Part shown: piece by piece, positions 1 to 64,000 of the stretch
How positions within the stretch are numbered: position 1 is the first letter of the stretch
How the letters are laid out: each line of letters starts with the position of its first letter
Assembly: GCF_009653635.1 (NCBI RefSeq)
Contig: NZ_PPFD01000009.1
Coordinates: 1-64,000, forward strand
Source of the DNA: Endozoicomonas sp. OPT23
GTDB taxonomy: Bacteria > Pseudomonadota > Gammaproteobacteria > Pseudomonadales > Endozoicomonadaceae
Reading direction: 5' to 3'
DNA length: 64,000 nucleotides
The notes under the pieces: generated by a model
What the model saw: the letters and a program-made list of their open reading frames with translations, nothing else
Told to the model about the DNA's origin: nothing
Databases searched by the model: none
Translations under genes and position numbers: made by a program

Positions 1-2
1 AT

Positions 3-71
3 GATTGTCATCCTGAATACTATGCTGAAAAACGGGACATGTTGGGGAGAAAATATCACCTGAAAACTTGA
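3..71 (+). CDS. 3' end of an unidentified ORF entering from the left edge
   Basis: An open frame runs from the first bases of the window to a TGA at 69-71 and gives a 22-residue charged C-terminus ending in RKYHLKT. I do not recognise the family. It lies just outside the last attC remnant, so it may belong to whatever truncated the cassette array, for example a mobile element or chromosomal flank. It is too short to decide whether it is real. Confidence 0.2.
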   Translation, partial: DCHPEYYAEKRDMLGRKYHLKT

Positions 72-74
72 CTA

Positions 75-96
75 TAGGCCACAGTCACTTGTTATG
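75..96 (-). repeat. Remnant of an integron attC site (half site)
   Basis: On the - strand this reads CATAACAAGTGACTGTGG, which matches the 5' half (R''-L'' side) of the complete attC sites further along the array. The opposite half, which should contain a GCGTTA core, is absent from positions 1-75. The distal cassette therefore seems to have lost its recombination site, which would fix it in place and mark the end of the array. Confidence 0.5.
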
Positions 97-118
97 TTCC
101 GATTCTACGATTACCTAA

Positions 119-670
119 CTATGCGACAATAATTTGATAGCCGACACTGATAATTGCTAAAAAAAACATCTTTTCAAAAAAGAGATTCCCTTTTTCCACA
201 TTTTGAATATCTATTGGCTGTTTTGTCATGAAATAAATCATGAGAGAAAAAAGCATATAAATAACTTGACTCATGCTTGCTCTATCAAATGATGCACCAG
301 TGAGGTTTTGCCCTATAGGGCTATATAATGCAATCCACGTTTTTAGAATTTTAGTCTCAGAGAGAGTTAACTTTCTTCCATCGAAAAGATAATTACAAGT
401 ATCAGGGTCTGTACGCTTTATTATCTTGTTACCATCTACTTCAAGCTCAACGATACAATGACTATCTCTAAACTCCTTCACATATTGACTAGAGATAACA
501 ACCACCTCTTTTCTTACTTTATCGAGTATAAAAAGGTCAAAGATAATTATGACTACAGTGGAAAAGATAAAGATCCAAAAAGGCATCATGTACTTGTTCT
601 TAGTACTTAGATCTAGATATATGAATCTGTCGATTAATTCTTTCATAGTGATTGATGATTTTAGGAACAT
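119..670 (-). CDS. Integron cassette: membrane protein of unknown function
   Basis: This 183-residue protein is not recognised. It has a hydrophobic segment near residues 30-50 (IFIFSTVVIIIFDLFIL), a hydrophilic central region with two cysteines (Cys72 and Cys92), and two hydrophobic C-terminal segments near 135-148 and 167-182, so an inner-membrane protein is likely. The first ATG overlaps the GTTATG core of the upstream attC; Met9 (position 646) is an alternative start. It is the cassette furthest from intI, and its downstream attC is only a remnant. As usual for integron cassettes it has no visible promoter of its own, so expression would depend on readthrough. Confidence 0.6.
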   Translation of the reverse strand: MFLKSSITMKELIDRFIYLDLSTKNKYMMPFWIFIFSTVVIIIFDLFILDKVRKEVVVISSQYVKEFRDSHCIVELEVDGNKIIKRTDPDTCNYLFDGRKLTLSETKILKTWIALYSPIGQNLTGASFDRASMSQVIYMLFSLMIYFMTKQPIDIQNVEKGNLFFEKMFFLAIISVGYQIIVA

Positions 671-721
671 AACGCCTGCTTAAGGGGCGCCGTAGGCGTC
701 CCATTTGAAGCACTTGTTATG
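668..721 (-). repeat. attC recombination site 1
   Basis: On the - strand the site opens with CATAACAAGTGC and closes with GCAGGCGTTATG, and the arms between them pair around GGGACGCCTACGGCGCCCC. This is the layout of a short (about 55 bp) attC: 5'-AAC core, foldable middle, and a 3'-GTT core cut by IntI. It separates the membrane-protein cassette from kptA and includes the kptA stop codon. Confidence 0.85.
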
Positions 722-1253
722 TTTCGGTTAAGTAATTTGCAGGGACAGCATTGACAAGCCAAACGTTATTAGCTGATTTGTAGAATTTATAACCTTCAGC
801 GTACATTTTCTTAGCTGGTATTTTAAAAATGACTGGCTTCCCGTATCTTGTACCAACCGATTGGGCAACTTCTTTGAACTGTGACAGATGTACATGCTGT
901 CTTTGTTGTTTTATAAGTCCTTGCTCTCGGATAGATGGCAAAAACCTGCTGGCAGTACCGTGGAATAATATTTCAGGAGGTTCATTTTCGGCAAGCTCTA
1001 AGTCCACTACGATAGAATGACCTTGGTTTGCTCTGATTTTCTGACCAGAGGCATCAATGCTAAACCTTTGCTTATCATTTGTTTCAACAGCAAGAAGTAT
1101 ATTTTCTTTGGAAATGTTTTCCTCTGAACTTTTATCGAGTATTTCATCAATATAAGCCCATCCATTTTCATCCAATGATATTCCAATAGCTTCAGGTTTG
1201 TGCCGAAGAATGAAACTAAGAAATTTTGATATTTTTGTTAATTCTTTATTCAT
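717..1253 (-). CDS. kptA: Integron cassette: RNA 2'-phosphotransferase (KptA/Tpt1 family)
   Basis: The protein is 178 residues, the usual length of bacterial KptA. Family motifs occur in order: an N-terminal winged-helix-like part with FILRHKPE near residues 14-21, KQRFSI, RANQGHS, the FHGT segment, the VGTRYGKPVIF strand-loop, and FYKSANNVWL near the C-terminus. Tpt1/KptA enzymes remove a 2'-phosphate from RNA using NAD+, giving ADP-ribose 1'',2''-cyclic phosphate. In fungi this finishes tRNA splicing; the role in bacteria is not settled. Here it is a mobile cassette flanked by two attC sites. The Arg-His pair (17-18) and later Arg residues expected in the active site are present, so it should be active. 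Confidence 0.92.
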   Translation of the reverse strand: MNKELTKISKFLSFILRHKPEAIGISLDENGWAYIDEILDKSSEENISKENILLAVETNDKQRFSIDASGQKIRANQGHSIVVDLELAENEPPEILFHGTASRFLPSIREQGLIKQQRQHVHLSQFKEVAQSVGTRYGKPVIFKIPAKKMYAEGYKFYKSANNVWLVNAVPANYLTET

Positions 1254-1273
1254 GCTCGATACCGATTTAGAAA

Positions 1274-1344
1274 CATAACGCCCACTTGTGGGGCGCCGTA
1301 GGCGTCCCAGCCAGCTTGCTGGCGAACACCAAGTTCTTGTTATG
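1274..1344 (-). repeat. attC recombination site 2
   Basis: On the - strand it opens with CATAACAAGAACTTGG and closes with GGGCGTTATG around the shared GGGACGCCTACGGCGCCCC middle. It is longer than site 1 (about 71 bp) because of extra bases near the CCAGCCAGC stretch. It separates kptA from the zinc-ribbon cassette. Confidence 0.85.
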
Positions 1345-1371
1345 TGTAAAATGGCACACTGCCTGATGTGT

Positions 1372-1794
1372 TTATATTTTGCGTTTGTTACGATCTAGCT
1401 TTTGAAGAAACGATTTATTTGGATGGGGCTTCTCTAATGCCTTCTCTTCCATATGGGATTTTTGTTGATCTTTTTCGGCTTTGATTATATTTCTACACGA
1501 AAAACAGCGGATTGCTGTTGAGTCAATGCACCCTTTAGCTATTTCATACCACCACTTTTGATCCCTAGCACTCCACATCTCTTCAGATTTGCAGTCAACA
1601 CAAATATAACACTTGTCAATATAGAAGTATGGAAGTGGGCCATAAGTGTTATTGTGAGAAAGCTCTTTGTGATCTGCTCGAATTGTTCCTTCTGGAAGGC
1701 TCTGCATATCTTCATAAGGGTTTAATAAGACATCATTCTGCTTTGCCCTTCGTTTGGCAAGTATCTCTTGCTTTCGTTTTTTTCCACTCTTCAT
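1372..1794 (-). CDS. Integron cassette: zinc-ribbon domain protein
   Basis: This 140-residue protein starts with a very basic stretch (MKSGKKRKQEILAKRRAKQ). Its centre carries two Cys-X2-Cys knuckles (CYICVDC near residues 77-83 and CFSC near 116-119) separated by a WSARDQKWWYEIAKG segment. This pattern matches the small 'probable zinc-ribbon' proteins common in bacterial genomes and cassettes. The tail is again basic. Such proteins may bind nucleic acid or a protein partner, but no function is established. It is flanked by attC sites and has no obvious promoter. Confidence 0.75.
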   Translation of the reverse strand: MKSGKKRKQEILAKRRAKQNDVLLNPYEDMQSLPEGTIRADHKELSHNNTYGPLPYFYIDKCYICVDCKSEEMWSARDQKWWYEIAKGCIDSTAIRCFSCRNIIKAEKDQQKSHMEEKALEKPHPNKSFLQKLDRNKRKI

Positions 1795-1820
1795 GATAAA
1801 TGATGAACTTTGTTTTTACA

Positions 1821-1881
1821 CATAACGCCAAATTCAGGGGCTGGCGCAGCAGGCGACAGTCCCATGGAATTTTTTGTTAGG
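1821..1881 (-). repeat. attC recombination site 3
   Basis: On the - strand it opens with CCTAACAAAAAATTCC and closes with TTTGGCGTTATG. The middle is GGGACTGTCGCCTGC followed by GCCAGCCCC, a different core stem from sites 1, 2, 4 and 6 but shared with site 5. It separates the zinc-ribbon and lipoprotein cassettes. Confidence 0.8.
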
Positions 1882-1885
1882 TGCA

Positions 1886-2371
1886 TTATTTTAAAATAGG
1901 TTCTTCACAGACATACCAATTTTGGATAGATGTTTGCTTACATCGCCAAGTCTCTGTGGCAATAATTTTTATATAACTATCCGGATTGATGACAAAATCA
2001 TATGATTGATGGATGTCACCAAATACACCCGCCTCATATGTTATAAAATCCATACTTCCTGTTTTTCTATCTATAGATACAGACTGAATTCCTAGACTTT
2101 TCATTTTTGAATATATCTCAGTATATTTATCAATCTCTACCTTAGTTGGTTCATGATCAAACTCTTTATAAGAGTTACCCTTCCATGGAAGTGAAACATA
2201 ATTTAGTCCATTTAGGCTTTCTACATCTCCTTTAATTTGAATTATTTTTTGGAAGTTTTCCATAAACCAAACTTCATCTCTTTTTTCACCAAAAAAACCA
2301 CAACCAATAAGAAGAGATGAAAGTAATATTATTACTATTGGTATCCGCATAAATTGAATTAACTCCTGCAC
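1886..2371 (-). CDS. Integron cassette: lipoprotein of unknown function
   Basis: This 161-residue protein has a short N-region, the hydrophobic stretch IPIVIILLSSLLIGC, and a lipobox (LIGC) with the acylated cysteine at residue 24. It should therefore be exported and lipidated by signal peptidase II. The mature part has no recognised domain; two cysteines near the C-terminus (WRCKQTSIQNWYVCEEP) could form a disulfide. The start codon lies at the attC 4 boundary. AT content is high, as in the other cassettes. Confidence 0.7.
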   Translation of the reverse strand: MQELIQFMRIPIVIILLSSLLIGCGFFGEKRDEVWFMENFQKIIQIKGDVESLNGLNYVSLPWKGNSYKEFDHEPTKVEIDKYTEIYSKMKSLGIQSVSIDRKTGSMDFITYEAGVFGDIHQSYDFVINPDSYIKIIATETWRCKQTSIQNWYVCEEPILK

Positions 2372-2448
2372 CTAACGCCTGCTTAAGGGGCGCCGAAGGC
2401 GTCCCAGTGGAGGGCGAAGCCCGTAACGACCTTAAAGCTCTTGTTATG
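2371..2448 (-). repeat. attC recombination site 4
   Basis: On the - strand it opens with CATAACAAGAGC and closes with GCAGGCGTTAGG, with a GGGACGCC ... GGCGCCCC middle and about 20 extra bases including GGGCTTCGCCC, which can form its own hairpin. It separates the lipoprotein cassette from the LysE cassette. Confidence 0.85.
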
Positions 2449-2455
2449 CTCACGT

Positions 2456-3079
2456 TTACTTGGTGCTGAAGATAAGGCCGCCACCAAATGCAATAAAGGC
2501 ACTGTTGTAGATTTTCGAGAATGTGTTGCCGAATCTAGTGCTTTTCATTGAGCTTGATATATTTCTAGCAAGATACGAATAAGTTAAGTGAACTGAAGCC
2601 ACAATAATGCTGATGGTAAAGAACATTAATATGAACTGAGATGGTATGGGGTAATCACTAGATATAAATTGTGGCAAAAATGCAGATAAAAATATAACAG
2701 TTTTAGGATTACTTGCTGAAACCAAAAAACCTGACTTGAAGTTTGAAGGAACTTTACTCAAAGTTTCTTCTTGGCTAGACGTTGAATTATTTTTACTGTT
2801 TTTCAGTAACCCCATTACTCCAAGATATATTAGATACACACCACCAATAATTTTTAGAATAAGGAATGCAAAAGGAGATTGCTCTAGTACTGCTCCAGCT
2901 CCGAAGGCTACAAGAACCACGATAATAGCTTGGCAAGATAAGTTGCCAAGAATAGACAAAGTTGCTTCTTTATATCCGTTTTTCACGGCGTTCTGTACTA
3001 CGAAGAGTACATTCGGTCCCGGCGCTAACGTGATGAATAGATAAGATAAGAAAAACAAAGACCAGAGTTCAAAATTCAA
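2456..3079 (-). CDS. Integron cassette: LysE/RhtB-family amino-acid exporter
   Basis: The protein is 207 residues, typical for LysE-type translocators. The family signature LAPGPNVLFVVQNAVKNG is at residues 18-35, followed by about six hydrophobic segments and the conserved FLVSASNPKTVIFLSAFLPQF stretch in the middle (residues 114-134). These inner-membrane carriers export amino acids or related metabolites using the proton gradient. The substrate cannot be told from sequence. Related exporters are common integron cargo. Downstream of the stop lies attC 4, upstream attC 5. Confidence 0.88.
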   Translation of the reverse strand: MNFELWSLFFLSYLFITLAPGPNVLFVVQNAVKNGYKEATLSILGNLSCQAIIVVLVAFGAGAVLEQSPFAFLILKIIGGVYLIYLGVMGLLKNSKNNSTSSQEETLSKVPSNFKSGFLVSASNPKTVIFLSAFLPQFISSDYPIPSQFILMFFTISIIVASVHLTYSYLARNISSSMKSTRFGNTFSKIYNSAFIAFGGGLIFSTK

Positions 3080-3105
3080 AGTTAACTCCTTATTATTTTA
3101 GTGGG

Positions 3106-3167
3106 CATAACGCCTGCATGTGGGGCTGGCGCCGCAGGCGACAGTCCCAACGATGCACTTGTTAAGT
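3106..3167 (-). repeat. attC recombination site 5
   Basis: On the - strand it opens with CTTAACAAGTGCATCG and closes with GCAGGCGTTATG, with the GGGACTGTCGCCTGC ... GCCAGCCCC middle shared with site 3. It separates the LysE and small-lipoprotein cassettes. Confidence 0.82.
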
Positions 3168-3172
3168 GTCGA

Positions 3173-3466
3173 TTATTGTACTTGATCTTTTTCGAATACA
3201 AGAATTTTCTCTAAGATCTCTTCTTTTGAAAATACAAGAGCAGTTTTCCTTCCATACGGTGCAGAATATAAAAAGACACTTCTGCCATCAGAATTATTGT
3301 CAATATGTATTGGTTCCCCCATCATATTTCTTACATCCTCTTGAGTAGTAATATTAATGTCTAAGAATGTGTAATCAGAAGGTTTGACACTATGTTTATA
3401 TTTTGAAGAACTACAACCAGCAATAGTTAATGCCGCTACAAGCAGGACAATTATTTTATATTTCAT
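3173..3466 (-). CDS. Integron cassette: small BamE/SmpA-like lipoprotein
   Basis: I chose the ATG at 3466 because it gives a clean signal peptide (MKYKIIVLLVAALTIAGC) with lipobox AGC and acylated Cys18; the open frame extends upstream to 3535 without signal-like sequence. The mature part is about 80 residues. TTQEDVRNMMGEPIHID resembles the helix-turn-strand opening of BamE/SmpA-fold lipoproteins ('thou shalt ... G-x-P'), and RSVFLYSAPYGRKTALVFSK fits the following strands. The fold assignment is moderate; the function is unknown. A 45-bp AT-rich leader separates it from attC 6. Confidence 0.6.
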   Translation of the reverse strand: MKYKIIVLLVAALTIAGCSSSKYKHSVKPSDYTFLDINITTQEDVRNMMGEPIHIDNNSDGRSVFLYSAPYGRKTALVFSKEEILEKILVFEKDQVQ

Positions 3467-3580
3467 TTTAATTAAACCCATTTTGCTAAAAAATAAATTT
3501 ATATATCTACAGTAAAAGATCTCACAGAGACACAATTGTTATAGTTATAATATCCCAGATGATAAATTTGATCTCAGACA

Positions 3581-3633
3581 CTTAACGCCTAAATCAGGTG
3601 CGCCGTAGGCGTCACCTGGATTTTCTTGTTATG
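3581..3633 (-). repeat. attC recombination site 6
   Basis: On the - strand it opens with CATAACAAGAAAATCC and closes with TTTAGGCGTTAAG around AGGTGACGCCTACGGCG. About 53 bp long. It separates the HNH cassette from the small lipoprotein cassette and overlaps the stop codon of the HNH gene. Confidence 0.82.
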
Positions 3634-4735
3634 TTTTTGTTAGTACAAATATTGGAATTAACCCTTCCCACTGCTCACCATGCCCCCATTCAAGTTTTAC
3701 TGACGCTTGAATCCTGCTATGGATTAGCTCTTTACTTACAATACTGACTTCTAAAAAGCGCTTAATAAATGGAAGAGATGGTCTGAGTTCCTTGTTAAAG
3801 TTCCTTTCAATTGGGATTAGTGAAAGCCTTATCAACTCAAGTTTGATGAGCCTAGAAAACAATATCAGATCATCAGAGTTTCTGTTGTAGTATTCAGTTG
3901 CGAGTGAACCTAAATCCTTTTCACTTTCTATCTCACCTTTCAAAGTGCTCATGCATATTGAGATCATTTGCTTCGCATTTTCAATCCCACTGACATGCGC
4001 AAAACTACCATTCTCAACAAAAATGTCACCATCAGGACCGATAGCCATATCAGTGCCTGATTTTCTAGGATCTGTTGGGGTTATTTTATCTTCAACACTT
4101 ATAGTAAGAATGTTTTTATTTTCAGAGTTTATAGTGAGCTCTATATCTTTTATTTTCCGAGCATCACCTTGTGATTCTGAAACTACATATTGCTCACTTT
4201 CTGGGAGAGAGCTAAAAGATAGAACATATTCACTTATAGTGCAGCTATTGCCAATCTCTGATTTTACAATCTCAAAATCCCATTTTTTTTGATGTATTGA
4301 TTTCCAGCGAGCATACAGGATATTCTTGCTGCCTATCTGTATTAAAGAGCTACCTTTCAAATTACCTTCTAATGCTGGTTCCTTTAAAATTTCAGCGGCA
4401 TTTCTTTCTGCTTGCTCTTTCCATTTAATCAAGGTTGCAGCAGAGTACTCTGTATAATCTACATCAATCAGACTTCCATGATTGCGACACATCCATATAC
4501 CATTAGTTATGTGTCTTCTCTCGTCTCTTGTCATTTCTGGATTAAATCGCGGCCCATTCGGTGCAGCTGCATATATATGCGCTGCAATTCCATTATTAAT
4601 TCTTTTAGTAGGATCATCAGAATCAGGGCCGACTGTGCTTATATTGCAACCAGGAAATGAACATCTCCACCCAACACGCTCAGCCATAATACGTTTTGTA
4701 TTTGGGGTGAAATTATCCCGATTTTGATTCTGCAT
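3629..4735 (-). CDS. First integron cassette: HNH-nuclease fusion protein, candidate defence effector
   Basis: This 368-residue protein begins with an HNH-type zinc/nuclease module. Cys25 and Cys30 (RCSFPGC), His53 in AAHIYAAAPNGPRF, Asn78 in ITNGIWMC, Cys83 and His86 fit a treble-clef HNH with four zinc ligands and a catalytic His/Asn. This exact module is frequent in bacterial defence genes such as ABC-3C-type effectors (family knowledge). Residues about 225-300 (DGDIFVENGSFAHVSGIENA, then STLKGEIESEKDLG) resemble the gp25-like fold of phage baseplate proteins, though only loosely. No transmembrane segment is visible. The gene is next to attI, the position of the most recently captured and best expressed cassette. 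No partner gene is adjacent. Confidence 0.7.
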   Translation of the reverse strand: MQNQNRDNFTPNTKRIMAERVGWRCSFPGCNISTVGPDSDDPTKRINNGIAAHIYAAAPNGPRFNPEMTRDERRHITNGIWMCRNHGSLIDVDYTEYSAATLIKWKEQAERNAAEILKEPALEGNLKGSSLIQIGSKNILYARWKSIHQKKWDFEIVKSEIGNSCTISEYVLSFSSLPESEQYVVSESQGDARKIKDIELTINSENKNILTISVEDKITPTDPRKSGTDMAIGPDGDIFVENGSFAHVSGIENAKQMISICMSTLKGEIESEKDLGSLATEYYNRNSDDLILFSRLIKLELIRLSLIPIERNFNKELRPSLPFIKRFLEVSIVSKELIHSRIQASVKLEWGHGEQWEGLIPIFVLTKT

Positions 4736-5037
4736 ATAACTCCATAATTAGATTAAAAAACATAACAGCAGCTTATACGCCCAAGCGACATATAACCTAC
4801 TGTACCTTTATTTAAAAACTCACTCTAACCCTTAGAGCATCAACGTTCAAAGGCTAGAGTGCCAAAAATGCACATAAATTCGAGTTCGCAAAACAGCTTT
4901 CATATAATTGCCGTTCATGAGAAGAGGCTTTTCCGATCCATCTGGAGACACTCGGGCAGTAAGCTTGAAAATATACTGGCAAAATTGCTTATACGAACTA
5001 TTTTTCTGTCTTTGTAGAAAAACAGTTCGTATAAGCA
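4736..5037. other. attI and leader region between intI and the first cassette
   Basis: This 302-bp stretch has no gene. On the - strand the first cassette junction is a GTTATG core at 4761-4766 (top CATAAC), where IntI would insert new cassettes. An imperfect inverted repeat CACTCTAACCCTT / AAAGGCTAGAGTG lies at 4821-4833 and 4849-4861. I could not identify a convincing cassette promoter (Pc) on the - strand. No canonical LexA operator is visible; TACTGT at 4799-4804 is only a half site. Confidence 0.65.
4965..4995 (+). promoter_or_regulatory. Possible sigma-70 promoter of intI
   Basis: TTGAAA at 4965-4970 and TTATAC at 4989-4994 (or TATACG at 4990-4995) are spaced by 18-19 bp. The -10 element would sit inside the left arm of the 54-bp inverted repeat, so anything binding the repeat would also block RNA polymerase. 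Moderate match only. Confidence 0.35.
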
Positions 5038-5038
5038 A
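4985..5038. repeat. 54-bp inverted repeat reaching the intI start codon
   Basis: The outer arms TTGCTTATACGAACT (4985-4999) and AGTTCGTATAAGCAA (5024-5038) are perfectly complementary over 15 bp. After one mismatched pair, TTTTTCT and AGAAAAA extend the stem by 7 bp around the loop GTCTTTGT. The right arm ends on the A of the integrase ATG and fills the place where a ribosome-binding site should be. It could be an operator, a translation-blocking hairpin, or a single-stranded-DNA structure in attI. Confidence 0.9.
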
Positions 5039-5988
5039 TGAGACTTCAGGAACAGTTCCGTATCGCAATTCGTAGCGCAAACTACTCTTTGTCGACAGAA
5101 AGGTCTTACTGGTGGTGGATAAAAAAATTCATTAAATTTCATGGAATGAAACACCCTGACTCTTTGAAAGGTAATCACGTCAGAGATTTTCTAACTCATC
5201 TTGTGATGAAACATCACGTGGCCATCAGTACCCAACAACAAGCGCTCAGTGCCATTGTCTTTCTTTATAAACACGTATTGGGATATGAAAACATAACAAT
5301 AAGCGACTGGCTTAATGCCCGAAAACCAAAGAAATTACCTGTTGTGCTTTCTGCTGATGAGGTCAACAGGGTTTTGGCACATATGAAAGATACTCCGTTA
5401 CTGGTTTCTCAACTTATGTACGGTTCCGGCTTACGACTTATGGAAGCCATGCGACTTCGAATTAAAGACGTTGATCTCGGCAGAATGGAAATTACTGTTC
5501 GTCATGGCAAAGGCGGTAAAGACCGTATGACTGTTCTACCAAAGGTCGCCATCCCTTCACTTAAACTTCATATAGATAAATCAAGAGTGCTTCATGAAGA
5601 AGCTCAGCTTAAAAGCATTAACTTCGTTCATCTGCCCAATGCACTTGCGAAGAAATATCCTAACGCTGGAAATGAGTTAGCCTGGCAATATGTTTTTGCC
5701 AGCCAACTAATATCGAGAGACCCCATCACCGGACGTTCAGGTCGTCACCATATCAGTGAACGGAACATCCAGAAATCGGTCAAGATTGCTGTTCATAAAG
5801 CAGGCATTAATAAACCGGCAAGCTGCCATACCTTTCGGCACAGTTTCGCGACACACCTTCTGGAAAATGGTTACGACATTAGAACGGTACAGGAGCTGTT
5901 AGGACACACAAATGTTAATACGACGATGATTTACACCCATGTTCTCAACAAAGGCGGGCGAGCCGTTATAAGTCCTGCAGATATTTAA
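5038..5988 (+). CDS. intI: Integron integrase IntI (tyrosine recombinase)
   Basis: The protein is 316 residues, standard for IntI. The N-terminal SAM-like domain reads YSLSTERSYWWWIKKFIKFH. The catalytic domain has the first Arg in GSGLRLMEAMRLRIKDVD, then the HTFRHSFATHLLENGYDIRT box with His and the second Arg, LGHTNVNTTMIYTHVL with the last His and the nucleophilic Tyr. The IntI-specific insertion is present (ALAKKYPNAGNELAWQYVFA), which separates integron integrases from XerC/D. It catalyses attC x attI and attC x attC recombination. It is divergent from the cassettes, the classic arrangement. All catalytic residues are intact, so the integron should still be active. No Shine-Dalgarno is visible because the inverted repeat occupies that position. 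Confidence 0.97.
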   Translation: MRLQEQFRIAIRSANYSLSTERSYWWWIKKFIKFHGMKHPDSLKGNHVRDFLTHLVMKHHVAISTQQQALSAIVFLYKHVLGYENITISDWLNARKPKKLPVVLSADEVNRVLAHMKDTPLLVSQLMYGSGLRLMEAMRLRIKDVDLGRMEITVRHGKGGKDRMTVLPKVAIPSLKLHIDKSRVLHEEAQLKSINFVHLPNALAKKYPNAGNELAWQYVFASQLISRDPITGRSGRHHISERNIQKSVKIAVHKAGINKPASCHTFRHSFATHLLENGYDIRTVQELLGHTNVNTTMIYTHVLNKGGRAVISPADI

Positions 5989-6303
5989 CCACGCTACCGC
6001 ACGAGGATTTCAACCACATCAGGCTGGAAGCATAGTTCCCTTTAGCTTTCTTGTTCGTGTGAGCATCTGCTCATTTTGCTCGTATTTTACAGACGACATC
6101 ATTCAATTAATAGATTAATAAATATGAAATTTGTTATTCGCTGAAGTCGCAGTATTAATAACCACTAACCGCACCTCTCACATTAACCAATATGCATTAG
6201 TTGCCATGCCTGAAAAATATAGGGTTACTCAACATTGGCTTATTTTGCTGACCAGCACTGCTCTGATTTATGATGGTATTCCAGCATCTTATAGACGGAC
6301 AGT
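5989..6303. other. Intergenic region between intI and polB
   Basis: No gene is supported here. GAGCATCTGCTC (6061-6072) is a short hairpin followed by ATTTTG and could be a weak terminator for intI. ACAGTA at 6299-6304, directly before the polB start, resembles one half of a LexA operator, but the partner half is poor, so SOS control is not shown by sequence. Confidence 0.4.
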
Positions 6304-8661
6304 ATGCCAGCATCCATCCAGCGCGGTTTTCTTATTTCCCGTAACAGTTATGACATCGGGAACACGACTCGCATAGAGCTCTGGCTTCGGGGAGAATCGC
6401 AGGCTGTCCGGTTAATGATTGACAATGAAAAGCCTGTCTTCTTTTCCAGTCAGTCTGACCATGAATGTATACGTTCTGTGTTGCAGAAAGCGGGTTTGCC
6501 TTATGAAAGCAAAGAGCTGACGTTAAAACGCTTTGATCAACAACCCGTTACTGCCTTCTATTTCTTGACTATAAAAGGCGCGTCCAAAGCCCGATATCTA
6601 TTACGGCAAAAGGGCATCGGCCTGTTTGAATCAGATATCCGTCTGCACGACCGCTTTTTGATGGAACGATTTGTCTACGGCGACATGGAGTTCACAGGCT
6701 CTGCTACACAAAAGGTAGGTTATCTGGAAGTAACGGAAGGTCAAATTCGTCCAGTTCAGTTCGCACCTGATTTTTCTGTCGTATCACTGGATATTGAATG
6801 CTCTTACGATGGGGAACTCTACTCTATTGGTTTGCAGGGTGATCATTATGAAAAAGTCATCATGATTGGTAACCCGGAGCCCTCTGAAGACTGGATTTGC
6901 TGGGTTAAAGATGAAAAAGCGTTGTTATCTGCATTCATCGATGAATTAAGTGCCGTAGATCCAGACATTATTATTGGCTGGAATGTCATCAACTTTGATT
7001 GTCGCCTTTTGGTTAAAAGAGCTGATTATCACCAGATCTCTCTGACCATTGGCCGTGGTAATCGCTCTGCCCGTTGGCGGGACAGAAAAGGTGAAATCAA
7101 TCAGGGCTTTATTGACATTCCTGGTCGTACCGTAATAGATGGTATAGATGCCCTCAAAGCGGCCATCTATCACTTTGACAGTTTCAGCCTCGAGTTTGTG
7201 GCTCAGGCACTGCTTGGCAAAGGAAAGCAGACTGAAGATGTCGACAATCGCATGGCCGCCATTAACCATGATTTCCTGCATAACAAGCAAAAGCTGGCTC
7301 GATATAATCTGGAAGACTGTCGCCTTGTTTCCGAGGTGTTTGAGAAAACACGGTTGCTTGATTTTCTTCGCTTGCGCAGTCATTTAACCGGCCTTGAACT
7401 GGATCGAATGGGTGGTTCGGTTCAGGCCTTTACCAATCTCTATCTACCAAAGCTACACCGCGCAGGGTATATCGCACCTAATCTGCCTGAAGGCGGTGGC
7501 TTAGCTTCGCCTGGTGGCTATGTGATGAACTCCATTCCGGGTCTTTATAAGAATGTTCTGGTTCTGGATTTTAAAAGCCTTTATCCAGCCATCATTCGTA
7601 CCTTCAGGATTGACCCTCTGGGTTTGATTGAGGGGCTGCAGAATCCACAGGATGCTATCCCGGGTTTTCGCGGTGGCTTGTTTTCAAGAGACCAGCACTT
7701 TCTTCCAGAGATCATTACCTCACTCTGGCAACAACGTGACGAAGCCAAAAAAGAACAAGACAGTGCTCGCTCTCATGCCATTAAAATACTGATGAACTCC
7801 TTTTACGGTGTTTTAGGCTCCGGTGGTTGCCGGTTCTACGACACTCGTCTGGCCAGTTCTATTACCATGCGTGGTCACAGTATTATGCAGACAACCGCAA
7901 AATGGATAGAAGCGGAAGGTCATAAGGTGATTTACGGCGACACAGACTCTACCTTTGTGTTGTTGAACGACCAGCTCAACCACCAGCAGGCTGACGCTAT
8001 TGGTCAGTCTCTGGTCACCATGATCAATCAACGCTGGCAGGAAACACTGACAAACGATTTTAATCTCGATTGCTTTCTGGAACTGGAATATGAAACCCAC
8101 TACTGTCGTTTTCTGATGCCGACGATACGAGGTTCCGAGACTGGCAGCAAAAAACGTTACGCCGGATTGAAGCAGACCGATTCAGGAACTGAAATGGTCT
8201 TCAAGGGGCTGGAAACTGTTCGATCAGACTGGACGACATTAGCCAAAGAGTTTCAAACAGAACTTTATCAACTGGTTTTTAATGATCTGTCGCCAGTCGA
8301 CTTAATCAAAAAAACGGTCACTGAGACTTTAGCGGGCAAGCGAGATCACCAGCTGGTCTATCGAAAACGATTGCGCAAAAAGTTGAAAGAGTATACCAAG
8401 AATATTCCACCACAGGTTAAGGCGGCACGTAGAGCCGATGAACTCTATTTACAGCAGGGAAAATCTGCCCGTTATGCCAACAAGGGCTGGATTAACTATC
8501 TCATCACGACCAATGGCCCTGAACCCATTGAGTTTCAGACCGGAAATATTGATTACCAGCACTATATAGAGAAGCAGCTTCAACCCGTTGCAGACGCCAT
8601 CTTACCCTTCACTGACTATAATTTCAGCCAGATTGTCGACGATCAACTATTGCTGTTCTGA
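6304..8661 (+). CDS. polB: DNA polymerase II (family B)
   Basis: At 785 residues it matches E. coli Pol II (783). The exonuclease motifs are present: Exo I SLDIECSYDG (Asp163, Glu165), Exo II IIIGWNVINFDC, and Exo III ARYNLEDCRLV. Polymerase motifs follow: A LDFKSLYPAIIRTF (Asp422), B KILMNSFYGVLG, and C IYGDTDSTF (residues about 543-551, two catalytic Asp). The enzyme performs proofreading synthesis during replication restart and damage bypass, and in E. coli is SOS-induced. The start is supported by an N-terminus like the family's (GFLISRNSYD). It follows intI on the same strand after 315 bp, but the terminator-like hairpin between them argues against one transcript. Confidence 0.97.
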   Translation: MPASIQRGFLISRNSYDIGNTTRIELWLRGESQAVRLMIDNEKPVFFSSQSDHECIRSVLQKAGLPYESKELTLKRFDQQPVTAFYFLTIKGASKARYLLRQKGIGLFESDIRLHDRFLMERFVYGDMEFTGSATQKVGYLEVTEGQIRPVQFAPDFSVVSLDIECSYDGELYSIGLQGDHYEKVIMIGNPEPSEDWICWVKDEKALLSAFIDELSAVDPDIIIGWNVINFDCRLLVKRADYHQISLTIGRGNRSARWRDRKGEINQGFIDIPGRTVIDGIDALKAAIYHFDSFSLEFVAQALLGKGKQTEDVDNRMAAINHDFLHNKQKLARYNLEDCRLVSEVFEKTRLLDFLRLRSHLTGLELDRMGGSVQAFTNLYLPKLHRAGYIAPNLPEGGGLASPGGYVMNSIPGLYKNVLVLDFKSLYPAIIRTFRIDPLGLIEGLQNPQDAIPGFRGGLFSRDQHFLPEIITSLWQQRDEAKKEQDSARSHAIKILMNSFYGVLGSGGCRFYDTRLASSITMRGHSIMQTTAKWIEAEGHKVIYGDTDSTFVLLNDQLNHQQADAIGQSLVTMINQRWQETLTNDFNLDCFLELEYETHYCRFLMPTIRGSETGSKKRYAGLKQTDSGTEMVFKGLETVRSDWTTLAKEFQTELYQLVFNDLSPVDLIKKTVTETLAGKRDHQLVYRKRLRKKLKEYTKNIPPQVKAARRADELYLQQGKSARYANKGWINYLITTNGPEPIEFQTGNIDYQHYIEKQLQPVADAILPFTDYNFSQIVDDQLLLF

Positions 8662-8722
8662 CCTTAATAAAACAACCTCGTTATGGATACTGACACCCCA
8701 GGGGAACCCCGCTACGTTTCAT

Positions 8723-9755
8723 ATGGCAACACCACTTCCAAAAAGTAAAAGCATTGATGCAGGCTTGGCTAACCTATCTCTTCAGAAGGATGCTGAGCAA
8801 CCTAAGCGTAATGCTGTTGTCTTTCTGAGAGGTGGATTCAGAAGTGTCTCTGTTCTGAAGGCTGACAAAGGTTTTTTTGTACAAAAAGCCCCTCTCTCTT
8901 CCTGCCATACAGCCTCGCCTGCAAAGTTAGCTGAGAAGGAAAAACAGGCTATCATTCGGGAAAGACATATCTTGGCAAGCCTGTCACACCCAAACATTAT
9001 TAAGTTGCTTTCTTTCGACGAGTCAGCAGAGTTGCCCACTCTTAATTTAGAATATGGGGGTAAAAGCCTGTATGAAATACAAGCCTTATACTCAGCAAAA
9101 AACCTGAAAGCTCCATTCATTTGTCATCAGGGTGAGATGTTGAGGATTATTGGAGAAGTCGCAAAAGGATTAAAATACATCCATGAAAAACAGATTGTTC
9201 ACAGAGATATCAAGCACCAGAATACTCTGGTCAGTGAAAAGGGTCAGATCAAAATCATCGACTTTGGCGAAGCTTGCGAATTAAAGTCGAGAGAAATCAA
9301 TCAAGAGAGAAAAGGTACACCTCAGTACCGTGATATTAACTGGCTCGCCGTTCCTGGCTGGAAAGAAGACTGGCCAGCTGGCTGGCTGGCTGACCGCCTC
9401 AGACATCTGGTCGCTGGGCTGCCTTATGTATTGGCTATTAACAGAAAAAGAACTGTTTCCTGAATTAGCTGAAACAGGCAAACTGCCAATTTTAATAAAA
9501 AATATCGAAGATACAGACGGAAATTTAAAGACCCACTTCTGCAACGGGTTTGAACACCTCCACAACGTTATTGCACGTAAAGTTTTCTATATTCTTGAGA
9601 ACACGCCTTTTGAGTCAGAGCTTGCAGAAGACCTTTTTGAAGGAATGCTAAACAAGAACCCTAAACACCGGGTAACAGCAGAAGATATTATCCAAAGCAT
9701 CAGCGAGAGACATTACACTGGCTATATGAGTGAAGGCTCCGATGATGACACTTAA
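8723..9755 (+). pseudogene. Eukaryote-like Ser/Thr kinase, reading frame broken at a (GCTG)4 repeat
   Basis: The first segment (ATG 8723 to a stop at 9463) has kinase motifs: ERHILASLSHPNIIKLL, the catalytic loop IVHRDIKHQN, IKIIDFGEACEL with DFG, and GTPQYR. The C-lobe then continues in the next frame (to 9755) with ASDIWSLGCLMYWLL, where the kinase Asp-x-Trp-Ser-x-Gly motif sits. The break is at GCTG x4 (9377-9392). Removing one unit joins the frames exactly and gives a 342-residue protein reading PAGWLTASDIWSLGC. The kinase is small and lacks an obvious membrane anchor or signal peptide; the glycine loop is poorly conserved. In the present frame the product would lack the C-lobe. It may be a pseudogene or a phase-variable gene in its OFF state. 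Confidence 0.8.
9377..9392 (+). repeat. Tetranucleotide tandem repeat (GCTG)4 inside the kinase gene
   Basis: Four perfect GCTG units lie between the activation-segment codons and the C-lobe. Loss of one unit (or gain of two) restores a single frame across the kinase. CTGG-type words also occur just upstream (CCTGGCTGG at 9353-9361), which could favour misalignment. Confidence 0.9.
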
Positions 9756-9772
9756 ATCGAAAGAAATCAGCA

Positions 9773-9793
9773 GCTCAACCTCTTGAGTTGAGC
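9773..9793. terminator. Bidirectional hairpin between the kinase and the 698-aa gene
   Basis: GCTCAAC (9773-9779) pairs with GTTGAGC (9787-9793) around a 7-nt loop, between convergent genes. There is no strong T-run, so its role as a terminator is only likely from position. Confidence 0.5.
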
Positions 9794-9799
9794 CTATCA

Positions 9800-11896
9800 C
9801 TACTCACTACACTCCTGCGAATCAACAAAATACTGTTGTCGACTCTCCTCTGATTCATTCAGATAGCTCAGGAATTCCAGGTTACTTTCGATTGATTTCC
9901 TGACGATCTGGCAATATGTATCAATCGACAAGAAAGGTAAAAATTCGTTTATCAAAATCTTTTGTAACTCAACAGGGTACAAGTTCACATCCCAAAATTC
10001 ATTGACAAGATGTCCAACATTTTCATACTTATCGTCATGATAAGAACGCTCTCTTACTTCCAAAATCGGCCTGTTCGACATTGCGAAGTCACGCTTAGCC
10101 ATTCTGGTAAGGTTAGCGGTAATGATTCGCATCAGGTCGAGAAGGTTCTCTCGATCATATGTTTCCCCGTACTCGTCATCCGGGTTTGAGCCTTCGTGTA
10201 AAAAATTCATCAGAGTAATCACATCGTTGAATGCAAACTCGAAAAGACCATCAGGAAGGTCTTCTCCCCTTCTATCCGACTCAAGCACAATCAGAGCAAT
10301 AGTATCAGCCGTTATATTTCCATGGGACAATGTTTTCATCAATTCGGACAAGTCGATTCTGTCTGTCGACAATGAATCACCCGATGAGCTCGCGAAATAT
10401 TGAACAAGCGACGCAAATATACCCTCTGATGAACGATACCCTTCCTGATACTCTGTCTCTAATGTTGACGATGAGAATCCGTCATTCAAATAGAACGAAG
10501 ACCAGAGTTCCTTCAGCTGAAGCCAGGTATCAAAACGAACAAATACCCTCGAGCGAAAAATATTCAAAAGATGATCATTATAAGTCTCTCTGTGACGTTT
10601 AAAATCAATATTAAAGCCGGAATGAATCATATAAAAAGAATGTCGGATGTCTGGGCCAAAGGCTATGGCTTTACCAAAGTAAGCATCAAAACTGTCCTTG
10701 TTTTCCTCTTGCATGGAAGCGGCATGAAGTATTTTGGTAATTTCTTCATCTTCGTAATTAAATAAAGTATACAGAAGTTCAGTTTCTTCCCACAGTTTAC
10801 TGTGCATAAACTCTGGAATATTGTTCAGCACAGCAAGTGCGCCACTCGGTGTTCGGGCTGCTTCCGTCAACAGATGCAGATAAGACCTCCAACCAAACAC
10901 AGTAGCTTGCAGCCAGACATCGACCTGCGAACTGTAGTCAGCTTTCAGGGCGGTTTTAACCACAGAATATTTTTCTTCATGATCAAGCCCTTCCCAGTAA
11001 CCACTGATCACTTTCGCCATGTTAGCGCCCATGTCCCATGAGCGGTCATGCACGCCAGTTTGCTGCTCTGATGAAGCGCTGAAATCAACGTCCTTATTTG
11101 TCTGGTGTTCATAAACAAATTTGGCAAAACTCAGCGCCATCATATTTCTTGTAGCGAGCTTTGAAATATTTGCCTGCCTTTCTGTTACATTGTTCATATA
11201 ACGCTGAAACGCTTCATTAAAGGATGGATGAGCGAACATCATTAACAATAGAGGGCGCCGTTTCTTCTTATCAAAAACAGCCAGAGTTGGCTCGAAATAA
11301 TCATAAGAGAGAATTTGCTCAAGCTGTTTTTCTGAAAAATAAATCTCTCGATTTTTATTTAAATCCAGAAATGCTTCCCACAAATCCAGATAACTTTCAT
11401 AATCTGCATAATCAATCAAGTGCTGCAATAGTACTTTTCGATCAACTACTGACATAATCCTGGATAAGATTGCAGTGTGTTTTTTTATTTTCTCTGGAAA
11501 GCGAAGACTCCGCTTTATTTCTTTCATCAGTTTAAAGCAATCACCGAGTGATTCATCGGCTATGGGGAAATTACGTTCACTGTAAAGAAAAACATCAATT
11601 AATGCAGTTTTTCTTAGCGCAAGCGCTGATTCAAAGAGATCATAAATTTCATTTTTATTATAAACATAATTATTTAATTTGACTTTTATGGCATCAAGAT
11701 ATCGAACTTCATCGTCATCCTCAAATCTACTAGGAACCATTTGGGTTGCACGATAAAGTCTGAAATCTTTCGAAAGAGCCTCAATTTCACCTTCCTGGGT
11801 TAACGCTTTTGTCTCCGGCTCTCCAGAAGCACCTTGAGCCAAAGAAAATACTGGCGTTAGCAACATACATAAAATGAAAAACCAATAACCTCGCAT
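9800..11896 (-). CDS. Secreted 698-residue protein of unknown function
   Basis: The N-terminus is a clear Sec signal peptide (MRGYWFFILCMLLTPVFSLA, cleavage near AQG), so the protein should be periplasmic or secreted. The mature part is acidic, rich in aromatic residues, and predicted by eye to be almost entirely helical with repeated patterns such as 'LFESALALRKTALIDVFLY', as in helical-repeat proteins. No catalytic motif or known domain is recognisable. It is convergent with the kinase and lies near the effector-like gene at 13004. A role in host interaction is possible but is only inferred from the neighbourhood. Confidence 0.7.
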   Translation of the reverse strand: MRGYWFFILCMLLTPVFSLAQGASGEPETKALTQEGEIEALSKDFRLYRATQMVPSRFEDDDEVRYLDAIKVKLNNYVYNKNEIYDLFESALALRKTALIDVFLYSERNFPIADESLGDCFKLMKEIKRSLRFPEKIKKHTAILSRIMSVVDRKVLLQHLIDYADYESYLDLWEAFLDLNKNREIYFSEKQLEQILSYDYFEPTLAVFDKKKRRPLLLMMFAHPSFNEAFQRYMNNVTERQANISKLATRNMMALSFAKFVYEHQTNKDVDFSASSEQQTGVHDRSWDMGANMAKVISGYWEGLDHEEKYSVVKTALKADYSSQVDVWLQATVFGWRSYLHLLTEAARTPSGALAVLNNIPEFMHSKLWEETELLYTLFNYEDEEITKILHAASMQEENKDSFDAYFGKAIAFGPDIRHSFYMIHSGFNIDFKRHRETYNDHLLNIFRSRVFVRFDTWLQLKELWSSFYLNDGFSSSTLETEYQEGYRSSEGIFASLVQYFASSSGDSLSTDRIDLSELMKTLSHGNITADTIALIVLESDRRGEDLPDGLFEFAFNDVITLMNFLHEGSNPDDEYGETYDRENLLDLMRIITANLTRMAKRDFAMSNRPILEVRERSYHDDKYENVGHLVNEFWDVNLYPVELQKILINEFLPFLSIDTYCQIVRKSIESNLEFLSYLNESEESRQQYFVDSQECSE

Positions 11897-12176
11897 ATTC
11901 CAGCCTTTTCAAATGAACAATTAAGCAATCTTAGGCAGAAACAACTCACAGGGTGATTTATTCTGTCCCGTTTACCATAGTGGGACAATATTTTTTATAA
12001 AAAGTTCTTTATATTTTGATAAGCAATACAGCTCTATCTGTTTCACCAAATTAAGTATGCTTAACTATCCTACGAATATTCTGGAACTATCATCCCATTC
12101 CACTACTAGTGGGAGCTTGACGTTGCGTAGACGTTATTTCAATTACTCAGATAGAATTTAGCTTTAAAATTTTTCG
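11897..12176. other. Gene-free stretch with two small palindromes
   Basis: No ORF is supported. TGTCCC (11964-11969) and GGGACA (11982-11987) form a hairpin followed by ATATTTTTTAT, which looks like a factor-independent terminator on the + strand. CCACTACTAGTGG, around 12100-12112, is a palindrome. The promoter of the 698-aa gene should lie in the first 100 bp. Confidence 0.4.
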
Positions 12177-12642
12177 TTATTTCTTCTGGCACCTCTTTTC
12201 CAACTCCTGATCCAGTATCTCTTCGTTTTGCTGCACAAACCGAAGAGGCTTGCCTTCGACAGGTGTCAGCTCCAGCAGCTCCCTCCTTACCTGAATCGCC
12301 CCCATATGCTCACCTTCAATAAAAAGCGCCCAATTAGTGCTGGCAATCAACGGTTGAAGATAACCCTGCCCGATATAGTCTGTGCAACCATGACTTCGAT
12401 TTTTTTTCTATCAAAGCGAACATTACCTGACCTTTTTGAAATTCCGAGTCATCACTTTGAGCAGAACCAATCATCAGAGCACTGAAAATAATATCATGGC
12501 CATAGTCTTCCGGGTTTAATAACAGCCAGCTGCCAGCGGGAAAAGGTTTATCACCCCGTTCATATTGATGAGAACAGCCAGTCACCAGAAACCAGCAACT
12601 GGAAATAATGAGAATGATCCGTCTTACCAAAACAGATACCAT
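12177..12642 (-). pseudogene. Small lipoprotein gene with a frameshift at an A8 tract
   Basis: The N-terminal part (start 12642) has a lipoprotein signal peptide (IILIISSCWFLVTGC, lipobox VTGC) and runs through GSWLLLNPEDYGHDIIFSAL. At an eight-A run (top-strand T at 12400-12407) the current frame leads to an early stop at 12334. Reading A7 instead joins a downstream frame that continues HGCTDYIGQGYLQPLI, then NWALFIEGEHMGAIQVRREL, and ends in a charged tail at 12177. The repaired protein would be 154 residues. I do not recognise the family. Mutation, slippage-based expression or a homopolymer sequencing error are all possible. Confidence 0.6.
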
Positions 12643-12675
12643 GAGTGGCTGCTGAATAAGTTATTTTAAACAACA

Positions 12676-12767
12676 TAAGTGTGTAGACGCACGTAATCGA
12701 ATATTAAATGGCTATATCCCCGCCGGTGGCGGGGATATAGCTTATGAATTCATATGTTCGGGTACTT
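12676..12767 (+). repeat. Dispersed repeat R1, copy 1
   Basis: The left block begins TAAGTGTGTAGACGCACG and continues with TAATCGAATATTAAATGGCT. The right block is AGCTTATGAATTCATATG followed by TTCGGGTACTT. Between them CTATATCCCCGCC pairs perfectly over 13 bp with GGCGGGGATATAG around the loop GGT. It lies between two genes, outside any reading frame. The same blocks recur at 17241 and 39466. Confidence 0.85.
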
Positions 12768-13003
12768 AGATCAAAACATATGCAAACCATATCTTCGACA
12801 CCACCGTCAGTGCCAGCATTCGAAACTGTGCAGCATGTGCAGCATGGCTTAAAGGCTTGCACGTTGATGCCTCCACCATTGGTATCCTTCTCAAACCGGC
12901 AGTGAAAGCAGATAAAGAATACCTTAAGGAGTGGTCTTAAGTGACTGGCTCGCTTTCGAGATGTGCCGATAAGTGACTCAGGCAAACAGAGTTTATTCTT
13001 CCT
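12768..13003. other. Gene-free leader upstream of the Josephin-like gene
   Basis: A 41-codon open frame starts at the ATG at 12778, but it has no ribosome-binding site and no recognisable content, so I do not call it. A TGA lies in frame 30 bp before the 13004 start, which rules out a longer N-terminus for the next gene. No clear promoter was seen. Confidence 0.35.
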
Positions 13004-14086
13004 ATGGATCTACAGAAATTTTGCGAGCTTAGACACTCGATTACAGGGCTCCCAGACGCTGCAAAGCTCGGGCAAGAGAGTGATGGTTCTTTCTGTGAGC
13101 TCAGAGGGTTATTCAACGGAAGAAAGTCGACACGTCTGAATACCGGTCTCAAACACTTTGTCGCAAGCCTGCCTTCGCAAAGAGGAAGTCAACTTAGGCA
13201 GCTTAAACTATCAACTGAAACCGTCGGTGAGCTGAGGACAACCCTTCACGCCATTACGACCGACACAGCATTTTTACAAACAGAGTTAAAAACTGTTTCA
13301 GAGATCATCAAGGACAAACTAGCCGACACATTTACCTCTCAGGAGGCATTCACGCATTTTCTGCATGACAGCGAAGTCAAAATCCGGGATTTTCTGAAGC
13401 ACTGTCAGCACTCCTCATCACAAGCTGAATTTGCCGCCAAATTACAGCGGTTTTCAGCATCACTCACTCTCAATGCCCGCTCAGAGCTACAGAGTGACTC
13501 CTATCAGGCAACAGCTGACTTGATCAACGGTTTGATAGCGAATTCAGTTACTCAACCGCCCGTCAATTACATTCTCCTGCACACTCCCCTGGCAGAGAAT
13601 GGCCCCCCATTCTATATAGAGCCCCAGAAGAAACATTTCTGCCCTTTTCATGCAGCCAATGCTTTTTTAGGTAAACCCATGCTTCCTCTCACAGGTTCAG
13701 GCGACCCTATGGACGGCGAAGAGTTCTTACCTTTTTTAAAGCAGGCACTATCGGAAGCTGACCCCACTGCAACCGGCATAAAGGCTGAAGATATCACACT
13801 CACCAGTGCCGTAATGAGTCAGCAACTAGCAAATGATCTGGATGCCATGACAAGTGACCGGATTATTATCGGTACCGGTCTCAGCAGCCACTTTGTCTGC
13901 TTCCGTCGTAGCAAGGATGGACACTGGTATAAGCTGGACAGCGATCGCTATCAGTTTGAACAAGAAAGGGATTCACCAGGCCATTATCTGCAGAATATTT
14001 ATCGCCAGGGTCATACGACACAAGAAGAAAATATAGTCACTCTGATCCACTTAAAGGGTGAACAATTAACGACTGGGTTTGAATAA
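13004..14086 (+). CDS. Josephin-like cysteine peptidase, candidate secreted effector
   Basis: This 360-residue protein has a helical, Gln/Ser-rich first half and a C-terminal papain-fold-like domain. The second half contains Cys213 in HFCPFHAANAFLG, His296 in LSSHFVCF and Asp312 in HWYKLDSD. Order and spacing match Josephin deubiquitinases (ataxin-3 type: Cys-x-x-His-x-x-N helix, then S-F-I-C-x-Y-x-x-H-W, then W-x-x-x-N/D). Josephin enzymes cleave ubiquitin chains, which bacteria lack, so a host-directed effector is the natural inference. There is no Sec signal peptide, so a type III or other dedicated secretion route would be needed. The similarity is judged by eye; other papain-like peptidases (C39, C58, C48) remain possible. 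A strong terminator follows the gene. Confidence 0.6.
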   Translation: MDLQKFCELRHSITGLPDAAKLGQESDGSFCELRGLFNGRKSTRLNTGLKHFVASLPSQRGSQLRQLKLSTETVGELRTTLHAITTDTAFLQTELKTVSEIIKDKLADTFTSQEAFTHFLHDSEVKIRDFLKHCQHSSSQAEFAAKLQRFSASLTLNARSELQSDSYQATADLINGLIANSVTQPPVNYILLHTPLAENGPPFYIEPQKKHFCPFHAANAFLGKPMLPLTGSGDPMDGEEFLPFLKQALSEADPTATGIKAEDITLTSAVMSQQLANDLDAMTSDRIIIGTGLSSHFVCFRRSKDGHWYKLDSDRYQFEQERDSPGHYLQNIYRQGHTTQEENIVTLIHLKGEQLTTGFE

Positions 14087-14087
14087 T

Positions 14088-14126
14088 AAAAAACCTGCTT
14101 CCGTTTTATACAGAAACAGGTTTTTT
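14088..14126. terminator. Bidirectional factor-independent terminator
   Basis: AAAAAACCTG (14088-14097) pairs with CAGGTTTTTT (14117-14126). It has T-runs on both strands and separates the convergent effector gene and hcr. Confidence 0.85.
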
Positions 14127-14162
14127 ATTAATTTCTTTTTCTAAAGAAGCTAAAGGCTCAAT

Positions 14163-15221
14163 TTATACGGCCACAGCTACATCAGATTTAACCGTTGAAC
14201 AGCAGGACAATACATAACCCTGCTCAATTTCTTCAGGTGTCAGTGTCATCTGGCTGGAGCTTTCCACTTCACCGTCAATGATCTGAACCTTACAGGCACC
14301 ACAGACACCGGCACGGCAAGCTGCAACTACGGGAGCCTTCTGGGCTTCCAATGCATCTATCAACAGGTCACCCGGATTAACCACACCCACCTTGCCACTC
14401 TTCTGCAGGCTGACACTTAAACCGGCTTCACCTTCTTTGACAAGTGACGCCTCTTTCTTCGGCATCATCTCGCCACCAAAGCTTTCTTCATGGTAGTTGT
14501 CCATATTAAAGCCGGACTCAGCCACCATAACTTTCACCGCTTCCATATAAGGCGCGGGACCACAGACAAAGATCGTACGACTGTGTAAGTCAGGTACCAG
14601 TTGCTGCAGTTTTTCCTGAGTCAGAAAGCCATCCTTATCTTCCAGTACATAATCCGCACTGAAGAAAGACGACTTCTTCGCCATCAACTCCAATTCGTTA
14701 TGGAAAATAATATCCTGCTCCGAACGGGCACTGTGAATAAAGCGGGCATCAACCGTTGAACAGGTGTCCTGTAACCAGCGGCTCATGGACATCATTGGTG
14801 TAATGCCACAACCAGCACTTAGGAACAGAACCTTGTCAGCATCAACATCGGCAAGGTTAAAAATACCAGCCGGTGCCGTAGCAACTACACGATGACCTTC
14901 CTTAAGATTATCCAGCAGCCAGCCAGACACCTTGCCGCCGTCAACCTTCTTAATCGTTAACTCAAGGGTATAAGGACGAGAAGGCGTAGAGCTGATGGTA
15001 TAAGTTCGGGAAACAGGCTCGCCTTTAATCTCCAGCTGCAAGGTCACAAACTGACCAGCCTTATAATTAAAGCGGGATAGCTTCGGTGTCTGGAAAACAA
15101 AGGTTTTAACGTCGTGGGTTTCCTGAATCACCTTCTGGCAAATCAGGTTGGTTGTTCCATCTACAGCCGCCCATTGCAGTGGCGCACTTTCCCATTCCTT
15201 ATGACTGGCATCTTGATGCAT
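14163..15221 (-). CDS. hcr: NADH oxidoreductase Hcr (electron donor to Hcp)
   Basis: The 352-residue protein has the FNR-type flavoprotein layout. The FAD-binding strand RTYTISSTPSRPY is near residue 75, the NAD-binding segment SAGCGITPMMSMSRWL near 135, and a plant-type 2Fe-2S domain is at the C-terminus (CRAGVCGACKVQ with CX4CX2C, then the fourth ligand in YVLSCCS). It passes electrons from NADH to the hybrid cluster protein, which reduces nitric oxide. It is 146 bp downstream of hcp on the same strand. The gap between them is filled by a structured element. N-terminal extension before the FAD domain is normal for Hcr. Confidence 0.93.
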   Translation of the reverse strand: MHQDASHKEWESAPLQWAAVDGTTNLICQKVIQETHDVKTFVFQTPKLSRFNYKAGQFVTLQLEIKGEPVSRTYTISSTPSRPYTLELTIKKVDGGKVSGWLLDNLKEGHRVVATAPAGIFNLADVDADKVLFLSAGCGITPMMSMSRWLQDTCSTVDARFIHSARSEQDIIFHNELELMAKKSSFFSADYVLEDKDGFLTQEKLQQLVPDLHSRTIFVCGPAPYMEAVKVMVAESGFNMDNYHEESFGGEMMPKKEASLVKEGEAGLSVSLQKSGKVGVVNPGDLLIDALEAQKAPVVAACRAGVCGACKVQIIDGEVESSSQMTLTPEEIEQGYVLSCCSTVKSDVAVAV

Positions 15222-15250
15222 AAATAATCTCTAGCGTTGACTCTGTAGTA

Positions 15251-15354
15251 GCTCGGGGTCTTGTGTGGTTCTGCCAAAGGACAAGGATGTCCGATGAGCG
15301 ACTCGATGCAGGAAAGCATCGGTGGAGCGGGCAGAGCCACACAAGATTCCGAGC
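15251..15354 (+). repeat. Three-way-junction element, copy A (possible structured RNA)
   Basis: The outer arms 15251-15275 and 15330-15354 pair over 25 positions; the only three non-Watson-Crick pairs are G.T wobbles on the + strand. Inside are two hairpins: GGACA-AGGA-TGTCC (15279-15292) and CGATGC-AGGAAA-GCATCG (15304-15321). The junction strands are CAAA, GATGAGCGACT and GTGGAGC. The first hairpin contains ACAAGGATGT, the preferred CsrA/RsmA-binding sequence. The element lies between hcp and hcr on the strand opposite to them. A second copy with different stem sequence is at 62763-62853. Confidence 0.8.
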
Positions 15355-15367
15355 GGGTTGAAGCGTA

Positions 15368-17023
15368 TCAGGCAGCAGTGTTCAAGATTGCGCCAAGATC
15401 CTGTTCAACCGTTGTCGTCAGCTTGAGATCAAACTGTTCAGTCAGCACACCCAGCAGATTCTCGGTCAGGAACGCTGGCGGAGTTGGGCCAGTGTGAATG
15501 TTCTTGATACCCAGAGACAGCAGGGTCAGCAAGATAACAATCGCCTTCTGCTCAAACCAGGACAGAATCAAAGACAATGGCAGATCATTCACACCACACT
15601 CAAACGCTTCAGCCAGAGCCAGAGCCAGCTGAATGGCAGAGTAAGCATCGTTGCACTGACCTACGTCCAGCAAACGAGGAATGCCGTTAATATCGCCAAA
15701 CTCCAGCTTGTTGAACTTGAACTTACCGCAAGCCAGCGTCAGGATCAGGCTGTCCTGTGGCACAGATTCAGCAAATTCCTTGAAGTAAGCACGTTCAGAC
15801 TTATCACCGTCACAACCACCGATCAGGAAGAAGTGCTTGATATCGCCAGCCTTAACACCTTCGATAACCGCTGGAGCCGCTTCCATCAAAGCATTACGGG
15901 CAAAACCGGTAAGGATAGTGTGTGGAATTTCGTCAAACTCAAAGCCTGGCAGTTCCAGTGCCTTGTTGATCAGAGCGTCAAAGCTTTCACCTTCCATGTG
16001 TTGAACACCAGGCCAGCCAACAATGTTACGGGTGAAAATACGGTCGCCGTAATCACCAACATTAGGATCGATGATGCAGTTAGAGGTCATCAGGATAGCG
16101 CCTGGGAATTCAGCAAATTCATGCTGCTGGTTCTGCCATGCGGAACCGTAGTTGCCGACCAGATGCTTGTGTTTTCTCAATTCAGGGTAACCGTGCGCAG
16201 GCAGCATCTCACCGTGGGTGTAGATGTTAATGCCTTTATCTTCAGTCTGTTCCAGCAGGTGTTGTAGATCGATCAGGTCGTGACCGGACACCAGAATCGC
16301 CTTACCTTTAACCGGCTTAACGTTTACCTGTGCAGGCGCAGGATGGCCGAACGCAGTCGTCTGACCACGGTCCAGCATCTCCATAATCTTGTAGTTCAGC
16401 TGACCAATCTGCATGGAACATTCCAGCAGCGCATTGATCTCAACAGAATCAGTGGCCAGCCAGGACATGATCTGGTGGAATTCAGCGTAAATGGCTTCAT
16501 CGGTCTCATGCAGGATGCGAGCGTGTTCCATGTACGCTGCAGCACCTTTCAAACCGTACAAGCAAAGCAAACGCAGACCAACAACGTCTTCACCGGCTTC
16601 TTCCTTACCGCGGTTAGGCAGCATGACCGGGGCCTGTTGCAGCATACCGGCCATATCTTCAGACAATTCGAAAGTAGCGGCAGGCGTGGCATCGGAGAAG
16701 TCGATACCTTTTTCAGCACAGGCTTTTTTCAGCAGATCACGGGCAGCGTTGGCTTCACGGATGAAAGCAACAATGCGGTCATTATCAAAGTTTACGTTGG
16801 TCAGTGTGGCGAAGAATGCACGCGGTACCAGCGCATCAACAGCGTCGTTTTTAATGCCCAGTTCACGAGCCTTGGTCGCATACCAGGAAACGCCCTGCAG
16901 CATGTAAATCAGAACGTCTTGCAGGTCAGAGGTCTCGGACGTTTTACCGCACATACCCTGAGCGTAGGAACAACCGTTACCGGCAGGAGTTCGAATGGTT
17001 TGCTCGCACTGAACACAGAACAT
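15368..17023 (-). CDS. hcp: Hybrid cluster protein Hcp (NO reductase / hydroxylamine reductase)
   Basis: The 551-residue protein begins [18 protein letters not shown], with the N-terminal CX2CX11CX6C cluster ligands of the enterobacterial-type enzyme. The hybrid-cluster part carries [11 protein letters not shown], the Cys in [30 protein letters not shown] and LDVGQCND, all cluster ligands or neighbours known from the family. Hcp is now regarded as a high-affinity NO reductase of anaerobic cells and also reduces hydroxylamine. With hcr it forms the expected two-gene operon. An NsrR-like box lies 18-40 bp upstream of the start codon. Confidence 0.97.
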
Positions 17024-17040
17024 TAATAACGCCTCATCTA

Positions 17041-17063
17041 AACATATATTTTTTTTGCATCTT
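17041..17063. promoter_or_regulatory. NsrR-like operator upstream of hcp
   Basis: The 23-bp sequence fits the NsrR palindrome AAGATGCATTT-N-AAATGCATCTT at 16 positions; the hcp-proximal half is degenerate, but TGCATCTT is perfect. A further half site AAGATGCAA is at 17158-17166. NsrR represses hcp in many gammaproteobacteria until NO damages its iron-sulfur cluster. Confidence 0.65.
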
Positions 17064-17240
17064 ATTTTTCGTACTTATTGGTCAGGCGTCCCCCTGACTC
17101 AATCTGAAAATGGTGATGCAGTTTGTACTGCCGCCATTCTTATTCAGAAGCACTTAAAGATGCAATTTTTTTACGTGTTTAATTATGCGACATACGACAT
17201 AGATCAAAAAATACGTAGATATGCTCAGATGAGCGATACT

Positions 17241-17332
17241 ACGTACCCAGACATACGAATTCATAAGCTGCTTGCCTGCCGCAGGCGGGCAAGCAGCCAT
17301 TTAATATTCGATTACGTGTGTCTACACACTTA
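17241..17332 (-). repeat. Dispersed repeat R1, copy 2
   Basis: On the - strand it reads TAAGTGTGTAGACACACG, TAATCGAATATTAAATGGCT, then a hairpin GCTGCTTGCCCGCC / GGCAGGCAAGCAGC, then TTATGAATTCGTATGTC and TGGGTACG. The ends match copy 1 nearly base for base, while the central hairpin is entirely different in its lower stem yet still pairs. It lies between hcp and a LysR gene. Confidence 0.85.
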
Positions 17333-17370
17333 CTTTTAGAGAACCTGCGAATAACAAATGTCAAATCCTT

Positions 17371-18261
17371 TCATGTTACTGCTTTACAGGTGTTTCTCAA
17401 TCGAGCTTGCACATAAGCCTGACACGATTGAATAAAAGCTTTCAGCACCGGATTTCCTTTATTATCTGGATGATAGAGCAGCCAGAGTTGCGTAGTGTCA
17501 CTCACCGTGTAGCTATCGTGTATATCCATACCTCTCACCACCGTATCGAGCCTCGGAACTACTCCGACCCCATAACCACCTTGCAAAGCATTCACCAGAG
17601 CGGCCATTGAATCAAAAGCAGTGCATGTATCATTTTTTTGCTTATGATTCTCCACCCACTGTCGACTCCAGTGCCTGTTGATAGCCCCTCCAGGAATCAG
17701 CCATTTTTGTCTGTCGCCCGATGATTTATAGTGTTTTGCACTGACAACCGCATATTGCAACTCTGCCAGGTAGTGGCCAATCATAGCATTCGGGGGCTGA
17801 TTGGTTGGACGCAATGCCAAATCTATGTTGCGCTCCCACAACTGTGCCTCATCGTTTCGCGTGTCGAAACTCAAGGAAACTTCCGGATATTCTGCACTGA
17901 AAACCTCTGAACAGGGCAGCAGCAGGTATTGAACCAGCAAATCTGTGGATGTAATCGTCAATTGACCACGAAGGGTCTGCTCATTATTCCGAAGTATCTG
18001 ATTGGCTATGCCGATCGCCTCCAGAATATGAGCCCCCTGTTGTGCAAGCATCCTTGTTACAGGCAATGCTGAATAACCATTTTGCGATCGATTAAAGAGA
18101 ACTATTCCCTGTTGCTTCTCAATACGTTTGATCGAACGAAAAACGGATGAGACATCCCGCCCTAATAGTCGACCTGCTGCTTCCAGAGTACCTGCTTCCA
18201 CCATGGCGTGAATAACAAGGAGATCTCTGCTTTCAAGCTCAATAGGCATTTGTGCATTCAT
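17371..18261 (-). CDS. LysR-family transcriptional regulator
   Basis: The N-terminal helix-turn-helix reads VEAGTLEAAGRLLGRDVSSV, then SIKRIEKQQGIVLFNRS, the classic LysR layout; the C-terminal part is the substrate-binding domain. I start at the ATG at 18261; the frame also opens at a GTG 24 bp upstream. The HTH is less standard than usual. It is divergent from the periplasmic cupin gene at 18346, which is a likely target since LysR proteins often control a divergent neighbour. The inducer is unknown. Confidence 0.85.
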   Translation of the reverse strand: MNAQMPIELESRDLLVIHAMVEAGTLEAAGRLLGRDVSSVFRSIKRIEKQQGIVLFNRSQNGYSALPVTRMLAQQGAHILEAIGIANQILRNNEQTLRGQLTITSTDLLVQYLLLPCSEVFSAEYPEVSLSFDTRNDEAQLWERNIDLALRPTNQPPNAMIGHYLAELQYAVVSAKHYKSSGDRQKWLIPGGAINRHWSRQWVENHKQKNDTCTAFDSMAALVNALQGGYGVGVVPRLDTVVRGMDIHDSYTVSDTTQLWLLYHPDNKGNPVLKAFIQSCQAYVQARLRNTCKAVT

Positions 18262-18345
18262 AGATTTCACGCCTGCAAATTCCACAAACTGTCATTATCG
18301 ATAAACTGTCTAACACGGATCACTATTAACAACCAGGAAGATTCC

Positions 18346-18777
18346 ATGAAACTGAATAAACTCTGTCAGGCACTGATTACCTCATCCATTCTGACCACAA
18401 CCACAGCTATGGCGCACACAACTGAAAACAAGATGCTCGCAACTAATGAAATTCAATGGCAGCAACTGGGTGAAACACCCATTGAATACGCTGTCATATG
18501 GGGAGACCGTGAAGCTGGTGCCAATGGTACATACTTAAAACTGCCTTCAGGTTTTGAAGTGGGAGTCCATGGCCATTCACACAATTACAACGGAGTCACT
18601 ATTCAGGGCGTCTGGGAGCATAAGTTTGAGGGCGAGTGGAAACAACTTCCTCCAGGGTCATACGTTTCTCAAAAGGGGGGCGAATTACACAATGACCGCT
18701 GCACCAGTAAAGAAGACTGCATACTACTGATCCAGCAAGACGACCACTCCGATGCATTTTTTCCACCAGCAAAATAA
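18346..18777 (+). CDS. Periplasmic cupin-domain protein (DUF4437-like)
   Basis: The ATG at 18346 follows a GGAAG ribosome-binding site and opens a signal peptide (LITSSILTTTTAMAHT, cleavage after AMA). The mature protein of about 120 residues is a small beta-barrel with cupin marks: YLKLPSGFEVGVHGHSHNYN, with closely spaced metal-binding histidines, and GSYVSQKGGELHND for the second cupin motif. Related exported cupins are often annotated DUF4437. Function is not established; binding of a small molecule or metal is likely. Two Cys (RCTSKEDC) could form a disulfide. A hairpin terminator follows. Confidence 0.75.
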   Translation: MKLNKLCQALITSSILTTTTAMAHTTENKMLATNEIQWQQLGETPIEYAVIWGDREAGANGTYLKLPSGFEVGVHGHSHNYNGVTIQGVWEHKFEGEWKQLPPGSYVSQKGGELHNDRCTSKEDCILLIQQDDHSDAFFPPAK

Positions 18778-18789
18778 TACTTCTCACGC

Positions 18790-18808
18790 GCTCCGGTGAA
18801 TTCGGAGC
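18790..18808 (+). terminator. Hairpin after the cupin gene
   Basis: GCTCCG (18790-18795) pairs with CGGAGC (18803-18808). There is no long T-run; it lies between convergent genes. Confidence 0.45.
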
Positions 18809-18836
18809 ACTGCTTCTCATATTCAATTGCCTGCGC

Positions 18837-19184
18837 CTATATACTTAACCCTGCATTGCCTGCAAACACTTCACTGTAGCGGATTACAACGTTCTGTGAA
18901 TCAATGAGTTGAAGCAATGACTGACTTCGCGGGTCAGCCAGAAATACTTTCAAGCCGCTTTCGGCGGCTTCACGATCGCGCCAGAAAACAGTTTCTGCCC
19001 AGAAGCCATCATCCTGCTGTGAACAGTAGCGGTGAATAAAGCCATCAATGTTATTAAGTACCGCATCGGTTATTTCAAGCGCATTGATAATCTCATAGTC
19101 CTGAATATCAGGGAGCGCTGGAAAAGTAACATATTCAATAATACCTGGCCTGGTCAAATCTGAAGCGTTGATATTGGATTTCAT
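18837..19184 (-). CDS. ABM-like (dimeric alpha-beta barrel) conserved protein
   Basis: The ATG at 19184 follows AGAGG and gives a 115-residue protein; the frame is open further upstream but that would overlap azoR. The pattern YVTFPALPDIQ, then IDGFIHRYCSQQDDGFWAETVFWRDREAAESGL fits the antibiotic-biosynthesis-monooxygenase-like fold, where a short enzyme or binding protein forms dimers. The Trp-Arg-Asp centre is typical. It lies 43 bp downstream of azoR, so the two are probably co-transcribed. Confidence 0.65.
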   Translation of the reverse strand: MKSNINASDLTRPGIIEYVTFPALPDIQDYEIINALEITDAVLNNIDGFIHRYCSQQDDGFWAETVFWRDREAAESGLKVFLADPRSQSLLQLIDSQNVVIRYSEVFAGNAGLSI

Positions 19185-19227
19185 TTGAATAAAGCCTCTT
19201 CTACTTAATGATTCGATGGGTAACAAG

Positions 19228-19866
19228 TTAAGAACGCAGTTTGATGCCCAGTTCTTTTGCTTTAAGCCGTGCAGCATTCAGAGAATACTGATGGCGATCA
19301 TCCGAAAATTCCTGATATTCCACATGAACTTCATGGGTTCTGGAAGCACCCAGATAACGTGACAGGGTTTGAATATGATTGTCCAAATGATTATGCATAG
19401 CGCGAGGACCTTCCGGACTAAAGCCAAACTCACCTTTAGACGTTAGCAAGACAAGTGTTTTATCATTAAGGAGAGGCTCTATCGGATAATCTCCTCGACT
19501 CAGATCGAATGAAAATGTTTTATCAACACGAATGATTTGATCAAACCAGGCCTTTAATGCAGCGGGCATACCATAGTTATACATAGGGGCACCAATAACA
19601 ATGATACTGGCATTCTTGAGCTCAGCGATAAGCCTTTCAGACTCGGCCAACCTGGCTTGCTGACTGGCAGATCGTTGTTGTGGCGAGGTAAATACTGCAT
19701 CAATCCATTGCTCATCAATAAATCCAGGAGGTTGCGCTCCCACATCACGATGAACTACATCGGTCTCTATATTGTCAGTCAGTTCGTTCAGCAGTGTATC
19801 AATAAGCTGACGTGTAATAGAACGCTGCTGTCGTGCACTACTGTTAATCACCAGAACGGAATTCAT
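19228..19866 (-). CDS. azoR: FMN-dependent NADH:quinone oxidoreductase / azoreductase
   Basis: The 212-residue flavodoxin-like protein has the AzoR phosphate-binding start VLVINSSARQQRSITRQL, the FMN-contacting segment GAPMYNYGMPAALKAWFDQI at residues 94-113, and LLTSKGEFGFSPEG. The enzyme transfers two electrons from NADH to quinones or azo compounds, protecting against thiol stress. It is followed by the ABM-like gene and preceded on the same strand by a LysR regulator. Confidence 0.9.
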   Translation of the reverse strand: MNSVLVINSSARQQRSITRQLIDTLLNELTDNIETDVVHRDVGAQPPGFIDEQWIDAVFTSPQQRSASQQARLAESERLIAELKNASIIVIGAPMYNYGMPAALKAWFDQIIRVDKTFSFDLSRGDYPIEPLLNDKTLVLLTSKGEFGFSPEGPRAMHNHLDNHIQTLSRYLGASRTHEVHVEYQEFSDDRHQYSLNAARLKAKELGIKLRS

Positions 19867-19973
19867 GAACCCACCTCATTACGGAATCATGTTCCATTCT
19901 ATTTATCCATTGTCATCTGGCAGCTGAATATTACTCATCATAGATGAGTTTAATTACTTTATAAATAATCCAG

Positions 19974-20873
19974 TCACAGCGGCACTACTGCCGAATCTGT
20001 TTGCAGCCAATGGATAAAATCGATCACCTTTCTGTGCTGAATACTCTCGGGTCGATAGATTATCTGATATCGACTACCGTCGACCTGAACCTCTGGCTGA
20101 TAGGCTTTCAATAAGTTACGGGTCAGAAAATCCTCCACCAGAACCGAGCTGGCCAGAGCTATACCCTTGCCTGCTACAGCAGCCTGCAACACATGTGACT
20201 CTTCTTTAAAACGAATAATATTATTAGTCATCCATTCGAACCGGGCTTTCTGTATCCAACTTGTCCAGTTGACTTCCTGAAGCACATTTTGCTGCCATTC
20301 CGTTTCAATGAGCGGCAATTCCCTAATCGCACTTCTGTCGAGAACCATCGAGGATGCCACGTAAGCACCAAATGTTTCCTGCAAAAAACATTCTCCGACA
20401 CCGCCCCTGGGCGTTTCACTTCCGTAACGTATAACCAGATCAATATGTCGGTTTCGCTGTAAATCCAGCGACTGAGTACTGGTATCGAGCTGCACACTGT
20501 ATTGTGGATATTTCTCATAAAAATCAATCAGTCGCGGCACCAGAAACAACGTAGCAAAGGAGGGTGTTGTCGACAGCGTGATGACCTGATTCCGAGCAGT
20601 AACAACATCAATAGCTTCGCTGATGTCACCAAAGGCACGGGTGATCGTGGGGGATAACGCCTTACCTGCGTCTGTCAGATAAATACTGCGTATACGACGG
20701 GTGAATAAAGCTGTCTGAAGCTGCTCTTCCAGGGTTTTAATCTGGTGTGAAATAGCTGTTGGTGTGACGTGAAGTTCTTCAGCAGCTGCTTTGAAACTGC
20801 CTAGCCTGGCAGCAGCTTCAAAAGCCTTCAACGCAACGAGAGAAGGAAGACGAGGACTCATAACAAAATCCAT
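19974..20873 (-). CDS. LysR-family regulator (GcvA-like)
   Basis: The 299-residue protein has the GcvA-type start PSLVALKAFEAAARLGSFKA, then AAEELHVTPTAISHQIKTLE, and a LysR substrate-binding domain (LSTTPSFATLFLVPRLIDF). The true start could be Met5. It is upstream of azoR on the same strand (107 bp gap) and divergent from the SGNH hydrolase gene, so either or both may be its targets. Confidence 0.9.
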   Translation of the reverse strand: MDFVMSPRLPSLVALKAFEAAARLGSFKAAAEELHVTPTAISHQIKTLEEQLQTALFTRRIRSIYLTDAGKALSPTITRAFGDISEAIDVVTARNQVITLSTTPSFATLFLVPRLIDFYEKYPQYSVQLDTSTQSLDLQRNRHIDLVIRYGSETPRGGVGECFLQETFGAYVASSMVLDRSAIRELPLIETEWQQNVLQEVNWTSWIQKARFEWMTNNIIRFKEESHVLQAAVAGKGIALASSVLVEDFLTRNLLKAYQPEVQVDGSRYQIIYRPESIQHRKVIDFIHWLQTDSAVVPL

Positions 20874-20962
20874 AAAGATGAATAGATGTTACTTATAAAT
20901 GAGAGAAATTCTTTTGTAAACAAGCTGACAGCTCATCACAATACAGCCTGAAATTAACTGAG

Positions 20963-21811
20963 GTGAAGACGTTGACTCGTACCATTCGAAAACATGAAAG
21001 TGTCCATGTATTTGTGTCGTTTATTACGATCCTTATTTTCAGTATTTTTACGACACCACTTTATGCGAACACTACTTCAGACAGAGAACGTACTGATCGG
21101 CAATGCTGGCACGAAAACAAGCAACAGGTACTAGTGTTTGGTGATTCAAACACATGGGGCTGGAAACCTGTCGCCGAAGGCTTTCCGGCACGACGGTATG
21201 CAAAATATGAGCGATGGACCAGCATTCTGGAGTCGACGCTCAACAACCAGCACCCTGCTTCTGTTATCGCTGACGGGTTAATCAGTCGCACTATTAATCT
21301 GGATGCAGGGCAGGCCGTCGGTGAGTTAACGAAAGAAGCATTCAACGGCTCCCGGGATATAGTCAACTCAATGGCAAAGCATGCACCACTGGACTGGATT
21401 GTTATCATGCTCGGAACCAATGACCTTGCTCCATCATACGAACGTTCTCCCAAGGAAATAGCTGAGGCAGCCTTCGCTTTGGCAGAAAAAGCACGCCAAC
21501 AAGACAACATTTTGTATTCAGCCTATCGTGCTCCCCAAGTGCTGCTGATTGTTCCGCCACCTATTGGTTCAACAGTGAATACACCGCTGCACGGTATATT
21601 CGATGGTGCCCAGACACCATCGAAGCAAATAGCAGCTGCTTTTCTAAAAGAAGCTGATAAACATACAGATATTCACTTATTGGATGCAGGTCAGATTATT
21701 ACCACTGATGGTATTGATGGTGTGCACTTCTCACGACAGAACCATATTACTTTAGGTAAAGCTGTCGCTCGCTTCCTGCTTCGTAAAGATTCGAGTTGCA
21801 ACCAAGCCTGA
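20963..21811 (+). CDS. Secreted SGNH/GDSL hydrolase (arylesterase-like)
   Basis: A GTG at 20963 or the TTG at 20972 (with AGGTG upstream) starts the gene; the hydrophobic segment VSFITILIFSIFTTPLYA serves as signal peptide or anchor. SGNH blocks are present: block I VLVFGDSNTWGW with the nucleophilic Ser, block II Gly in VIADGLISRT, block III VIMLGTNDLAP, and block V DGVHFSRQNH with the catalytic Asp and His. These enzymes hydrolyse esters, from aryl esters to lipid or glycan acetyl groups. Length (282) is normal for the exported type. Confidence 0.88.
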   Translation: MKTLTRTIRKHESVHVFVSFITILIFSIFTTPLYANTTSDRERTDRQCWHENKQQVLVFGDSNTWGWKPVAEGFPARRYAKYERWTSILESTLNNQHPASVIADGLISRTINLDAGQAVGELTKEAFNGSRDIVNSMAKHAPLDWIVIMLGTNDLAPSYERSPKEIAEAAFALAEKARQQDNILYSAYRAPQVLLIVPPPIGSTVNTPLHGIFDGAQTPSKQIAAAFLKEADKHTDIHLLDAGQIITTDGIDGVHFSRQNHITLGKAVARFLLRKDSSCNQA

Positions 21812-21838
21812 TTCTTAATGAAGATGTTATAACCTCAA

Positions 21839-21902
21839 AGCCTGCGAATGCAGGCAGCACTCTCCTCAGAGAGGCAGAAAACAACGGCTGTTTCTTCTGT
21901 TC
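21839..21902. terminator. Three consecutive short hairpins between convergent genes
   Basis: GCCTGCGAATGCAGGC, CTCTCCTCAGAGAG and AGAAAACAACGGCTGTTTCT each fold on themselves. Together they fill the gap between the hydrolase and the DUF1971 gene; no classic T-run is present. Confidence 0.4.
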
Positions 21903-21927
21903 TGCGCATTAATACAATGAATCGACA

Positions 21928-22263
21928 TTATTTTGTATAAAACATTGGCTCGTCTTTCTTGTCAGTAGATGACCAGAAGTTAATATTGAACTGGGCATCG
22001 TCACTGATTTCAATACGGTGCCAGTATTGAGGTGGGCTGGTAGCGAACTGTCCCGCATTAATAACTACCGTCACCTCCGGCTCCAGGGTTTCACTGTCGG
22101 GAAAACCAAAGTAAGTAACAGTACCTTCCATCACGCAGAGCTGGCCGAATACGCCTTCGGCCGTATTGTGATGAGTGAGCAGTGCATCCGGCACATTACC
22201 CTTGGTAAAAAAGGGTGTGGAACGCTGAATGGTCCAGTCTGCAGGAATACGGAAATGGCTCAT
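21928..22263 (-). CDS. DUF1971 (TehB N-domain-like) cupin protein
   Basis: The 111-residue protein fits the DUF1971 cupin found alone or fused to TehB-type methyltransferases: TIQRSTPFFTKGNVPDALLT, HHNTAEGVFGQLCVMEGTVT, and QFATSPPQYWHRIE near residue 75. Here it follows a SAM methyltransferase gene by 54 bp on the same strand, so the two-domain arrangement appears as two genes. It ends the operon that begins with norV, suggesting nitric-oxide-inducible expression. Confidence 0.8.
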   Translation of the reverse strand: MSHFRIPADWTIQRSTPFFTKGNVPDALLTHHNTAEGVFGQLCVMEGTVTYFGFPDSETLEPEVTVVINAGQFATSPPQYWHRIEISDDAQFNINFWSSTDKKDEPMFYTK

Positions 22264-22317
22264 ACGGTTAACCTCCGGGCGATGAACGCCCTTAATAAAT
22301 ACTGAACGATTAATGCT

Positions 22318-22872
22318 CTATGCTTGACGAAACTTTAAAACATAGTGGGATGGACAGGACTCTCTGTCGCTGAATGTAATCTCGAATCCGGCCTGTCGAA
22401 CCTCACTGACCACTCGATCAAAACCGACTCTGGCGTGCTCACTGTCAAGGTCGACAAAGACAAACTCGGTGTCTTTGTCAGCTTGTTGATAAAGATGGTT
22501 CAAGAATAGATCTCGCTGTTCAATAAAGCGGTAAACATTTGCCAGAAATACAACATCAACAGCATCCGGCAGGCAGGGTTTCAGGGCATCTGTCAGCCTG
22601 GCTTCAACATTTCCCTTACACTCAGCTTCAAATCGCTGCACCATATGACTAACCATATTGGGTTCGCAGTCCAGCGCATAAACCTTGTCTGCGGTTTCTG
22701 CAAACAGGCTACTAAAATACCCGGTGCCAGCACCCAGATCCGCAATAACGGTGTCGTTTTTCAATGCCAGACAGTTAAGAATGTAGTTGGTGTTCTGCCA
22801 TTCCTGCCGAGTCTCTGAATCAAAGATCTCCGTGAGCCTTTCCGGCTCTGCAAAGCTGATACGTTGCTGCAT
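22318..22872 (-). CDS. Class I SAM-dependent methyltransferase in the nor operon
   Basis: The 184-residue protein has motif I VIADLGAGTGYFSSLF (residues about 44-59), an acidic residue at the end of strand 2 (VYALDCEPNM), and motif IV VDVVFLANVYRF. It starts 3 bp after norW ends, so it is translationally linked to norVW. The N-terminal segment RLTEIFDSETRQEWQNTNYI resembles methyltransferases annotated for arsenite or thiol substrates; the substrate is not known. Its position behind the NorR-activated promoter is the main clue, implying a role in repair or detoxification during NO stress. Confidence 0.85.
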   Translation of the reverse strand: MQQRISFAEPERLTEIFDSETRQEWQNTNYILNCLALKNDTVIADLGAGTGYFSSLFAETADKVYALDCEPNMVSHMVQRFEAECKGNVEARLTDALKPCLPDAVDVVFLANVYRFIEQRDLFLNHLYQQADKDTEFVFVDLDSEHARVGFDRVVSEVRQAGFEITFSDRESCPSHYVLKFRQA

Positions 22873-22875
22873 GGC

Positions 22876-24045
22876 TTACACTCCCTGAATCACAGCGGGC
22901 AGCTGTCGCAGTAATGGAAAACCTTCCGGCATACGCTGTTCGGTAGTGATAAAGCCTGCCAGTTGACCCGCTTCATCGTAACTCTGCACCAGCATGCCCT
23001 GACCAGACACATCCACTTTCCAGCTCAGGTCATCGCCTGCTGTACGACCCGCCAGCTGGATGGGATAGGCCGGAGTCTTCACTTTCACCAGCATGGCAGG
23101 CATATGAACACTGGTTTCCTTACCGACCAGAGTATTGGCCAACGCCCCGGCACTGAGCATGATGGGCTGAAGAAAAGGCATTACCTGCCCTTCAATCTCG
23201 GCCACATCACCCAGTGCATAGATAGCCGAATCAGACGTCAGTAATTGCTTATTAACTATAATGCCACGCCCCGTCTTCAAGCCTGCCTGCTCTGCCAGCT
23301 GTTTATGAGGTACAAGGCCTGCCGCTGAAATCACGGCGTCTACCTGATAGCTCTGACCATTGGCGAGCAACACTTCAAAGCCCTGCTCCATTCGATTAAC
23401 ACGAACCAGTTCAGTCCCCAAAGCCAGATCGCAACCTTCAGCCGCAAGGCTGCGAAACAGCTGATTAGCGACAAACTCAGGCAGCAAACCGGGAATCAAT
23501 CGTTCGGCTCGGTCATTAAGAATCACCTTGCGATCCGCTGACAGCAGATCCATGGCAATCTCGGTTCCCACCAGACCAGCACCCACCACCAGCACTTTCT
23601 TTGCTTTAGCCAGCTGCTCATGAGCATTGTCGTATTCCTGCAGACTATTGAGGGTAATCATATGATCAACCCCGTCGCCTTCAATTGGCAGTTTAAAAGG
23701 GCTGGCTCCGGTGGCGAGCACCAACTTGTCGTAACTGATGGTTCGAGTCGCTGTGACCAGACACTTCTCTTCCCGCAGAATCTGCTCAACCCGGGTATGA
23801 GTCAGCAGAGTGATATTCTGCTCGCTGGCAAAGTCTGCCGCTGACTGCTTCACCAGATCACTGGCCCGCTGTTGTTTGCTGAACACGTGACTCAAGTCAG
23901 GCTTGGAATAATCATCACCACTGTCAGCGGTGACCACCGTGACAGGAACAGCCCGATCCTGACGGCGAATCATGCGCACCAGCTGGTAGGCAGCAAAGCC
24001 GCTGCCTACGATAACAACGCCCTTTTCTGTTGGCTCCATGCTCAT
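22876..24045 (-). CDS. norW: NADH:flavorubredoxin reductase NorW
   Basis: The 389-residue protein is a rubredoxin-reductase-type flavoprotein: FAD-binding [20 protein letters not shown] at the N-terminus, the central NAD(P)H-binding [20 protein letters not shown], and the C-terminal FAD segment [14 protein letters not shown]. It reduces the rubredoxin domain of NorV with NADH. Start and norV stop overlap by 4 bp (ATGA), a sign of coupled translation. Confidence 0.92.
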
Positions 24046-25595
24046 GCTGCCGCCTCGTTTTTCACAGCTTCGAATACCTGTTTACCCAGCCCGCAATCAG
24101 GGCAAAGGAAGTAATCCGGAACTTCAGACCAGGGTGTTCCGGGGGCAACACCCTGATTTACCTCTCCCTGTTCCGGATCATAAATCCACTGGCAGACGGT
24201 GCAGAGCATGGATGACATATCGTCGGTTGAGCTACAGCTTTGTTCCTGCTTCTGAGCAGCTGGCTGCTGGATTGATTCTGTGCGGGTTTCAGGTGTGCAG
24301 GTGCTTACTTCTGCAGCATCTGTTTTTTCACAGCATGACTGCTTAGCCTCAATCGCTGGCGACATTTCGGTAGGAAAAACCGCTTCAGACGACAGATCCC
24401 TAATAGCCCAAAGTCGTGCAACCTTGCGACCATGGGCACGGCATTCAGCAATAGCCTTGCCGTCCGGTTTCCACTTGCTCTTCAAACCTTCAGCGGTTTC
24501 AAAACCGGCATCGGTCAGGCGGGTATGAATACGGTCAACCGCACCACCATTCCAGCCGTAGCTACCAAAAGCACCGGCTTTCTTGTTTTTGAAACGCAGA
24601 CCGGTGATCTCTTCCAGCATGCCTGCCACTTTCGGCATCATGACATTATTCATAGTGGATGAACCCACCAGCACACCTTTGGATCGGAATACGTTGGCCA
24701 GAATTTCGTTCTTGTCATGACGGGAAACGTTAAACACCTTCACCCCGACTTTTGAGTCCACTTCATGAATACCCTGTGCAATGGCGTCAGCCATCATGCG
24801 GGTGTTGTTGGACATGGAGTCGTAGAAGATGGTGATGCGGTCTTCCTGGTAGTCGTCAGCCCATTCCAGATACTTTTCAATGATCTGAATCGGGTTGTCA
24901 CGCCATACAATACCGTGAGACGTCGCGATCATATCCACCGGCAGATTGAAGCTGAGCACTTCCTTGATCTTGGCAATCACCAGATTGCTGAACGGTGTCA
25001 GAATATTTGAGTAGTAACGCAGGCACTGCTCCATCAATTCAGTCTGGTCCACCTCATCGTTGAACAGGCGCTCATCACAATAGTGCTGACCAAACGCATC
25101 GTTACTGAACAGCACCGCATCGCCGGTCATATAGGTCATCATGCTGTCAGGCCAGTGCAACATAGGCGCTTCAACAAACACCAACTGTTTGCCGTTACCA
25201 ATGTCCAGGCTGTCACCGGTTTTTACGGTTCTGAAATTCCAGTCTGGCTGATGATGATGACCGACAATGGAATCAATAGCATTTTCAGTGCAGTAAATCG
25301 GCGTACCGGGGATCTTTGCCAGCAGTGCTGCCATGGCGCCCGAGTGGTCTTCTTCTGCATGGTTGACTACGATGTAGTTGATGTCGTTCAGATCAATTTC
25401 CTGTTCCAGGTTCTGAACAAACTCGTGGCTGAACTTGCTGTCGACGGTATCAATCAGCACGTTCTTTTCTTCACGAATCAGGTAACTGTTATAGCTGGTG
25501 CCTTTATCGGTTTTGTATTCGGTGCCGTGGAAGTCACGGATTTCCCAGTCACGTTGGCCAACCCAATGAATGTTGTTTTTAATATGAATGGACAT
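24042..25595 (-). CDS. norV: Anaerobic nitric oxide reductase flavorubredoxin NorV
   Basis: I start at the ATG at 25595, which follows GGAG and opens [20 protein letters not shown], the family N-terminus. Three domains follow: a metallo-beta-lactamase-like diiron domain with [17 protein letters not shown] and [11 protein letters not shown]; a flavodoxin domain ([20 protein letters not shown], then [12 protein letters not shown]); and a C-terminal rubredoxin with [13 protein letters not shown] and [10 protein letters not shown]. It reduces NO to N2O under anoxia. The linker before the rubredoxin is long and rich in Cys, Gln and Ser (residues about 405-460), longer than in E. coli. Confidence 0.97.
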
Positions 25596-25645
25596 AATAG
25601 TGGCTCCGCTCGAAAGCATTAGAAATCAGAATATGTTTTCTATAT

Positions 25646-25661
25646 TGCAGGCAGCGTGCCA
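25646..25661 (-). promoter_or_regulatory. Sigma-54 promoter of norV
   Basis: On the - strand TGGCACGCTGCCTGCA matches the -24/-12 consensus TGGCAC-N5-TTGCA with one difference. It lies about 50 bp before the norV start, which fits NorR-dependent activation. Confidence 0.88.
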
Positions 25662-25704
25662 ACTTTTATCTTGTTGATTTTGTTGATATTTTTAGTTTAT
25701 AGGT

Positions 25705-25759
25705 GTCATAATGACAAACACTAAACACAGTCAATAAGACAGCACACTGTTAATATGAC
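25705..25759. promoter_or_regulatory. Three NorR enhancer boxes
   Basis: GT-N7-AC sites appear three times: GTCATAATGAC (25705-25715, a perfect inverted repeat), GTCAATAAGAC (25730-25740) and GTTAATATGAC (25749-25759). E. coli norVW also has three such NorR sites upstream of its sigma-54 promoter. Confidence 0.85.
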
Positions 25760-25796
25760 TATTTTGTATGCCGTGATAACGAAGTAATCGGAAGCT

Positions 25797-27356
25797 ATGC
25801 AGCCCTCTCTCAGCTATAAAGATCTCACTCAACTGGCACTGGATCTGACCAGTGAAATTTCCAGCAGCGACCGGTTTGAACGACTACTGACCACCGTTCG
25901 TAACCTGTTGAATTGTGATGCTTCCGCCCTGCTGGTCTATCAGCAACAGAAGTTTCTGCCTCTGGCCATTAATGGCCTGACCGCTGATGTCCGTGGACGA
26001 CACTTTGCTATTAATGAACACCCAAGACTGGAAGCCATTGCCCGTGCTGGCGACATTGTTCGTTTTCCGGCCGACAGTGACTTGCCTGACCCTTATGACA
26101 GCCTGATTGAGTCCCATGAAGGTGAACTGAAGGTACACGCCTGTATTGGTTTACCGTTGATTGCCAATGAACGGTTGATCGGGGCACTGACCATCGATGG
26201 TTTTGACCCACATCTGTTCGACAGCTTCAGTAATGATGATCTCAGGATGGTCAGTGCTCTGGCCTCTGCCTCGCTGAACAATGCCTTGATGATGGTTCGA
26301 CTGGAAAAGCTGGCAGCGGGAAACAGTCCTGAGGCCAGTGAAACAAATAAGTCTGGCAACTCAATGGAGATGGTCGGTGAATCATCCGCCATGAATACGC
26401 TAAAAAAAGAGATCAGTGTGGTAGCCACCACAGACATGACAGCACTGATTCTGGGGGAAACCGGCACAGGTAAAGAGCTGGTTGCAGCCAACATTCATCA
26501 CTTTTCTACTCGAGCTAGCCAGCCGATGGTTTATCTGAACTGTGCTGCTCTGCCAGAATCCGTGGCTGAAAGCGAGCTGTTTGGTCATGTTAAAGGCGCA
26601 TTCACTGGCGCTATCAGTAACCGAAAGGGGAAATTTGAGCTGGCGGACAAAGGCACATTGTTTCTTGATGAAGTCGGTGAACTGTCACTGTCATTGCAGT
26701 CCAAGTTACTAAGAGTGTTGCAATACGGTGATCTGCAACGAGTGGGCGACGATAGAAGCCTTAAGGTAAATACCCGCATTGTTGCTGCTACCAACCGTGA
26801 CCTGAAACAGGAAGTGATGGACGGTCATTTCAGAGCAGACCTTTACCATCGTCTCAGTGTCTTTCCTGTTCATGTACCACCACTGCGAGAAAGGGAGCAG
26901 GATGTACTACTACTGTCTGGTTTCTTTATTGAAAAGAGCCGGGGACAACTGGGGCTTGAGCATCTCAGTCTGGATTCCGGCTGCCAGAACCTGCTTCTTT
27001 CTTATTCCTGGCCTGGTAACGTTCGTGAGCTGGAACACGCTATTCACAGGGCCGCGATTCTCGCGAAAGCGGAGTGTACCGATAAATATCTGACTATTCT
27101 GCCTCGACACTTCGCGCTTAATCTGACGGATACCGTTGACCAGCCAGCAGCTTCAGCCTCTCACCCTCATAGAATGCAGCCGGTGAAAACAATGCCTGGC
27201 GAAGATCTGAAAACAGCAACAGACGAATTTCAACGACACCTGATCAAACAAACCCTTGAAGAGCATCAGGGTAACTGGGCAGCTACCGCACGTGCTTTAG
27301 GCATTGACGCTGGAAACCTGCACAGGCTGGGAAAGCGGCTGGCCATTAAATCATAA
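25797..27356 (+). CDS. norR: NorR, NO-sensing sigma-54-dependent activator
   Basis: The 519-residue protein has an N-terminal GAF domain (residues about 20-165, with the Fe-binding Asp/Arg context [10 protein letters not shown] and [12 protein letters not shown]-like region), then an AAA+ sigma-54-interaction domain: Walker [18 protein letters not shown], the GAFTGA loop in [15 protein letters not shown], Walker [16 protein letters not shown], and [14 protein letters not shown]. The C-terminus carries a Fis-type HTH ([20 protein letters not shown]). NO binds a mononuclear iron in the GAF domain and releases ATPase activity. It is divergent from norV, with three NorR boxes between. Confidence 0.95.
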
Positions 27357-27379
27357 CGGTCATCATGACAAGCAGGGGC

Positions 27380-27395
27380 GGTTCCTTAAGGAACC
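27380..27395. terminator. Perfect 16-bp palindrome after norR
   Basis: GGTTCCTTAAGGAACC is self-complementary and followed within 7 bp by CTTTTTG. It sits between norR and the convergent DsbA-family gene. Confidence 0.55.
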
Positions 27396-27441
27396 TATGA
27401 CTTTTTGAGCATAAGAAAAAAGAGTTATTACAAAGTTTGAG

Positions 27442-28071
27442 TTATTGCAAAGCTTGAGTGATCGCATCAACACTAGTCTTTGGATTATGGTAATCCAGCG
27501 GAATTCCTATGTATTGCCCGTTAGCCTGCAACACCAGTGAAGGAAAGCCTCTAATAGGCAACTGTCGCACAGTATCCAGTTCAGTCATAAAAGCCTGATT
27601 CAGCTCAGCCGACGATAGTCGATCGATAAAAAGCGTTTTATCGATACCAACACTGACAGCAGCATCAATGAGTGTATCGTGATCGGATGGGTTCTTTGCC
27701 TGTAAATAATAAGCCTGTTGAAGCGCAAATATCATTTGTTGTTCGACACCAAACTCCCTGGCGATCAAACAGGCTCGACAGGCTGGATAGGTTGAACGCC
27801 TTGGCTGGCACTCTTGCCAGAAAGCATGATTAAACTCAGTACCCAGTTGCTCTTCTATCTTATGCCATGTCTTGGCTAAAAACTGCTGCATGTCTTCAGG
27901 CATAGGTACATCGGAATCAGGCGCTAAACCACCCAATTGATACTCTATCGTCAGCTCAGGAATCTGTTCTGCTAATTGCTCTTTTAACGCAAGCCAGGTA
28001 GGCCTGTAGCCCCAGCACCAGCTGCACATAGGATCATAGACATAAATCAATCGTGCGGAATTTGTCATCAT
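27442..28071 (-). CDS. DsbA-family thiol-disulfide protein (FrnE/2-hydroxychromene-like)
   Basis: The 209-residue protein has the thioredoxin-fold active site YDPMCSWCWGYRP (CSWC at residues 15-18), a helical insertion, and the conserved cis-Pro segment LPIRGFPSLVLQANGQY. No signal peptide is present, so it should be cytoplasmic. A second Cys pair, YPACRACLI, is in the insertion. Cytosolic DsbA-like proteins handle thiol stress or detoxify isomerised compounds; the substrate cannot be told. It is convergent with norR. Confidence 0.8.
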   Translation of the reverse strand: MMTNSARLIYVYDPMCSWCWGYRPTWLALKEQLAEQIPELTIEYQLGGLAPDSDVPMPEDMQQFLAKTWHKIEEQLGTEFNHAFWQECQPRRSTYPACRACLIAREFGVEQQMIFALQQAYYLQAKNPSDHDTLIDAAVSVGIDKTLFIDRLSSAELNQAFMTELDTVRQLPIRGFPSLVLQANGQYIGIPLDYHNPKTSVDAITQALQ

Positions 28072-28284
28072 TATAATCTCTTAAACTGAGCATACTAACT
28101 TGCCTGCTACCGCTTTGCAGAGCTCCTGGCATCAAATGTTAGACATCGTCGTCTGATCACAGAATAATGCCATATATCGTCAAAAAACGCCTGAATGGTT
28201 ATAACCTCTCTGTGACTGCCACTTTTGACTTGGTACTATTCTCAGTACCGCTAAAAACAAAAACATCAGGCTCAGGGAGTAGCC

Positions 28285-30096
28285 ATGAACACCAAAACCA
28301 GACTGCCGGCCTTTCTCTGTTTGCTGGCCACTGCTGTAGTCAGTCTGGCGGGCTGGGTTGGTATGCAGGTCAGTTATACCGAGCTGCGCAAGAACGCCCT
28401 CAACGAACTGTTTCGCTATCGAACCTCTATTCAATACCTTCTAGAGCAGTATCAGCCTCTGCCCGAAATCATGGCCGGCAATCCACGGCTGGTCGAAGGC
28501 CTTCAGAATGCGGGGCAGCAGCAGGATATCAATATCTACCTTGAACAAATGGCAGAGGCTTCCGAGGCCTCTGTTATTTATCTTATGGATGCTCAAGGTA
28601 ATACCATTGCTGCCAGCAACTGGCAGTCGCCAGTCAACTTTCTCGGTAAAAACTTCAGCTTCCGCCCCTATTTCAGACAAGCCATTATGGAAGGCAGTGG
28701 TCACTATTTTGCACTGGGCACCACCTCCAAGACACGGGGTTATTACTTTTCACGACGAATTGATATCAATGGCCTGCCTGCAGGGGTACTGGTCGTAAAA
28801 CTGGATATGGACGGCATAGAGGAAGCCTGGGAAAGTCCATGGGAACGCCATGAGGCGGCCTTTGTCGTTACTGATAATAACGGTGTCGTATTTATCAGCA
28901 CTCGCCCCAAATGGCGCTTCCATACCCTTGAAGCTCTATCAGATCAGCAAGAGCAACAACTGGCTCTGGAACGCCGCTACGATAACCTCTCTCTGAAACC
29001 ACTGACGTTTCTTGCAGAAGAGCTGCCTTACAGTCTGCAAGGGAGTAACAGTCAGATTCGACAGGTGGGCCTGCCAAAGTATCTTCCGAGACAATTTCTG
29101 GTTCAGCGTGTGGCAATGCCGGAAGCGGACTGGCAGCTCTATCTGTTTATTCGTACAACATCGGTTTATTCAGCAACATTGATGGCGGCGATGATTACCG
29201 CAACGGTAATAATACTCGCACTGTTTGGCTGGCTGTATCTCAGAGAACGCCGGCGCCGTTATCAGGCCATGAAAAAAGCCAGAGATACCCTTGATCGAAC
29301 CGTTCAAAAGCGCACACAGGAATTAAACTCTGCTAATCACCAGCTGGTTCAGGCAGCGAAGCTGGCTGTGCTGGGGCAAATGTCGGCAGGCATCAACCAC
29401 GAGCTCAACCAGCCCCTGACGGCCATTCGCAGCTATACCGAAAATGCCATGGCATTCATCGAACGGGAGCGCACTGACATCGCTCACCAGAACATGAGTG
29501 AAGTGCTGGAACTGACTGATCATATGAGCAGTATTGTTCGTCAATTAAAGGTATTTGCCCGAAAAAGTGAAGCGAGTGGCGAGCCTGTTGACTTGCAAAC
29601 TGCACTGACGGCGGCATTAAAAATTGTTGGCCCGAGTCTAAACAACAGCAATGTCATACTTCATCACGAGAGGGCAAATGTTGATCCGATTATTGTCAGT
29701 GCCGACCTTGTACGACTGGAGCAAGTTATTGTTAATCTGCTGTCCAACGCCATAGATGCGGCAAAAGGTCGAGAGCCGGGGATTATCTGGATAAGGTTGA
29801 GGCAAAAAGACAGCCATGCTGAATTACAGGTGATTGATAACGGCAGCGGCTTGCCAAAAGGCAACGCCGAGCAGGTTTTTGAACCTTTCTTTACTACTCG
29901 CTCTATTGATCAGGGGCTTGGGTTAGGCCTTTCCATCAGCCGCCATATTATTGAATCCCTTAACGGTTCGATTCAGGCCAATAATACTCTGGAGGGGGGC
30001 GCCTGCTTCACTGTTTGCCTGCCACTTCTGGAGTCTACCCGCTCAGCAGTTACCCAACGGGATGAGAAAAAATCACAGGAGTGTTATGAAGAATAA
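28285..30096 (+). CDS. dctB: C4-dicarboxylate sensor histidine kinase DctB
   Basis: The 603-residue protein starts after GGGAG. Two transmembrane helices (residues about 7-27 and 288-315) enclose a periplasmic dCache-type sensor domain, with features such as NFSFRPYFRQAIMEG and GYYFSRRI. The cytoplasmic part has a coiled coil, the phosphoacceptor His in GQMSAGINHELNQPL, the N box VNLLSNAIDAAKG and the G boxes VIDNGSGLP and GLGLGLSISRHI. It senses succinate-type acids and phosphorylates DctD. Its stop overlaps the dctD start. Confidence 0.92.
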   Translation: MNTKTRLPAFLCLLATAVVSLAGWVGMQVSYTELRKNALNELFRYRTSIQYLLEQYQPLPEIMAGNPRLVEGLQNAGQQQDINIYLEQMAEASEASVIYLMDAQGNTIAASNWQSPVNFLGKNFSFRPYFRQAIMEGSGHYFALGTTSKTRGYYFSRRIDINGLPAGVLVVKLDMDGIEEAWESPWERHEAAFVVTDNNGVVFISTRPKWRFHTLEALSDQQEQQLALERRYDNLSLKPLTFLAEELPYSLQGSNSQIRQVGLPKYLPRQFLVQRVAMPEADWQLYLFIRTTSVYSATLMAAMITATVIILALFGWLYLRERRRRYQAMKKARDTLDRTVQKRTQELNSANHQLVQAAKLAVLGQMSAGINHELNQPLTAIRSYTENAMAFIERERTDIAHQNMSEVLELTDHMSSIVRQLKVFARKSEASGEPVDLQTALTAALKIVGPSLNNSNVILHHERANVDPIIVSADLVRLEQVIVNLLSNAIDAAKGREPGIIWIRLRQKDSHAELQVIDNGSGLPKGNAEQVFEPFFTTRSIDQGLGLGLSISRHIIESLNGSIQANNTLEGGACFTVCLPLLESTRSAVTQRDEKKSQECYEE

Positions 30097-31474
30097 TACC
30101 TCAGCCAATGCCATTAAAGTCATTGCCGTCGACGATGATAAAGCCATTCTCAACAGCTTGAGTCAGACCTTTGAGCTGGCTGACCTGCCCTGCCAGCCTT
30201 TCGCCAGTGCCAACCAGGCACTGGAGCATATTGAACAAAGCTATATCAGAAGCTATACAGGCGTCATTGTTACCGATATCAATATGTCGCCTATGGATGG
30301 CCTTGAGCTGATGGCTCAGGTTCACGCTATTGACGCGGATATTCCGGTAATCCTGATAACCGGCCATGGTGATGTATCCACCGCGGTTAATGCCATGCGT
30401 GACGGCGCTTATGACTTTATCGAAAAGCCCTTCACCAATAAGCATCTGGTTTCTGTTGTTCAGCGGGCACTGGAACGCCGACGTTTGATTCAGGAAAATC
30501 GTCAGCTCAGGGTTGAGCTGGAAGCTCAGTCTGCTCCTGGCCCCCGTATTCTTGGCAATACACCCGGTATACGACAACTTAGAAACCAGATTCATCAGGT
30601 ACTGGACACTCCGGCAGATATCCTGATTCATGGTGAAACAGGCACTGGCAAAGAGTTGGTTGCACGTTCATTGCATGAACTGAGTTCGCGTCGAAGTCAC
30701 CCCTTTGTTGCTATTAACTGTGGTGCCGTACCGGAAAACCTGATTGAGTCAGAACTCTTTGGCCATGTTGCCGGAGCCTTTACCGGCGCTGAAAAAAAAC
30801 GGGTCGGTAAATTTGAGCACGCAAACAAAGGCACACTCTTTCTTGATGAAATAGAAAGCATGCCCATGTCACTGCAGGTAAAAATCTTACGCGTTTTGGA
30901 GGAACGCGCCGTCGAACCACTGGGCACTAACAGTCTGGTTCCACTGGATATTCGAATTATTGCCGCCACCAAAACTGACCTGTTGGAACTGACCGATCAA
31001 GGCGAATTTCGTCAGGATCTTTATTACCGATTGAATCTGGTGACCCTGAATATTCCACCACTGAGAGACCGACTGAAAGACGTTCCCTTACTGTTCGAAC
31101 ACTTTGCCCTGATTGCCGCTGCCCGCTATCAACGTACCTATGAGCCACCCAGTGCTCAACTGATGGACTCACTGCTTCAGCATCACTGGCCCGGAAACGT
31201 GCGGGAGCTTCGTAACACTGCGGAAAGACATGTCATTACTGGCGGTATGAGCAGTTTTGTCAGTCAGTCAAAGGACGCAAATCAGGAGATACAGGCTCGA
31301 AATTCTTTACCGGAACGTATCGATCAGTTTGAACGCATGATTATCGAACAGACTCTAAAGGACCAGCATGGTCGTATAAAAGATACTATGGTTGATTTAG
31401 GCATCGCCCGAAAAACCCTTTACGACAAAATGAAGAAGCATGGCCTGGAGAAAGATCTGTTCAAGCAGAACTAA
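30086..31474 (+). CDS. dctD: Sigma-54-dependent response regulator DctD
   Basis: The ATG at 30086 follows AGGA and overlaps the dctB stop by 11 bp. The receiver domain has VIAVDDDKAILN with the acidic pocket, TDINMSPMDG with the phosphorylated Asp, and a Lys in FIEKPF. The AAA+ domain follows: [41 protein letters not shown], and [17 protein letters not shown]. The end is a Fis-type HTH (DTMVDLGIARKTLYDKMKKH). It should activate the dctP operon immediately downstream, which has a matching sigma-54 promoter. Confidence 0.95.
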   Translation: MKNNTSANAIKVIAVDDDKAILNSLSQTFELADLPCQPFASANQALEHIEQSYIRSYTGVIVTDINMSPMDGLELMAQVHAIDADIPVILITGHGDVSTAVNAMRDGAYDFIEKPFTNKHLVSVVQRALERRRLIQENRQLRVELEAQSAPGPRILGNTPGIRQLRNQIHQVLDTPADILIHGETGTGKELVARSLHELSSRRSHPFVAINCGAVPENLIESELFGHVAGAFTGAEKKRVGKFEHANKGTLFLDEIESMPMSLQVKILRVLEERAVEPLGTNSLVPLDIRIIAATKTDLLELTDQGEFRQDLYYRLNLVTLNIPPLRDRLKDVPLLFEHFALIAAARYQRTYEPPSAQLMDSLLQHHWPGNVRELRNTAERHVITGGMSSFVSQSKDANQEIQARNSLPERIDQFERMIIEQTLKDQHGRIKDTMVDLGIARKTLYDKMKKHGLEKDLFKQN

Positions 31475-31515
31475 GCCTTACCAATAACGTGTCATTCTGA
31501 ACACATCGGAAAACA

Positions 31516-31543
31516 TTAAATGGGTGAACCCTCACCCATTTAA
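31516..31543. terminator. Perfect 12-bp hairpin after dctD
   Basis: TTAAATGGGTGA (31516-31527) pairs with TCACCCATTTAA (31532-31543) around ACCC. It may terminate dctD or be a DctD binding site, because it lies within 100 bp of the sigma-54 promoter. No T-run. Confidence 0.6.
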
Positions 31544-31571
31544 CAACCCGCCAAAACCCACAAAACAACCC

Positions 31572-31588
31572 TATCTAATTGTTAGATA
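31572..31588. promoter_or_regulatory. Palindrome upstream of the dctP promoter, possible DctD site
   Basis: TATCTAA-TTG-TTAGATA is a perfect 7-bp inverted repeat, 26 bp before the sigma-54 -24 element. An enhancer protein such as DctD is the obvious candidate, though the distance is short. Confidence 0.45.
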
Positions 31589-31614
31589 TATGTTTTTGAC
31601 CAATATTAAAAAGT

Positions 31615-31630
31615 TGGCAAAGCATTTGCT
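31615..31630 (+). promoter_or_regulatory. Sigma-54 promoter of dctPQM
   Basis: TGGCAAAGCATTTGCT fits TGGCAC-N5-TTGCW with one change. It is 51 bp before the dctP start. Confidence 0.88.
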
Positions 31631-31681
31631 TTTATTCACCCACCAATAAAAAAAATCACAACCACAATAAGAGCAATAAAT

Positions 31682-32674
31682 ATGAAATTTGTTAAAAGCC
31701 TGCTGACTGCTGCTGTTGCCTGTGCAGCCCTGACCTCTCCGGTTACTCAAGCTGCCCCGATCGAAATCAAGTTTGCCCACGTTGTGGCGGAAAATACCCC
31801 TAAGGGTAAGATGGCCATCCGCTTTGAAGAGCTGGTTGAGCAGCGTCTGCCTGGTCAGGTAGACGTCAAGGTTTACCCAAACTCTCAGTTGTTTGGTGAC
31901 AACAAGGTACTGGAAGCCATGCTGCTGGGCGATGTACAGCTGGCGGCACCTTCCCTGTCCAAGTTCCAGAAGTACACCAAACAGCTGCAGCTATTTGACC
32001 TGCCATTCCTGTTTGAAGACATGGCAGCCGTTGAACGCTTTCAGCAGAGTGAAGTGGGTCAGAACATGCTGAAGTCCGTGGAAAAGAAAGGCCTGGTGGG
32101 TATGGGTTATATCCATAACGGCATGAAGCAGCTGTCCGCCTATGAGCCTCTGAAACTGCCATCCGACGCCAAAGGCAAGAAGTTCCGTATCCAGACCTCC
32201 GATATTCTGGCCGCTCAGTTTGCACAGGTGGGTGGTATTCCACTCAAAAAGCCTTTCTCTGAAGTATTTACCCTGCTGCAAACCAAAGCAGTAGACGGTA
32301 CCGAAAACCCATGGTCCAACATCTACTCCAAGAAGTTCCATGAAGTTCAGCCTTTCATCACTGAATCCAACCATGGTCTGCTGGACTACATGGTCGTTAC
32401 TTCCAAGGAATTCCTGATGGGCCTGCCTGCAGATATCCGTCCGGTTGTAGAACAGTCTCTGAAAGAAGCCATTGCTTACGGTAACAAAGTCGCTGCTGAA
32501 AAGACTCTGTCTGATCGTCAAGCCGTTATCGATTCCGGCCGCACCCAGGTTATTGCCATCAGCGCTGAAGAGCGTGCGCAGTGGGTTAAAGCGATGAAGC
32601 CAGTTTGGAAGCAATTTGAAGGTCAGGTTGGTAAGGATCTGATTCAGGCTGCTCTGGATTCCAACAAACAGTAA
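31682..32674 (+). CDS. dctP: TRAP transporter substrate-binding protein DctP
   Basis: The signal peptide (FVKSLLTAAVACAALTSPV, cleavage after TQA) is followed by a 305-residue DctP fold: IEIKFAHVVAENTPKGKMA, KVYPNSQLFGDNKVLEAMLL, GKKFRIQTSDILAAQF with the carboxylate-binding Arg, and VDGTENPWSNIYSKKF. It binds succinate, fumarate or malate in the periplasm. The gene directly follows dctBD and a sigma-54 promoter, so substrate assignment as C4-dicarboxylate is well supported. Confidence 0.95.
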   Translation: MKFVKSLLTAAVACAALTSPVTQAAPIEIKFAHVVAENTPKGKMAIRFEELVEQRLPGQVDVKVYPNSQLFGDNKVLEAMLLGDVQLAAPSLSKFQKYTKQLQLFDLPFLFEDMAAVERFQQSEVGQNMLKSVEKKGLVGMGYIHNGMKQLSAYEPLKLPSDAKGKKFRIQTSDILAAQFAQVGGIPLKKPFSEVFTLLQTKAVDGTENPWSNIYSKKFHEVQPFITESNHGLLDYMVVTSKEFLMGLPADIRPVVEQSLKEAIAYGNKVAAEKTLSDRQAVIDSGRTQVIAISAEERAQWVKAMKPVWKQFEGQVGKDLIQAALDSNKQ

Positions 32675-32763
32675 TCCCACCTTTCTCATCATTGATCGCT
32701 GTCCGGGTGCATACACCCGGGCAGCATATTGCCCACAGAAAAAGAACAAGACAGGTCTCACCC

Positions 32764-33381
32764 ATGCAGTTGCGCCTTCTTAATGCTGACCGTTGGCTAA
32801 AGGCTCTTCACTGGCTGGAGGAAGCGATACTCCGCACGCTTCTTGTCGCCATAACACTTCTGGTTTTTTTTGAAACCGTTCTCCGCTTTGGCTTTAACAC
32901 GGGTCTGCTCTGGGCACAGGAAGTCACCCTCTATATGGCAGCCTGGTTTGTACTCTTTGGTGCCTCATGGGGTATACGTACCGGTGCTCATATCGGTGTT
33001 GATGCCTTCGTTAAGCTGTTACCAGAAACACCTCGTCGTATAGCTGGCATGATCGCCGTAGCGATGGGACTGGTTTATTCCGGCCTGTTTGTTTACGGCA
33101 GCTGGATTTATGTCAGCAAGATCAAAATGATCGGCATCGAAATGGAAGATGTTCCCATGCCTAAGTGGATTGCCCTGTCCATTCTGGTGATTGGCTTTTC
33201 TCTGCTGGCTGTGCGCCTGCTGGTGCTTATGAAACAACTGATTACCGGTGAAGCTGATGGCTTCCACCACGCTGATGAAGCCAAGGATAGTATGAAGCTG
33301 GCTGAAGAAATTTATAAAGAACAAACTGAAAGCATTCAAAAAACAAGCAATGATGTGAACCAGAATGGAGGTGCACGCTAA
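32764..33381 (+). CDS. dctQ: TRAP transporter small permease DctQ
   Basis: The frame is open earlier, but the start at 32764 gives the family N-terminus. Four transmembrane segments are seen, with WAQEVTLYMAAWFVLFGASW and GIRTGAHIGVD being the hallmark loop. A hydrophilic tail of about 40 residues at the C-terminus is longer than usual. Stop and dctM start share the region around 33381. Confidence 0.93.
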   Translation: MQLRLLNADRWLKALHWLEEAILRTLLVAITLLVFFETVLRFGFNTGLLWAQEVTLYMAAWFVLFGASWGIRTGAHIGVDAFVKLLPETPRRIAGMIAVAMGLVYSGLFVYGSWIYVSKIKMIGIEMEDVPMPKWIALSILVIGFSLLAVRLLVLMKQLITGEADGFHHADEAKDSMKLAEEIYKEQTESIQKTSNDVNQNGGAR

Positions 33382-34778
33382 TGGCTACGGCAACTCTGTT
33401 TATTCTATTGTTCCTGTGCATGTTTCTGGGCCTGCCCATCGCCATATCCTTGGGCCTTTCCAGTATCGTTACCATTCTGGCCTTTTCCAGTGACTCACTG
33501 GCATCTGTCGCCCTGAAGATGTTTGAGGCTACCTCCGAACATTACACGCTACTGGCCATTCCTTTCTTTATTCTGTCGTCGGCCTTCCTGTCGACCGGTG
33601 GTGTTGCACGACGTCTGATTGATTTTGCCATTGCCTGCGTCGGTCATATCCGTGGTGGTCTGGCGATGGCATCGGTTATGGCCTGCATGATGTTCGCAGC
33701 GGTTTCCGGCTCGTCTCCAGCAACCGTAGCCGCCATCGGCAGTATCGTTATTGCCGGCATGGTGCGTTCCGGTTATCCACAGTCGTTTGCAGCGGGTGTT
33801 ATTGCCAATGCCGGTACTTTGGGTATTCTGATTCCGCCGTCTATCGTGATGCTGGTTTATGCGTCTGCTACCGAAGTGTCTGCTGCCCGTATGTTTATGG
33901 CCGGTATGATTCCCGGCCTGATGATGGGCGGTATTCTGATGGTGGCTATTTATATTGCCGCCCGCATCAAGAAGCTGCCTTCACAACCTTTCCCGGGAGC
34001 CAGACATCTTTTCAGCACAGCAGGTAAAGCCATGGGCGGCCTGATGTTGATCGTTATTGTGCTGGGCTCTATTTATGGCGGTATCGCCAGCCCTACCGAA
34101 GCAGCAGCTGTTGCAACCGTCTATGCCTGGTTGATTGCAGTGCTTGGTTATCGCGATATTGGTCCATTGAAAGGTGTAGCCTGGCGTAAAGACAGGGAAT
34201 CACTGATTGTTGCCGGTCTGCGAAATACAGTTCAGATGTTGCTGGCACTGCCACAGTCTCTGACCAATAAGGAAACCAACAAGGTTGTAGGCGACGCGGT
34301 AAAAACCAGCCTGATGCTGTTGTTTATTATTGCCAACGCGTTCCTGTTTGCTCACGTTCTGACCACCGAACGTATTCCCCATGCCATTGCTGAAAGCATT
34401 GTCAGTATGGGTCTGCCACCCTGGGCCTTCCTGATCGTGGTGAACCTGCTGCTGCTGATGGCGGGTAACTTTATGGAACCTTCCGCCATTCTGCTGATTA
34501 TGGCACCGATCCTGTTCCCGATTGCTACACAACTGGGTATAGATCCGATTCACCTCGGTATTATCATGGTGGTGAATATGGAGATTGGCATGCTAACGCC
34601 ACCGGTGGGGTTAAATCTTTTTGTGACCGCGGGTATAACCGGTCAGAGTATGGGCTGGGTAATCAAGGCCTGTCTGCCATGGCTCAGCCTGCTGCTGCTG
34701 TTCCTGGGGTTGATTACTTATGTTCCGCAGATATCCCTGTTCCTGCCGGAATACATTGACTCATTAAGAGGTTATTAG
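33381..34778 (+). CDS. dctM: TRAP transporter large permease DctM
   Basis: The 465-residue membrane protein has about 12-13 hydrophobic segments and the DctM signatures GLPIAISLGLSSI, AVSGSSPATVAAIGSI, IPPSIVMLVYAS and LTPPVGLNLFVTAGI. It is the sodium-driven membrane channel that works with DctP and DctQ. A predicted terminator follows the stop. A cytoplasmic loop insert near residues 265-300 (RDIGPLKGVAWRKD) is typical of the C4-dicarboxylate branch. Confidence 0.95.
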   Translation: MATATLFILLFLCMFLGLPIAISLGLSSIVTILAFSSDSLASVALKMFEATSEHYTLLAIPFFILSSAFLSTGGVARRLIDFAIACVGHIRGGLAMASVMACMMFAAVSGSSPATVAAIGSIVIAGMVRSGYPQSFAAGVIANAGTLGILIPPSIVMLVYASATEVSAARMFMAGMIPGLMMGGILMVAIYIAARIKKLPSQPFPGARHLFSTAGKAMGGLMLIVIVLGSIYGGIASPTEAAAVATVYAWLIAVLGYRDIGPLKGVAWRKDRESLIVAGLRNTVQMLLALPQSLTNKETNKVVGDAVKTSLMLLFIIANAFLFAHVLTTERIPHAIAESIVSMGLPPWAFLIVVNLLLLMAGNFMEPSAILLIMAPILFPIATQLGIDPIHLGIIMVVNMEIGMLTPPVGLNLFVTAGITGQSMGWVIKACLPWLSLLLLFLGLITYVPQISLFLPEYIDSLRGY

Positions 34779-34802
34779 TCAGGCACGGATAACTGAAATG
34801 TT

Positions 34803-34833
34803 CTCGGAGGCAGCCAGACTGGCTGCTTCTGAG
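34803..34833 (+). terminator. Hairpin after dctM
   Basis: CTCGGAGGCAGCCA pairs with TGGCTGCTTCTGAG around GAC, with two G.T wobbles on the + strand. It separates dctM from the convergent CYTH gene. Confidence 0.65.
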
Positions 34834-34860
34834 CAATATCCTGTTTACTAATAGAGAGAA

Positions 34861-35421
34861 TCAGGCGCAATCAGAAAGTGAATGGTTCATACATATTTCA
34901 CGATAGGAGCGGGTCTCCAGTAACTCTTCTTTCAAGCCCAACTGGTTAGCCAGCGCATGTAAATCACGACGATAGCCATCCAGTTTCCCGACGTCATCGG
35001 TCATGACAGCCACTTCCGCAAACTCACCAATGCCTTCAAGCTGATCAATGGTTACATGGTATTCACCCAGAAAATAAATGCTGCGCACTTTCTGAACAGT
35101 CAGACTCTGTCGGTAATTCATGGTGGCCAGCATATTTTTGGCAATAGCGATATTATTGATTTCTACCGCTTCACAGCGATCCGGTCCTGGCCCTTTTACA
35201 ATCCAGAGTTTGATGTCAGCTGGCTGCATTTCCCGAATAGAGAGAGATTTTTCCTGATTGGCCAGACCTGATTGCCCAGATTCAAAATACCAGTCTGACT
35301 CAATATTGTCTTCCAGCATTATTTCAGGCGCCATTGCCATCAAACGATCCCTGAATGACTCTAGTGACTCCAGTCGGAACTTCAACTCGACTTCATACTT
35401 TCCCTTGAAGTGCTCAAACAT
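34861..35421 (-). CDS. CYTH-domain protein (class IV adenylate cyclase-like)
   Basis: I start at the ATG at 35421, giving 186 residues beginning near MFEHFKGKYEVELKFRLES. YEVELKF supplies the ExExK signature of the CYTH/class IV cyclase tunnel, and later KGPGPDRCEAVEI and YHVTIDQLEGIGEFAEVAV provide the alternating acidic and basic residues lining the channel. Such enzymes make cAMP or hydrolyse triphosphates such as thiamine triphosphate. The residue set fits AC-IV/CyaB, but activity cannot be decided by eye. It lies 125 bp after bdhA on the same strand. Confidence 0.8.
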   Translation of the reverse strand: MFEHFKGKYEVELKFRLESLESFRDRLMAMAPEIMLEDNIESDWYFESGQSGLANQEKSLSIREMQPADIKLWIVKGPGPDRCEAVEINNIAIAKNMLATMNYRQSLTVQKVRSIYFLGEYHVTIDQLEGIGEFAEVAVMTDDVGKLDGYRRDLHALANQLGLKEELLETRSYREICMNHSLSDCA

Positions 35422-35546
35422 ACTCACAACAATCCAGTGTGTTTTTTTATGAACCAAACAGACTACACAGGTGTTCTCTAAAAGAGAATCGTTATTCTTA
35501 CGTGTTGACTGCCTGACAAAAATCCATAATAAATGAATATTTATCC

Positions 35547-36290
35547 TTACTGCGCCGTCCAACCCTGGTCTATTGTCCAACTGGATCCCGTCACACAGCC
35601 TGCTGCATCAGTGCAAAGATAAAGGGCCATTGCGGCAATCTCATCAGCCGACAGCAGTCTTTTAATGGCAGCATTTTTCAGCATGACATCACTGATCACC
35701 TGCTCTTCCGGAATATTCAATAACCTCGCCTGATCGGCTATCTGACTTTCTACTAATGGTGTCCGGACATAACCCGGGCAGATAGCGTTGGCCGTAATAC
35801 CATGTTCCCCTCCTTCCAGCGCCAGTGTTTTAGTCAGACCAATCAAGCCATGCTTTGCCGTGATATAGGAAGATTTGTAGAGAGAAGCCACCAGCCCATG
35901 GACAGAAGCAATATTGATAATACGCCCCCACCCCTTGGCTTTCATGGCTGGCCAGACCGCCTGAGTCAGCACAAAAGGCGCAGTCACCATCACATCCTGC
36001 ATTTTCTGCCAGGTTGCCAGTGGAAAGTCCTCAATAGCACAGACATGCTGGAAGCCAGCATTGTTCACCAGCACATCAATACCGGCACCAAAGTCTTTTA
36101 CCAGCGCTCGGCAGGCTTTAAAGTCTGATAAATCGATGGTAGCTGTCTCGATACTCTTCGAATGAGTCAGCTCTGCTTCGGCAATGACATGCTGGTCCAC
36201 AGCCAGTACCTTATAACCTGACTGGGCCAGCTGGATGGCAATGGCTTTACCAATACCACTGGCGGCACCTGTTACCAACGCAGTTCTCAT
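35547..36290 (-). CDS. bdhA: 3-hydroxybutyrate dehydrogenase (SDR family)
   Basis: The ATG at 36290 follows AGAGGAA. The SDR cofactor motif ALVTGAASGIGKAIAIQLA opens the protein, NNAGFQHV follows, and the catalytic Ser-Tyr-Lys are in IASVHGLVAS and SSYITAKHGL. The segment DVMLKNAAIKRLL near residue 200 is specific to D-3-hydroxybutyrate dehydrogenases. It oxidises (R)-3-hydroxybutyrate to acetoacetate with NAD+. It is 27 bp downstream of a TRAP permease gene, so import and oxidation of the same compound is a plausible pathway. Confidence 0.9.
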   Translation of the reverse strand: MRTALVTGAASGIGKAIAIQLAQSGYKVLAVDQHVIAEAELTHSKSIETATIDLSDFKACRALVKDFGAGIDVLVNNAGFQHVCAIEDFPLATWQKMQDVMVTAPFVLTQAVWPAMKAKGWGRIINIASVHGLVASLYKSSYITAKHGLIGLTKTLALEGGEHGITANAICPGYVRTPLVESQIADQARLLNIPEEQVISDVMLKNAAIKRLLSADEIAAMALYLCTDAAGCVTGSSWTIDQGWTAQ

Positions 36291-36317
36291 CACTATTTCC
36301 TCTTCGCAAGGATTCAT

Positions 36318-37700
36318 CTAATAGGCGACAGATGGCAACCAGGTCACCAGCTCCGGCCAGATTATGACCACCATTAACGCCAGTAACTGAAGACCGATAA
36401 ACGGTACGACCCCTGCATAAATATGCTTCAGAGTAACTTCAGGTGGACAGACGCCTTTAAGATAGAACAGCGCAAACCCGACGGGAGGCGTAAGAAATGA
36501 CGTCTGTAAGGCCAGCGCCACCAGTATGACAAACCAGAGCAGCTGCGGGTTATCCACAGAGCCAAAACCATTAATGGCAAGGTCCAGTCCTGACACCACC
36601 GGCGCCACCAGCGGCAAAATAATCAGCGTAATCTCGATCCAGTCGAGGAAGAAACCCAGGAAGAAAACCGCCAGCAGAATCAGGGCAATCACACCATAAG
36701 GCCCGAAAGGCAGGCTGGTCAGTGCAGATTCAATCAACTCATCACCACCCAGTTCTCTCAACACCAGAGCAAAGGCACTGGCTCCGATAAAAATGGCAAA
36801 GATATAGGCTGTCGTATTAAAGGTTTGCTCTAACGACTGTTGCAGTATTTTAAAATTAAAGTTGCCGTTTTTTATGGTCAGCAGCATCGCACCCAAAGCA
36901 CCTATACCACTGGCTTCTGTAGGCGTAGCAATACCGACAAAAATTGAACCCAAGACCATGCCGATCAAGGCTACCGGTGGCAGAATGTTTTTCAGCAGAT
37001 TAAAAACCAGACTCCAGTTGTATTCATCGGTCTGCTCCGGAATCGGCATTGTTTCTGGTTTGACTACGCCTTTAATCACAATAAACAAAACGTAGAACAG
37101 CGCCAGCATCAAGCCGGGGAAAACAGCCCCCATAAACAGATCACCCACGGACAAACCTAACTGGTCAGCCATGATCACCAGCATAATACTGGGAGGAATC
37201 AGAATACCGAGGGTACCGGCACTGGCAATAGTTCCGAGTGCCGTGGGCAGATGATATTTTTGCTGCTGCATGGCAGGTAGAGAAATCAGCGCAAGCAAAA
37301 CCACCGAGGCACCAATAATGCCCGTGGATGCAGCGAGAATAATACCAATCAGGGTAACAGTAATCGCCAAACCACCATGAACCTTGCCCAGCAGCGCCTG
37401 AATAGACGACATCAGTTTTTCAGCCAGACCGGAATTGTCAAGCATGATGCCCATAAAGATAAACATGGGCAGAGCGACCAGTATCCAGTTATCCATGACA
37501 TCATAGAGCCGATTAACTAGCAGCCCCAACGTCAGAAAATCCAGCCCGGTGATAGTATCGAGATAGATATCAGAGAAATAACCGATGCCGGCGAAAGCAA
37601 TGGCTACACCACCCAACACCCAGGCCACCGGATAACCTGACATCAGCAACAGAATAAAACTGGCAAACATGGCCAGTACCAGAACCGTATTAGCGTCCAT
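36318..37700 (-). CDS. TRAP transporter large permease (second system)
   Basis: About 460 residues with 12-13 hydrophobic segments. Family marks include PMFIFMGIMLDNSGLAEKLM, IGIILAASTGIIGASVVLLA, LGILIPPSIMLVIMADQLG and SFLTPPVGFALFYLKGV. The ATG at 37700 follows GGGAGG; a longer frame exists upstream. It overlaps dctQ by 11 bp. The FLDWIEITLIILPLVAPV stretch is typical of TRAP subfamilies paired with the long DctP type found upstream. Confidence 0.92.
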   Translation of the reverse strand: MDANTVLVLAMFASFILLLMSGYPVAWVLGGVAIAFAGIGYFSDIYLDTITGLDFLTLGLLVNRLYDVMDNWILVALPMFIFMGIMLDNSGLAEKLMSSIQALLGKVHGGLAITVTLIGIILAASTGIIGASVVLLALISLPAMQQQKYHLPTALGTIASAGTLGILIPPSIMLVIMADQLGLSVGDLFMGAVFPGLMLALFYVLFIVIKGVVKPETMPIPEQTDEYNWSLVFNLLKNILPPVALIGMVLGSIFVGIATPTEASGIGALGAMLLTIKNGNFNFKILQQSLEQTFNTTAYIFAIFIGASAFALVLRELGGDELIESALTSLPFGPYGVIALILLAVFFLGFFLDWIEITLIILPLVAPVVSGLDLAINGFGSVDNPQLLWFVILVALALQTSFLTPPVGFALFYLKGVCPPEVTLKHIYAGVVPFIGLQLLALMVVIIWPELVTWLPSVAY

Positions 37701-38253
37701 GCTGAACACCTCCCTTTCCACCTTCTCTTCCGGAGGAGACAAGGACATCGAGTTTTTTCAGCAATGAAGAGAACATCGCCAGAATCAGTAGCATCATACT
37801 GGCCGGAATGGCTGACTTGATCAGCCAGCGCATGGGCAGACCGGAAGGCGACGATGACGACTCATCAATTCGCCAGGCGTCGTAAGCAAAAGGAATACTG
37901 TGCCATAACAGTGTTGCCAGAAAAGGAAAAGCCAGCAGAAGAATACCCAGAATCTCAACAACGGCTTTTTTTCTTTCGGAAAAATGATGGTGAAGCAGGT
38001 CAACACGGATATGGTTGTTTTTTATCTGGGCGTAAGAAAGGCCGAACAGGAAACCAACAGCAAACAGGTGCCATTGCAACTCTTCCAGAGCAATCAGTCC
38101 GCTGGCAAAGCCCTTCCGTAGCACCACCTGAAGAATAATAATAAGAACCAGTAACAGATAACCCCAGCAAACTATTTTGCTGATACGTTCAATGCCACTA
38201 TCAATAAGAGAAGACAGCCGCAGCATCCATCCGGCTGATGTATTCGTTTGCAT
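37690..38253 (-). CDS. TRAP transporter small permease (second system)
   Basis: Four transmembrane segments with the DctQ loop EELQWHLFAVGFLFGLSYAQ and NNHIRVDLLHHHFSERKKA. It starts at the ATG at 38253 and overlaps the large permease gene by 11 bp, so the two are co-translated. A hydrophilic glycine-rich tail (SSGREGGKGG) follows the last helix. Confidence 0.9.
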   Translation of the reverse strand: MQTNTSAGWMLRLSSLIDSGIERISKIVCWGYLLLVLIIILQVVLRKGFASGLIALEELQWHLFAVGFLFGLSYAQIKNNHIRVDLLHHHFSERKKAVVEILGILLLAFPFLATLLWHSIPFAYDAWRIDESSSSPSGLPMRWLIKSAIPASMMLLILAMFSSLLKKLDVLVSSGREGGKGGVQHGR

Positions 38254-38318
38254 ATTTACGCCTCGCACTGCTTGAAAAAGCCAACCCGCATTAAGCGGGC
38301 TGGCGGGGCCATACCAAA

Positions 38319-39392
38319 TTACTTGGTTTTGCGAGGCAGGAAGGCGTGCTGTTCCCAGAGGTCATAACCTGTACGGAACTTGGACAAATCACTCCAGACT
38401 TTATTAAACAGCGGATCTTCTGCAGAATACTCAACCGCTACTTCATTCCAGCTTGTTTCAAAGGCGGTCAGCATTTCCTGGTTCCAGTACATCTGCTTAA
38501 CACCGTTCTTCTTCATGGCTTCCATTTCAGCGTACTGACTGGCTTCACCTTCAGCGATAGAGTCGGCCATGGAGGCTTTACAGGTGGTTTCAACAATCGC
38601 CTGTTGCTGGTTATCCATCTTCGCCCAGGTGTTCTTGTTGATCAGCAACTCAAAGACTGTGGCCTGCTGGTGCCAGCCTGGGAAGTAGTTGTACTTGACG
38701 ATTTTCTGAAGCCCCAGTCGTTTATCAATGGCTGGCTGAGAGTACTCAGCACCATCGATAACACCTTTTTCCAAAGCGCCAAAGATTTCACCACCGGGCA
38801 GCTGAACCGTACCGGCACCCAGTTTTTCCAATACTGCGGCACCCAGACCAAAGTAGCGGATATTCATACCTTTCAGGTCGGATGGTTTATTGATCGGTTT
38901 CTTGTACCAGCCAGACGTCTCTGGGCTGATAATCGCGCAAGGCAATACCTTAACGTTATAACCGTTGGTGTCGTACATCTCCTGATACAGCTTCAAACCA
39001 TTGCCATAGTACATCCAGGCCATATACTCGCCGGCTTCCGGGCCAAAAGGTACAGAAGAAAACAGCGAAGCAGCTTTCATCTTACCCTTCCAGTAGCCAG
39101 CGGTGGCGTAACCGGAGTTAACCTTGCCGGACGAAACAGCATCCAGAATCTGCAGAGGCGGCACCAGCTTGCCCGGCTCATAGATTTTCATTTTGATCTT
39201 GCCGCCACTGATCAGTTTCAGCTGATTTGACACCTTAACAATAGGTGTACCAAGTGCGGGAAGGCTGGAGTTAAAGGCAATGGGCGTCTTTAGAAGGATT
39301 TTATCGGCCTGGGCTGTTACAGCGGCCATGGGTAGTGTCATGGAGAGTGTTACTGCGCCAACAGCCAGCGCCAGAGATTTACGGCTGAACAT
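38319..39392 (-). CDS. TRAP substrate-binding protein (second system)
   Basis: The signal peptide (LALAVGAVTLSMTLPMAAV, cleavage near TAQA) is followed by a 330-residue DctP-like fold of the longer, 'YGNG' subfamily: GYATAGYWKGKMKAASLFSS, EYMAWMYYGNGLKLY, IRYFGLGAAVLEKLGAG with the conserved Arg, and VIDGAEYSQPAIDKRLG. This group is often linked to alpha-keto or hydroxy acids. With bdhA in the operon, 3-hydroxybutyrate is a reasonable guess for the ligand. A conserved Cys pair (LPCAII, TTCKAS) is present. Confidence 0.9.
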   Translation of the reverse strand: MFSRKSLALAVGAVTLSMTLPMAAVTAQADKILLKTPIAFNSSLPALGTPIVKVSNQLKLISGGKIKMKIYEPGKLVPPLQILDAVSSGKVNSGYATAGYWKGKMKAASLFSSVPFGPEAGEYMAWMYYGNGLKLYQEMYDTNGYNVKVLPCAIISPETSGWYKKPINKPSDLKGMNIRYFGLGAAVLEKLGAGTVQLPGGEIFGALEKGVIDGAEYSQPAIDKRLGLQKIVKYNYFPGWHQQATVFELLINKNTWAKMDNQQQAIVETTCKASMADSIAEGEASQYAEMEAMKKNGVKQMYWNQEMLTAFETSWNEVAVEYSAEDPLFNKVWSDLSKFRTGYDLWEQHAFLPRKTK

Positions 39393-39465
39393 TTGGATGA
39401 TTCCCTGCTTTTTATTATTTTTTGACCCAGAAGAGTTTAGAAAACTCCTACATCCATCGGGTGTT

Positions 39466-39558
39466 TAAGTGTGCAGACACACGTAGTCGAATATTAAGTA
39501 GCTATATCTCCACCAATGGCGGGAATATAGCTTATGAATTCGTATGTCCGGGTACTTA
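39466..39558 (+). repeat. Dispersed repeat R1, copy 3
   Basis: The left block is TAAGTGTGCAGACACACG, then TAGTCGAATATTAAGTAGCT; the right block is AGCTTATGAATTCGTATG and TCCGGGTACTT. The central hairpin (CTATATCTCCACC / GGCGGGAATATAG) has decayed, with two mismatches and one wobble. It is in the intergenic space before the intact kinase gene. Confidence 0.85.
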
Positions 39559-39709
39559 TCATGTGCAGAATCCATCTTACTGGATAAAAAGAGAACAGCG
39601 CAAAAAAATCACTGTTTTTTTCGACTATTATCTATTTCCTCCCTTAAAAGTCTCTATTTTCAGTTTCATCCTATAATTAAAGCCAGTTATCAAGGATGAA
39701 CAAGCAACA

Positions 39710-41302
39710 ATGGCTGTTGAATCAACCGGGTCAATTTCAGTAGCTTCGCAACCAACTCCTACCAGTACAGAGAAAGCTTGTTCAGAAGAAGGCATCACTG
39801 GCCATTCAAAAAGAAAAGTCACTAAATTCAGCCCTCTAAGTCTCATCAAGACTGCCTATCAACAGGCTCAGCCAAAACTGAAAGCACTTACCAGCAGAAA
39901 GGTTGAAATCATAGAGCCCCTGCCAAGGCAAACCGATGCCAGAGCTATTCTGCCAGACTACCAGGCAGGCAAAGTGAAGTCTGCCCCCTCTTTAACAGCC
40001 TTGACCCAGGGCAAGACACTCGGTGAAGGTGCTTTTGGTACTGTCTATCAGGCACAGGAATCCGTCGTTGAGAGCAAGCAGAGTCTGAGAGAAAAATTCA
40101 GATCAATGCTCAGAATCAAGTCAAAAATCAGCTCACCTCAGCAGTTAGGCAAGCACTATGTCGTTAAACGTCAAGCTTTGACGGGCACAGAGGCTGACAA
40201 GGCGGCTCAGATCAAGTCCATTTCCAGTGAAAACACTATTCAAAATATCGCACCGGGCGCCTTACCCGTCACAGCCTCAAAAGTCAGTGCTGATGGGAAG
40301 TTTCACGAGACAATGATGGAGCATGGTGGAGGCAGCCTGTCGAGCGTTATGGGTGAATTTACAGAAAGAGGCGATAGAAAAGAAGGCGCCCTTCCCGCCG
40401 AGCAAACAATAGATCTGAGCAGGCAACTGGTGAGTCAGTTGAGAGACATTCATGCAGCCGGTGTCATACACAGAGACATTAAGGCTGAAAATGTTCTGGT
40501 AAACAATCAGGGAAAGGCAGCACTGGTCGATTATGGTAACGCTGCACACACCACCAATGAAGACCCTTCCACAGCCCGGTTACGCGGAACTGCCGGGTCA
40601 GCTATTTATATGGCACCCGAAATGATTGAGGGAAAAAAGTACGGTCAGAAAGCGGATGTCTGGTCTATGGGAATGCTGCTGGCTGAAATGGCCACCGGAA
40701 AAGAACCACCGGTACCAGATATGAAAGTTAACCCTGATGGTAAAACACTGAAGAAGATCTCTGTTAATGAAAAAAATCTGGCTCGCTTTAAACTGCTTGT
40801 CAGCAAAAACAGAAATTTATCCCCGGAATTTAAGAGCCTTATTAAAGGGATGCTGGAAAGAGATCCTGACAAGCGCTTATCAGCAAAGCAGGCAGCTGCC
40901 CATCCTTACTTTTCCGGCACAGATACCAAAACCATGAGTAGCGTCCAGTTACAGAGTAAACATAACCAGCTTTACTCTCAACTGGCAAAAGCAGAACAGG
41001 CTCTTTTTGAAGCCAGAAAGTCCGGTGCAGACATCAGTGCTCTCAGGGAGTCCGTGACTTCTCTTGGTAATCAAATGAAAGAATTACAAACATTGATAAA
41101 TACGAAGAATATTGAAAGTCAGATAAACACACTGGACAACAGAAAAGATCAGATTGAAGAAAGGCTGTTTGAACTCAGGCAACAAAGGCAGACTAGAAGC
41201 GTGAAGAAAGAGATTAAAACTCTTGATCAACAGCTACCAAGAATCGAACTGAATATTACAGCTCTGCAAAGCGAACTCCAGACCCCTGAACAGAAAAAGT
41301 AA
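39710..41302 (+). CDS. Eukaryote-like Ser/Thr protein kinase with coiled-coil tail
   Basis: The 530-residue protein has an intact kinase core: glycine loop LGEGAFGTVYQA (residues 104-115), Lys153 in HYVVKRQ, catalytic loop VIHRDIKAENVLVN (252-265), DYG 274-276 in place of DFG, activation segment with GSAIYMAPEMIEG (296-308), and KADVWSMGMLLAEMATG. About 30 extra residues (118-147) sit between the glycine loop and the Lys. From about residue 415 to the end is a long charged coiled coil (for example QLYSQLAKAEQALFEARKSG). There is no signal peptide or membrane helix, so it is cytoplasmic or delivered by a dedicated secretion system. The N-terminal 60 residues are Ser/Thr-rich. Confidence 0.92.
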   Translation: MAVESTGSISVASQPTPTSTEKACSEEGITGHSKRKVTKFSPLSLIKTAYQQAQPKLKALTSRKVEIIEPLPRQTDARAILPDYQAGKVKSAPSLTALTQGKTLGEGAFGTVYQAQESVVESKQSLREKFRSMLRIKSKISSPQQLGKHYVVKRQALTGTEADKAAQIKSISSENTIQNIAPGALPVTASKVSADGKFHETMMEHGGGSLSSVMGEFTERGDRKEGALPAEQTIDLSRQLVSQLRDIHAAGVIHRDIKAENVLVNNQGKAALVDYGNAAHTTNEDPSTARLRGTAGSAIYMAPEMIEGKKYGQKADVWSMGMLLAEMATGKEPPVPDMKVNPDGKTLKKISVNEKNLARFKLLVSKNRNLSPEFKSLIKGMLERDPDKRLSAKQAAAHPYFSGTDTKTMSSVQLQSKHNQLYSQLAKAEQALFEARKSGADISALRESVTSLGNQMKELQTLINTKNIESQINTLDNRKDQIEERLFELRQQRQTRSVKKEIKTLDQQLPRIELNITALQSELQTPEQKK

Positions 41303-41523
41303 AACAATTGTAGGTCGTGAGTATCTCCCCATGATCAATGGTTGTTCACAATTGTGTTTCTGCTCTGCCTCTGGCTTGGGCACTGACCGTCTACCTTCCG
41401 GATTGGGTTCGCAGTTTTGATGACCAGCGTTACCTGGATTCCGATGGATAACCCCATGCAATAACTAACATACCCGTCAGAACCACTGAGATAAACCGGG
41501 TCTCTGGAAACCATTTCTAAAAC
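41303..41523. other. Gene-free stretch between the kinase and the ABC transporter
   Basis: Two copies of ACAATTGT (about 41304 and 41348) lie 44 bp apart. A short open frame from 41341 to 41457 (residues such as LAWALTVYLPDWVRSFDD) has no start or ribosome-binding site; it may be a remnant of a lost gene. Nothing else is recognised. Confidence 0.3.
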
Positions 41524-42960
41524 TTAACCGCTGCTTGGCCTTAAGCTCCGTGCACACTTATCGATCAGGACATTCAGCAAAGCTGTAACCAGTATCAGAA
41601 GCATTGCCCTGTCCAGCCTGAACTCTTCAAACGCAGAATCGATATAAAAACCCAGTGTTGGTATACCTAAAATACCCAGAATGGCACTTTCCCTCTGAAT
41701 CACTTCCCAGCGATAAAGCAGCAACGCCATAAACTGCCGGTAGATTCTTGGCAGCACCTCATAGCAATAGAGCAGCATTCCAGAAGGTCTGTCTTCCCGA
41801 AAAGCCAATTGATCAACAAAACGGCCGGATAAATGCGCAAGAATAGCGGCATTATGAATAGACAACGCCAGCATACCGGGAAGCATTGACGGCCCCAGAA
41901 CAATGACACCGATAAAAGCCAAAAGGTATTCAGGTGTCGTTCGCAGCATAACCAGTAAACTGTGCCCAACAATACGACCGTTACCACAAAACAGTTTTGA
42001 TCTTAACGGAATTAAAAGCACAGCAAACAATAGTGTCATGGCCAATGATAACTGTGTCAGTATCATGGTATTAGCAATACCTGGGCCGATTTGCTTACTG
42101 AACAACAACCTGAACCAGTCTGACAAACTTCCAGTACTGTATTTCAGGGGTGCGGGGACAATATCAACGGTGAAAAACTGCCAGATCATTGACCACTGAA
42201 TATCAGCAACCGGTGGCAACCAGACAAATGAAAGCAGAACGTAAAGAGGTATCAGCTGCTTTATTAACCATAGTCGTGTAGAGCCTATGATCAGAAACAG
42301 CGCATACAGCATGGCAACGGCCTGACTGTACTCCCCCTGACTGAACAAACTTTCCAGATGAAAACCGACGGTTGGCAAACCGACAAATCCGAGAACCACA
42401 CTGGAACGAATACCGCACTCAAAGCGATACGCCGAATAATCAACCATTCTTCGCCAGGCCAACGGCAACGTTGTATAGAAGAACACCACAAAGCGGCTCC
42501 CTGTAAGAGCATCCCGTGGTTTGTGGTCAGATTCTTCGAAGATCTCACCGAATACCTTGGCAAAGGTTCCAGCATAGGGAATAGCCAGCGCCAAGAGCCC
42601 GGTTAAGGAGGTCAGCCCTGTAAGCTGGATAAAAATCAGTGCCCAGAAGAGTTCATGTATGGCTCGAATAAAGGCTGCAAAACCACGAACCCAGGCATTA
42701 CCGTAGCCAAGAGCCAGTACAAAACCCGCGACAGCACCTATGACTACACCTTGAAAAGCAAAACTAAGCGTTGTTGTCAGAACAGACAACAACTGCCAAC
42801 CATCAATCACCTCTGGCGTCACTATCGCTATACCAAGCCGGGACAGCTCAGGCCAGAAATCAGGAAAGGACAGTTCAAGGTCGGCAAGAGGCAGGCAAAG
42901 CATTGCCAGAAGTATTAGCAGCAGAGAATTTCTGCGCAAAATAGCGGCTTCAGTCTTCAT
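41524..42960 (-). CDS. PhnE-type ABC permease, tandem fused
   Basis: I start at the ATG at 42960, which overlaps the ATPase stop by 11 bp. The protein (478 residues) contains two successive permease halves, each with about six hydrophobic segments and the EAA-like loop: RAIHELFWALIFIQLTGLT in the first and VMLRTTPEYLLAFIGVIVLG in the second. Ordinary PhnE proteins are single-domain (about 260 residues), so this is a duplicated fusion. It should be the membrane channel of the transporter formed with the next two genes. Confidence 0.88.
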   Translation of the reverse strand: MKTEAAILRRNSLLLILLAMLCLPLADLELSFPDFWPELSRLGIAIVTPEVIDGWQLLSVLTTTLSFAFQGVVIGAVAGFVLALGYGNAWVRGFAAFIRAIHELFWALIFIQLTGLTSLTGLLALAIPYAGTFAKVFGEIFEESDHKPRDALTGSRFVVFFYTTLPLAWRRMVDYSAYRFECGIRSSVVLGFVGLPTVGFHLESLFSQGEYSQAVAMLYALFLIIGSTRLWLIKQLIPLYVLLSFVWLPPVADIQWSMIWQFFTVDIVPAPLKYSTGSLSDWFRLLFSKQIGPGIANTMILTQLSLAMTLLFAVLLIPLRSKLFCGNGRIVGHSLLVMLRTTPEYLLAFIGVIVLGPSMLPGMLALSIHNAAILAHLSGRFVDQLAFREDRPSGMLLYCYEVLPRIYRQFMALLLYRWEVIQRESAILGILGIPTLGFYIDSAFEEFRLDRAMLLILVTALLNVLIDKCARSLRPSSG

Positions 42961-43633
42961 TATCGGCCGAATATAGAGCGGTGATCTGCTCGCTTGAGAT
43001 TGTTTCAGCGGATTGATCAATCATTATCTGGCCATCTTTCAGACCAATAATACGAGTAGCGAATGCCAGTGCAAGCTCGATATCGTGCAGAGCAACAATA
43101 CAGGTGTCGTGCTTTTCCGAAATCAGCCTCATCAGCTCTTTAGCCTGATATTCATCCACAGCAGAGACCGGCTCATCACCAAGAAACAGGGATTGTCCTG
43201 AAGCCATGGCCCGGGCCAGTCCTACCCGCTGCATTTGTCCGCCAGATAACTGTGACACCGGTTTAGACAGGTATTCTGAAAGTCCCAGCAGCATCAGAAT
43301 ATCACGAACATCAGCGATAGCTTTCTTCTGGGGAAAAACAAGGTTCAACAGGTTATAGAACAGTGAGTATTGCCCCAGGCTGCCTGCATAGGTGTTATGG
43401 AAGGTGCTGAGCATTGGCACAAGCCCGGGGTCTTGAGGACACCAGGCAATGATATCAGGCGACAAGCTTCGAAGATGGCGCAACAGTGTCGACTTTCCCG
43501 AACCACTTTGACCAATCAGGGCGATTTTTTCGCCCTGATTGACCGTCAAATCGAACGGCTGAAGAACCTGATGATCACCATAACCCAAAGACTCATTTTC
43601 CAGCCTGAATAAGGGCTGACAGGTCTTTGTCAC
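42950..43633 (-). CDS. ABC transporter ATP-binding protein (PhnC-like)
   Basis: The 227-residue ATPase has Walker A IALIGQSGSGKSTLLRHL, the signature VSQLSGGQMQRVGLARAMA, Walker B SLFLGDEPVSAVD and the switch His in IVALHDIELALAF. It is short for the PhnC branch; the usual Q-loop is embedded in IIAWCPQDPGLVPML. It drives import through the fused permease. Confidence 0.92.
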   Translation of the reverse strand: MTKTCQPLFRLENESLGYGDHQVLQPFDLTVNQGEKIALIGQSGSGKSTLLRHLRSLSPDIIAWCPQDPGLVPMLSTFHNTYAGSLGQYSLFYNLLNLVFPQKKAIADVRDILMLLGLSEYLSKPVSQLSGGQMQRVGLARAMASGQSLFLGDEPVSAVDEYQAKELMRLISEKHDTCIVALHDIELALAFATRIIGLKDGQIMIDQSAETISSEQITALYSADNED

Positions 43634-43637
43634 AGTA

Positions 43638-44510
43638 TCAGTCCAGCAAACCGATCTTGCGTGCTGTGTCTTCTATTGGTTGATAGAAGCTGTTCTCTGC
43701 CTCAACAAATGACTGTCGCGGGAACGCTTTCAGAAGCTCTGGCTGTTCAATATTCAACAATGCAGTCTGCACTTTCTGCTGAAAACCGGCACCGAAACGC
43801 TTGTCGACATCGCCACGAATACTCCACTGATAGTCGGGATATTCAGGAGTAGACCAGATCACCTCAACCTTGCTGGTATCGATTTTCCCTTCTGCCAGTT
43901 CGCGCTCCCAAACCTTGTAGTTCACCGCGCCGACTTCATAGGCGCCGGACTGTACCAGACTGATTGTACGACTGTGATCGCCGGAAAAACCAACACGTTT
44001 GAAAGCATCTTTCGGCGCTGCATTCAAGTGTTCACGAATATAGAACTCCGGCATCAGTCGACCTGAAGTAGAGCCTTTGGAGCCGAAGGTAAAGCTGCTG
44101 CCAGCAATATCTTCCGGGAAGGCTTTGGAAGCGCTGAAGCCGGTTTTGGCATTCGCAATCAGATACGTTTTAAAGAACTGGTCTTCGTAACCCTGAGCAA
44201 GCGCTTTGGAGCCTGGCACCAACAACCTGGCACGGACACCGGACAGACCACCAAACCAGGCCAGTTGCACCTGATTGTTTCTAAAGGCTGAAATGGCAGC
44301 AGCATAGCTTTTAACCGGAATGTAGTTAACTTCTACGCCCAGCTCCTTTTCGAGATAATCAGCAACCTTGCCAAAGCGTTCCTGCAGACGGGTTTCATCC
44401 TGATCGGGAATGGCGGTAAAGGTAAAAGTTTCCTGTGCCTGAAGAGCAGATACAAAAAACATGGACAGCAAGGCAACAGCCTTGCCAGTAGTAGATAGCA
44501 GACGTTTCAA
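43638..44510 (-). CDS. Substrate-binding protein, putative selenate ABC transporter family
   Basis: The signal peptide (KAVALLSMFFVSALQAQ) is followed by a PhnD-type fold. FTAIPDQDETRLQERFGKVA, AAISAFRNNQVQLAWFGGLSG, FTFGSKGSTSGRLMPEFYIR and VGFSGDHSRTISLVQSGAYE are the blocks of the family named 'putative selenate ABC transporter substrate-binding protein', a name based on genomic association with selenium genes elsewhere. PhnD relatives bind phosphonate, phosphite or phosphate-like oxyanions. No selenium gene is in this window, so the substrate remains open. The three genes sit within 4 bp or overlap, so they form one operon. Confidence 0.88.
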   Translation of the reverse strand: MKRLLSTTGKAVALLSMFFVSALQAQETFTFTAIPDQDETRLQERFGKVADYLEKELGVEVNYIPVKSYAAAISAFRNNQVQLAWFGGLSGVRARLLVPGSKALAQGYEDQFFKTYLIANAKTGFSASKAFPEDIAGSSFTFGSKGSTSGRLMPEFYIREHLNAAPKDAFKRVGFSGDHSRTISLVQSGAYEVGAVNYKVWERELAEGKIDTSKVEVIWSTPEYPDYQWSIRGDVDKRFGAGFQQKVQTALLNIEQPELLKAFPRQSFVEAENSFYQPIEDTARKIGLLD

Positions 44511-44681
44511 AGGTATGTCCTTATTAGGTTCAATAGCTAATAGAAGGATTTATAGGGTGCCGTCATGGCGGTGCAGATCATACGGAGATTTGTGCGGGGA
44601 TAAAAGCCCTTCTTAGCCTATCCCCTTTCAAATACAGTGAATCACAGCGAGTAGAGATAAATCAGTCAATATTGCCTGAAA

Positions 44682-45677
44682 CTACATCGTCATACTGAGC
44701 AGCGTAAAGGCTATCAGCGTGGTTATCCCCATAGTCAGTCTGTCAGCGGCATTAGTTCCCAGATTTCCTGCGGTGAAATCCTGCAAGGAAAGAGAGTAAC
44801 TGTCACCAGCTGATGATGTGTATCGCATCAGACACCATTGCTGAGGATAAAAACTGTTGTCCTGCCACTCTTGCGGGTGTGGGATATCAAAGCACTGTCG
44901 GCTATTTGCTGGCAGCTGCTTCATGAAATCAACAGAGATGATTGGCCCCTGAAAAGCCAGGTTACCAGCAAAAGCACCATATGAATAAACCTGAGTAAAC
45001 GCCCCTGCATTAGCTGGTAGTTTGGTAGCTTCAAACATACTCGCTCCTGCCCAGGGGGCCAGGCTTTGCTCATCAGGTTGACTGAATCCTGTCGGCAAAA
45101 ACTGGCTGGCAACTGGAGTGAGGGCAGACTGCTTAAGGTCACAATCAATAAACATCGGGGTGCAGGTTCCTGCAGCAATTGCCTTTATCTCGGAAATGGA
45201 TTGCTGATGGAAATACACAGCGACCTGATTAACCGAAGGTAAAAGCGGTAAATTCCCTCTGGGACTCCAGATCAGTTGAATAGTCTTTACCGGAAAGCCT
45301 TCAAGCTCGCTAAAGCTATAGAATTGCCGAAAGCCTCCCGAGCAGCTTTCTGTATCCATAGGGTTACAAGTCTGTTGATCGGTATTCTGCTCAGGGAACA
45401 CAGGCCCAGCCACTTCATGGGGAATGCTGAAGAACAGTCTTGATGACGCTTTATTCAGCTGGCCGGAATAGGTAAAACTGGCAGAGATTTCAGGAATATC
45501 GGTCGGTTGTTGAAATGGAAAAAAATTCTCTTCCAGGTTACCGATAAGAATACTGACCGGATCAGTCCTCTTGGTCCGCTCGGAACCTTTTGCATCAGCA
45601 GTTAAATGGTTTAAGAAGAGCACCATGCCAAGAACAGCTGGCATAATCAGCTGTCTGCCAAACTTCCACTCAGACAT
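44682..45677 (-). CDS. Exported protein with C-terminal hydrophobic tail, unknown
   Basis: This 331-residue protein has a signal-peptide-like N-terminus (LIMPAVLGMVLFLNHLTADA) and ends with the hydrophobic segment LTMGITTLIAFTLLSMTM, so it may be anchored at both ends or processed at the C-terminus. At least seven Cys are in the mature region (for example QQTCNPMDTESCSGG and GTCTPMFIDCDL), suggesting disulfide bonds in the periplasm. No known domain is recognised. The start could be Met12. Confidence 0.65.
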   Translation of the reverse strand: MSEWKFGRQLIMPAVLGMVLFLNHLTADAKGSERTKRTDPVSILIGNLEENFFPFQQPTDIPEISASFTYSGQLNKASSRLFFSIPHEVAGPVFPEQNTDQQTCNPMDTESCSGGFRQFYSFSELEGFPVKTIQLIWSPRGNLPLLPSVNQVAVYFHQQSISEIKAIAAGTCTPMFIDCDLKQSALTPVASQFLPTGFSQPDEQSLAPWAGASMFEATKLPANAGAFTQVYSYGAFAGNLAFQGPIISVDFMKQLPANSRQCFDIPHPQEWQDNSFYPQQWCLMRYTSSAGDSYSLSLQDFTAGNLGTNAADRLTMGITTLIAFTLLSMTM

Positions 45678-45991
45678 ATTTACCTCACGAAGAAAGTTGC
45701 GGGTAATAGAAAATGTTAGCTTCTATTTTCTTTTCTGCCTGTTAGTTTTCAACTTTCTAACTAGAAGTTATATCGATACTTTCTTAGCAACGAGAACCAC
45801 AATCAAACAAATGGTAAAAAATAACTCACCTTTAATTTGGAGAACACTCTAACCTTTTTAGCTAAAAAAGTAGTCTATTACGACATTCGTTATACATTGC
45901 AATTAAAAATCAGAATGAAACTAATAGCTTTCATTAATGTCGAAGAAAAACCACAATCAAAAAAATATAAATTTAAGTGAGTATTATAAAA

Positions 45992-46687
45992 ATGCTTTTT
46001 CACCTGAAATCTAAAAAAAAACTATTAGCACTGTTATACATATTTTCTCTGACTTACACACTTCCATCTTCTGCAAACAATATTTCTGACTCAATAGATC
46101 ATACTGAAAACAGACCATATGCCTCAGCTGAAGACTGGTCTGAAAAACATCAATGTAGAAGTCGTAATTCTGTTACTATCAACGATTATAACATTTCAAA
46201 ATCCTTTACTTACAGCTCTCCTTATTTAGAATCAGGGAATTCGTACAAGCTAATTAAAAGCCTACATTCTTATATTTTCCCTACTCCAACTTATTCCTTT
46301 TTGCTTGATTACCTTCAATCGTTCATGCTCAAAACGATTCATAATAGCTTCATCATGCATAGTATGAAGGCAACTTGCCAGAAATATCATTTCCCTATAG
46401 CTACCAACACATCGATCACTTTCATATTTTATGAGAATGAATTGGTAAGTGATTTCTACTTTTTACTGGCAGGGGCTGACTTGATGATTATTGATAAACG
46501 ACTACCCTGCAGCTCGATAGCCATTATTGACTTTGCAGCCACTGTAAGTGAACTCACATTAGAGTTTTCGAATAAAACGAATAACATCTCAGTTACTAAA
46601 GATAGCATCCTGAATCTCCTAACCGATTATTCCAGGGCAGGTGAGATTGACATAGACTCATTGTCATATCTACTCAACACTGAATAA
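45992..46687 (+). CDS. Exported protein of unknown function
   Basis: The ATG at 45992 follows AAGTGAG and opens a signal peptide (LLALLYIFSLTYTLPSSANN). The mature protein of about 200 residues is rich in Ser, Tyr and Asn and has three Cys; no domain is recognised. AT content is clearly above the flanking genes. It is 79 bp upstream of another exported orphan on the same strand; they may form a small operon. Confidence 0.6.
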   Translation: MLFHLKSKKKLLALLYIFSLTYTLPSSANNISDSIDHTENRPYASAEDWSEKHQCRSRNSVTINDYNISKSFTYSSPYLESGNSYKLIKSLHSYIFPTPTYSFLLDYLQSFMLKTIHNSFIMHSMKATCQKYHFPIATNTSITFIFYENELVSDFYFLLAGADLMIIDKRLPCSSIAIIDFAATVSELTLEFSNKTNNISVTKDSILNLLTDYSRAGEIDIDSLSYLLNTE

Positions 46688-46766
46688 TCATTCAACTGTG
46701 ATTCAAAAGTAAAAACAATATATTCAGACTGTTCTAATCATTGGCATTTTTTCAAAGGAATATAAA

Positions 46767-47873
46767 GTGTTTAAAGATAAAATATTATTCAGCATTTTAT
46801 TAATTTCTCAATCTGCAATCAGTCATGCATCGTCCAGTTACTCCTGCCCGAATGGAAATGCTATTCGACCAATCATCTCTACTGATGAGCACTCATATTA
46901 CTGGCAAAGTGACCTGGTTGACGGAATGCCAAGCCACTGGAAATATCTTCAATCAGATAAATTAGGTGGCACTCCACCTTTGAAAGGACAAGGTATTATA
47001 GTTTTTTCAACAGCAATAATAACTAAGCGTATTATTTATGGCTCAAAAAGCGAATTCGAACAATATCAACTCCAGTGTGAATATAAATACAGTACCCATT
47101 CTGGAACAAAAACCATCTCTTTATCTCCACAGGCCCCCTCTTTAGTTGATTACGAAAGATATGAAATTGATAAACAAATAGAAGACAAGGAATATAGACT
47201 CGATCTATTAGAGGAAGCTAAAATAAATTTTCTTCGATCTAGACCAACTTCTCATTCAGAGAGAGAATATCAACGTAAAAAGCTGCAAGAAAAAAGAGTT
47301 TACGCTACTGAAAGCAAAACTTTCTCAGATCCTGCTTATCTCAAAGCTATGGATCACATATTAATCGAAAATTCTTTTTCACCAGAGATTATAGGGATTA
47401 ATGAAGAGGGAATAAGCTGGAATATACTTGAGGGCAGTGGTATTGACCAGTTTTTGAGCCGTACCGGTGTACTTAAGGACAACGGCACAGAGAGGTTATC
47501 AGTCTGTGAGAGTCACAACGCCTCCCTATGTCCTATCCACACACCTGTGGTCACCATCAGTTTCCGTGTTGAAGGTAATGAAAAGGATGTATGCCTGCGC
47601 AGTGATCCTGAGCTCAATATACTTATGGAATTAATTCCTCCCCAGACACAAGAAAAAGTAAGTATGTCCAGCTCTTGTGGAAACTATCATTTCTCACTCA
47701 ACAACCTTCAGGATGCAAGGGAAGTGTTTGAAGAAAATGGGACATCACTGAATAATTGCAGACAAGTTATCGGAGAACTGACAGAAGCCAGTCGGCATTA
47801 TATAGACTTCAGCTTCCGGCCTGACAAGTACAGTAACGGAGTGTTTAGGCGGTGCAGAATCTTCTCGGATTAA
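46767..47873 (+). CDS. Exported Cys-containing protein of unknown function
   Basis: A GTG start at 46767 follows AAAGGAA. The signal peptide is KILFSILLISQSAISHASS. The mature part (about 350 residues) has a central charged helical region (RYEIDKQIEDKEYRLDLLEE, then SEREYQRKKLQEKRV) and at least nine Cys, mainly in the last third (VCESHNASLC, SSCGNYHF, NNCRQVIGEL), consistent with an oxidised periplasmic or secreted protein. I do not recognise the family. Confidence 0.65.
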   Translation: MFKDKILFSILLISQSAISHASSSYSCPNGNAIRPIISTDEHSYYWQSDLVDGMPSHWKYLQSDKLGGTPPLKGQGIIVFSTAIITKRIIYGSKSEFEQYQLQCEYKYSTHSGTKTISLSPQAPSLVDYERYEIDKQIEDKEYRLDLLEEAKINFLRSRPTSHSEREYQRKKLQEKRVYATESKTFSDPAYLKAMDHILIENSFSPEIIGINEEGISWNILEGSGIDQFLSRTGVLKDNGTERLSVCESHNASLCPIHTPVVTISFRVEGNEKDVCLRSDPELNILMELIPPQTQEKVSMSSSCGNYHFSLNNLQDAREVFEENGTSLNNCRQVIGELTEASRHYIDFSFRPDKYSNGVFRRCRIFSD

Positions 47874-48000
47874 AAAGCAACCAAAAGCACACAGAAAAAC
47901 AAATCTCAAGCTATAAGCAGCGAAGGGTGCTGCTCAGCCCCACTACCGAACTGACCTAAATACTCATCTGCAAGTAAATGCAGCTTCTCTTTCTTGTTAC

Positions 48001-48849
48001 CTATCTCAAACTTCCAGCACTAAACAGTACACCTTTAAGAAACATTAAAAAGCCCAGTGGTATCAAAATGGTTTTAAGCAGAAACAGTGCAATCAGGTTC
48101 ATAAAGCCAAGAATAGAGTCTTCAACTTTTTCCTTAATCATAGAGACTTTTTCACCAGGGCTGGAAAGGTTACTGATTTTACTTTTTATTGAATCAATAA
48201 AGCCCTGCCCTTCCTGCTCAGACTTAACTTCAATCTTATGCTCGGCCAGACCTGTCACTACTTTTGAAACCGACTCTATCTGAGTTGAAGACTCTTCTAT
48301 CTGCTCATTAAGAAACACCTGATCAACAATCAGGCTCAAGCCGACAGCTGCGACCACTAAAAATCTGAGCAGGAGAGCTATTTTGAACACTTTCATTACG
48401 ACAGGCTTAAAGTTTTTTGTATTCTTGCTCCAAAGCACTACCAGAAATATAAACCCTGCCAGAGCAAAGACCACATTAACTAATGTCGATGAAGTCATCG
48501 ACACTAGAATCTTTTGCAGGGCAAGCGAGCCTACAGCTGCAGTCATCACCCATGAGAACTTATCAATCAGATCACTTAACGGATTCAATACCTGACCAAG
48601 ATCCACCGATGCAACCCCAATGGAAACTTCAGTACTTTTCACAACCGAAATCGCCGCATCAAGACTTCTGGCCACAGCAAAGCTCGCTCCAGCTGTCACC
48701 ATTGAGTTATTCAGACTTTCATGAGTACGATCATCGGGAAACCTGAGAAAGCCAGCAATAGTCATGACCAGAACTATCACAGTCAGGAAAGTCTTCGTAG
48801 CTTTCGACATGGAGCTGACTTGCTCGCTGGAATCACTCATCGCTTTCAT
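48001..48849 (-). CDS. Multi-pass membrane protein of unknown function
   Basis: The 282-residue protein has hydrophobic segments near residues 20-35, 100-115, 124-140, 155-178 and 252-278, separated by a long soluble region (residues 180-245) of alternating Ser, Lys and Glu that could form a coiled coil. No known family is recognised. It lies downstream of the nqr terminator on the same strand, so it has its own transcription unit. Confidence 0.6.
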   Translation of the reverse strand: MKAMSDSSEQVSSMSKATKTFLTVIVLVMTIAGFLRFPDDRTHESLNNSMVTAGASFAVARSLDAAISVVKSTEVSIGVASVDLGQVLNPLSDLIDKFSWVMTAAVGSLALQKILVSMTSSTLVNVVFALAGFIFLVVLWSKNTKNFKPVVMKVFKIALLLRFLVVAAVGLSLIVDQVFLNEQIEESSTQIESVSKVVTGLAEHKIEVKSEQEGQGFIDSIKSKISNLSSPGEKVSMIKEKVEDSILGFMNLIALFLLKTILIPLGFLMFLKGVLFSAGSLR

Positions 48850-48885
48850 GAATCTCTTTGAAATTTAGTTCAGAAGTATACATAC

Positions 48886-48922
48886 AAAAAAACCGGTACC
48901 CTTTCGAGTTACCGGTTTTTTT
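48886..48922. terminator. Terminator after the nqr operon
   Basis: AAAAAAACCGGTA pairs with TACCGGTTTTTTT around an 11-nt loop, giving T-runs on both strands. It lies 48 bp after the nqrF stop codon. Confidence 0.92.
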
Positions 48923-48970
48923 CTGGAGCTACCGAAGCAACTACCAAACCCTATTTTCAGACTTTATGGA

Positions 48971-50203
48971 TTAACCACCAAAGTCGTCCAACAGAATATT
49001 TTCAGGCTCAACACCCTGATCCTGAAGCAGCTTGATCACTGCAGCGTTCATCATAGGGGGTCCACACATGTAGAACTCACAATCTTCAGGCGCAGCGTGA
49101 TCCTTCAGATAATTGTCATACAACACATTATGGATAAAGCCGCTCTTGCCAGTCCAGTTGTCCTCAGGCTGAGGATCGGACAGGGCCAGATGCCAGGTAA
49201 AGTTCGGGTTCTCTTCAGCCAGCTTATCAAACTCGTCTACGTAGAAAGCTTCACGCAGGGAACGGGCACCGTACCAGAAAGAGATCTTGCGATCGGAAGA
49301 CAGACGCTTCAGCTGATCGAAGATGTGGGAGCGCATTGGCGCCATACCCGCACCACCACCAACAAAGACCATTTCGTTCTCGGTTTCTTTAGCGAAGAAC
49401 TCACCAAATGGACCGTAAACAGACATCTTGTCGCCTGGCTTCAGGTTGAAAACGTAGGAAGACATCTTGCCCGGAGGAATGCCATCAGGGCCACCCGGAG
49501 GTGGTGAAGCAATACGGATATTGAACTTCAGCAGGCCTTTCTCTTCAGGGTAGTTAGCCATGGAGTACGCACGGATGGTCTCTTCATCAACCTTGGACAC
49601 ATACTTCCACTGGTTGAAGCGATCCCAGTCGCCACGATACTCTTCCTGAATCTCGAAGTTTTTGTATTCAACCACGTGAGCAGGACATTCCAGCTGCATG
49701 TAACCACCTGCGCGGAAGTTTACATCTTCCCCTTCAGGCAGTTTCAGAACCAGTTCCTTGATGAAAGTAGCAACGTTATCGTTAGAAATAACTTCACATT
49801 CCCACTTTTTCACGCCGAAGAGTTCTTCTTCAACTTCAATCTTCATGTTCTGCTTTACAGGAACCTGACAGGATAATCTCCAGCCTTCCTTCTCTTCACG
49901 TTTAGTGAAGTGAGAACGTTCGGTTGGCAGCATTTCACCGCCACCGTCCAGAACCTTGCACCTGCACTGAGCACAAGTACCACCACCGCCACAAGCCGAT
50001 GGCAAAAATACGCCGGCACTGGACAGAGTGTTCAGCAGCTTGTCACCCGCCGGGGTGGTTACTGCTTTTTCAGGGTCTTCGTTGATGTCGATAGTGACAT
50101 CACCGGTACTTACCAGTTTGGAGCGAGCCGCCAGGATTACCGCTACGAGCGTCAGCACGATAACGGTAAACATGACTACGCCCAATACAATCGTAGAATC
50201 CAT
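48971..50203 (-). CDS. nqrF: Na+-NQR subunit F
   Basis: The 410-residue protein has one N-terminal transmembrane helix, a plant-type 2Fe-2S domain ([20 protein letters not shown]), the FAD segment [14 protein letters not shown] and the NADH-binding region [20 protein letters not shown] and [15 protein letters not shown]. It is the NADH-oxidising entry point of the sodium-pumping quinone reductase. Confidence 0.98.
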
Positions 50204-50218
50204 ATTTACACAGTCTCC

Positions 50219-50815
50219 TTACAGCTGTACGCCGGAGAAGGAAAGGAAGCCCAGAGACATCAGACCAACAGTAATGAAGGTGATGCCCAGACCACGCAGA
50301 CCCGGAGGCACGTCAGAGTACTTCAGCTTTTCGCGGATACCAGCCAGGGCGGCAATTGCCAACGCCCAACCAACACCGGCGCCCAGGCCGTATACGACAG
50401 ACTCACCGAAACCGTAGTCACGCTCAACCATGAACAGGGAAGCCCCCATGATTGCGCAGTTTACGGTGATCAGTGGCAGGAATACGCCCAGAGCGTTGTA
50501 CAAAGCCGGTACAAACTTATCCAGGAACATTTCCAGAATCTGAACCAGAGCAGCGATAACGCCGATGTAGGTAATCAGACCCAGGAAGCTCAGATCAACA
50601 CCTTTTACCAGTGCGTCTGGCTTCAGCACGTTCTGGTAGATCAGGTTGTTGATCGGTACAGTGATGGTCAGTACCGCGATAACCGCAACACCCAGACCAA
50701 CTGCAGTTTTAACCTGCTTGGATACGGCCAGGAAGGTACACATACCCAGGAAGAAAGCGAGCGCCATGTTTTCTACGAACACTGCTTTCACGAAAAGTGA
50801 GATGTAATGTTCCAT
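50219..50815 (-). CDS. nqrE: Na+-NQR subunit E
   Basis: The 198-residue membrane protein has six hydrophobic segments and the conserved Cys-containing half-helices [19 protein letters not shown] and [20 protein letters not shown], whose Cys with those of NqrD bind the intramembrane iron-sulfur centre. It ends 15 bp before nqrF. Confidence 0.98.
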
Positions 50816-50818
50816 GGT

Positions 50819-51484
50819 TTAGTGCGCCCCGCTGAACTTGGTATTAGATGCAATCTTGAAATCTGCCTCTTCCACCTGATCAGTCTTCCAGCTGCGAATA
50901 GCCCAGATCAGCAAGCCGATCAGGAAGAAAGCAGAAGGAGCGAGCAACATCAAGCCGTTAGGCGGATACCAGCCACCGTTATTCACGGTCTGGAAAATTT
51001 CGATGCCAAACAGGTTGCCTGCACCGAAGAGCTCACGGAAGAAGGCAACAATCATCAGTACCGCACCGTAACCAAGACCGTTACCAATACCGTCCAGGAA
51101 GGAAGGGAGTGGCGGGTTCTTCATGGCGAAGGCTTCCGCACGACCCATTACGATACAGTTAGTGATGATCAGGCCAACGAATACCGACAACTGCTTGGAG
51201 ATGTCGTATGCGTAAGCTTTCAGAATCTGATCCACCACAATTACCAGGGAAGCAATAACGGTCATCTGACAGATGATTCGAATGCTACCCGGAATGTAGT
51301 TACGGATCAGGGATACAGCCAAGTTGGAAAAGGCGGTTACGCCGATTACCGCGAGAGCCATTACCAGGCTCACCTGCATGCTGGTCGTTACCGCCAGTGC
51401 CGAGCAGATACCGAGGATCTGCAGGGTAATGGGGTTATTCTTTACGACCGGCTCCAGCAGGATATCTTTAGTCTTCTCAGACAT
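50819..51484 (-). CDS. nqrD: Na+-NQR subunit D
   Basis: The 221-residue membrane protein mirrors Nqr[21 protein letters not shown] and [20 protein letters not shown] supply the matching Cys residues. Stop and nqrE start lie 3 bp apart; its start touches the nqrC stop. Confidence 0.98.
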
Positions 51485-52278
51485 TACGCATCCCCCGCTT
51501 TCAGGTTGTTAAGGAATGGCTTAAAGCCATTGTTACCCATCCAGAACTTAATCAGATTAGTAACACCGTTACTGGTCAGGGTTGCGCCGGACAGGCCGTC
51601 AACCTTGTACTTGGACTTAGGATCAGCACCACCTTTCACCAGACCGGCTTCCACTACACCTTTAGTGTCGTAGATTTTCTTGCCAGGCCATTTGGCTTTC
51701 CACAGCGGGTTGTCCACTTCACCTCCCAGTCCAGGCGTTTCTGCCTGAGAGTAGAAGCCGAAGCCCTTAATGGTGTTCAAATCCGCTTCCAAAGCCATAA
51801 AGCCGTACATGGTAGACCACAGGCCATAGCCGTGTACTGGCAGAATCATGGTGTCCAGCTTGCCGTTCTTCTCAACAACGTAAACCTTGGCCACATTCGC
51901 CATACGTCTGATGCTGGCAATGTCTTCAGCGCCGGTCAGAGTCTTTGACTCTTTAGGCAGCTTGGACGCAGCACGCTGATCGTAAGCCGCTACGTCTTCA
52001 GCAGACGCTTTAACAAATTTACCTGTCTCAACGTTCACCAGACGAGGCTGAATCTGCTTATACATTTCAGCCACTTCAGCGTTGCTGAGTGCCTTGGCGT
52101 CTTTGGTCAGACCGGAGATGTTCAGGATGTTACGCTGAACGTCCAGAACAATATTCTCGTCCTGCTTTGGCTTCAGGATAACTGCCGCAGCAGATACCAG
52201 CACAGAGCAGACGAGAGAAAGCACGACGGTGATAATCAGCGTCTTCTGAATGCTATCGTTACCCGCTTTCTTAGACAT
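51484..52278 (-). CDS. nqrC: Na+-NQR subunit C
   Basis: The ATG at 52278 opens [20 protein letters not shown] with one transmembrane helix. [16 protein letters not shown] carries the Ser-Gly-Ala-Thr motif where FMN is attached to Thr through a phosphoester. The ATG overlaps the nqrB stop. Confidence 0.97.
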
Positions 52279-53476
52279 GTGCACGAGCCTCCCTACGCTT
52301 GATGTTGGCTTCCACAACAAAGTGGTCAATCAGCGGCGCAAACAGGTTGGCAAACAGGATAGCCAGCATCATACCTTCCGGGTAAGCCGGGTTGACGGTA
52401 CGAATCAGAACTACCATGACGCCGATCAGGGCACCAAAATACCAGCGGCCAGTGTTGGTCATGGACGCAGACACAGGGTCGGTGGTCATGAAGATCAGAC
52501 CGAAAGCAAAACCACCCAGCACCAGATGCCAGTACCACGGCATGTTGAACATCATATTGGTGTCGGAACCAATGATATTGAACAGCGTTGCTGTAGCGAT
52601 CATACCCAGCAGCGTACCGGCAACGATTCTCCAGGAAGCGATTCCGGTCATCAGCAGCACAGCACCACCCAGGAAGATAGCCAAGGTAGAAGTTTCACCG
52701 ATGGAACCTTGAACGGTACCAAAGAAAGCGTCAAACCAGGTCACTGTCTGTTGCAGTGCCTCAACACCGCCCTGTTGAGCGAGACTTAGCGCAGTTGCAC
52801 CGGAGAAGCCGTCAGCCGCAGTCCACACCAGATCACCAGAGATCTGTCCAGGATAAGCGAAGAACAGGAACGCACGGCCCGTCAAAGCCGGGTTCAGGAA
52901 GTTCTTGCCAGTACCACCAAATACTTCCTTACCGATAACAACACCGAAGGAAATACCCAGAGCTACCTGCCACAGCGGAATGCTTGGCGGAACGATCAGG
53001 GCAAACAAGACAGAGGTTACGAAGAAGCCTTCGTTAACTTCGTGACCACGCACGATGGCGAATACAACTTCCCAGAAGCCGCCCACGGCAAAAACCATGG
53101 CGTAAATAGGCAGGAAGTAAACAGCGCCATAAAGCATATTATCCAGCAGGCTGCTCGGATCGTTGCCTGCCAGCATGCTGATCAGGTTACCGTGCCAGTC
53201 AGTCGGCAGAGTCGCCAGACCTTGTGCAATAGCAGTGTTGGCCTGGAAACCTACGTTCCACATACCGAAGAACATGGCCGGGAACGTACACAGCCACACC
53301 ATACCCATCATACGCTTCAGATCGACCGCATCGCGGACGTGAGACGTGTTATGGGTCTTATCTGTTGGTGAGAACAGCAGAGTATCCGCTGCCTCGAACA
53401 GAGCATAGAACTTCTCGTATTTGCCGCCTTTTACAAAGTGCGGCTCGAGCGAGTCCAGTAATTTTCTCAATGCCAT
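52271..53476 (-). CDS. nqrB: Na+-NQR subunit B
   Basis: The 401-residue membrane subunit has about ten helices. [16 protein letters not shown] contains the second covalent FMN site (Thr), and [20 protein letters not shown]-like loop residues ([19 protein letters not shown]) are conserved. It carries riboflavin and forms part of the Na+ path. Confidence 0.98.
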
Positions 53477-53482
53477 AACCGG

Positions 53483-54817
53483 TTAGCCCTCCAGCTCGAT
53501 ACGGGTGAGGTTGTCGCGCAGGATTGGACCGTACTCGTACTTACCGGCACATACATAGGAGCACAGAGCCAGATCGTCTTCTTCCAGTTCCAGAGCACCC
53601 AGTTTCTGTGCTGTGTCAGTGTCGCCTACCACAATGGCACGCAGCAGCTGAGTCGCAAGAATGTCCAGAGGCATGACTTTCTCGTACTGACCCACTGGCA
53701 CCATGGCACGCTCGGAGCCGTTGGTGGTCGTGGAGAAATTGAACAGACGGTTGCTGCTCAGCTTGGAAGTCAGAACGTTCAGTACCGAGTGACGATCTAC
53801 AGTCGGGTTGATCCAACCGATGAACAGACGCTCATTACCTTCCTCCAGTACGGAGACCTGAGTGTGGTAACGACCCAGATACGCGTAAGGACCTTTAGCG
53901 GTACGACCACCGAAGACAGAACCGGAAATAACACGGTTGTCACCGGCTTTCATTTCACCAGCGGTCAGTTCGTCAGTGTTGGCACCGATACGGGTGCGAA
54001 CCAGACGCGGCTTTTCAGCCTGTGGACCGGCCAGGGCAACAACACGATCGGTAAACAGTTTACCGGTGGTGAACAGTTTGCCGACTGCGATAACGTCCTG
54101 GTAGTTGATCTGCCATACGGTCTTGGTGGCACTCACTGGATCCAGGAAGTGGATGTGAGTACTTGGCTGACCGGCAGGGTGAGGACCGTCGAATTCTTCA
54201 GCGGTAGCGATACCGGCTGGAATGCGAGCGCCCGGCGCCTTGCACAGGAAGATCTTGCCGCCGCTCAGCTTGCCCAGGATAGAGATACCCTGTTCAAAGG
54301 CTTCAGCATGTTCAGCAATAATCACTTCAGGATTAGCCGCCAGCGGATTGCTATCCATGGCAGTAACAAAGATGGAGTTGGGACGTGAGCCCAGAGCTGG
54401 CACCTTGCTGAATGGACGAGTACGCAGAGCCGTCCAGAGACCGGACTGGTTCAGCTGCTCTTCCACTTTATCAGCGTTCAGGCTGCTCAGTTGATCAGCG
54501 GCGTATTCGGTGAAAGTCACCTCATCTTCGCCTTCCACATCAATCACAACGGATTGCAGGATACGCTTCTCACCACGATTAATCGCAGACACCGTACCAG
54601 AGGCCGGTGCGGTGTAACGCACGCCCGGTGTCTTTTTATCTGTAAAGAGCTCTTGCCCTTTCTTGACCCGATCCCCGACAGCGACCGCCATAGTAGGCTT
54701 CATACCTACGTAATCAAAGCCAATTACAGCGACCGAGCGTACCGCTCGGCCTTCCGCAATGCTTTGTTCAGGCGCTCCTGTAATCGGAAGATCCAGTCCC
54801 TGTTTGATTTTGATCAT
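53483..54817 (-). CDS. nqrA: Na+-NQR subunit A
   Basis: The 444-residue soluble subunit starts [18 protein letters not shown], typical of Nqr[18 protein letters not shown]-like text ([20 protein letters not shown]) and the C-terminal [20 protein letters not shown] are conserved. It binds quinone-related sites at the membrane surface and begins the six-gene operon. Confidence 0.98.
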
Positions 54818-55233
54818 ACTTTTCGCCTAATCAATCAACGTTCAGGTCCGGAATAAACCCGCCTCTTCGGTAAGACCGATCACGTACTACAACCCTGACT
54901 GAAGACACACGAAAACGACCCTATCCCCCCCGGAATGAGTCAAGATTGTGTAAACTCAGCCAGGTAAACCGAAACAGATAACAACCACTGAATCACTGCA
55001 AAGAGACTCGACATCAGTTGTCATTCGCATATCAATTTATCCTTGTAATGCCGTAACGACTTACCATAGAAAAATGGTGGCGCAATTATAAAGACAGTCA
55101 GATGGATATGCTATAGGCGTGAGAGGCTGAAACCGGAATAACTGGTACAAAATTACAAATAATCTCACCCGTCCGGACAGCAATTAGCAAAAAGTATTAT
55201 GCAGATTTATTCCTTTTGTCGTATATCGATAAC
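54818..55233. other. Gene-free region upstream of nqrA
   Basis: This 416-bp stretch should hold the nqr promoter on the - strand. I see no convincing -35/-10 pair, no strong operator and no RNA gene. Confidence 0.35.
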
Positions 55234-55277
55234 CCCTTGATAGTTATGATCATAACAAAAAACATAACCATCAAGGG
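55234..55277. terminator. Nested hairpin after tatD
   Basis: CCCTTGATAGTTATG (55234-55248) pairs with CATAACCATCAAGGG (55263-55277) with one mismatch. The perfect palindrome GTTATGATCATAAC (55243-55256) lies within the same stretch, so two alternative folds are possible. It follows the tatD stop codon by 9 bp. Confidence 0.7.
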
Positions 55278-55285
55278 ATAAGGGT

Positions 55286-56065
55286 TTATCGCAGAGCTTT
55301 CGGGAACAAGCGGTAGAAGTTTGCCGTTGTGGCTTCCGCCAGTTCAGCCACAGTTACACCCTTAAGCCCCGCCACACATCGTGCGACATCCGGCAAGTAC
55401 TTGGGTTCATTAGGCTTGCCACGATTTGGGACTGGCGCAAGATAAGGAGAATCCGTTTCAATCAGCAATCGATCTAAGGGAATATTTTTAACCACTTCCC
55501 GAAGCTCACTGGCATTTCTGAAGGTCACGATACCGGAAATAGAGATCATATAGTTCATCTCCATGACTGCCTGAGCCATTTCCAGACTTTCGGTGAAACA
55601 GTGCAGTACGCCTGCTCTATCCAGATCACCATGCTGCCTGATCAGATCAAGCGTATCTTCACGGGCATCACGGGTATGAACAATAATCGGCAGTTGAGAC
55701 TGAGCGGCGGCCTGAAGGTGGATGCGAAAACGCTCCCGCTGTACTTCCTTATTATCAGCGGAGTAATAGTAGTCGAGACCACTTTCACCAATGGCCACCA
55801 CTTTTTCATGCTTTGCATATTTCAGCAGGGTTTCCAGATCAGGTTCAGCAGCGTCTTTCTCCAGCGGGTGAATACCTACTGATGCAAAAACATCTTGATA
55901 TTTCTCGGCAATACCGACCACCTGGTCAGCGTGTTCCAGATCAATGCCAACACAGAGGATTTTGTCAACGCCCGCCTCTTTTGCGGCAGCTACCGCCTTA
56001 TCCAGATCACCATCATAGGTATCCAGTTTAAGGCGGTCGATATGGCAGTGAGAATCTATCAACAT
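55286..56065 (-). CDS. tatD: TatD-family metal-dependent hydrolase/DNase
   Basis: The ATG at 56065 opens MLIDSHCHIDRLKL with the HxH metal site. Later ASVGIHPLEKD, AIGESGLDYYYS, PIIVHTRDA, LHCFTESLEMA and IETDSPYLAPVPNRGKPNEP give the remaining metal ligands and the C-terminal signature. It is close to YcfH-type members. In related genomes this gene follows pilZ directly; here two extra genes intervene. Confidence 0.95.
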   Translation of the reverse strand: MLIDSHCHIDRLKLDTYDGDLDKAVAAAKEAGVDKILCVGIDLEHADQVVGIAEKYQDVFASVGIHPLEKDAAEPDLETLLKYAKHEKVVAIGESGLDYYYSADNKEVQRERFRIHLQAAAQSQLPIIVHTRDAREDTLDLIRQHGDLDRAGVLHCFTESLEMAQAVMEMNYMISISGIVTFRNASELREVVKNIPLDRLLIETDSPYLAPVPNRGKPNEPKYLPDVARCVAGLKGVTVAELAEATTANFYRLFPKALR

Positions 56066-56275
56066 GAATCCTTCAAATATCAATCAAAAACAAGCGCGAC
56101 ATAATAAAGTATAAACCGCTTAAATTAGAAACCTCATTTTTGACATTAGCCACGCCTCACAGAACAACCGCCTCTGATACCAAACCACCTCTGGTGAAAC
56201 CTTCCTCTCAACCGATAACACTGATGTCACATGGTCCTGCTTAGTATCAAACAATATCTTCAGGAAATACTCGCT

Positions 56276-57541
56276 ATGGCTATCAACCGACGTCAACTCT
56301 TACAAAGCAGTTCTTCATTTTTAGCCTTAGGAGCTCTTGGTTCATTGACAGGATGCCGCACCGGAAACTTCTTCAAGCCTCTCAGGCAAGATACCAATAA
56401 TATTCTCGATTTACCCGAAGGCTTTACATACAAGGTTCTTCAAACCTGCAATGACAGAATGTCTGATGGCTATATGGTACCCGGCAGCCCGGACGGCATG
56501 GCTTCATTTCTGGACGACAAAGGCAATATCGTTCTAATGAGAAACCATGAACTGGATCAGTGGAACTCAAAAAACAGTCCAACATTAACCACTACAACAA
56601 AAGAGCTATTGTATGACCCAGCTAGCTATGGCTGCGTTAGTCGCCTCGTTATTCGCCCGGACAATCTGAAAGTATTAAGCAGCAATCTGGTTTTAGCGGG
56701 TACAACCAGAAACTGCGCCGGCGGTCCATCACCCTGGGGGTGGATCTCCTGTGAAGAAAGTACCGACAAAGGGCATGGTTACGCTTTTCTCTGCGACTAT
56801 CGCGCTTCCAAATTATCTCCTCCTAAAAAATTGACCAATCTGGGGCGATTTTATCGTGAAGCTTTTGCTTTTGATCCTCGTACCGGCATCAGCTATATGA
56901 CCGAAGACAGAGATGACAGCTGCTTTTATAGATACTTGCCAGCAGACAGGTCTACTCCCTTTGGCTTTGGCCAGCTTCAAGCCATGGCCATTTCTGAACA
57001 ACCTAAATTCAGTACCAGCAGAAATATCAGAGCCAATACCAACTACAGTATTCATTGGGTCGATATTGATGAACCCAATTCAATGGATGATACCTGCAGG
57101 CTACAAGGTCAACAAAAAGGCGCAGCTCTTATCCACAGAGGAGAAGGTTTATGGTTTCATAATGGAGTCATATATTTTTCTGCTACAGAGGGCGGACAAC
57201 TAGAAAAAGGACAAATATTTCAACTCACCGATTTAAACAAGCCTACCAACCAATTAAAGCTTGTACATGAATCAGGCAGACTTTCTTCTATCGCATTTCC
57301 TGACAATATTGCCGTCGCCCCATGGGGAGACCTGGTTATCTCAGAAGATGGCCGAAAAACAGACTACATAAGTTTGATTAACAACAAAGGACAGGTTTTC
57401 AATCTGGCCAGAAATAGATTGTCTCATAGCGAAATCACAGGAGTGAATTTTTCCCCCGATGGAAGAATATTATTCCTTAATTTGCAAGAGGACGGCCTGA
57501 CCATAGCCATCACCGGACCTTTCCAGATGCTCACATCCTGA
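56276..57541 (+). CDS. PhoX-family (DUF839) exported lipoprotein phosphatase-like protein
   Basis: The ATG at 56276 follows AGGAAAT. The N-terminus has a twin-arginine motif (INRRQLLQSS), a hydrophobic core and a lipobox (SLTGC), so it may be exported by Tat and lipidated. GSPDGMASFLDDKGNIVLM, LMRNHELD, PSPWGWISCEES and EDGRKTDYISL resemble PhoX phosphatases, in which acidic residues bind calcium and iron. The gene is opposite in orientation to its neighbours and interrupts the conserved pilZ-tatD linkage. Confidence 0.75.
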   Translation: MAINRRQLLQSSSSFLALGALGSLTGCRTGNFFKPLRQDTNNILDLPEGFTYKVLQTCNDRMSDGYMVPGSPDGMASFLDDKGNIVLMRNHELDQWNSKNSPTLTTTTKELLYDPASYGCVSRLVIRPDNLKVLSSNLVLAGTTRNCAGGPSPWGWISCEESTDKGHGYAFLCDYRASKLSPPKKLTNLGRFYREAFAFDPRTGISYMTEDRDDSCFYRYLPADRSTPFGFGQLQAMAISEQPKFSTSRNIRANTNYSIHWVDIDEPNSMDDTCRLQGQQKGAALIHRGEGLWFHNGVIYFSATEGGQLEKGQIFQLTDLNKPTNQLKLVHESGRLSSIAFPDNIAVAPWGDLVISEDGRKTDYISLINNKGQVFNLARNRLSHSEITGVNFSPDGRILFLNLQEDGLTIAITGPFQMLTS

Positions 57542-57599
57542 TTATAAGGCTATGCGACATAAAGCCGCCGCATAGCCTTTAACCTTCTGAAGTTACAAG

Positions 57600-58592
57600 C
57601 TAAACCATAACCCCCAGATCATTTTCACCAACCAAACCCTGTTTCAAAACCTCAACAGGCTCAACCACCTTGCAGAGTTTATCTCGCGCAAACTTCGCCG
57701 TATTCCAGAGAGCAAATCCCGGCCCAACCATGAAGGCTCCTGCCAACGTTAACCCCACCATTGCATTAACAACTGCAAAAGAAGCACTGTTATAGCAACA
57801 ACCATAAAAGGGGGTGCGCAAGTAATCATCTAACAAGGCAGCACCAAAACCACCTCCAACCAACAAGGTCAAACCTCTCACACAGCCTTTGGACATCTCC
57901 TTTACAAACTTGTAAGAAATAGCCAGTGCAGGCGTCAGATTTTCCAGATAGTTATCAAACTTCCTCACTCTGGCTGCTACACGGTCATACAGGCTCAAAG
58001 CCTTAGCCAGAACAGGTCGTTTTTTAGCTCCATCCAGATCAACAACATACCGGACTGAATTAACAACAGCTTTGGTCAGCCCTATCCCTGCCCCTGCTAC
58101 CAAGCCACCTATAACTAGAGGCAGAATTAATGGCTCCATCGCCACACCAACAGTCAGCATACCTGCAACCCACACCCCTAACCCCGTACAACCGCCTTTC
58201 ACAGCTGCAGCCAGTGGGTGCACAGCAAACTGAAATATCGTATGAGCTGTCTTTGCCAGAATTGGATTACGAGTTTCAATATACCGTTTTGCGCAATCTA
58301 CTTTATGGCCCACACGGTCACGTAAAGCAGCAACGCCTTGAGTTAAAACAACAACGCCCTGACGAGTTGTTTCAACTGCCCTTATCAGGTAACAACCAGC
58401 CTTCTTTAATCGCTGTACAGCAACCGGATGCTCACCCGCAAACTTCAACATCTTTCCTTGAGCCTTTTGTTTAAGAGCGGAAACCTTCCGTCGACCCTGC
58501 CTCAACAGCTCACTAGCCGACTGACCGACACCGGCAACGGCTTCAAAAACCTCTCTCGAACTGCCATGCAGAGCAGGTATAGATATAGCCAT
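57600..58592 (-). CDS. Glycine-rich membrane protein of unknown function
   Basis: The ATG at 58592 follows GGGAGG and gives 330 residues. Hydrophobic glycine-rich segments (VWVAGMLTVGVAMEPLILPL, VIGGLVAGAGIGLTKAVV, LTLLVGGGFGAALLDDYL, VVNAMVGLTLAGAFMVGPGF) suggest membrane insertion with flexible helices. The N-terminal third is basic and helical. No known domain. It follows pilZ on the same strand after about 190 bp that include a terminator. Confidence 0.65.
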   Translation of the reverse strand: MAISIPALHGSSREVFEAVAGVGQSASELLRQGRRKVSALKQKAQGKMLKFAGEHPVAVQRLKKAGCYLIRAVETTRQGVVVLTQGVAALRDRVGHKVDCAKRYIETRNPILAKTAHTIFQFAVHPLAAAVKGGCTGLGVWVAGMLTVGVAMEPLILPLVIGGLVAGAGIGLTKAVVNSVRYVVDLDGAKKRPVLAKALSLYDRVAARVRKFDNYLENLTPALAISYKFVKEMSKGCVRGLTLLVGGGFGAALLDDYLRTPFYGCCYNSASFAVVNAMVGLTLAGAFMVGPGFALWNTAKFARDKLCKVVEPVEVLKQGLVGENDLGVMV

Positions 58593-58722
58593 AACACCTA
58601 CCTCCCTGTGTATTTGGGACAGCATAAGGGATAGCATTCAGCGATTGCATGACAGCAGCGTTAGCAGGAATAACAAGATTAATTAAAGGAGGATGACTAT
58701 AGAAAGAGGTCTAACAAAAGAG

Positions 58723-58750
58723 CCAGCCAGAATCGTTCGATACTGGCTGG
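58723..58750 (-). terminator. Hairpin after pilZ
   Basis: CCAGCCAG pairs with CTGGCTGG around a 12-nt loop, 35 bp after the pilZ stop. No clear T-run; likely end of the fabF-pilZ operon. Confidence 0.6.
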
Positions 58751-58784
58751 GAACATAGCTATATGAAATAGCCACATGAAATAA

Positions 58785-59123
58785 CTACATGGTACTGGTT
58801 TCTCTATCCGACTTAAGCGCACCCGCCAGATAGGTTTCAATCTTGGTGCGAACTGTATCGGTCGGATCCGTAAATTGAACACCAATACCCGCCATACGGG
58901 ACGAACCCTGAGGGGTAATCCAGACCACCTTGCCCGGTACCGGCAATTTATCCGCTTCATCCATCAGAGTCAGACGGATAAAGACTTCATCACCCAGATT
59001 GTATTCACGGGAAGTCGGTATAAACAATCCGCCGCCATTAATAAAGGGCATATAGGATGAGTAAAGCGAAGATGAGTCCTTGATTGTCAGTGACAGAATG
59101 CCTGACATCCCTCCTCTGGCCAT
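58785..59123 (-). CDS. pilZ: PilZ-domain protein (type IV pilus assembly factor PilZ)
   Basis: The 112-residue protein has the PilZ arrangement: GMSGILSLTIKDSSSLYSSY, INGGGLFIPTSREYNLGDEV with the N/GGG turn, VPGKVVWITPQ and GIGVQFTDPTD. The Arg-rich c-di-GMP loop is not conserved, as in the stand-alone PilZ that acts in pilus assembly without binding the nucleotide. It is the last gene of the operon with holB. Confidence 0.92.
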   Translation of the reverse strand: MARGGMSGILSLTIKDSSSLYSSYMPFINGGGLFIPTSREYNLGDEVFIRLTLMDEADKLPVPGKVVWITPQGSSRMAGIGVQFTDPTDTVRTKIETYLAGALKSDRETSTM

Positions 59124-59199
59124 ATTAACTCTCCTTTTATTTGGAATTCATAGTTTAAAAGTAAAAACTCAACACTAGAGCGCTATTTTAAAGCTCTTT

Positions 59200-60192
59200 T
59201 TAAAGCACTAACTCTAGGTATCGACTGAAAGCACCTTCCATCAACATCTGACCGTTGAGGTTACCGCCTTCCAGTAAAGACTGACGCTGCTTGATCAACC
59301 AGTCTCTCTCTTCAAGAATAGCCCTGCCAGATACCTTGGTGGCAATATAACGGAGCATCTTGGCCTGATCGGTATTTCGAATATCTGACTCAGCCACACC
59401 CTGCTCGAGCCGGACAGAATCTTCCAGCCAACTGATCAGCCAGGCGAGAGTCAACACCAGATCACTTTTCTGCCAGTCTTTCGCCAGCTCAACCGGAGCC
59501 ATAGCGCCCTTGAACAAACCTTTCACACAATGGGCCAGCTCAAGACGCTTCTCCAGCAGACCTTCATCAGCAAAACGCTTTGCCTCCAGTGGTGCATCCC
59601 CTGTCTGGTCCAGCAACATAGCGACCTGATCAGCATGATTATCGAGATGACGGGTAAGCCACTGCTCTGCAGAAGGCCGATCAGGCGTGCTGAATTTCAA
59701 CTGCTGACAGCGACTCCGAATGGTTGGCAACATATCACCGGCACGGGCACTGACCAGCAGAAACACGGTGTTTTCACCGGGCTCTTCGAGACACTTCAAC
59801 AGAGCATTAGAGGCATTGATGTTCATCGCTTCCGCCGGATTGATCACAATCACTCGGCGACCACCCTGCTGAGCCGTTTTGTGTGCAAACTCATTAAGCT
59901 GGCGAATCCGGTCAATACGAATAGGACGACCGGGATCATCAGGCTCAACAATAGCAATATCCGGATGGGACCCCGCTTTCAGCAGGTCACATTCTTTACA
60001 GAAGCCACAGGCCTGATCATTAACCGGAGACTTACAAAGCAGGTAGGCAGCAAAAGCTTTGGCAAACTGTACCTTGCCAACACCCGGCATTCCGCGAAGC
60101 AGATAAGCATGAGCCAGATTATCGGTCTGATGACAATGTACCAGCTGCTGCCAGAGTGACGATTGCCAAGGTAAAGGCTGCCAGGCCTGCAT
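59200..60192 (-). CDS. holB: DNA polymerase III delta' subunit HolB
   Basis: The 330-residue protein is an AAA+ clamp-loader subunit: YLLRGMPGVGKVQFAKAFAA, the zinc-binding CKSPVNDQACGFCKECDLL (four Cys), SHPDIAIVEPDD, and ASNALLKCLEEPGENTVFLL. The start overlaps the tmk stop at 60192, so the two are translationally coupled. Confidence 0.96.
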   Translation of the reverse strand: MQAWQPLPWQSSLWQQLVHCHQTDNLAHAYLLRGMPGVGKVQFAKAFAAYLLCKSPVNDQACGFCKECDLLKAGSHPDIAIVEPDDPGRPIRIDRIRQLNEFAHKTAQQGGRRVIVINPAEAMNINASNALLKCLEEPGENTVFLLVSARAGDMLPTIRSRCQQLKFSTPDRPSAEQWLTRHLDNHADQVAMLLDQTGDAPLEAKRFADEGLLEKRLELAHCVKGLFKGAMAPVELAKDWQKSDLVLTLAWLISWLEDSVRLEQGVAESDIRNTDQAKMLRYIATKVSGRAILEERDWLIKQRQSLLEGGNLNGQMLMEGAFSRYLELVL

Positions 60193-60833
60193 CAGATGCG
60201 CCCCTTTATTCGAGATGCCAGTCGGCGATCCAGCACCGATAGAATTTGTTGTTTGACATTATCCAGGGATCCTCCGGCATGAATGACTTCGTATTGCTCA
60301 GAAAAGACTTTGGAACGATTCAGATACTCTTCCCGAACCCGCTCAAAGAAATCCATTTTTTCCTGCTCGATACGATCCAGTTCGCCACGACCACGGGCAC
60401 GTGCCATACCGACTTCAGGATCAACATCCATCAAAATCGTCATATCCGGGCGACGACTGCCCTGAACAAGGTTTTCCAGCGTTGAAATCTGCTGTTGATC
60501 CAGACCACGACCACCGCCCTGATAGGCATAGGTTGCATCGGTAAATCGATCGCAAATAACTACCTTACCCGCTGTCATGCCCGGTTCAATATTATGAAAC
60601 AGGTTCTGCGAACGAGCGGCAAACATCAGCAACAACTCTGTGGTGTCCGACAAAGCTTCGCCGTGATGACTTAATAACAGGCTGCGAATATCCTCAGCCA
60701 CCCGTGTACCACCAGGCTCACGAGTTTCAGTGAACTCAATGCCTTTTTCAGACATCCACTCTTTAATCAGGTTAACCGCCGTACTTTTACCGGCACCTTC
60801 ACAACCTTCGATCGTCAGAAAAAAACCTGACAT
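60192..60833 (-). CDS. tmk: Thymidylate kinase
   Basis: The 213-residue protein has the P-loop FLTIEGCEGAGKSTAVNLI, the DRFTDATYAYQGGGRGLDQQ lid-adjacent motif and TREPGGTRVAEDIR. It makes dTDP from dTMP and ATP. It overlaps holB and sits 1 bp from mltG. Confidence 0.98.
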   Translation of the reverse strand: MSGFFLTIEGCEGAGKSTAVNLIKEWMSEKGIEFTETREPGGTRVAEDIRSLLLSHHGEALSDTTELLLMFAARSQNLFHNIEPGMTAGKVVICDRFTDATYAYQGGGRGLDQQQISTLENLVQGSRRPDMTILMDVDPEVGMARARGRGELDRIEQEKMDFFERVREEYLNRSKVFSEQYEVIHAGGSLDNVKQQILSVLDRRLASRIKGRI

Positions 60834-61892
60834 TTACTGATTCTCCACTGGCGCACTCTGAGATGAACGATAGTCAGAGCGACGCTGATAAATCTGATAC
60901 TTCCTCACCGCCCGGTTATGTTCCACCAGACTGTTAGAGAAGTAATGGGTACCGTCCCCTTTGGCAACAAAATAAAGGGACTTGCCATCCTTGGGGTGCA
61001 ATGCTGCATTAATGGCTTCACGACCGACAAAAGCAATAGGCGTCGGTGGCAATCCTTTCAACATATAGGTGTTATAGGGCGTCTTCTCTCTCAGCATACG
61101 CCGAGTCAGGTTACCTTTATAGTTTTCACCCTGACCATAAATTACTGCAGGGTCGGTTTGCAGGCGCATGCCTTTCTGCAGACGACGAACAAATACACCA
61201 GCAATCTCGGGGCGCTCATAAGTAACACCCGTCTCTTTCTCTATAAGCGACGCCATTACCAAAGCTTCATACGCACTTTTATAGGGAAGATCTTTTGCCC
61301 GGTTCTGCCACTCTTCAGCCAACACCTCTTTCATTCGCTCCCTGGAACGAATCAGAATAGAGGTCACAGTATCCCCCGAATGGAAAAAGAACGTGTCAGG
61401 ATAAAACAGACCTTCCGGATTCCCTGCAATACCCAGCTCTTTCAATAAAGTCTGAAAGGCTTTCTGATCAAGAGGCTCACTGAGCTTTTCCTGACTATTG
61501 AGCTCTTCCAAAGCCTCCATGAGAGCCTGACCTTCAATCAACGATACTTCAAAAGAACGAACCTGACCTTCAGTAAACAGCTGCAACAACTCTCGATGCG
61601 TGACACCGGCAGGAATCAGGTACTCACCCGCCTTGATTCTAACCGCTACCTTTTCCAACCGCGCCAACACCTCTAGAAACTCGGGAGTTTCCAGCCAACC
61701 TTCGCTGGACAGGCGAGCAGCTACCCGTTTCATGGAATCACCCGTCTCTATGGTGAACTCCAGACTCTTCACGCCTTCCGGTGCTTCAACTGGCTGATTA
61801 CCAAAATCATCCATCAGCTTCCAGGCCACACCTACGGCAATCGCCAGCAACAGCATGCCAGCAATAGCGGCCAGCAGTATCTTCTTAAGCAT
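60834..61892 (-). CDS. mltG: Endolytic murein transglycosylase MltG
   Basis: The 352-residue protein has one N-terminal transmembrane helix, a LysM-like region, and the YceG catalytic part with ALVMASLIEKETGVTYERP (catalytic Glu), PAVIYGQG, TPYNTYMLKGLPPTPIAFVG and LYFVAKGDGTHYFSN. It cleaves nascent peptidoglycan and limits glycan length. It overlaps pabC by 8 bp. Confidence 0.97.
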   Translation of the reverse strand: MLKKILLAAIAGMLLLAIAVGVAWKLMDDFGNQPVEAPEGVKSLEFTIETGDSMKRVAARLSSEGWLETPEFLEVLARLEKVAVRIKAGEYLIPAGVTHRELLQLFTEGQVRSFEVSLIEGQALMEALEELNSQEKLSEPLDQKAFQTLLKELGIAGNPEGLFYPDTFFFHSGDTVTSILIRSRERMKEVLAEEWQNRAKDLPYKSAYEALVMASLIEKETGVTYERPEIAGVFVRRLQKGMRLQTDPAVIYGQGENYKGNLTRRMLREKTPYNTYMLKGLPPTPIAFVGREAINAALHPKDGKSLYFVAKGDGTHYFSNSLVEHNRAVRKYQIYQRRSDYRSSQSAPVENQ

Positions 61893-62715
61893 TTATTACT
61901 TCCATTAACTTATCCCTGACCCTGCAGGTCACCTCCCCTACAGCCCAGCTTTTATTTCCACAGCCGGTAACAGGCCAGACACCATTAACACTGTTACAGA
62001 CAAACACTTCATCCGCTGCAGCTAATTCAGCAAACGAATAGTCAGCCGTTTCTATTTTCAAACCCCAGAGCGCTGCATTATCCAGAATATATTCCCGACA
62101 AACACCCTTAACACCACAACGGCTCAAATGCGGTGTTTTTAAAATACCATTCTGAACAAAAAACAGATTCGACATGGTACCTTCAATAATGTGACCGTCA
62201 AAATCCTGCACCAACCCTTCAAGGCAACCTGCTTCAGCAGCCCATTCGCGGCGAGCCATTACATTCTCAAGACGATTCAAGTGTTTCATACCCACCAGCA
62301 CTGATTGCCCCAAACGGGTTTCACAAGGAAACAGTCGTATACCTTGTTCTCTCGGAGCAACACCATAATCAGGCAAGTCATGAAAAGACAATATTCGACT
62401 GGAATCACTGCAACCCGCTGGATTATACCCACGACCACCTGAGCCACGGGTAAGAATAACTTTCAGAATACCGCCGGGTTGATTTACAGCCTGCAAAAAA
62501 CCAGCAACCTCAGTCTTCAGCTGTTTAACAGATAAATCTATTCCCAGAAAAGAAGCGCTCTCTGCCAGCCGAGTCAGGTGCAGATCATAAAGCGTTGGTA
62601 AACCATTCACGACTCGAATGGTTTCAAACAAGCCATCCCCATAAGCCAGACCGCGATCTGTTACCGGCAGGACAGACTCATTTACACCATTTACCCAGAC
62701 AGGATAACCAGACAT
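61885..62715 (-). CDS. pabC: Aminodeoxychorismate lyase PabC
   Basis: The 276-residue PLP enzyme of fold type IV shows LPVTDRGLAYGDGLFETIRV, the Schiff-base Lys in MKHLNRLENVMARREWAAEA, the NLFFVQNG loop and VFVCNSVNGVWPVTGCG. It releases pyruvate from 4-amino-4-deoxychorismate to make p-aminobenzoate. The leader upstream is occupied by a structured element. Confidence 0.95.
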   Translation of the reverse strand: MSGYPVWVNGVNESVLPVTDRGLAYGDGLFETIRVVNGLPTLYDLHLTRLAESASFLGIDLSVKQLKTEVAGFLQAVNQPGGILKVILTRGSGGRGYNPAGCSDSSRILSFHDLPDYGVAPREQGIRLFPCETRLGQSVLVGMKHLNRLENVMARREWAAEAGCLEGLVQDFDGHIIEGTMSNLFFVQNGILKTPHLSRCGVKGVCREYILDNAALWGLKIETADYSFAELAAADEVFVCNSVNGVWPVTGCGNKSWAVGEVTCRVRDKLMEVINA

Positions 62716-62762
62716 CAAACCTTCCAGAAATCAGCAGTTTTCGAGAGAACCTGAAGAAGGTT

Positions 62763-62853
62763 GAGACAAGGTTACTCTTTCAAAGACCATGGATGGTCTG
62801 CTAGCGAGTCTGACCACGGAGGGTCAGCCGAGCGGAAAGAGTAATCTTGTTTC
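62763..62853 (+). repeat. Three-way-junction element, copy B (possible structured RNA)
   Basis: The outer arms 62763-62781 and 62835-62853 pair over 19 positions; the two non-Watson-Crick pairs are G.T wobbles on the + strand. Inside are AGACC-ATGGAT-GGTCT (about 62784-62799) and CTGACC-ACGGAG-GGTCAG (62810-62827). The junction strands CAA(A), GCTAGCGAGT and CCGAGCGG resemble those of copy A, while the stems are different sequences that still pair. It lies between fabF and pabC, opposite to their direction. Confidence 0.8.
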
Positions 62854-62871
62854 AGCCGACATATGAAAAAC

Positions 62872-64000
62872 TCACTTCAAGCGAGAAAACAGCAAAGAAA
62901 CATTAGTACCACCAAACCCGAAAGAGTTACTCAAAACATGTTCTAATGCAACATCACGGGCAACACCTGGCACATAATCCAGATCACAGCCTTTATCAGG
63001 GTTTTCCAGATTAATCGTCGGTGGCACTCTATTATCTTGCAATGCCAGAACCGAAAACACAGACTCCAGCGCTCCGGCCGCTCCCAACAAATGCCCCGTC
63101 ATGGATTTGGTAGAACTTACAGGAATCCTTGCTGCCGATTCACCAAACACCGAATAAATAGCACGGGTTTCAGCAAGATCACCCGCCTGAGTCGACGTAC
63201 CGTGGGCATTAATGTAAGAAACCTGATCCGGCGAAACACCCGCATCAGCCAAAGCAGCCTTCATCGCTTTAGCTGCACCACGACCGTCTTCAGGTGGTGA
63301 CGTCATATGATAAGCATCACCACTCATACCAACACCGCTTAGCTCAGCGTAAATAGTCGCTCCGCGCTTCACTGCATGCTCATACTCTTCAAGCACCAGC
63401 ACAGCAGCACCATCACCCAGAACAAAGCCATCACGATCTTTATCCCATGGGCGACTGGCCTTTTCCGGATCATCATTCTGTGTGGACAAGGCACGAGCCG
63501 CAGCAAAACCAGCCATCCCTAACATTGAAGAGGCTTTTTCGGCACCACCGGCCACCATAATATCGGCATCACCATAGGCAATGGTTCGAGCCGCCAAAGC
63601 CAGACCATGACTGCCGGATGCGCAGGCCGTTGAAGTAGCGAAATTAGGTCCCTGTAGGTTGTAATGCATGGAAAGCCAACCAGATGCCATATTAATGATG
63701 GCAGAGGGAACAAAGAAAGGAGATATACGACGAGGACCGGAGTTTTCAAGGGTATTACAGCTTTGCTCGATATTGGTCAAGCCGCCAACACCCGAGCCAA
63801 TGACCACACCATAACGATCCACATTCTCGCTTTGCAGCAAATCACTGCCATGGAGCCCGGCATCTTTCATTGCTTCCATTGCAGCAGCCATAGCGTACTG
63901 AATAAAAGCATCCATTTTTCGGGCATCCTTAGGATTCAGCCAATCAGACACATTAAAGTTTTTTACTGCACCACAGATTTTTACGGGCAGCTTCTCAACA
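62872..64000 (-). CDS. fabF: Beta-ketoacyl-ACP synthase II FabF (N-terminus beyond the window)
   Basis: The frame is open to the window edge through [20 protein letters not shown], which matches the region before [15 protein letters not shown] of FabF; the first roughly 40 residues are missing. The active site is complete: [15 protein letters not shown] with the nucleophilic Cys, the first His in [29 protein letters not shown] with the second His, and [16 protein letters not shown] near the end. It elongates fatty acids with malonyl-ACP. Confidence 0.97.

Follow-up and report, generated by a model that had tools for sequence, protein, structure and literature searches.

A dispersed three-way-junction repeat of Endozoicomonadaceae with two GGA hairpins, related to the TwoAYGGAY motif

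We analysed a window of 64,000 nucleotides (the whole stretch under study, positions 1 to 64,000 of contig NZ_PPFD01000009.1) from Endozoicomonas sp. OPT23, which contains two copies, A and B, of a short structured element on the + strand, each of them located between two genes of the − strand. Copy A (15251..15354) has on its 5′ side an oxidoreductase gene (14163..15221), whose top NCBIfam matches, glycine betaine monooxygenase reductase and NADH oxidoreductase, are both under the cut-off, and on its 3′ side a hydroxylamine reductase gene (15368..17023), with the stop codon toward the element and the stop end 13 nt away. Likewise, copy B (62759..62857) has on its 5′ side an aminodeoxychorismate lyase gene (pabC, 61885..62718), and its 3′ side faces the stop codon of a beta-ketoacyl-ACP synthase II gene of the fabF type (62872..63951), whose stop end is 14 nt away. 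Each copy is antisense to both of its neighbours.

As claimed in a preliminary description of this DNA, both copies fold as three-way junctions with GGA in the loops of both hairpins. The arms of the outer stem of copy A (15251..15275 and 15330..15354, + strand, as are all parts given here) comprise 25 nt and are 88% Watson-Crick; because the RNA fold pairs all 25, the three remaining pairs are G.U. This agrees with the 25 pairs originally described, whereas the 19 pairs given for copy B fall short of its 23-nt arms (62759..62781 and 62835..62857; 87% Watson-Crick). Hairpin 1 spans 15279..15292 in copy A (GGAC-AAGGAT-GTCC) and 62785..62798 in copy B (GACC-ATGGAT-GGTC), and hairpin 2 spans 15298..15328 (loop AGGAAA) and 62804..62833 (loop ACGGAG), respectively. 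The AGCGA letters, formerly taken as a free junction strand, instead pair with GAGCGG through GC/GC, a tandem G.A and one covarying pair, making up the base of hairpin 2. On the + strand, the RNA folding energy is −67.5 kcal/mol for copy A (15251-15354) and −45.0 kcal/mol for copy B (62763-62853), with z-scores of −10.5 and −6.2 and no shuffle out of 200 equalling either; the − strand folds are weaker (−56.3 and −35.4 kcal/mol) and still far beyond their own shuffles (z −9.2 and −5.4).

A model search retrieved 25 copies from the OPT23 genome (E ≤ 0.01), and the element was present in nine of 37 Endozoicomonadaceae genomes, OPT23 included, with no copy found by the model search in the other 28. 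A model built from 11 copies, with those of the window left out, found exactly A and B in the window (91.6 and 89.4 bits), and a pattern scan of named genomes, which may leave out records of OPT23 itself, returned four records, all from Sansalvadorimonas (now Parendozoicomonas) verongulae. The family gave 89 matches, from which 87 distinct copies were analysed, omitting one in genome G038 and one in G042. In the clade of OPT23 the element measures about 100 nt and conserves the core AAA / TAGCGA / GAGCGG.

Further copies with compensatory changes had been named beforehand as the outcome to look for, and were found: 13 aligned copies contain 102 two-sided compensated cells, a count reached in none of 500 shuffles, and over the 87 copies two-sided changes affect 27 of the 30 pairs and 94.6% of cells are paired, against at most 39.9% after sliding; among the alignments used, A3 was fitted to the model and its counts lean toward the structure, and A2 was a plain MAFFT alignment with a structure chosen by the analyst from the same copies. 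The tandem G.A occurs in 13/13 copies of the first alignment and, among the rows listed, in 54/87 overall; many of the copies that lack it have complementary letters there instead. The proposal that + is the folding strand stands for the outer stem, where the wobble cells of the 87 copies comprise 70 G.U versus 24 A.C (binomial p 2e-6), but not for the inner helices, whose small numbers (8 G.U versus 14 A.C) do not indicate the + strand. Moreover, a DNA fold with G.T wobbles would leave an identical strand signal, and the outer-stem count therefore does not decide between RNA and DNA.

The preliminary description also considered the element a new structured RNA; its kind, however, is already known, since it belongs with the TwoAYGGAY RNA motif (Rfam RF01731), listed in PMC2864571, and CsrA binding was already proposed for this motif, with a tandem G.A named in one stem (PMC4333381). 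No Rfam family matched the window at the gathering threshold and, at E ≤ 5, the five weak matches all lay outside copies A and B, which did not match RF01731 up to E 5; the own-genome copies examined against this model scored 34.7 and 36.1 bits, under its gathering score of 43. Among ten loci tested, three passed RF01731 (54.2, 46.5 and 45.9 bits), namely L109, L108 and L111, which come from other families of the order and were found by our model R1; L018 was below the threshold, and L025, L026, L036, L112, L116 and L119 had no match at E ≤ 1. Since the window copies miss the gathering score, their membership rests on linkage through model R1. The family also has the RF01731 architecture, with two hairpins with AYGGAY-like loops over an outer stem. 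This model linkage shows copies A and B to be a divergent Endozoicomonadaceae clade of the orphan motif TwoAYGGAY.

The hairpin loops are highly conserved. GGA is found in hairpin 1 of 81 of the 87 copies, in hairpin 2 of 84 and in both of 79, including all 25 copies from OPT23; the closing C-G pair is present in 84/87 (hairpin 1) and 85/87 (hairpin 2), whereas most other stem pairs covary. A strict ANGGAX hexaloop appears in 48/87 copies for hairpin 1 and 26/87 for hairpin 2, and looser A(N)GGA loops on C-G occupy both hairpins in 68/87. In the window, the ANGGAX hexaloop on C-G is seen in hairpin 1 of both copies and in hairpin 2 of copy B, while the AGGAAA loop of copy A lacks the N; the CsrA/RsmA-preferred sequence reported earlier for copy A, ACAAGGATGT, does sit in its hairpin 1. 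High-affinity RsmE sites consist of an ANGGAX hexaloop directly on a stem, closed by C-G in the solved example (PMC4005645). To judge from their letters, the most constant part of the element, A(N)GGA on a nearly invariant C-G pair, is this published RsmE/CsrA determinant (PMC4005645), and this conservation backs the CsrA-type loop put forward in the preliminary description; the loops look like candidate CsrA docking sites. CsrA is encoded in all 37 family genomes and, being equally present in the 28 where no copy was found, does not explain the distribution of the element.

Copies of the element concentrate just past genes. A stop codon lies within 100 nt in 75/87 copies, belonging to an antisense gene in 59 and to a sense gene in 28, with genes taken as the longest open frames and distances measured from the boundary of the 85-position model match instead of the stem end. 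The excess of antisense over sense (41 versus 18 pooled, p 0.004; 15 versus 4 in OPT23, p 0.02; 26 versus 14 in other genomes, p 0.08) is clear only when pooled. Such a place and the very stable folding of both strands are what would be expected if the element belonged to the 3′ end of the sense mRNA and, as a long hairpin past the stop codon, ended or stabilised the transcript of the upstream gene. We nevertheless judge this improbable, because the outer-stem wobble bias favours the antisense strand, a T-rich tail exists on the sense side in only 6/87 copies, and on that strand the conserved loops would become UCC, a sequence with no reader known to us. On the tail counts, with 0/87 copies having a T-rich tail on the + side, an intrinsic terminator is likewise rejected.

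The preliminary description had further raised a CsrA sponge. CsrB, CsrC, RsmX, RsmY and RsmZ each come from a single gene with a promoter of its own and have several binding sites, and the two A(N)GGA-type hairpins per copy, together with the 25 copies in the genome, would fit a family of trans-acting sponge sRNAs of this kind. However, the flank alignment of the 25 own copies reveals no position-specific consensus resembling a promoter within the 50 nt 5′ of the element, and the copies lack a terminator tail, which argues against a free sponge sRNA and leaves this reading very unlikely.

We found at least 69, 41 and 43 TwoAYGGAY matches in three other genomes searched deeply (E ≤ 0.05); because the deep search scored at most 150 candidates per genome, and the wide searches 7-15, copy numbers are lower bounds. 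The TwoAYGGAY family is a dispersed multi-copy repeat. In G277, the element sequence appears the same in seven of ten copies examined, and a longer conserved stretch encloses it in both G277 and G127. By a hand tally among the matches listed, 21 of 28 close pairs are inverted with their 5′ ends facing. Divergent genes flank only three of the 82 copies for which genes were called on either side. Some sites are devoid of the element. A MITE would have terminal inverted repeats of constant sequence and target duplications; two of these sites were aligned, one of them poorly, with no clear target duplication legible, and the arm sequence of the element varies between copies.

The dispersed, multi-copy pattern could be explained by a REP-like selfish DNA repeat, whose folded single strand would be recognised at replication by a trans-acting enzyme; the loops would serve that enzyme and not CsrA, and copies would persist past stop codons as the least harmful place. 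A replication-strand bias among the matches listed in G127 (35/41) and G277 (48/69) points in the same direction, with the qualification that in G127, where the skew is weak from 0.3 to 1.6 Mb, the copies had already been seen when the origin side was assigned. As this bias is absent among 40 of the 43 matches of G069, and not clear on contig C26 of OPT23, where the GC skew is mixed, we do not use it as main evidence; as a general rule it is contradicted by G069. Additionally, OPT23 holds its 25 copies with no match to the Y1 transposase (PF01797), which is present in 33/37 family genomes and on whose absence here we reject a RAYT system for this genome, and the flank alignment of these copies shows no GT(A/G)G head. 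We regard this explanation as a serious one, albeit doubtful.

Comparison with a sister species also bears on these readings. Nine of its ten copies occupy positions shared with OPT23, and at these nine sites the core is 90% identical, against 65-66% for the outer arms and 67-70% for the flanks, which would be unexpected of inert debris. The 5′ flank is barely more conserved than the 3′ flank (70% versus 67%), a further point against sponge sRNAs with their own promoters. In the outer stem, 36 double and eight single changes keep the pair and 18 changes leave one species unpaired; in the inner helices, nine single changes unpair one species, compared to three that keep the pair, and one GGA is lost in single copies of the sister species. 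The core is kept while the diverging arms mostly stay paired, a pattern that, in these alignments, looks as if the structure of a dispersed repeat were being maintained in place. Template switching in palindromes is another process that could produce paired double changes, with no selection involved. The mobile element suggested in the preliminary description holds insofar as the repeat is dispersed and patchy and element-free sites exist, but the position-shared copies of the sister species are old. As a whole, its observation is confirmed and its interpretation is partly supported.

A variable stem on a conserved fold, one folding strand and a place just past stop codons also bring to mind a folded recombination site such as the attC of integrons. 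The attC boxes are RYYYAAC..GTTRRRY; the arm consensus of the element, GGTT..AACC, has the reverse polarity, on which an attC site is rejected. The core is moreover a three-way junction, and the copies occur single or paired, scattered beside diverse chromosomal genes, so that recombination sites of this type appear extremely improbable.

We favour, with a probability of about 0.43, a formerly mobile element of the TwoAYGGAY clade, whose + strand RNA, if transcribed, would be a putative two-site CsrA-binding module. The element would have spread by some mobility mechanism and, to judge from the shared sites, selection on the fold may then have kept copies in place. In the transcribed + strand, the long variable stem would close the three-way junction that holds up the two A(N)GGA/C-G hairpins, and the invariant letters suggest that a CsrA dimer might bridge both loops. 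Given that most copies follow closely on a stop codon, with the antisense orientation prevailing, the element probably acts locally and in antisense: + strand transcripts, whether stray or convergent, would carry the module, whereas the sense mRNA would carry a UCC-loop hairpin, not expected to be read by CsrA. A strong CsrA site within an mRNA may be selected against, which could account for the antisense bias. A broader proposal, which we consider unlikely, is that a mobile TwoAYGGAY repeat, patchy in Gammaproteobacteria, seeds two-site CsrA modules that selection keeps at gene ends, with tens of copies buffering or tethering the CsrA pool; if true, what began as a selfish element would now regulate its host post-transcriptionally from many dispersed copies.

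TwoAYGGAY has been on record as an RNA motif since 2010, with no known function. Several Gammaproteobacteria contain tens of matches to it per genome, scattered as a repeat and with inverted pairs recurring. Its repeat nature shifts the sensible hypotheses toward repeat biology, antisense position and CsrA titration by dose, and RNA-seq and CLIP data that already exist would allow a direct test of the CsrA proposal. TwoAYGGAY is not described as a repeat in the available sections of PMC4333381, PMC2864571, PMC11701678 and PMC11661157, and the entries listed from the literature on repeats with CsrA or in the Endozoicomonadaceae group do not mention the element; its recognition as a dispersed repeat and, in Endozoicomonadaceae, its placement near stop codons, with antisense cases outnumbering sense ones, are added here.

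REP and BIME sequences with their RAYTs are, like the element, short structured intergenic repeats that form inverted pairs (PMC2817692, as far as available); the element differs in having no GT(A/G)G head and no Y1 transposase match, and in its branched fold and freely varying stem. Families R0-R200 of Pseudomonas fluorescens are also intergenic repeats, favouring tail-to-tail gene pairs, and the available part of their description, with which we compared by description and not by sequence, does not mention a three-armed fold (PMC2718517). Their members R200 and R26, of 320-352 bp (PMC2718517), could be long repeats like those holding TwoAYGGAY in G277. CsrB, CsrC, RsmX, RsmY and RsmZ share with the element A(N)GGA in hairpin loops, in pairs (PMC4333381, PMC4005645), and the CsrA-related sRNAs of Alcanivorax are described as two separate genes (PMC9788540); unlike CsrB-type RNAs, the element consists of many scattered two-hairpin copies without promoter-like consensus. 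Lastly, the OPT23 clade shares with TwoAYGGAY two A-Y-GGA-type hairpins, an outer stem and a tandem G.A in one stem, and differs from it in looser loops (such as AGGAA and AGGGAT) and in its AAA / TAGCGA / GAGCGG core.

A preliminary description of the window had reported a two-copy element, and both copies were found in it on the + strand, at 15251-15354 (copy A) and 62759-62857 (copy B). The outer-stem arms span 25 nt each in copy A (15251-15275 and 15330-15354) and 23 nt each in copy B (62759-62781 and 62835-62857); the pairing proposed for the closing stem of copy B was thus present, although over 23 nt instead of the original 19. Inside the outer stem, in the core, AGCGA pairs with GAGCGG through GC/GC, tandem G.A and one more pair, so that overall a three-way junction joins the outer stem to two hairpins with GGA loops. 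RNA folding of the + strand gave -67.5 kcal/mol (z -10.5) for copy A and -45.0 kcal/mol (z -6.2) for copy B, while the - strand yielded weaker, still good folds (-56.3 and -35.4 kcal/mol).

A short pattern of the element occurs at eight places in the 4.94-Mb genome of Endozoicomonas sp. OPT23 (G000), versus one for the reversed pattern used as control. DNA searches retrieved five matches in this genome and five in a single congeneric species (2/18 genomes matched, G000 included), with no match in the remaining ca. 16 relatives. In a first alignment of 13 copies drawn from these two genomes, 96.7% of cells were paired under the described structure, pairing fell to at most 41% when the partner was slid by 1-3 columns, 21 of the 30 pairs showed two-sided changes, and none of 500 shuffles equalled the observed covariation on any of five measures. 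The covariance model and genome search suggested in the preliminary description did yield further copies with compensatory changes: R1, a model from 13 copies of two genomes, retrieved 25 copies in G000 at E <= 0.01. A second model, built from 11 copies with both window copies excluded, found copies A and B and nothing else in the window (91.6 and 89.4 bits). Twelve of the 25 copies sit on one 550-kb contig (C26), at about 184-413 kb. Six of eight neighbouring proteins scanned there matched families, several below cut-offs (thiolase, enoyl-CoA hydratase, FabK-like, HsaC-like dioxygenase, oxopentenoate hydratase and acetaldehyde dehydrogenase), a set that points to the catabolism of ring compounds or steroids.

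R1 matched 9/37 genomes of the taxonomic family, G000 included, with 89 matches in total, and, with stricter filters, 12/293 genomes across the order. A pattern scan of named genomes identified one relative within the family, Sansalvadorimonas (Parendozoicomonas) verongulae (Endozoicomonadaceae). Because three of the R1-found loci outside the family exceeded the Rfam threshold for the orphan RNA motif TwoAYGGAY (RF01731; 54.2, 46.5 and 45.9 versus 43 bits), we assign the element, by linkage through R1, to a divergent branch of TwoAYGGAY. In the same scan of ten loci, one G000 copy reached 34.7 bits, and six had no RF01731 match, including three R1-found loci from another genus and both window copies, which a second scan up to E 5 also left unmatched. 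RF01731 itself matched at least 45/293 genomes of the order (at least 24 above cut-off) and at least 22/350 of the class (at least 13 above cut-off), G000 counted in both, these being lower bounds because few candidates per genome were scored; none of 14 well-known control genomes was matched. A deeper search of three genomes at E <= 0.05 gave at least 69, 41 and 43 matches, and in two of them the element is embedded in a longer conserved stretch.

In G277, which belongs to a different family within the order, TwoAYGGAY forms part of a more extensive conserved and dispersed repeat, spanning some 350-450 alignment columns (L171:1350-1800 and other loci), with additional palindromic sequence 3' of the element; 7/10 retrieved copies appear identical across the element. 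Variants were also observed: loci L112-L116 and L119-L121, from one genus of the order, have outer stems that are very long, at about 30 bp, and a junction that differs slightly, with no RF01731 match among the members scanned; L041:1501-1602 and L085:3953-4053, different loci of two species, both have hairpin 1 lengthened by a similar stem-loop insertion; and L044, L046, L060 and others, from other genera, carry complementary letters at the tandem G.A positions.

The sister species (G001) has ten copies, of which nine occupy the same sites as G000 copies, copies A and B among them. Identity at these nine sites is 90% in the core, 66 and 65% in the arms and 70 and 67% in the 40-nt flanks; between non-matching sites the core reaches 79%, and the arms and flanks 57-59%. 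The outer stem showed 36 pair-keeping double changes, eight pair-keeping single changes and 18 changes with the pair missing in at least one species; in the inner helices, 112 pairs were unchanged, three changes kept the pair and nine lost it, some possibly through misalignment. Conservation thus concerns the sequence itself in the core, and mainly the ability to pair in the arms. These site-by-site changes are strong evidence of selection on the fold, albeit not exclusive, since template switching in palindromes could also yield paired changes. Two G000 copies have element-free counterparts in G001 (one alignment being poor), and the copy B site is element-free in 8/10 genus genomes, indicating that copies were gained, or lost, within the genus. 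One element-free site (L153:12685-12815, compared with L018) bears a short hairpin, GATGT/ACATC, at the position of the outer-stem base, which may be the scar of a deletion or, alternatively, a target of palindromic sequence.

In the outer stem, 70 G.U versus 24 A.C cells were counted across the 87 distinct copies of the family (p 2e-6; 15 versus 6 in G000 alone), so the initial proposal made from G.U pairs holds for this stem in that + is the folding strand, but not for the inner helices, whose counts (8 versus 14) are too small to weigh and do not favour the + strand. In the outer stem, wobble is by this measure tolerated on the + strand, as RNA or as single-stranded DNA alike.

Oriented by that strand, 75/87 copies lie within 100 nt of a stop codon, which belongs to an antisense gene 3' of the copy in 59 cases and to a sense gene 5' of it in 28, some copies having both. 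By context, 41 are antisense co-directional, 18 sense co-directional, 20 convergent and three divergent, with one side uncalled in five; antisense prevails over sense in the pooled set (p 0.004) and in G000 (15 versus 4, p 0.02), with 26 versus 14 in other genomes (p 0.08). Copies A and B both fall in the antisense class, the adjacent gene ending with its stop codon 13 and 14 nt away, respectively. A role at the 3' end of the sense mRNA, as a post-stop hairpin ending or stabilising the transcript, is improbable.

A REP-like DNA repeat, with a reader other than CsrA, is the main alternative, somewhat less probable than the favoured reading. Placement, dispersion and inverted pairs (5' ends facing in 21/28 close pairs among the matches listed, by hand tally) match REP habits, and there is a replication-strand bias in two of three genomes (35/41 and 48/69); however, the bias is absent in the third, and G000 has neither a Y1 transposase match nor a GT(A/G)G head, both REP criteria. 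Y1 (IS200-type) transposases number 1 to 76 in same-genus genomes, with none matched in the whole of G000. Inverted pairs with facing 5' ends, spaced roughly 60-75 bp, occur in three unrelated gene contexts of three genomes (L031:1501-1733 in G000, L075:7286-7532 in G042 and L076:6669-6904 in G038), an arrangement that dominates the close pairs listed elsewhere.

The explanation we favour, with a probability of about 0.43, includes a + strand RNA that would be transcribed and would bind CsrA. GGA is retained in both hairpins of all 25 G000 copies, and in 81/87 (hairpin 1) and 84/87 (hairpin 2) family copies; loop 1 has 5-7 nt in 82/87 and loop 2 has 4-7 nt in all 87. The strict high-affinity hexaloop, ANGGAX, appears in 48/87 and 26/87, respectively. 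Both A(N)GGA loops are held out by a single junction, an arrangement that would fit a CsrA dimer with its two binding faces. A free CsrA sponge is disfavoured, since many copies are antisense past stop codons and no promoter-like consensus was found in the flanks of the 25 G000 copies; a local role, through an antisense or convergent transcript, is preferred, with the antisense bias read as avoidance of a strong CsrA site within mRNA. CsrA is encoded in 37/37 family genomes, and since 28 of these gave no copy of the element, its presence does not account for the distribution.

TwoAYGGAY was catalogued in 2010 as a probable, non-cis-regulatory RNA (PMC2864571), and a 2014 paper noted the tandem G.A and the resemblance of the loops to CsrA sites (PMC4333381). 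The part of the literature naming the motif that we covered holds no statement on its dispersed, multi-copy nature, nor does it mention the Endozoicomonadaceae clade, where its copies lie or how they have changed site by site. A link to the repeat families of P. fluorescens described in PMC2718517 is possible. Solved structures (PMC4005645) assign the determinants of RsmE/CsrA sites to the A, the GGA and a C-G pair that closes the loop. The same set is conserved in our element: across the 87 copies these positions seldom change (closing C-G in 84/87 for hairpin 1 and 85/87 for hairpin 2), whereas loop positions N and X are variable and most adjoining pairs covary.

Follow-up and report, generated by a model that had tools for sequence, protein, structure and literature searches.

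A dispersed relative of TwoAYGGAY RNA in Endozoicomonas sp. OPT23: a candidate CsrA docking element

The window, meaning the whole stretch of 64,000 nucleotides analysed here, belongs to contig NZ_PPFD01000009.1 of Endozoicomonas sp. OPT23, and the span 15251-62853 within it denotes two separate places, not one feature. At each place a plus-strand element (copy A or copy B) stands between two minus-strand genes:

14163..15221, minus strand: FAD/NAD-binding reductase with a 2Fe-2S domain (PF00111, PF00970, PF00175), 5' of copy A, start towards the element
15251..15354, plus strand: copy A, complete element (outer stem and three-way junction; fold z -10.5)
15251..15275, plus strand: copy A outer stem, 5' arm, 25 pairs with 15330-15354 (fold)
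15279..15292, plus strand: copy A hairpin 1, GGACAAGGATGTCC (sequence, fold)
15297..15301, plus strand: copy A junction strand AGCGA, opposite GAGCGG (tandem G-A)
15304..15321, plus strand: copy A hairpin 2, 6-nt loop AGGAAA (sequence, fold)
15325..15330, plus strand: copy A GAGCGG, its final G the first of the 3' arm
15330..15354, plus strand: copy A outer stem, 3' arm (fold)
15368..17023, minus strand: Prismane/Hcp family gene (PF03063, E 1e-160), 3' of copy A, stop towards the element
61885..62718, minus strand: class IV aminotransferase, pabC-like (PF01063), 5' of copy B
62759..62857, plus strand: copy B, complete element (62763-62853 plus 4 further outer pairs, by eye)
62763-62781 with 62835-62853, plus strand: copy B outer stem, 19 pairs (fold)
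62785..62798, plus strand: copy B hairpin 1, GACCATGGATGGTC (sequence, fold)
62803..62807, plus strand: copy B junction strand AGCGA (sequence)
62810..62827, plus strand: copy B hairpin 2, loop ACGGAG (sequence, fold)
62830..62835, plus strand: copy B GAGCGG (sequence)
62872..63951, minus strand: beta-ketoacyl synthase, fabF-like (PF00109, PF02801; ORF as listed), 3' of copy B

The first-pass annotation had assigned one plan to both copies, composed of stems, CAAA (which in copy A follows the 5' arm of the outer stem), GGA hairpins, AGCGA and GAGCGG, and all of these features were recovered from sequence and folds. Its statement that every non-Watson-Crick pair of the outer stems is a G.U on the plus strand (three in copy A, two in copy B) holds as well, with no A.C in the 20 scored outer-stem positions. 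On the plus strand the folding energy is -67.5 kcal/mol for copy A and -45.0 kcal/mol for copy B (z -10.5 and -6.2), and 0 of 200 shuffles matched the fold of copy A or of copy B (62763-62853); the minus strands fold as well, at -56.3 (z -9.2) and -35.4 kcal/mol (z -5.4). The CsrA/RsmA-type sequence reported for the first hairpin of copy A is present there as ACAAGGATGT, at 15281-15290, and the hairpin itself agrees by eye at 11 of 12 letters with RUACARGGAUGU, the form in which the CsrA/RsmA consensus is quoted (PMC7937890).

To speak of a two-copy element was an understatement. The covariance-model search of the genome and its relatives that had been proposed at the outset returned further copies with compensatory changes, and 25 were detected in OPT23 (150 of 594 first-look candidates scored), two of them in the window; copy A scores 86.2 bits at 15266-15339, copy B 85.7 bits at 62772-62844, and the model found no others in the 64 kb at E <= 10. 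Over the 25 copies 97.4% of pair cells are paired, compared with 76.5% in shuffles, and two-sided changes occur at 17 of 23 pairs; the outer-stem arms pair yet differ in sequence from copy to copy, while loops and junction are conserved. The relative Hp36 carries nine of its ten copies at sites orthologous to OPT23, where 19 compensated two-sided changes were counted against five tolerated one-sided changes, and at least nine of the 25 OPT23 copies are old enough to be common to both. Neither a lack of further compensated copies nor identity of all copies, the outcomes named beforehand as contrary, emerged, the most similar pair reaching 86%. On the GGA strand the ratio of G.U to A.C is 33:6 in OPT23 copies, which extends the bias first proposed from A and B, and 74:29 in 51 copies of relatives, whereas outside the stem it is 136:230. 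A crude scan of these 76 copies (25 from OPT23 and 51 from relatives) found A(N)GGA in 70 first and 71 second hairpins, bearing out the description of the loops as CsrA-type; in L027 and L118, both scored as lacking it in the second hairpin, AGGA can be seen by eye, displaced by an insertion.

Hairpins of this kind recall TwoAYGGAY, an RNA listed in 2010. Common to that family (RF01731, clan CL00106) and the OPT23 elements are an outer closing stem and, within it, two hairpins with AYGGAY-like loops that bear GGA and resemble CsrA sites; in the RF01731 alignment of copy B, AG precedes and CGG succeeds the second hairpin. The tandem G-A noted for TwoAYGGAY (PMC4333381) is shared too, whereas the shorter outer stem and the AGCGA/GAGCGG internal loop set the OPT23 elements apart. 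Against RF01731, copy B scores 33.6 bits at 62752-62864 and the best OPT23 copy 38.7 bits, both below the gathering cut-off of 43 bits, and copy A gave no match in the Rfam search even at E <= 5. In genome G025, of the same bacterial family, two copies score 43.7 and 43.0 bits, and five of the eight loci given to that test matched RF01731; in G022, with 28 matches to R2 (the model built from OPT23 copies alone), none matched RF01731 at E <= 0.001. In the other direction, of 35 RF01731 loci put to R2, 22 were matched at E <= 0.01 (the strongest at 1.9e-13) and 13 were not. Because the OPT23 scores stay under 43 bits while two G025 copies attain that value, the OPT23 elements are, as judged by model score, below-cut-off relatives of TwoAYGGAY rather than formal members, and not a new RNA class. 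Of the proposal that they represent a new structured RNA, the structure stands, upheld by covariation and many copies, and the novelty does not, given this relative, an RNA termed of unknown function that had nevertheless been put forward as a CsrA ligand (PMC4333381). What is apparently new is that such elements are high-copy dispersed repeats; dispersed high-copy behaviour and gene-end orientation are not described in the portions of the TwoAYGGAY literature searched.

The copies keep a steady position 3' of genes. For 20 of the 25 elements a Pfam-supported gene is directed at the 3' side with its stop nearby, and of the 17 codirectional gene pairs around OPT23 copies, 15 have the GGA strand antisense to both members; the opposition of strands first seen in the window recurs in most of these pairs. 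Insertion into pre-existing terminator hairpins was rejected: there is no evident T-run, and the arms carry a loose consensus between copies. Also rejected was a link to the replication terminus, suggested by contig C26, where the copies looked as if they changed direction at about 255 kb; GC skew is mostly negative across the 400 kb examined of that 550-kb contig, and the same 400 kb holds no site within nine mismatches of E. coli dif.

The best explanation, in which our confidence is about evenly balanced, is that the elements are candidate CsrA docking RNAs. The GGA strand would be transcribed, and its RNA would form a long rod, variable in sequence, that ends in a three-way junction with two exposed A(N)GGA hairpins; the dimeric protein CsrA/RsmA (PMC4333381) would bind both loops of one element to some consequence, and the copies would jointly serve as weak decoys or docking sites. 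Kinship with RF01731, the conserved A(N)GGA, the covariation, the G.U bias and the presence of a CsrA gene in OPT23 all support such a reading, and GGA in hairpin loops is a feature of CsrA-binding sponge RNA. The antisense placement, which would put the strand without GGA loops into ordinary mRNA, argues against this reading. Also against it are the flanks, which show no evident common promoter when compared across copies (copy A is preceded at 15201-15228 by one weak sigma-70-like plus-strand site, 9/12 with a shuffle mean of 0.2, and copy B has none), the absence of G.U excess in the inner half of OPT23 outer stems (7:5), the occurrence of the CsrA gene in all 37 genomes searched, with or without the element, and the partial decay of the Hp36 orthologues. 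The sponge RNAs CsrB/CsrC and RsmX/Y/Z derive from one or few genes with their own promoter, and carry many sites per RNA. The OPT23 elements share the CsrA-type GGA hairpins of these RNAs (named in PMC4333381), but have two sites each, at 25 places, with no convincing promoter.

It is possible, though we doubt it, that the copies are mainly DNA elements: MITE-like palindromes that spread and settled beside gene ends, their RNA without a role and their pairing maintained because strands switch at DNA hairpins or copies exchange sequence with one another. Dispersal and patchy presence (12 of 57 genomes), counts of 104 and 69 matches in single genomes, stretches of identical sequence among eight G276 copies examined, near absence of one-sided intermediates in the inner hairpins, and inverted order of close-set pairs (3' ends outward in 33 of 38, partly picked by eye) would all be accounted for. 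A symmetric DNA palindrome is, however, not expected to favour G.U over A.C, nor to conserve GGA loops and junction while its arms, which are not conserved transposase ends, vary. As to the conserved terminal repeats and target duplication of a MITE, the arms pair though their sequence differs from copy to copy, and congeners are too distant for a duplication to be read. Plasmids gave no match in three queries, and in the 11 viral stretches that fit a DNA pattern, the phage sequences covered, the model gave only two matches (E 0.14 and 0.93). The earlier suggestion of a small mobile element draws indirect support from dispersal and patchiness, but no transposase was tied to the copies, Y1 transposases (RAYT-type) do not track them, and at least nine of the 25 are of an age to be shared with Hp36.

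An unlikely alternative is that the stem acts in the opposite strand, that of the mRNA, as a structure at the 3' end or between cistrons, where it would stop exonucleases or be a cleavage site for RNase III, roles that REP elements can play. The nearby stops on the 3' side and the 15 of 17 codirectional pairs would place that strand in mRNA, and it folds (z -9.2 and -5.4), but the G.U pairs become A.C mismatches there (33 versus 6) and its loops lack GGA; no terminator-like site was found in 15150-15450 around copy A, and the weak minus-strand one at 62885-62871 precedes copy B on that strand. A REP/REPIN-type repeat moved by a RAYT (Y1) transposase is highly improbable: palindromic, intergenic and frequently inverted pairs fit, but OPT23 has 0 Y1_Tnp matches with 25 elements, G009 has 63 with no element, and over 57 genomes there is no association (Fisher p 0.43), so RAYT mobilisation was rejected. 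Two unrelated chance hairpins, common as intergenic hairpins are, can be dismissed in view of the 25 covarying copies, the fold z-scores and the compensated orthologous changes.

Pseudomonas intergenic repeat families are likewise dispersed palindromes, with gene-tail bias and strain-variable copy number (PMC2718517). The dispersed palindromic intergenic nature of such families (e.g. R178) and of REP/REPIN (PMC2718517, PMC3116915) is shared by the OPT23 elements, which differ in their three-way junction, covarying arms, conserved GGA loops and lack of Y1-transposase association. For CsrA docking itself a lead, resting on comparison by description only, comes from P. putida, where the sequences recovered with RsmA, RsmE and RsmI include stretches between genes next to ISPpu8 and a "long palindromic region" (PMC7937890), long and palindromic like the OPT23 elements; PF01609, searched with a link to KT2440 and ISPpu8 in mind, had matches in 0 of 3 element-bearing genomes of one genus (g75). 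If CsrA does bind the copies, this would be a case of a repeat family influencing a global regulator. A repeat scattered in dozens of copies through single genomes, with compensated orthologues and steady gene-end orientation, opens the function of TwoAYGGAY to testing. More tentatively, TwoAYGGAY-type elements in general may be palindromic repeats, spreading and class-wide, with CsrA/Rsm docking sites set in pairs on their RNA, forming a distributed sink or recruitment network tuned by copy number. Genomes with 25 to more than 100 copies at gene tails, the CsrA strand antisense, are the setting of that idea.

The two elements reported by the first-pass annotation, each an outer stem and a three-way junction with two GGA-loop hairpins, are borne out by the window sequence, both in anatomy and in position:

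15201-15228 (+), one weak sigma-70-like site upstream of copy A
15251-15354 (+), copy A
62759-62857 (+), copy B (core 62763-62853)
62885-62871 (-), weak terminator-like site between a fabF-like gene and copy B

Folded as RNA, the + strand, which carries GGA, reaches -67.5 kcal/mol in copy A (z -10.5) and -45.0 kcal/mol in copy B (z -6.2), while the - strand folds more weakly in both (-56.3 kcal/mol, z -9.2, and -35.4 kcal/mol, z -5.4). The outer stem extends about 8-15 pairs past the model ends, with a mismatch in some copies.

DNA similarity search of the OPT23 genome (4.94 Mb, 30 contigs) finds five places, and a covariance model built from six copies (R1) finds 25, perhaps a lower bound since 150 of 594 first-look candidates were scored; the weakest of these has E 1.4e-14, though matches up to E 1 were admitted. 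In the 25-copy alignment (25 distinct rows), which was fitted to the structure and hence is biased towards it, 97.4% of pair cells are paired versus 76.5% in shuffles, slid registers give 30-46% pairing, and 17 of 23 pairs show two-sided changes. The expectation of further covarying copies is thus upheld, and the copies are not near-identical (closest two 86% alike, mean 69%). Likeness is 0.60 in the 5' outer arm versus 0.78 in the core, and 0.44 in unrelated flanks.

Descent could be followed in Oceanospirillales bacterium Hp36, assigned to the same genus as OPT23 in this genome set. An isolate of the sponge Halichondria panacea, it figures in the Endozoicomonas comparison of PMC6955870 as a distantly related species. 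Nine of its ten copies share their site with an OPT23 copy from the set of 25, the surrounding sequence being 76-85% identical; for the tenth, L119, that set includes no counterpart. Across these nine pairs 162 of 207 pair cells are unchanged, 19 differ on both sides and pair in each genome, five are changed on one side and still paired in both, 12 show one-sided changes that leave pairing in OPT23 only and three in Hp36 only, three are other two-sided changes and three have gaps. Hp36 copies are therefore damaged more often (12 versus 3 cells): the counterpart of copy A has lost the GGA of loop 1 and several pairs, and that of copy B keeps the plan with three pairs broken. The excess of compensated over tolerated one-sided changes fits selection for pairing, but the same pattern could arise through strand switching at the DNA level or through exchange among the copies. 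In two copies at non-orthologous sites, L027 and L118, one per species, hairpin 1 is lengthened by insertions that resemble each other and span about 16 bases (TTTATGCCCT-GGGTA). By eye, the copy B site (pabC-like/fabF-like interval) has no element in seven other congeners (L126-L132), and an eighth, G006, has a different context there. Presence is patchy around OPT23: 12 of 57 genomes have the element, and six of nine congeners are without it. Y1 transposase matches number 63 and 30 in two congeners without the element (G009, G007) and 0 in OPT23.

The suggestion of a new structured RNA did not hold, as model searches make the element a relative, not a formal member, of TwoAYGGAY (RF01731). 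Rfam at its own cut-offs has no match in the whole window; at looser limits copy B scores 33.6 bits against RF01731 (E 0.00093; gathering cut-off 43 bits) and copy A matches nothing. Genome-wide, OPT23 has five RF01731 matches at E <= 0.1 (best 38.7 bits), and G022, with 28 matches to R2, a model of OPT23 copies only, has none at E <= 0.001. In favour of kinship, two copies in G025, of the same family, score 43.7 and 43.0 bits (five of eight given loci matched), and of 35 loci given for RF01731, R2 recovers 22, the best at E 1.9e-13. The 2010 listing (PMC2864571) rates TwoAYGGAY a probable RNA that is unlikely to be cis-regulatory, from human gut, gammaproteobacteria and Clostridiales, in contrast to the Rfam type, Cis-reg; CsrA binding was already proposed in PMC4333381. 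Structure and CsrA idea are thus already known.

What seems new is the dispersed nature of TwoAYGGAY, a repeat whose multiplication is recent in some lineages and older in OPT23, as indicated by high per-genome counts and by an identical 121-base stretch, inside longer similar flanks, in eight fetched G276 copies (L200-L207). RF01731 is matched in 62 of 293 genomes of the order at E <= 0.01 (24 over cut-off) and in 18 of 369 of the class at E <= 1e-4 (15 over cut-off). Counts in single genomes reach at least 69 and at least 104 at E <= 0.001, with 129 scored out of 266 and 430 candidates, and 41 and 52 at E <= 0.01. Copies L200-L239 (G276, G219) are embedded in larger, nearly identical repeats that place GATCTT-type units to one side of them and a stretch of TTTTGCTTACTTTTG type to the other.

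The claim that the + strand is the functional RNA is sustained in part. Counted at 20 outer-stem positions, half of them in the model and half beyond it, pairs in the 25 OPT23 copies are 446 Watson-Crick, 33 G.U, six A.C and 15 other; the 51 copies from relatives give 840, 74, 29 and 77. Outside the stem G.U:A.C is 136:230. This excess points to the GGA strand as the one on which pairing matters. In OPT23 it sits beyond the model (26:1) and is absent from the modelled inner stem (7:5); by contig strand it is 21:2 on + and weaker, 12:4 (p 0.08), on -. Strand-linked mutation bias could also produce it.

The best reading, held at about even chances, is that GGA-strand RNA would offer two putative CsrA/RsmA loops, and that many copies would titrate or dock CsrA. 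CsrA is present in 37 of 37 genomes searched, as this requires, yet that is uninformative. A lead comes from P. putida, in which intergenic regions next to ISPpu8 and a 'long palindromic region' are recovered with RsmA, RsmE and RsmI (PMC7937890). Transcription is the weak point, as the GGA strand is mostly antisense: by ORF calls and Pfam, 15 codirectional gene pairs have it antisense and two have it sense (p 0.002), a count that excludes L024/L029 (an inverted pair, with one element in each direction), divergent L025, L016 (right-hand gene without Pfam support) and four convergent sites. Aligned flanks have no evident shared promoter, and copy B has no promoter-like site.

A palindromic repeat acting as DNA, roughly half as probable as CsrA binding, would suit the dispersal and sits less easily with the G.U excess. 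Among the matches listed (281 places typed), element pairs under 700 bases apart are in order -,+ (3' ends outward) 33 times, +,- never and tandem five times, with 13 of the 33 and two of the five from contigs typed because pairs were already noticed; the longer listings (G276, G219, G126, G153, G582, G675, G313, G068) give 20, 0 and three among the matches listed. Such an order would follow from a composite inverted unit, or from convergent genes that each have an element at the tail. An mRNA 3'-end stem, the least likely of the three, would suit the 20 of 25 elements at which a Pfam-supported gene on the 3' side points at the element with its stop nearby (p 0.004), and it too fits poorly with a G.U excess on the GGA strand.

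Twelve of the 25 OPT23 copies lie on one contig (C26) at about 184-413 kb (p 5e-6), in surroundings suggestive of aromatic or steroid catabolism; several adjoin BphC-like dioxygenase, acetaldehyde dehydrogenase, FAA hydrolase, thiolase, sulfotransferase and CoA-transferase genes.
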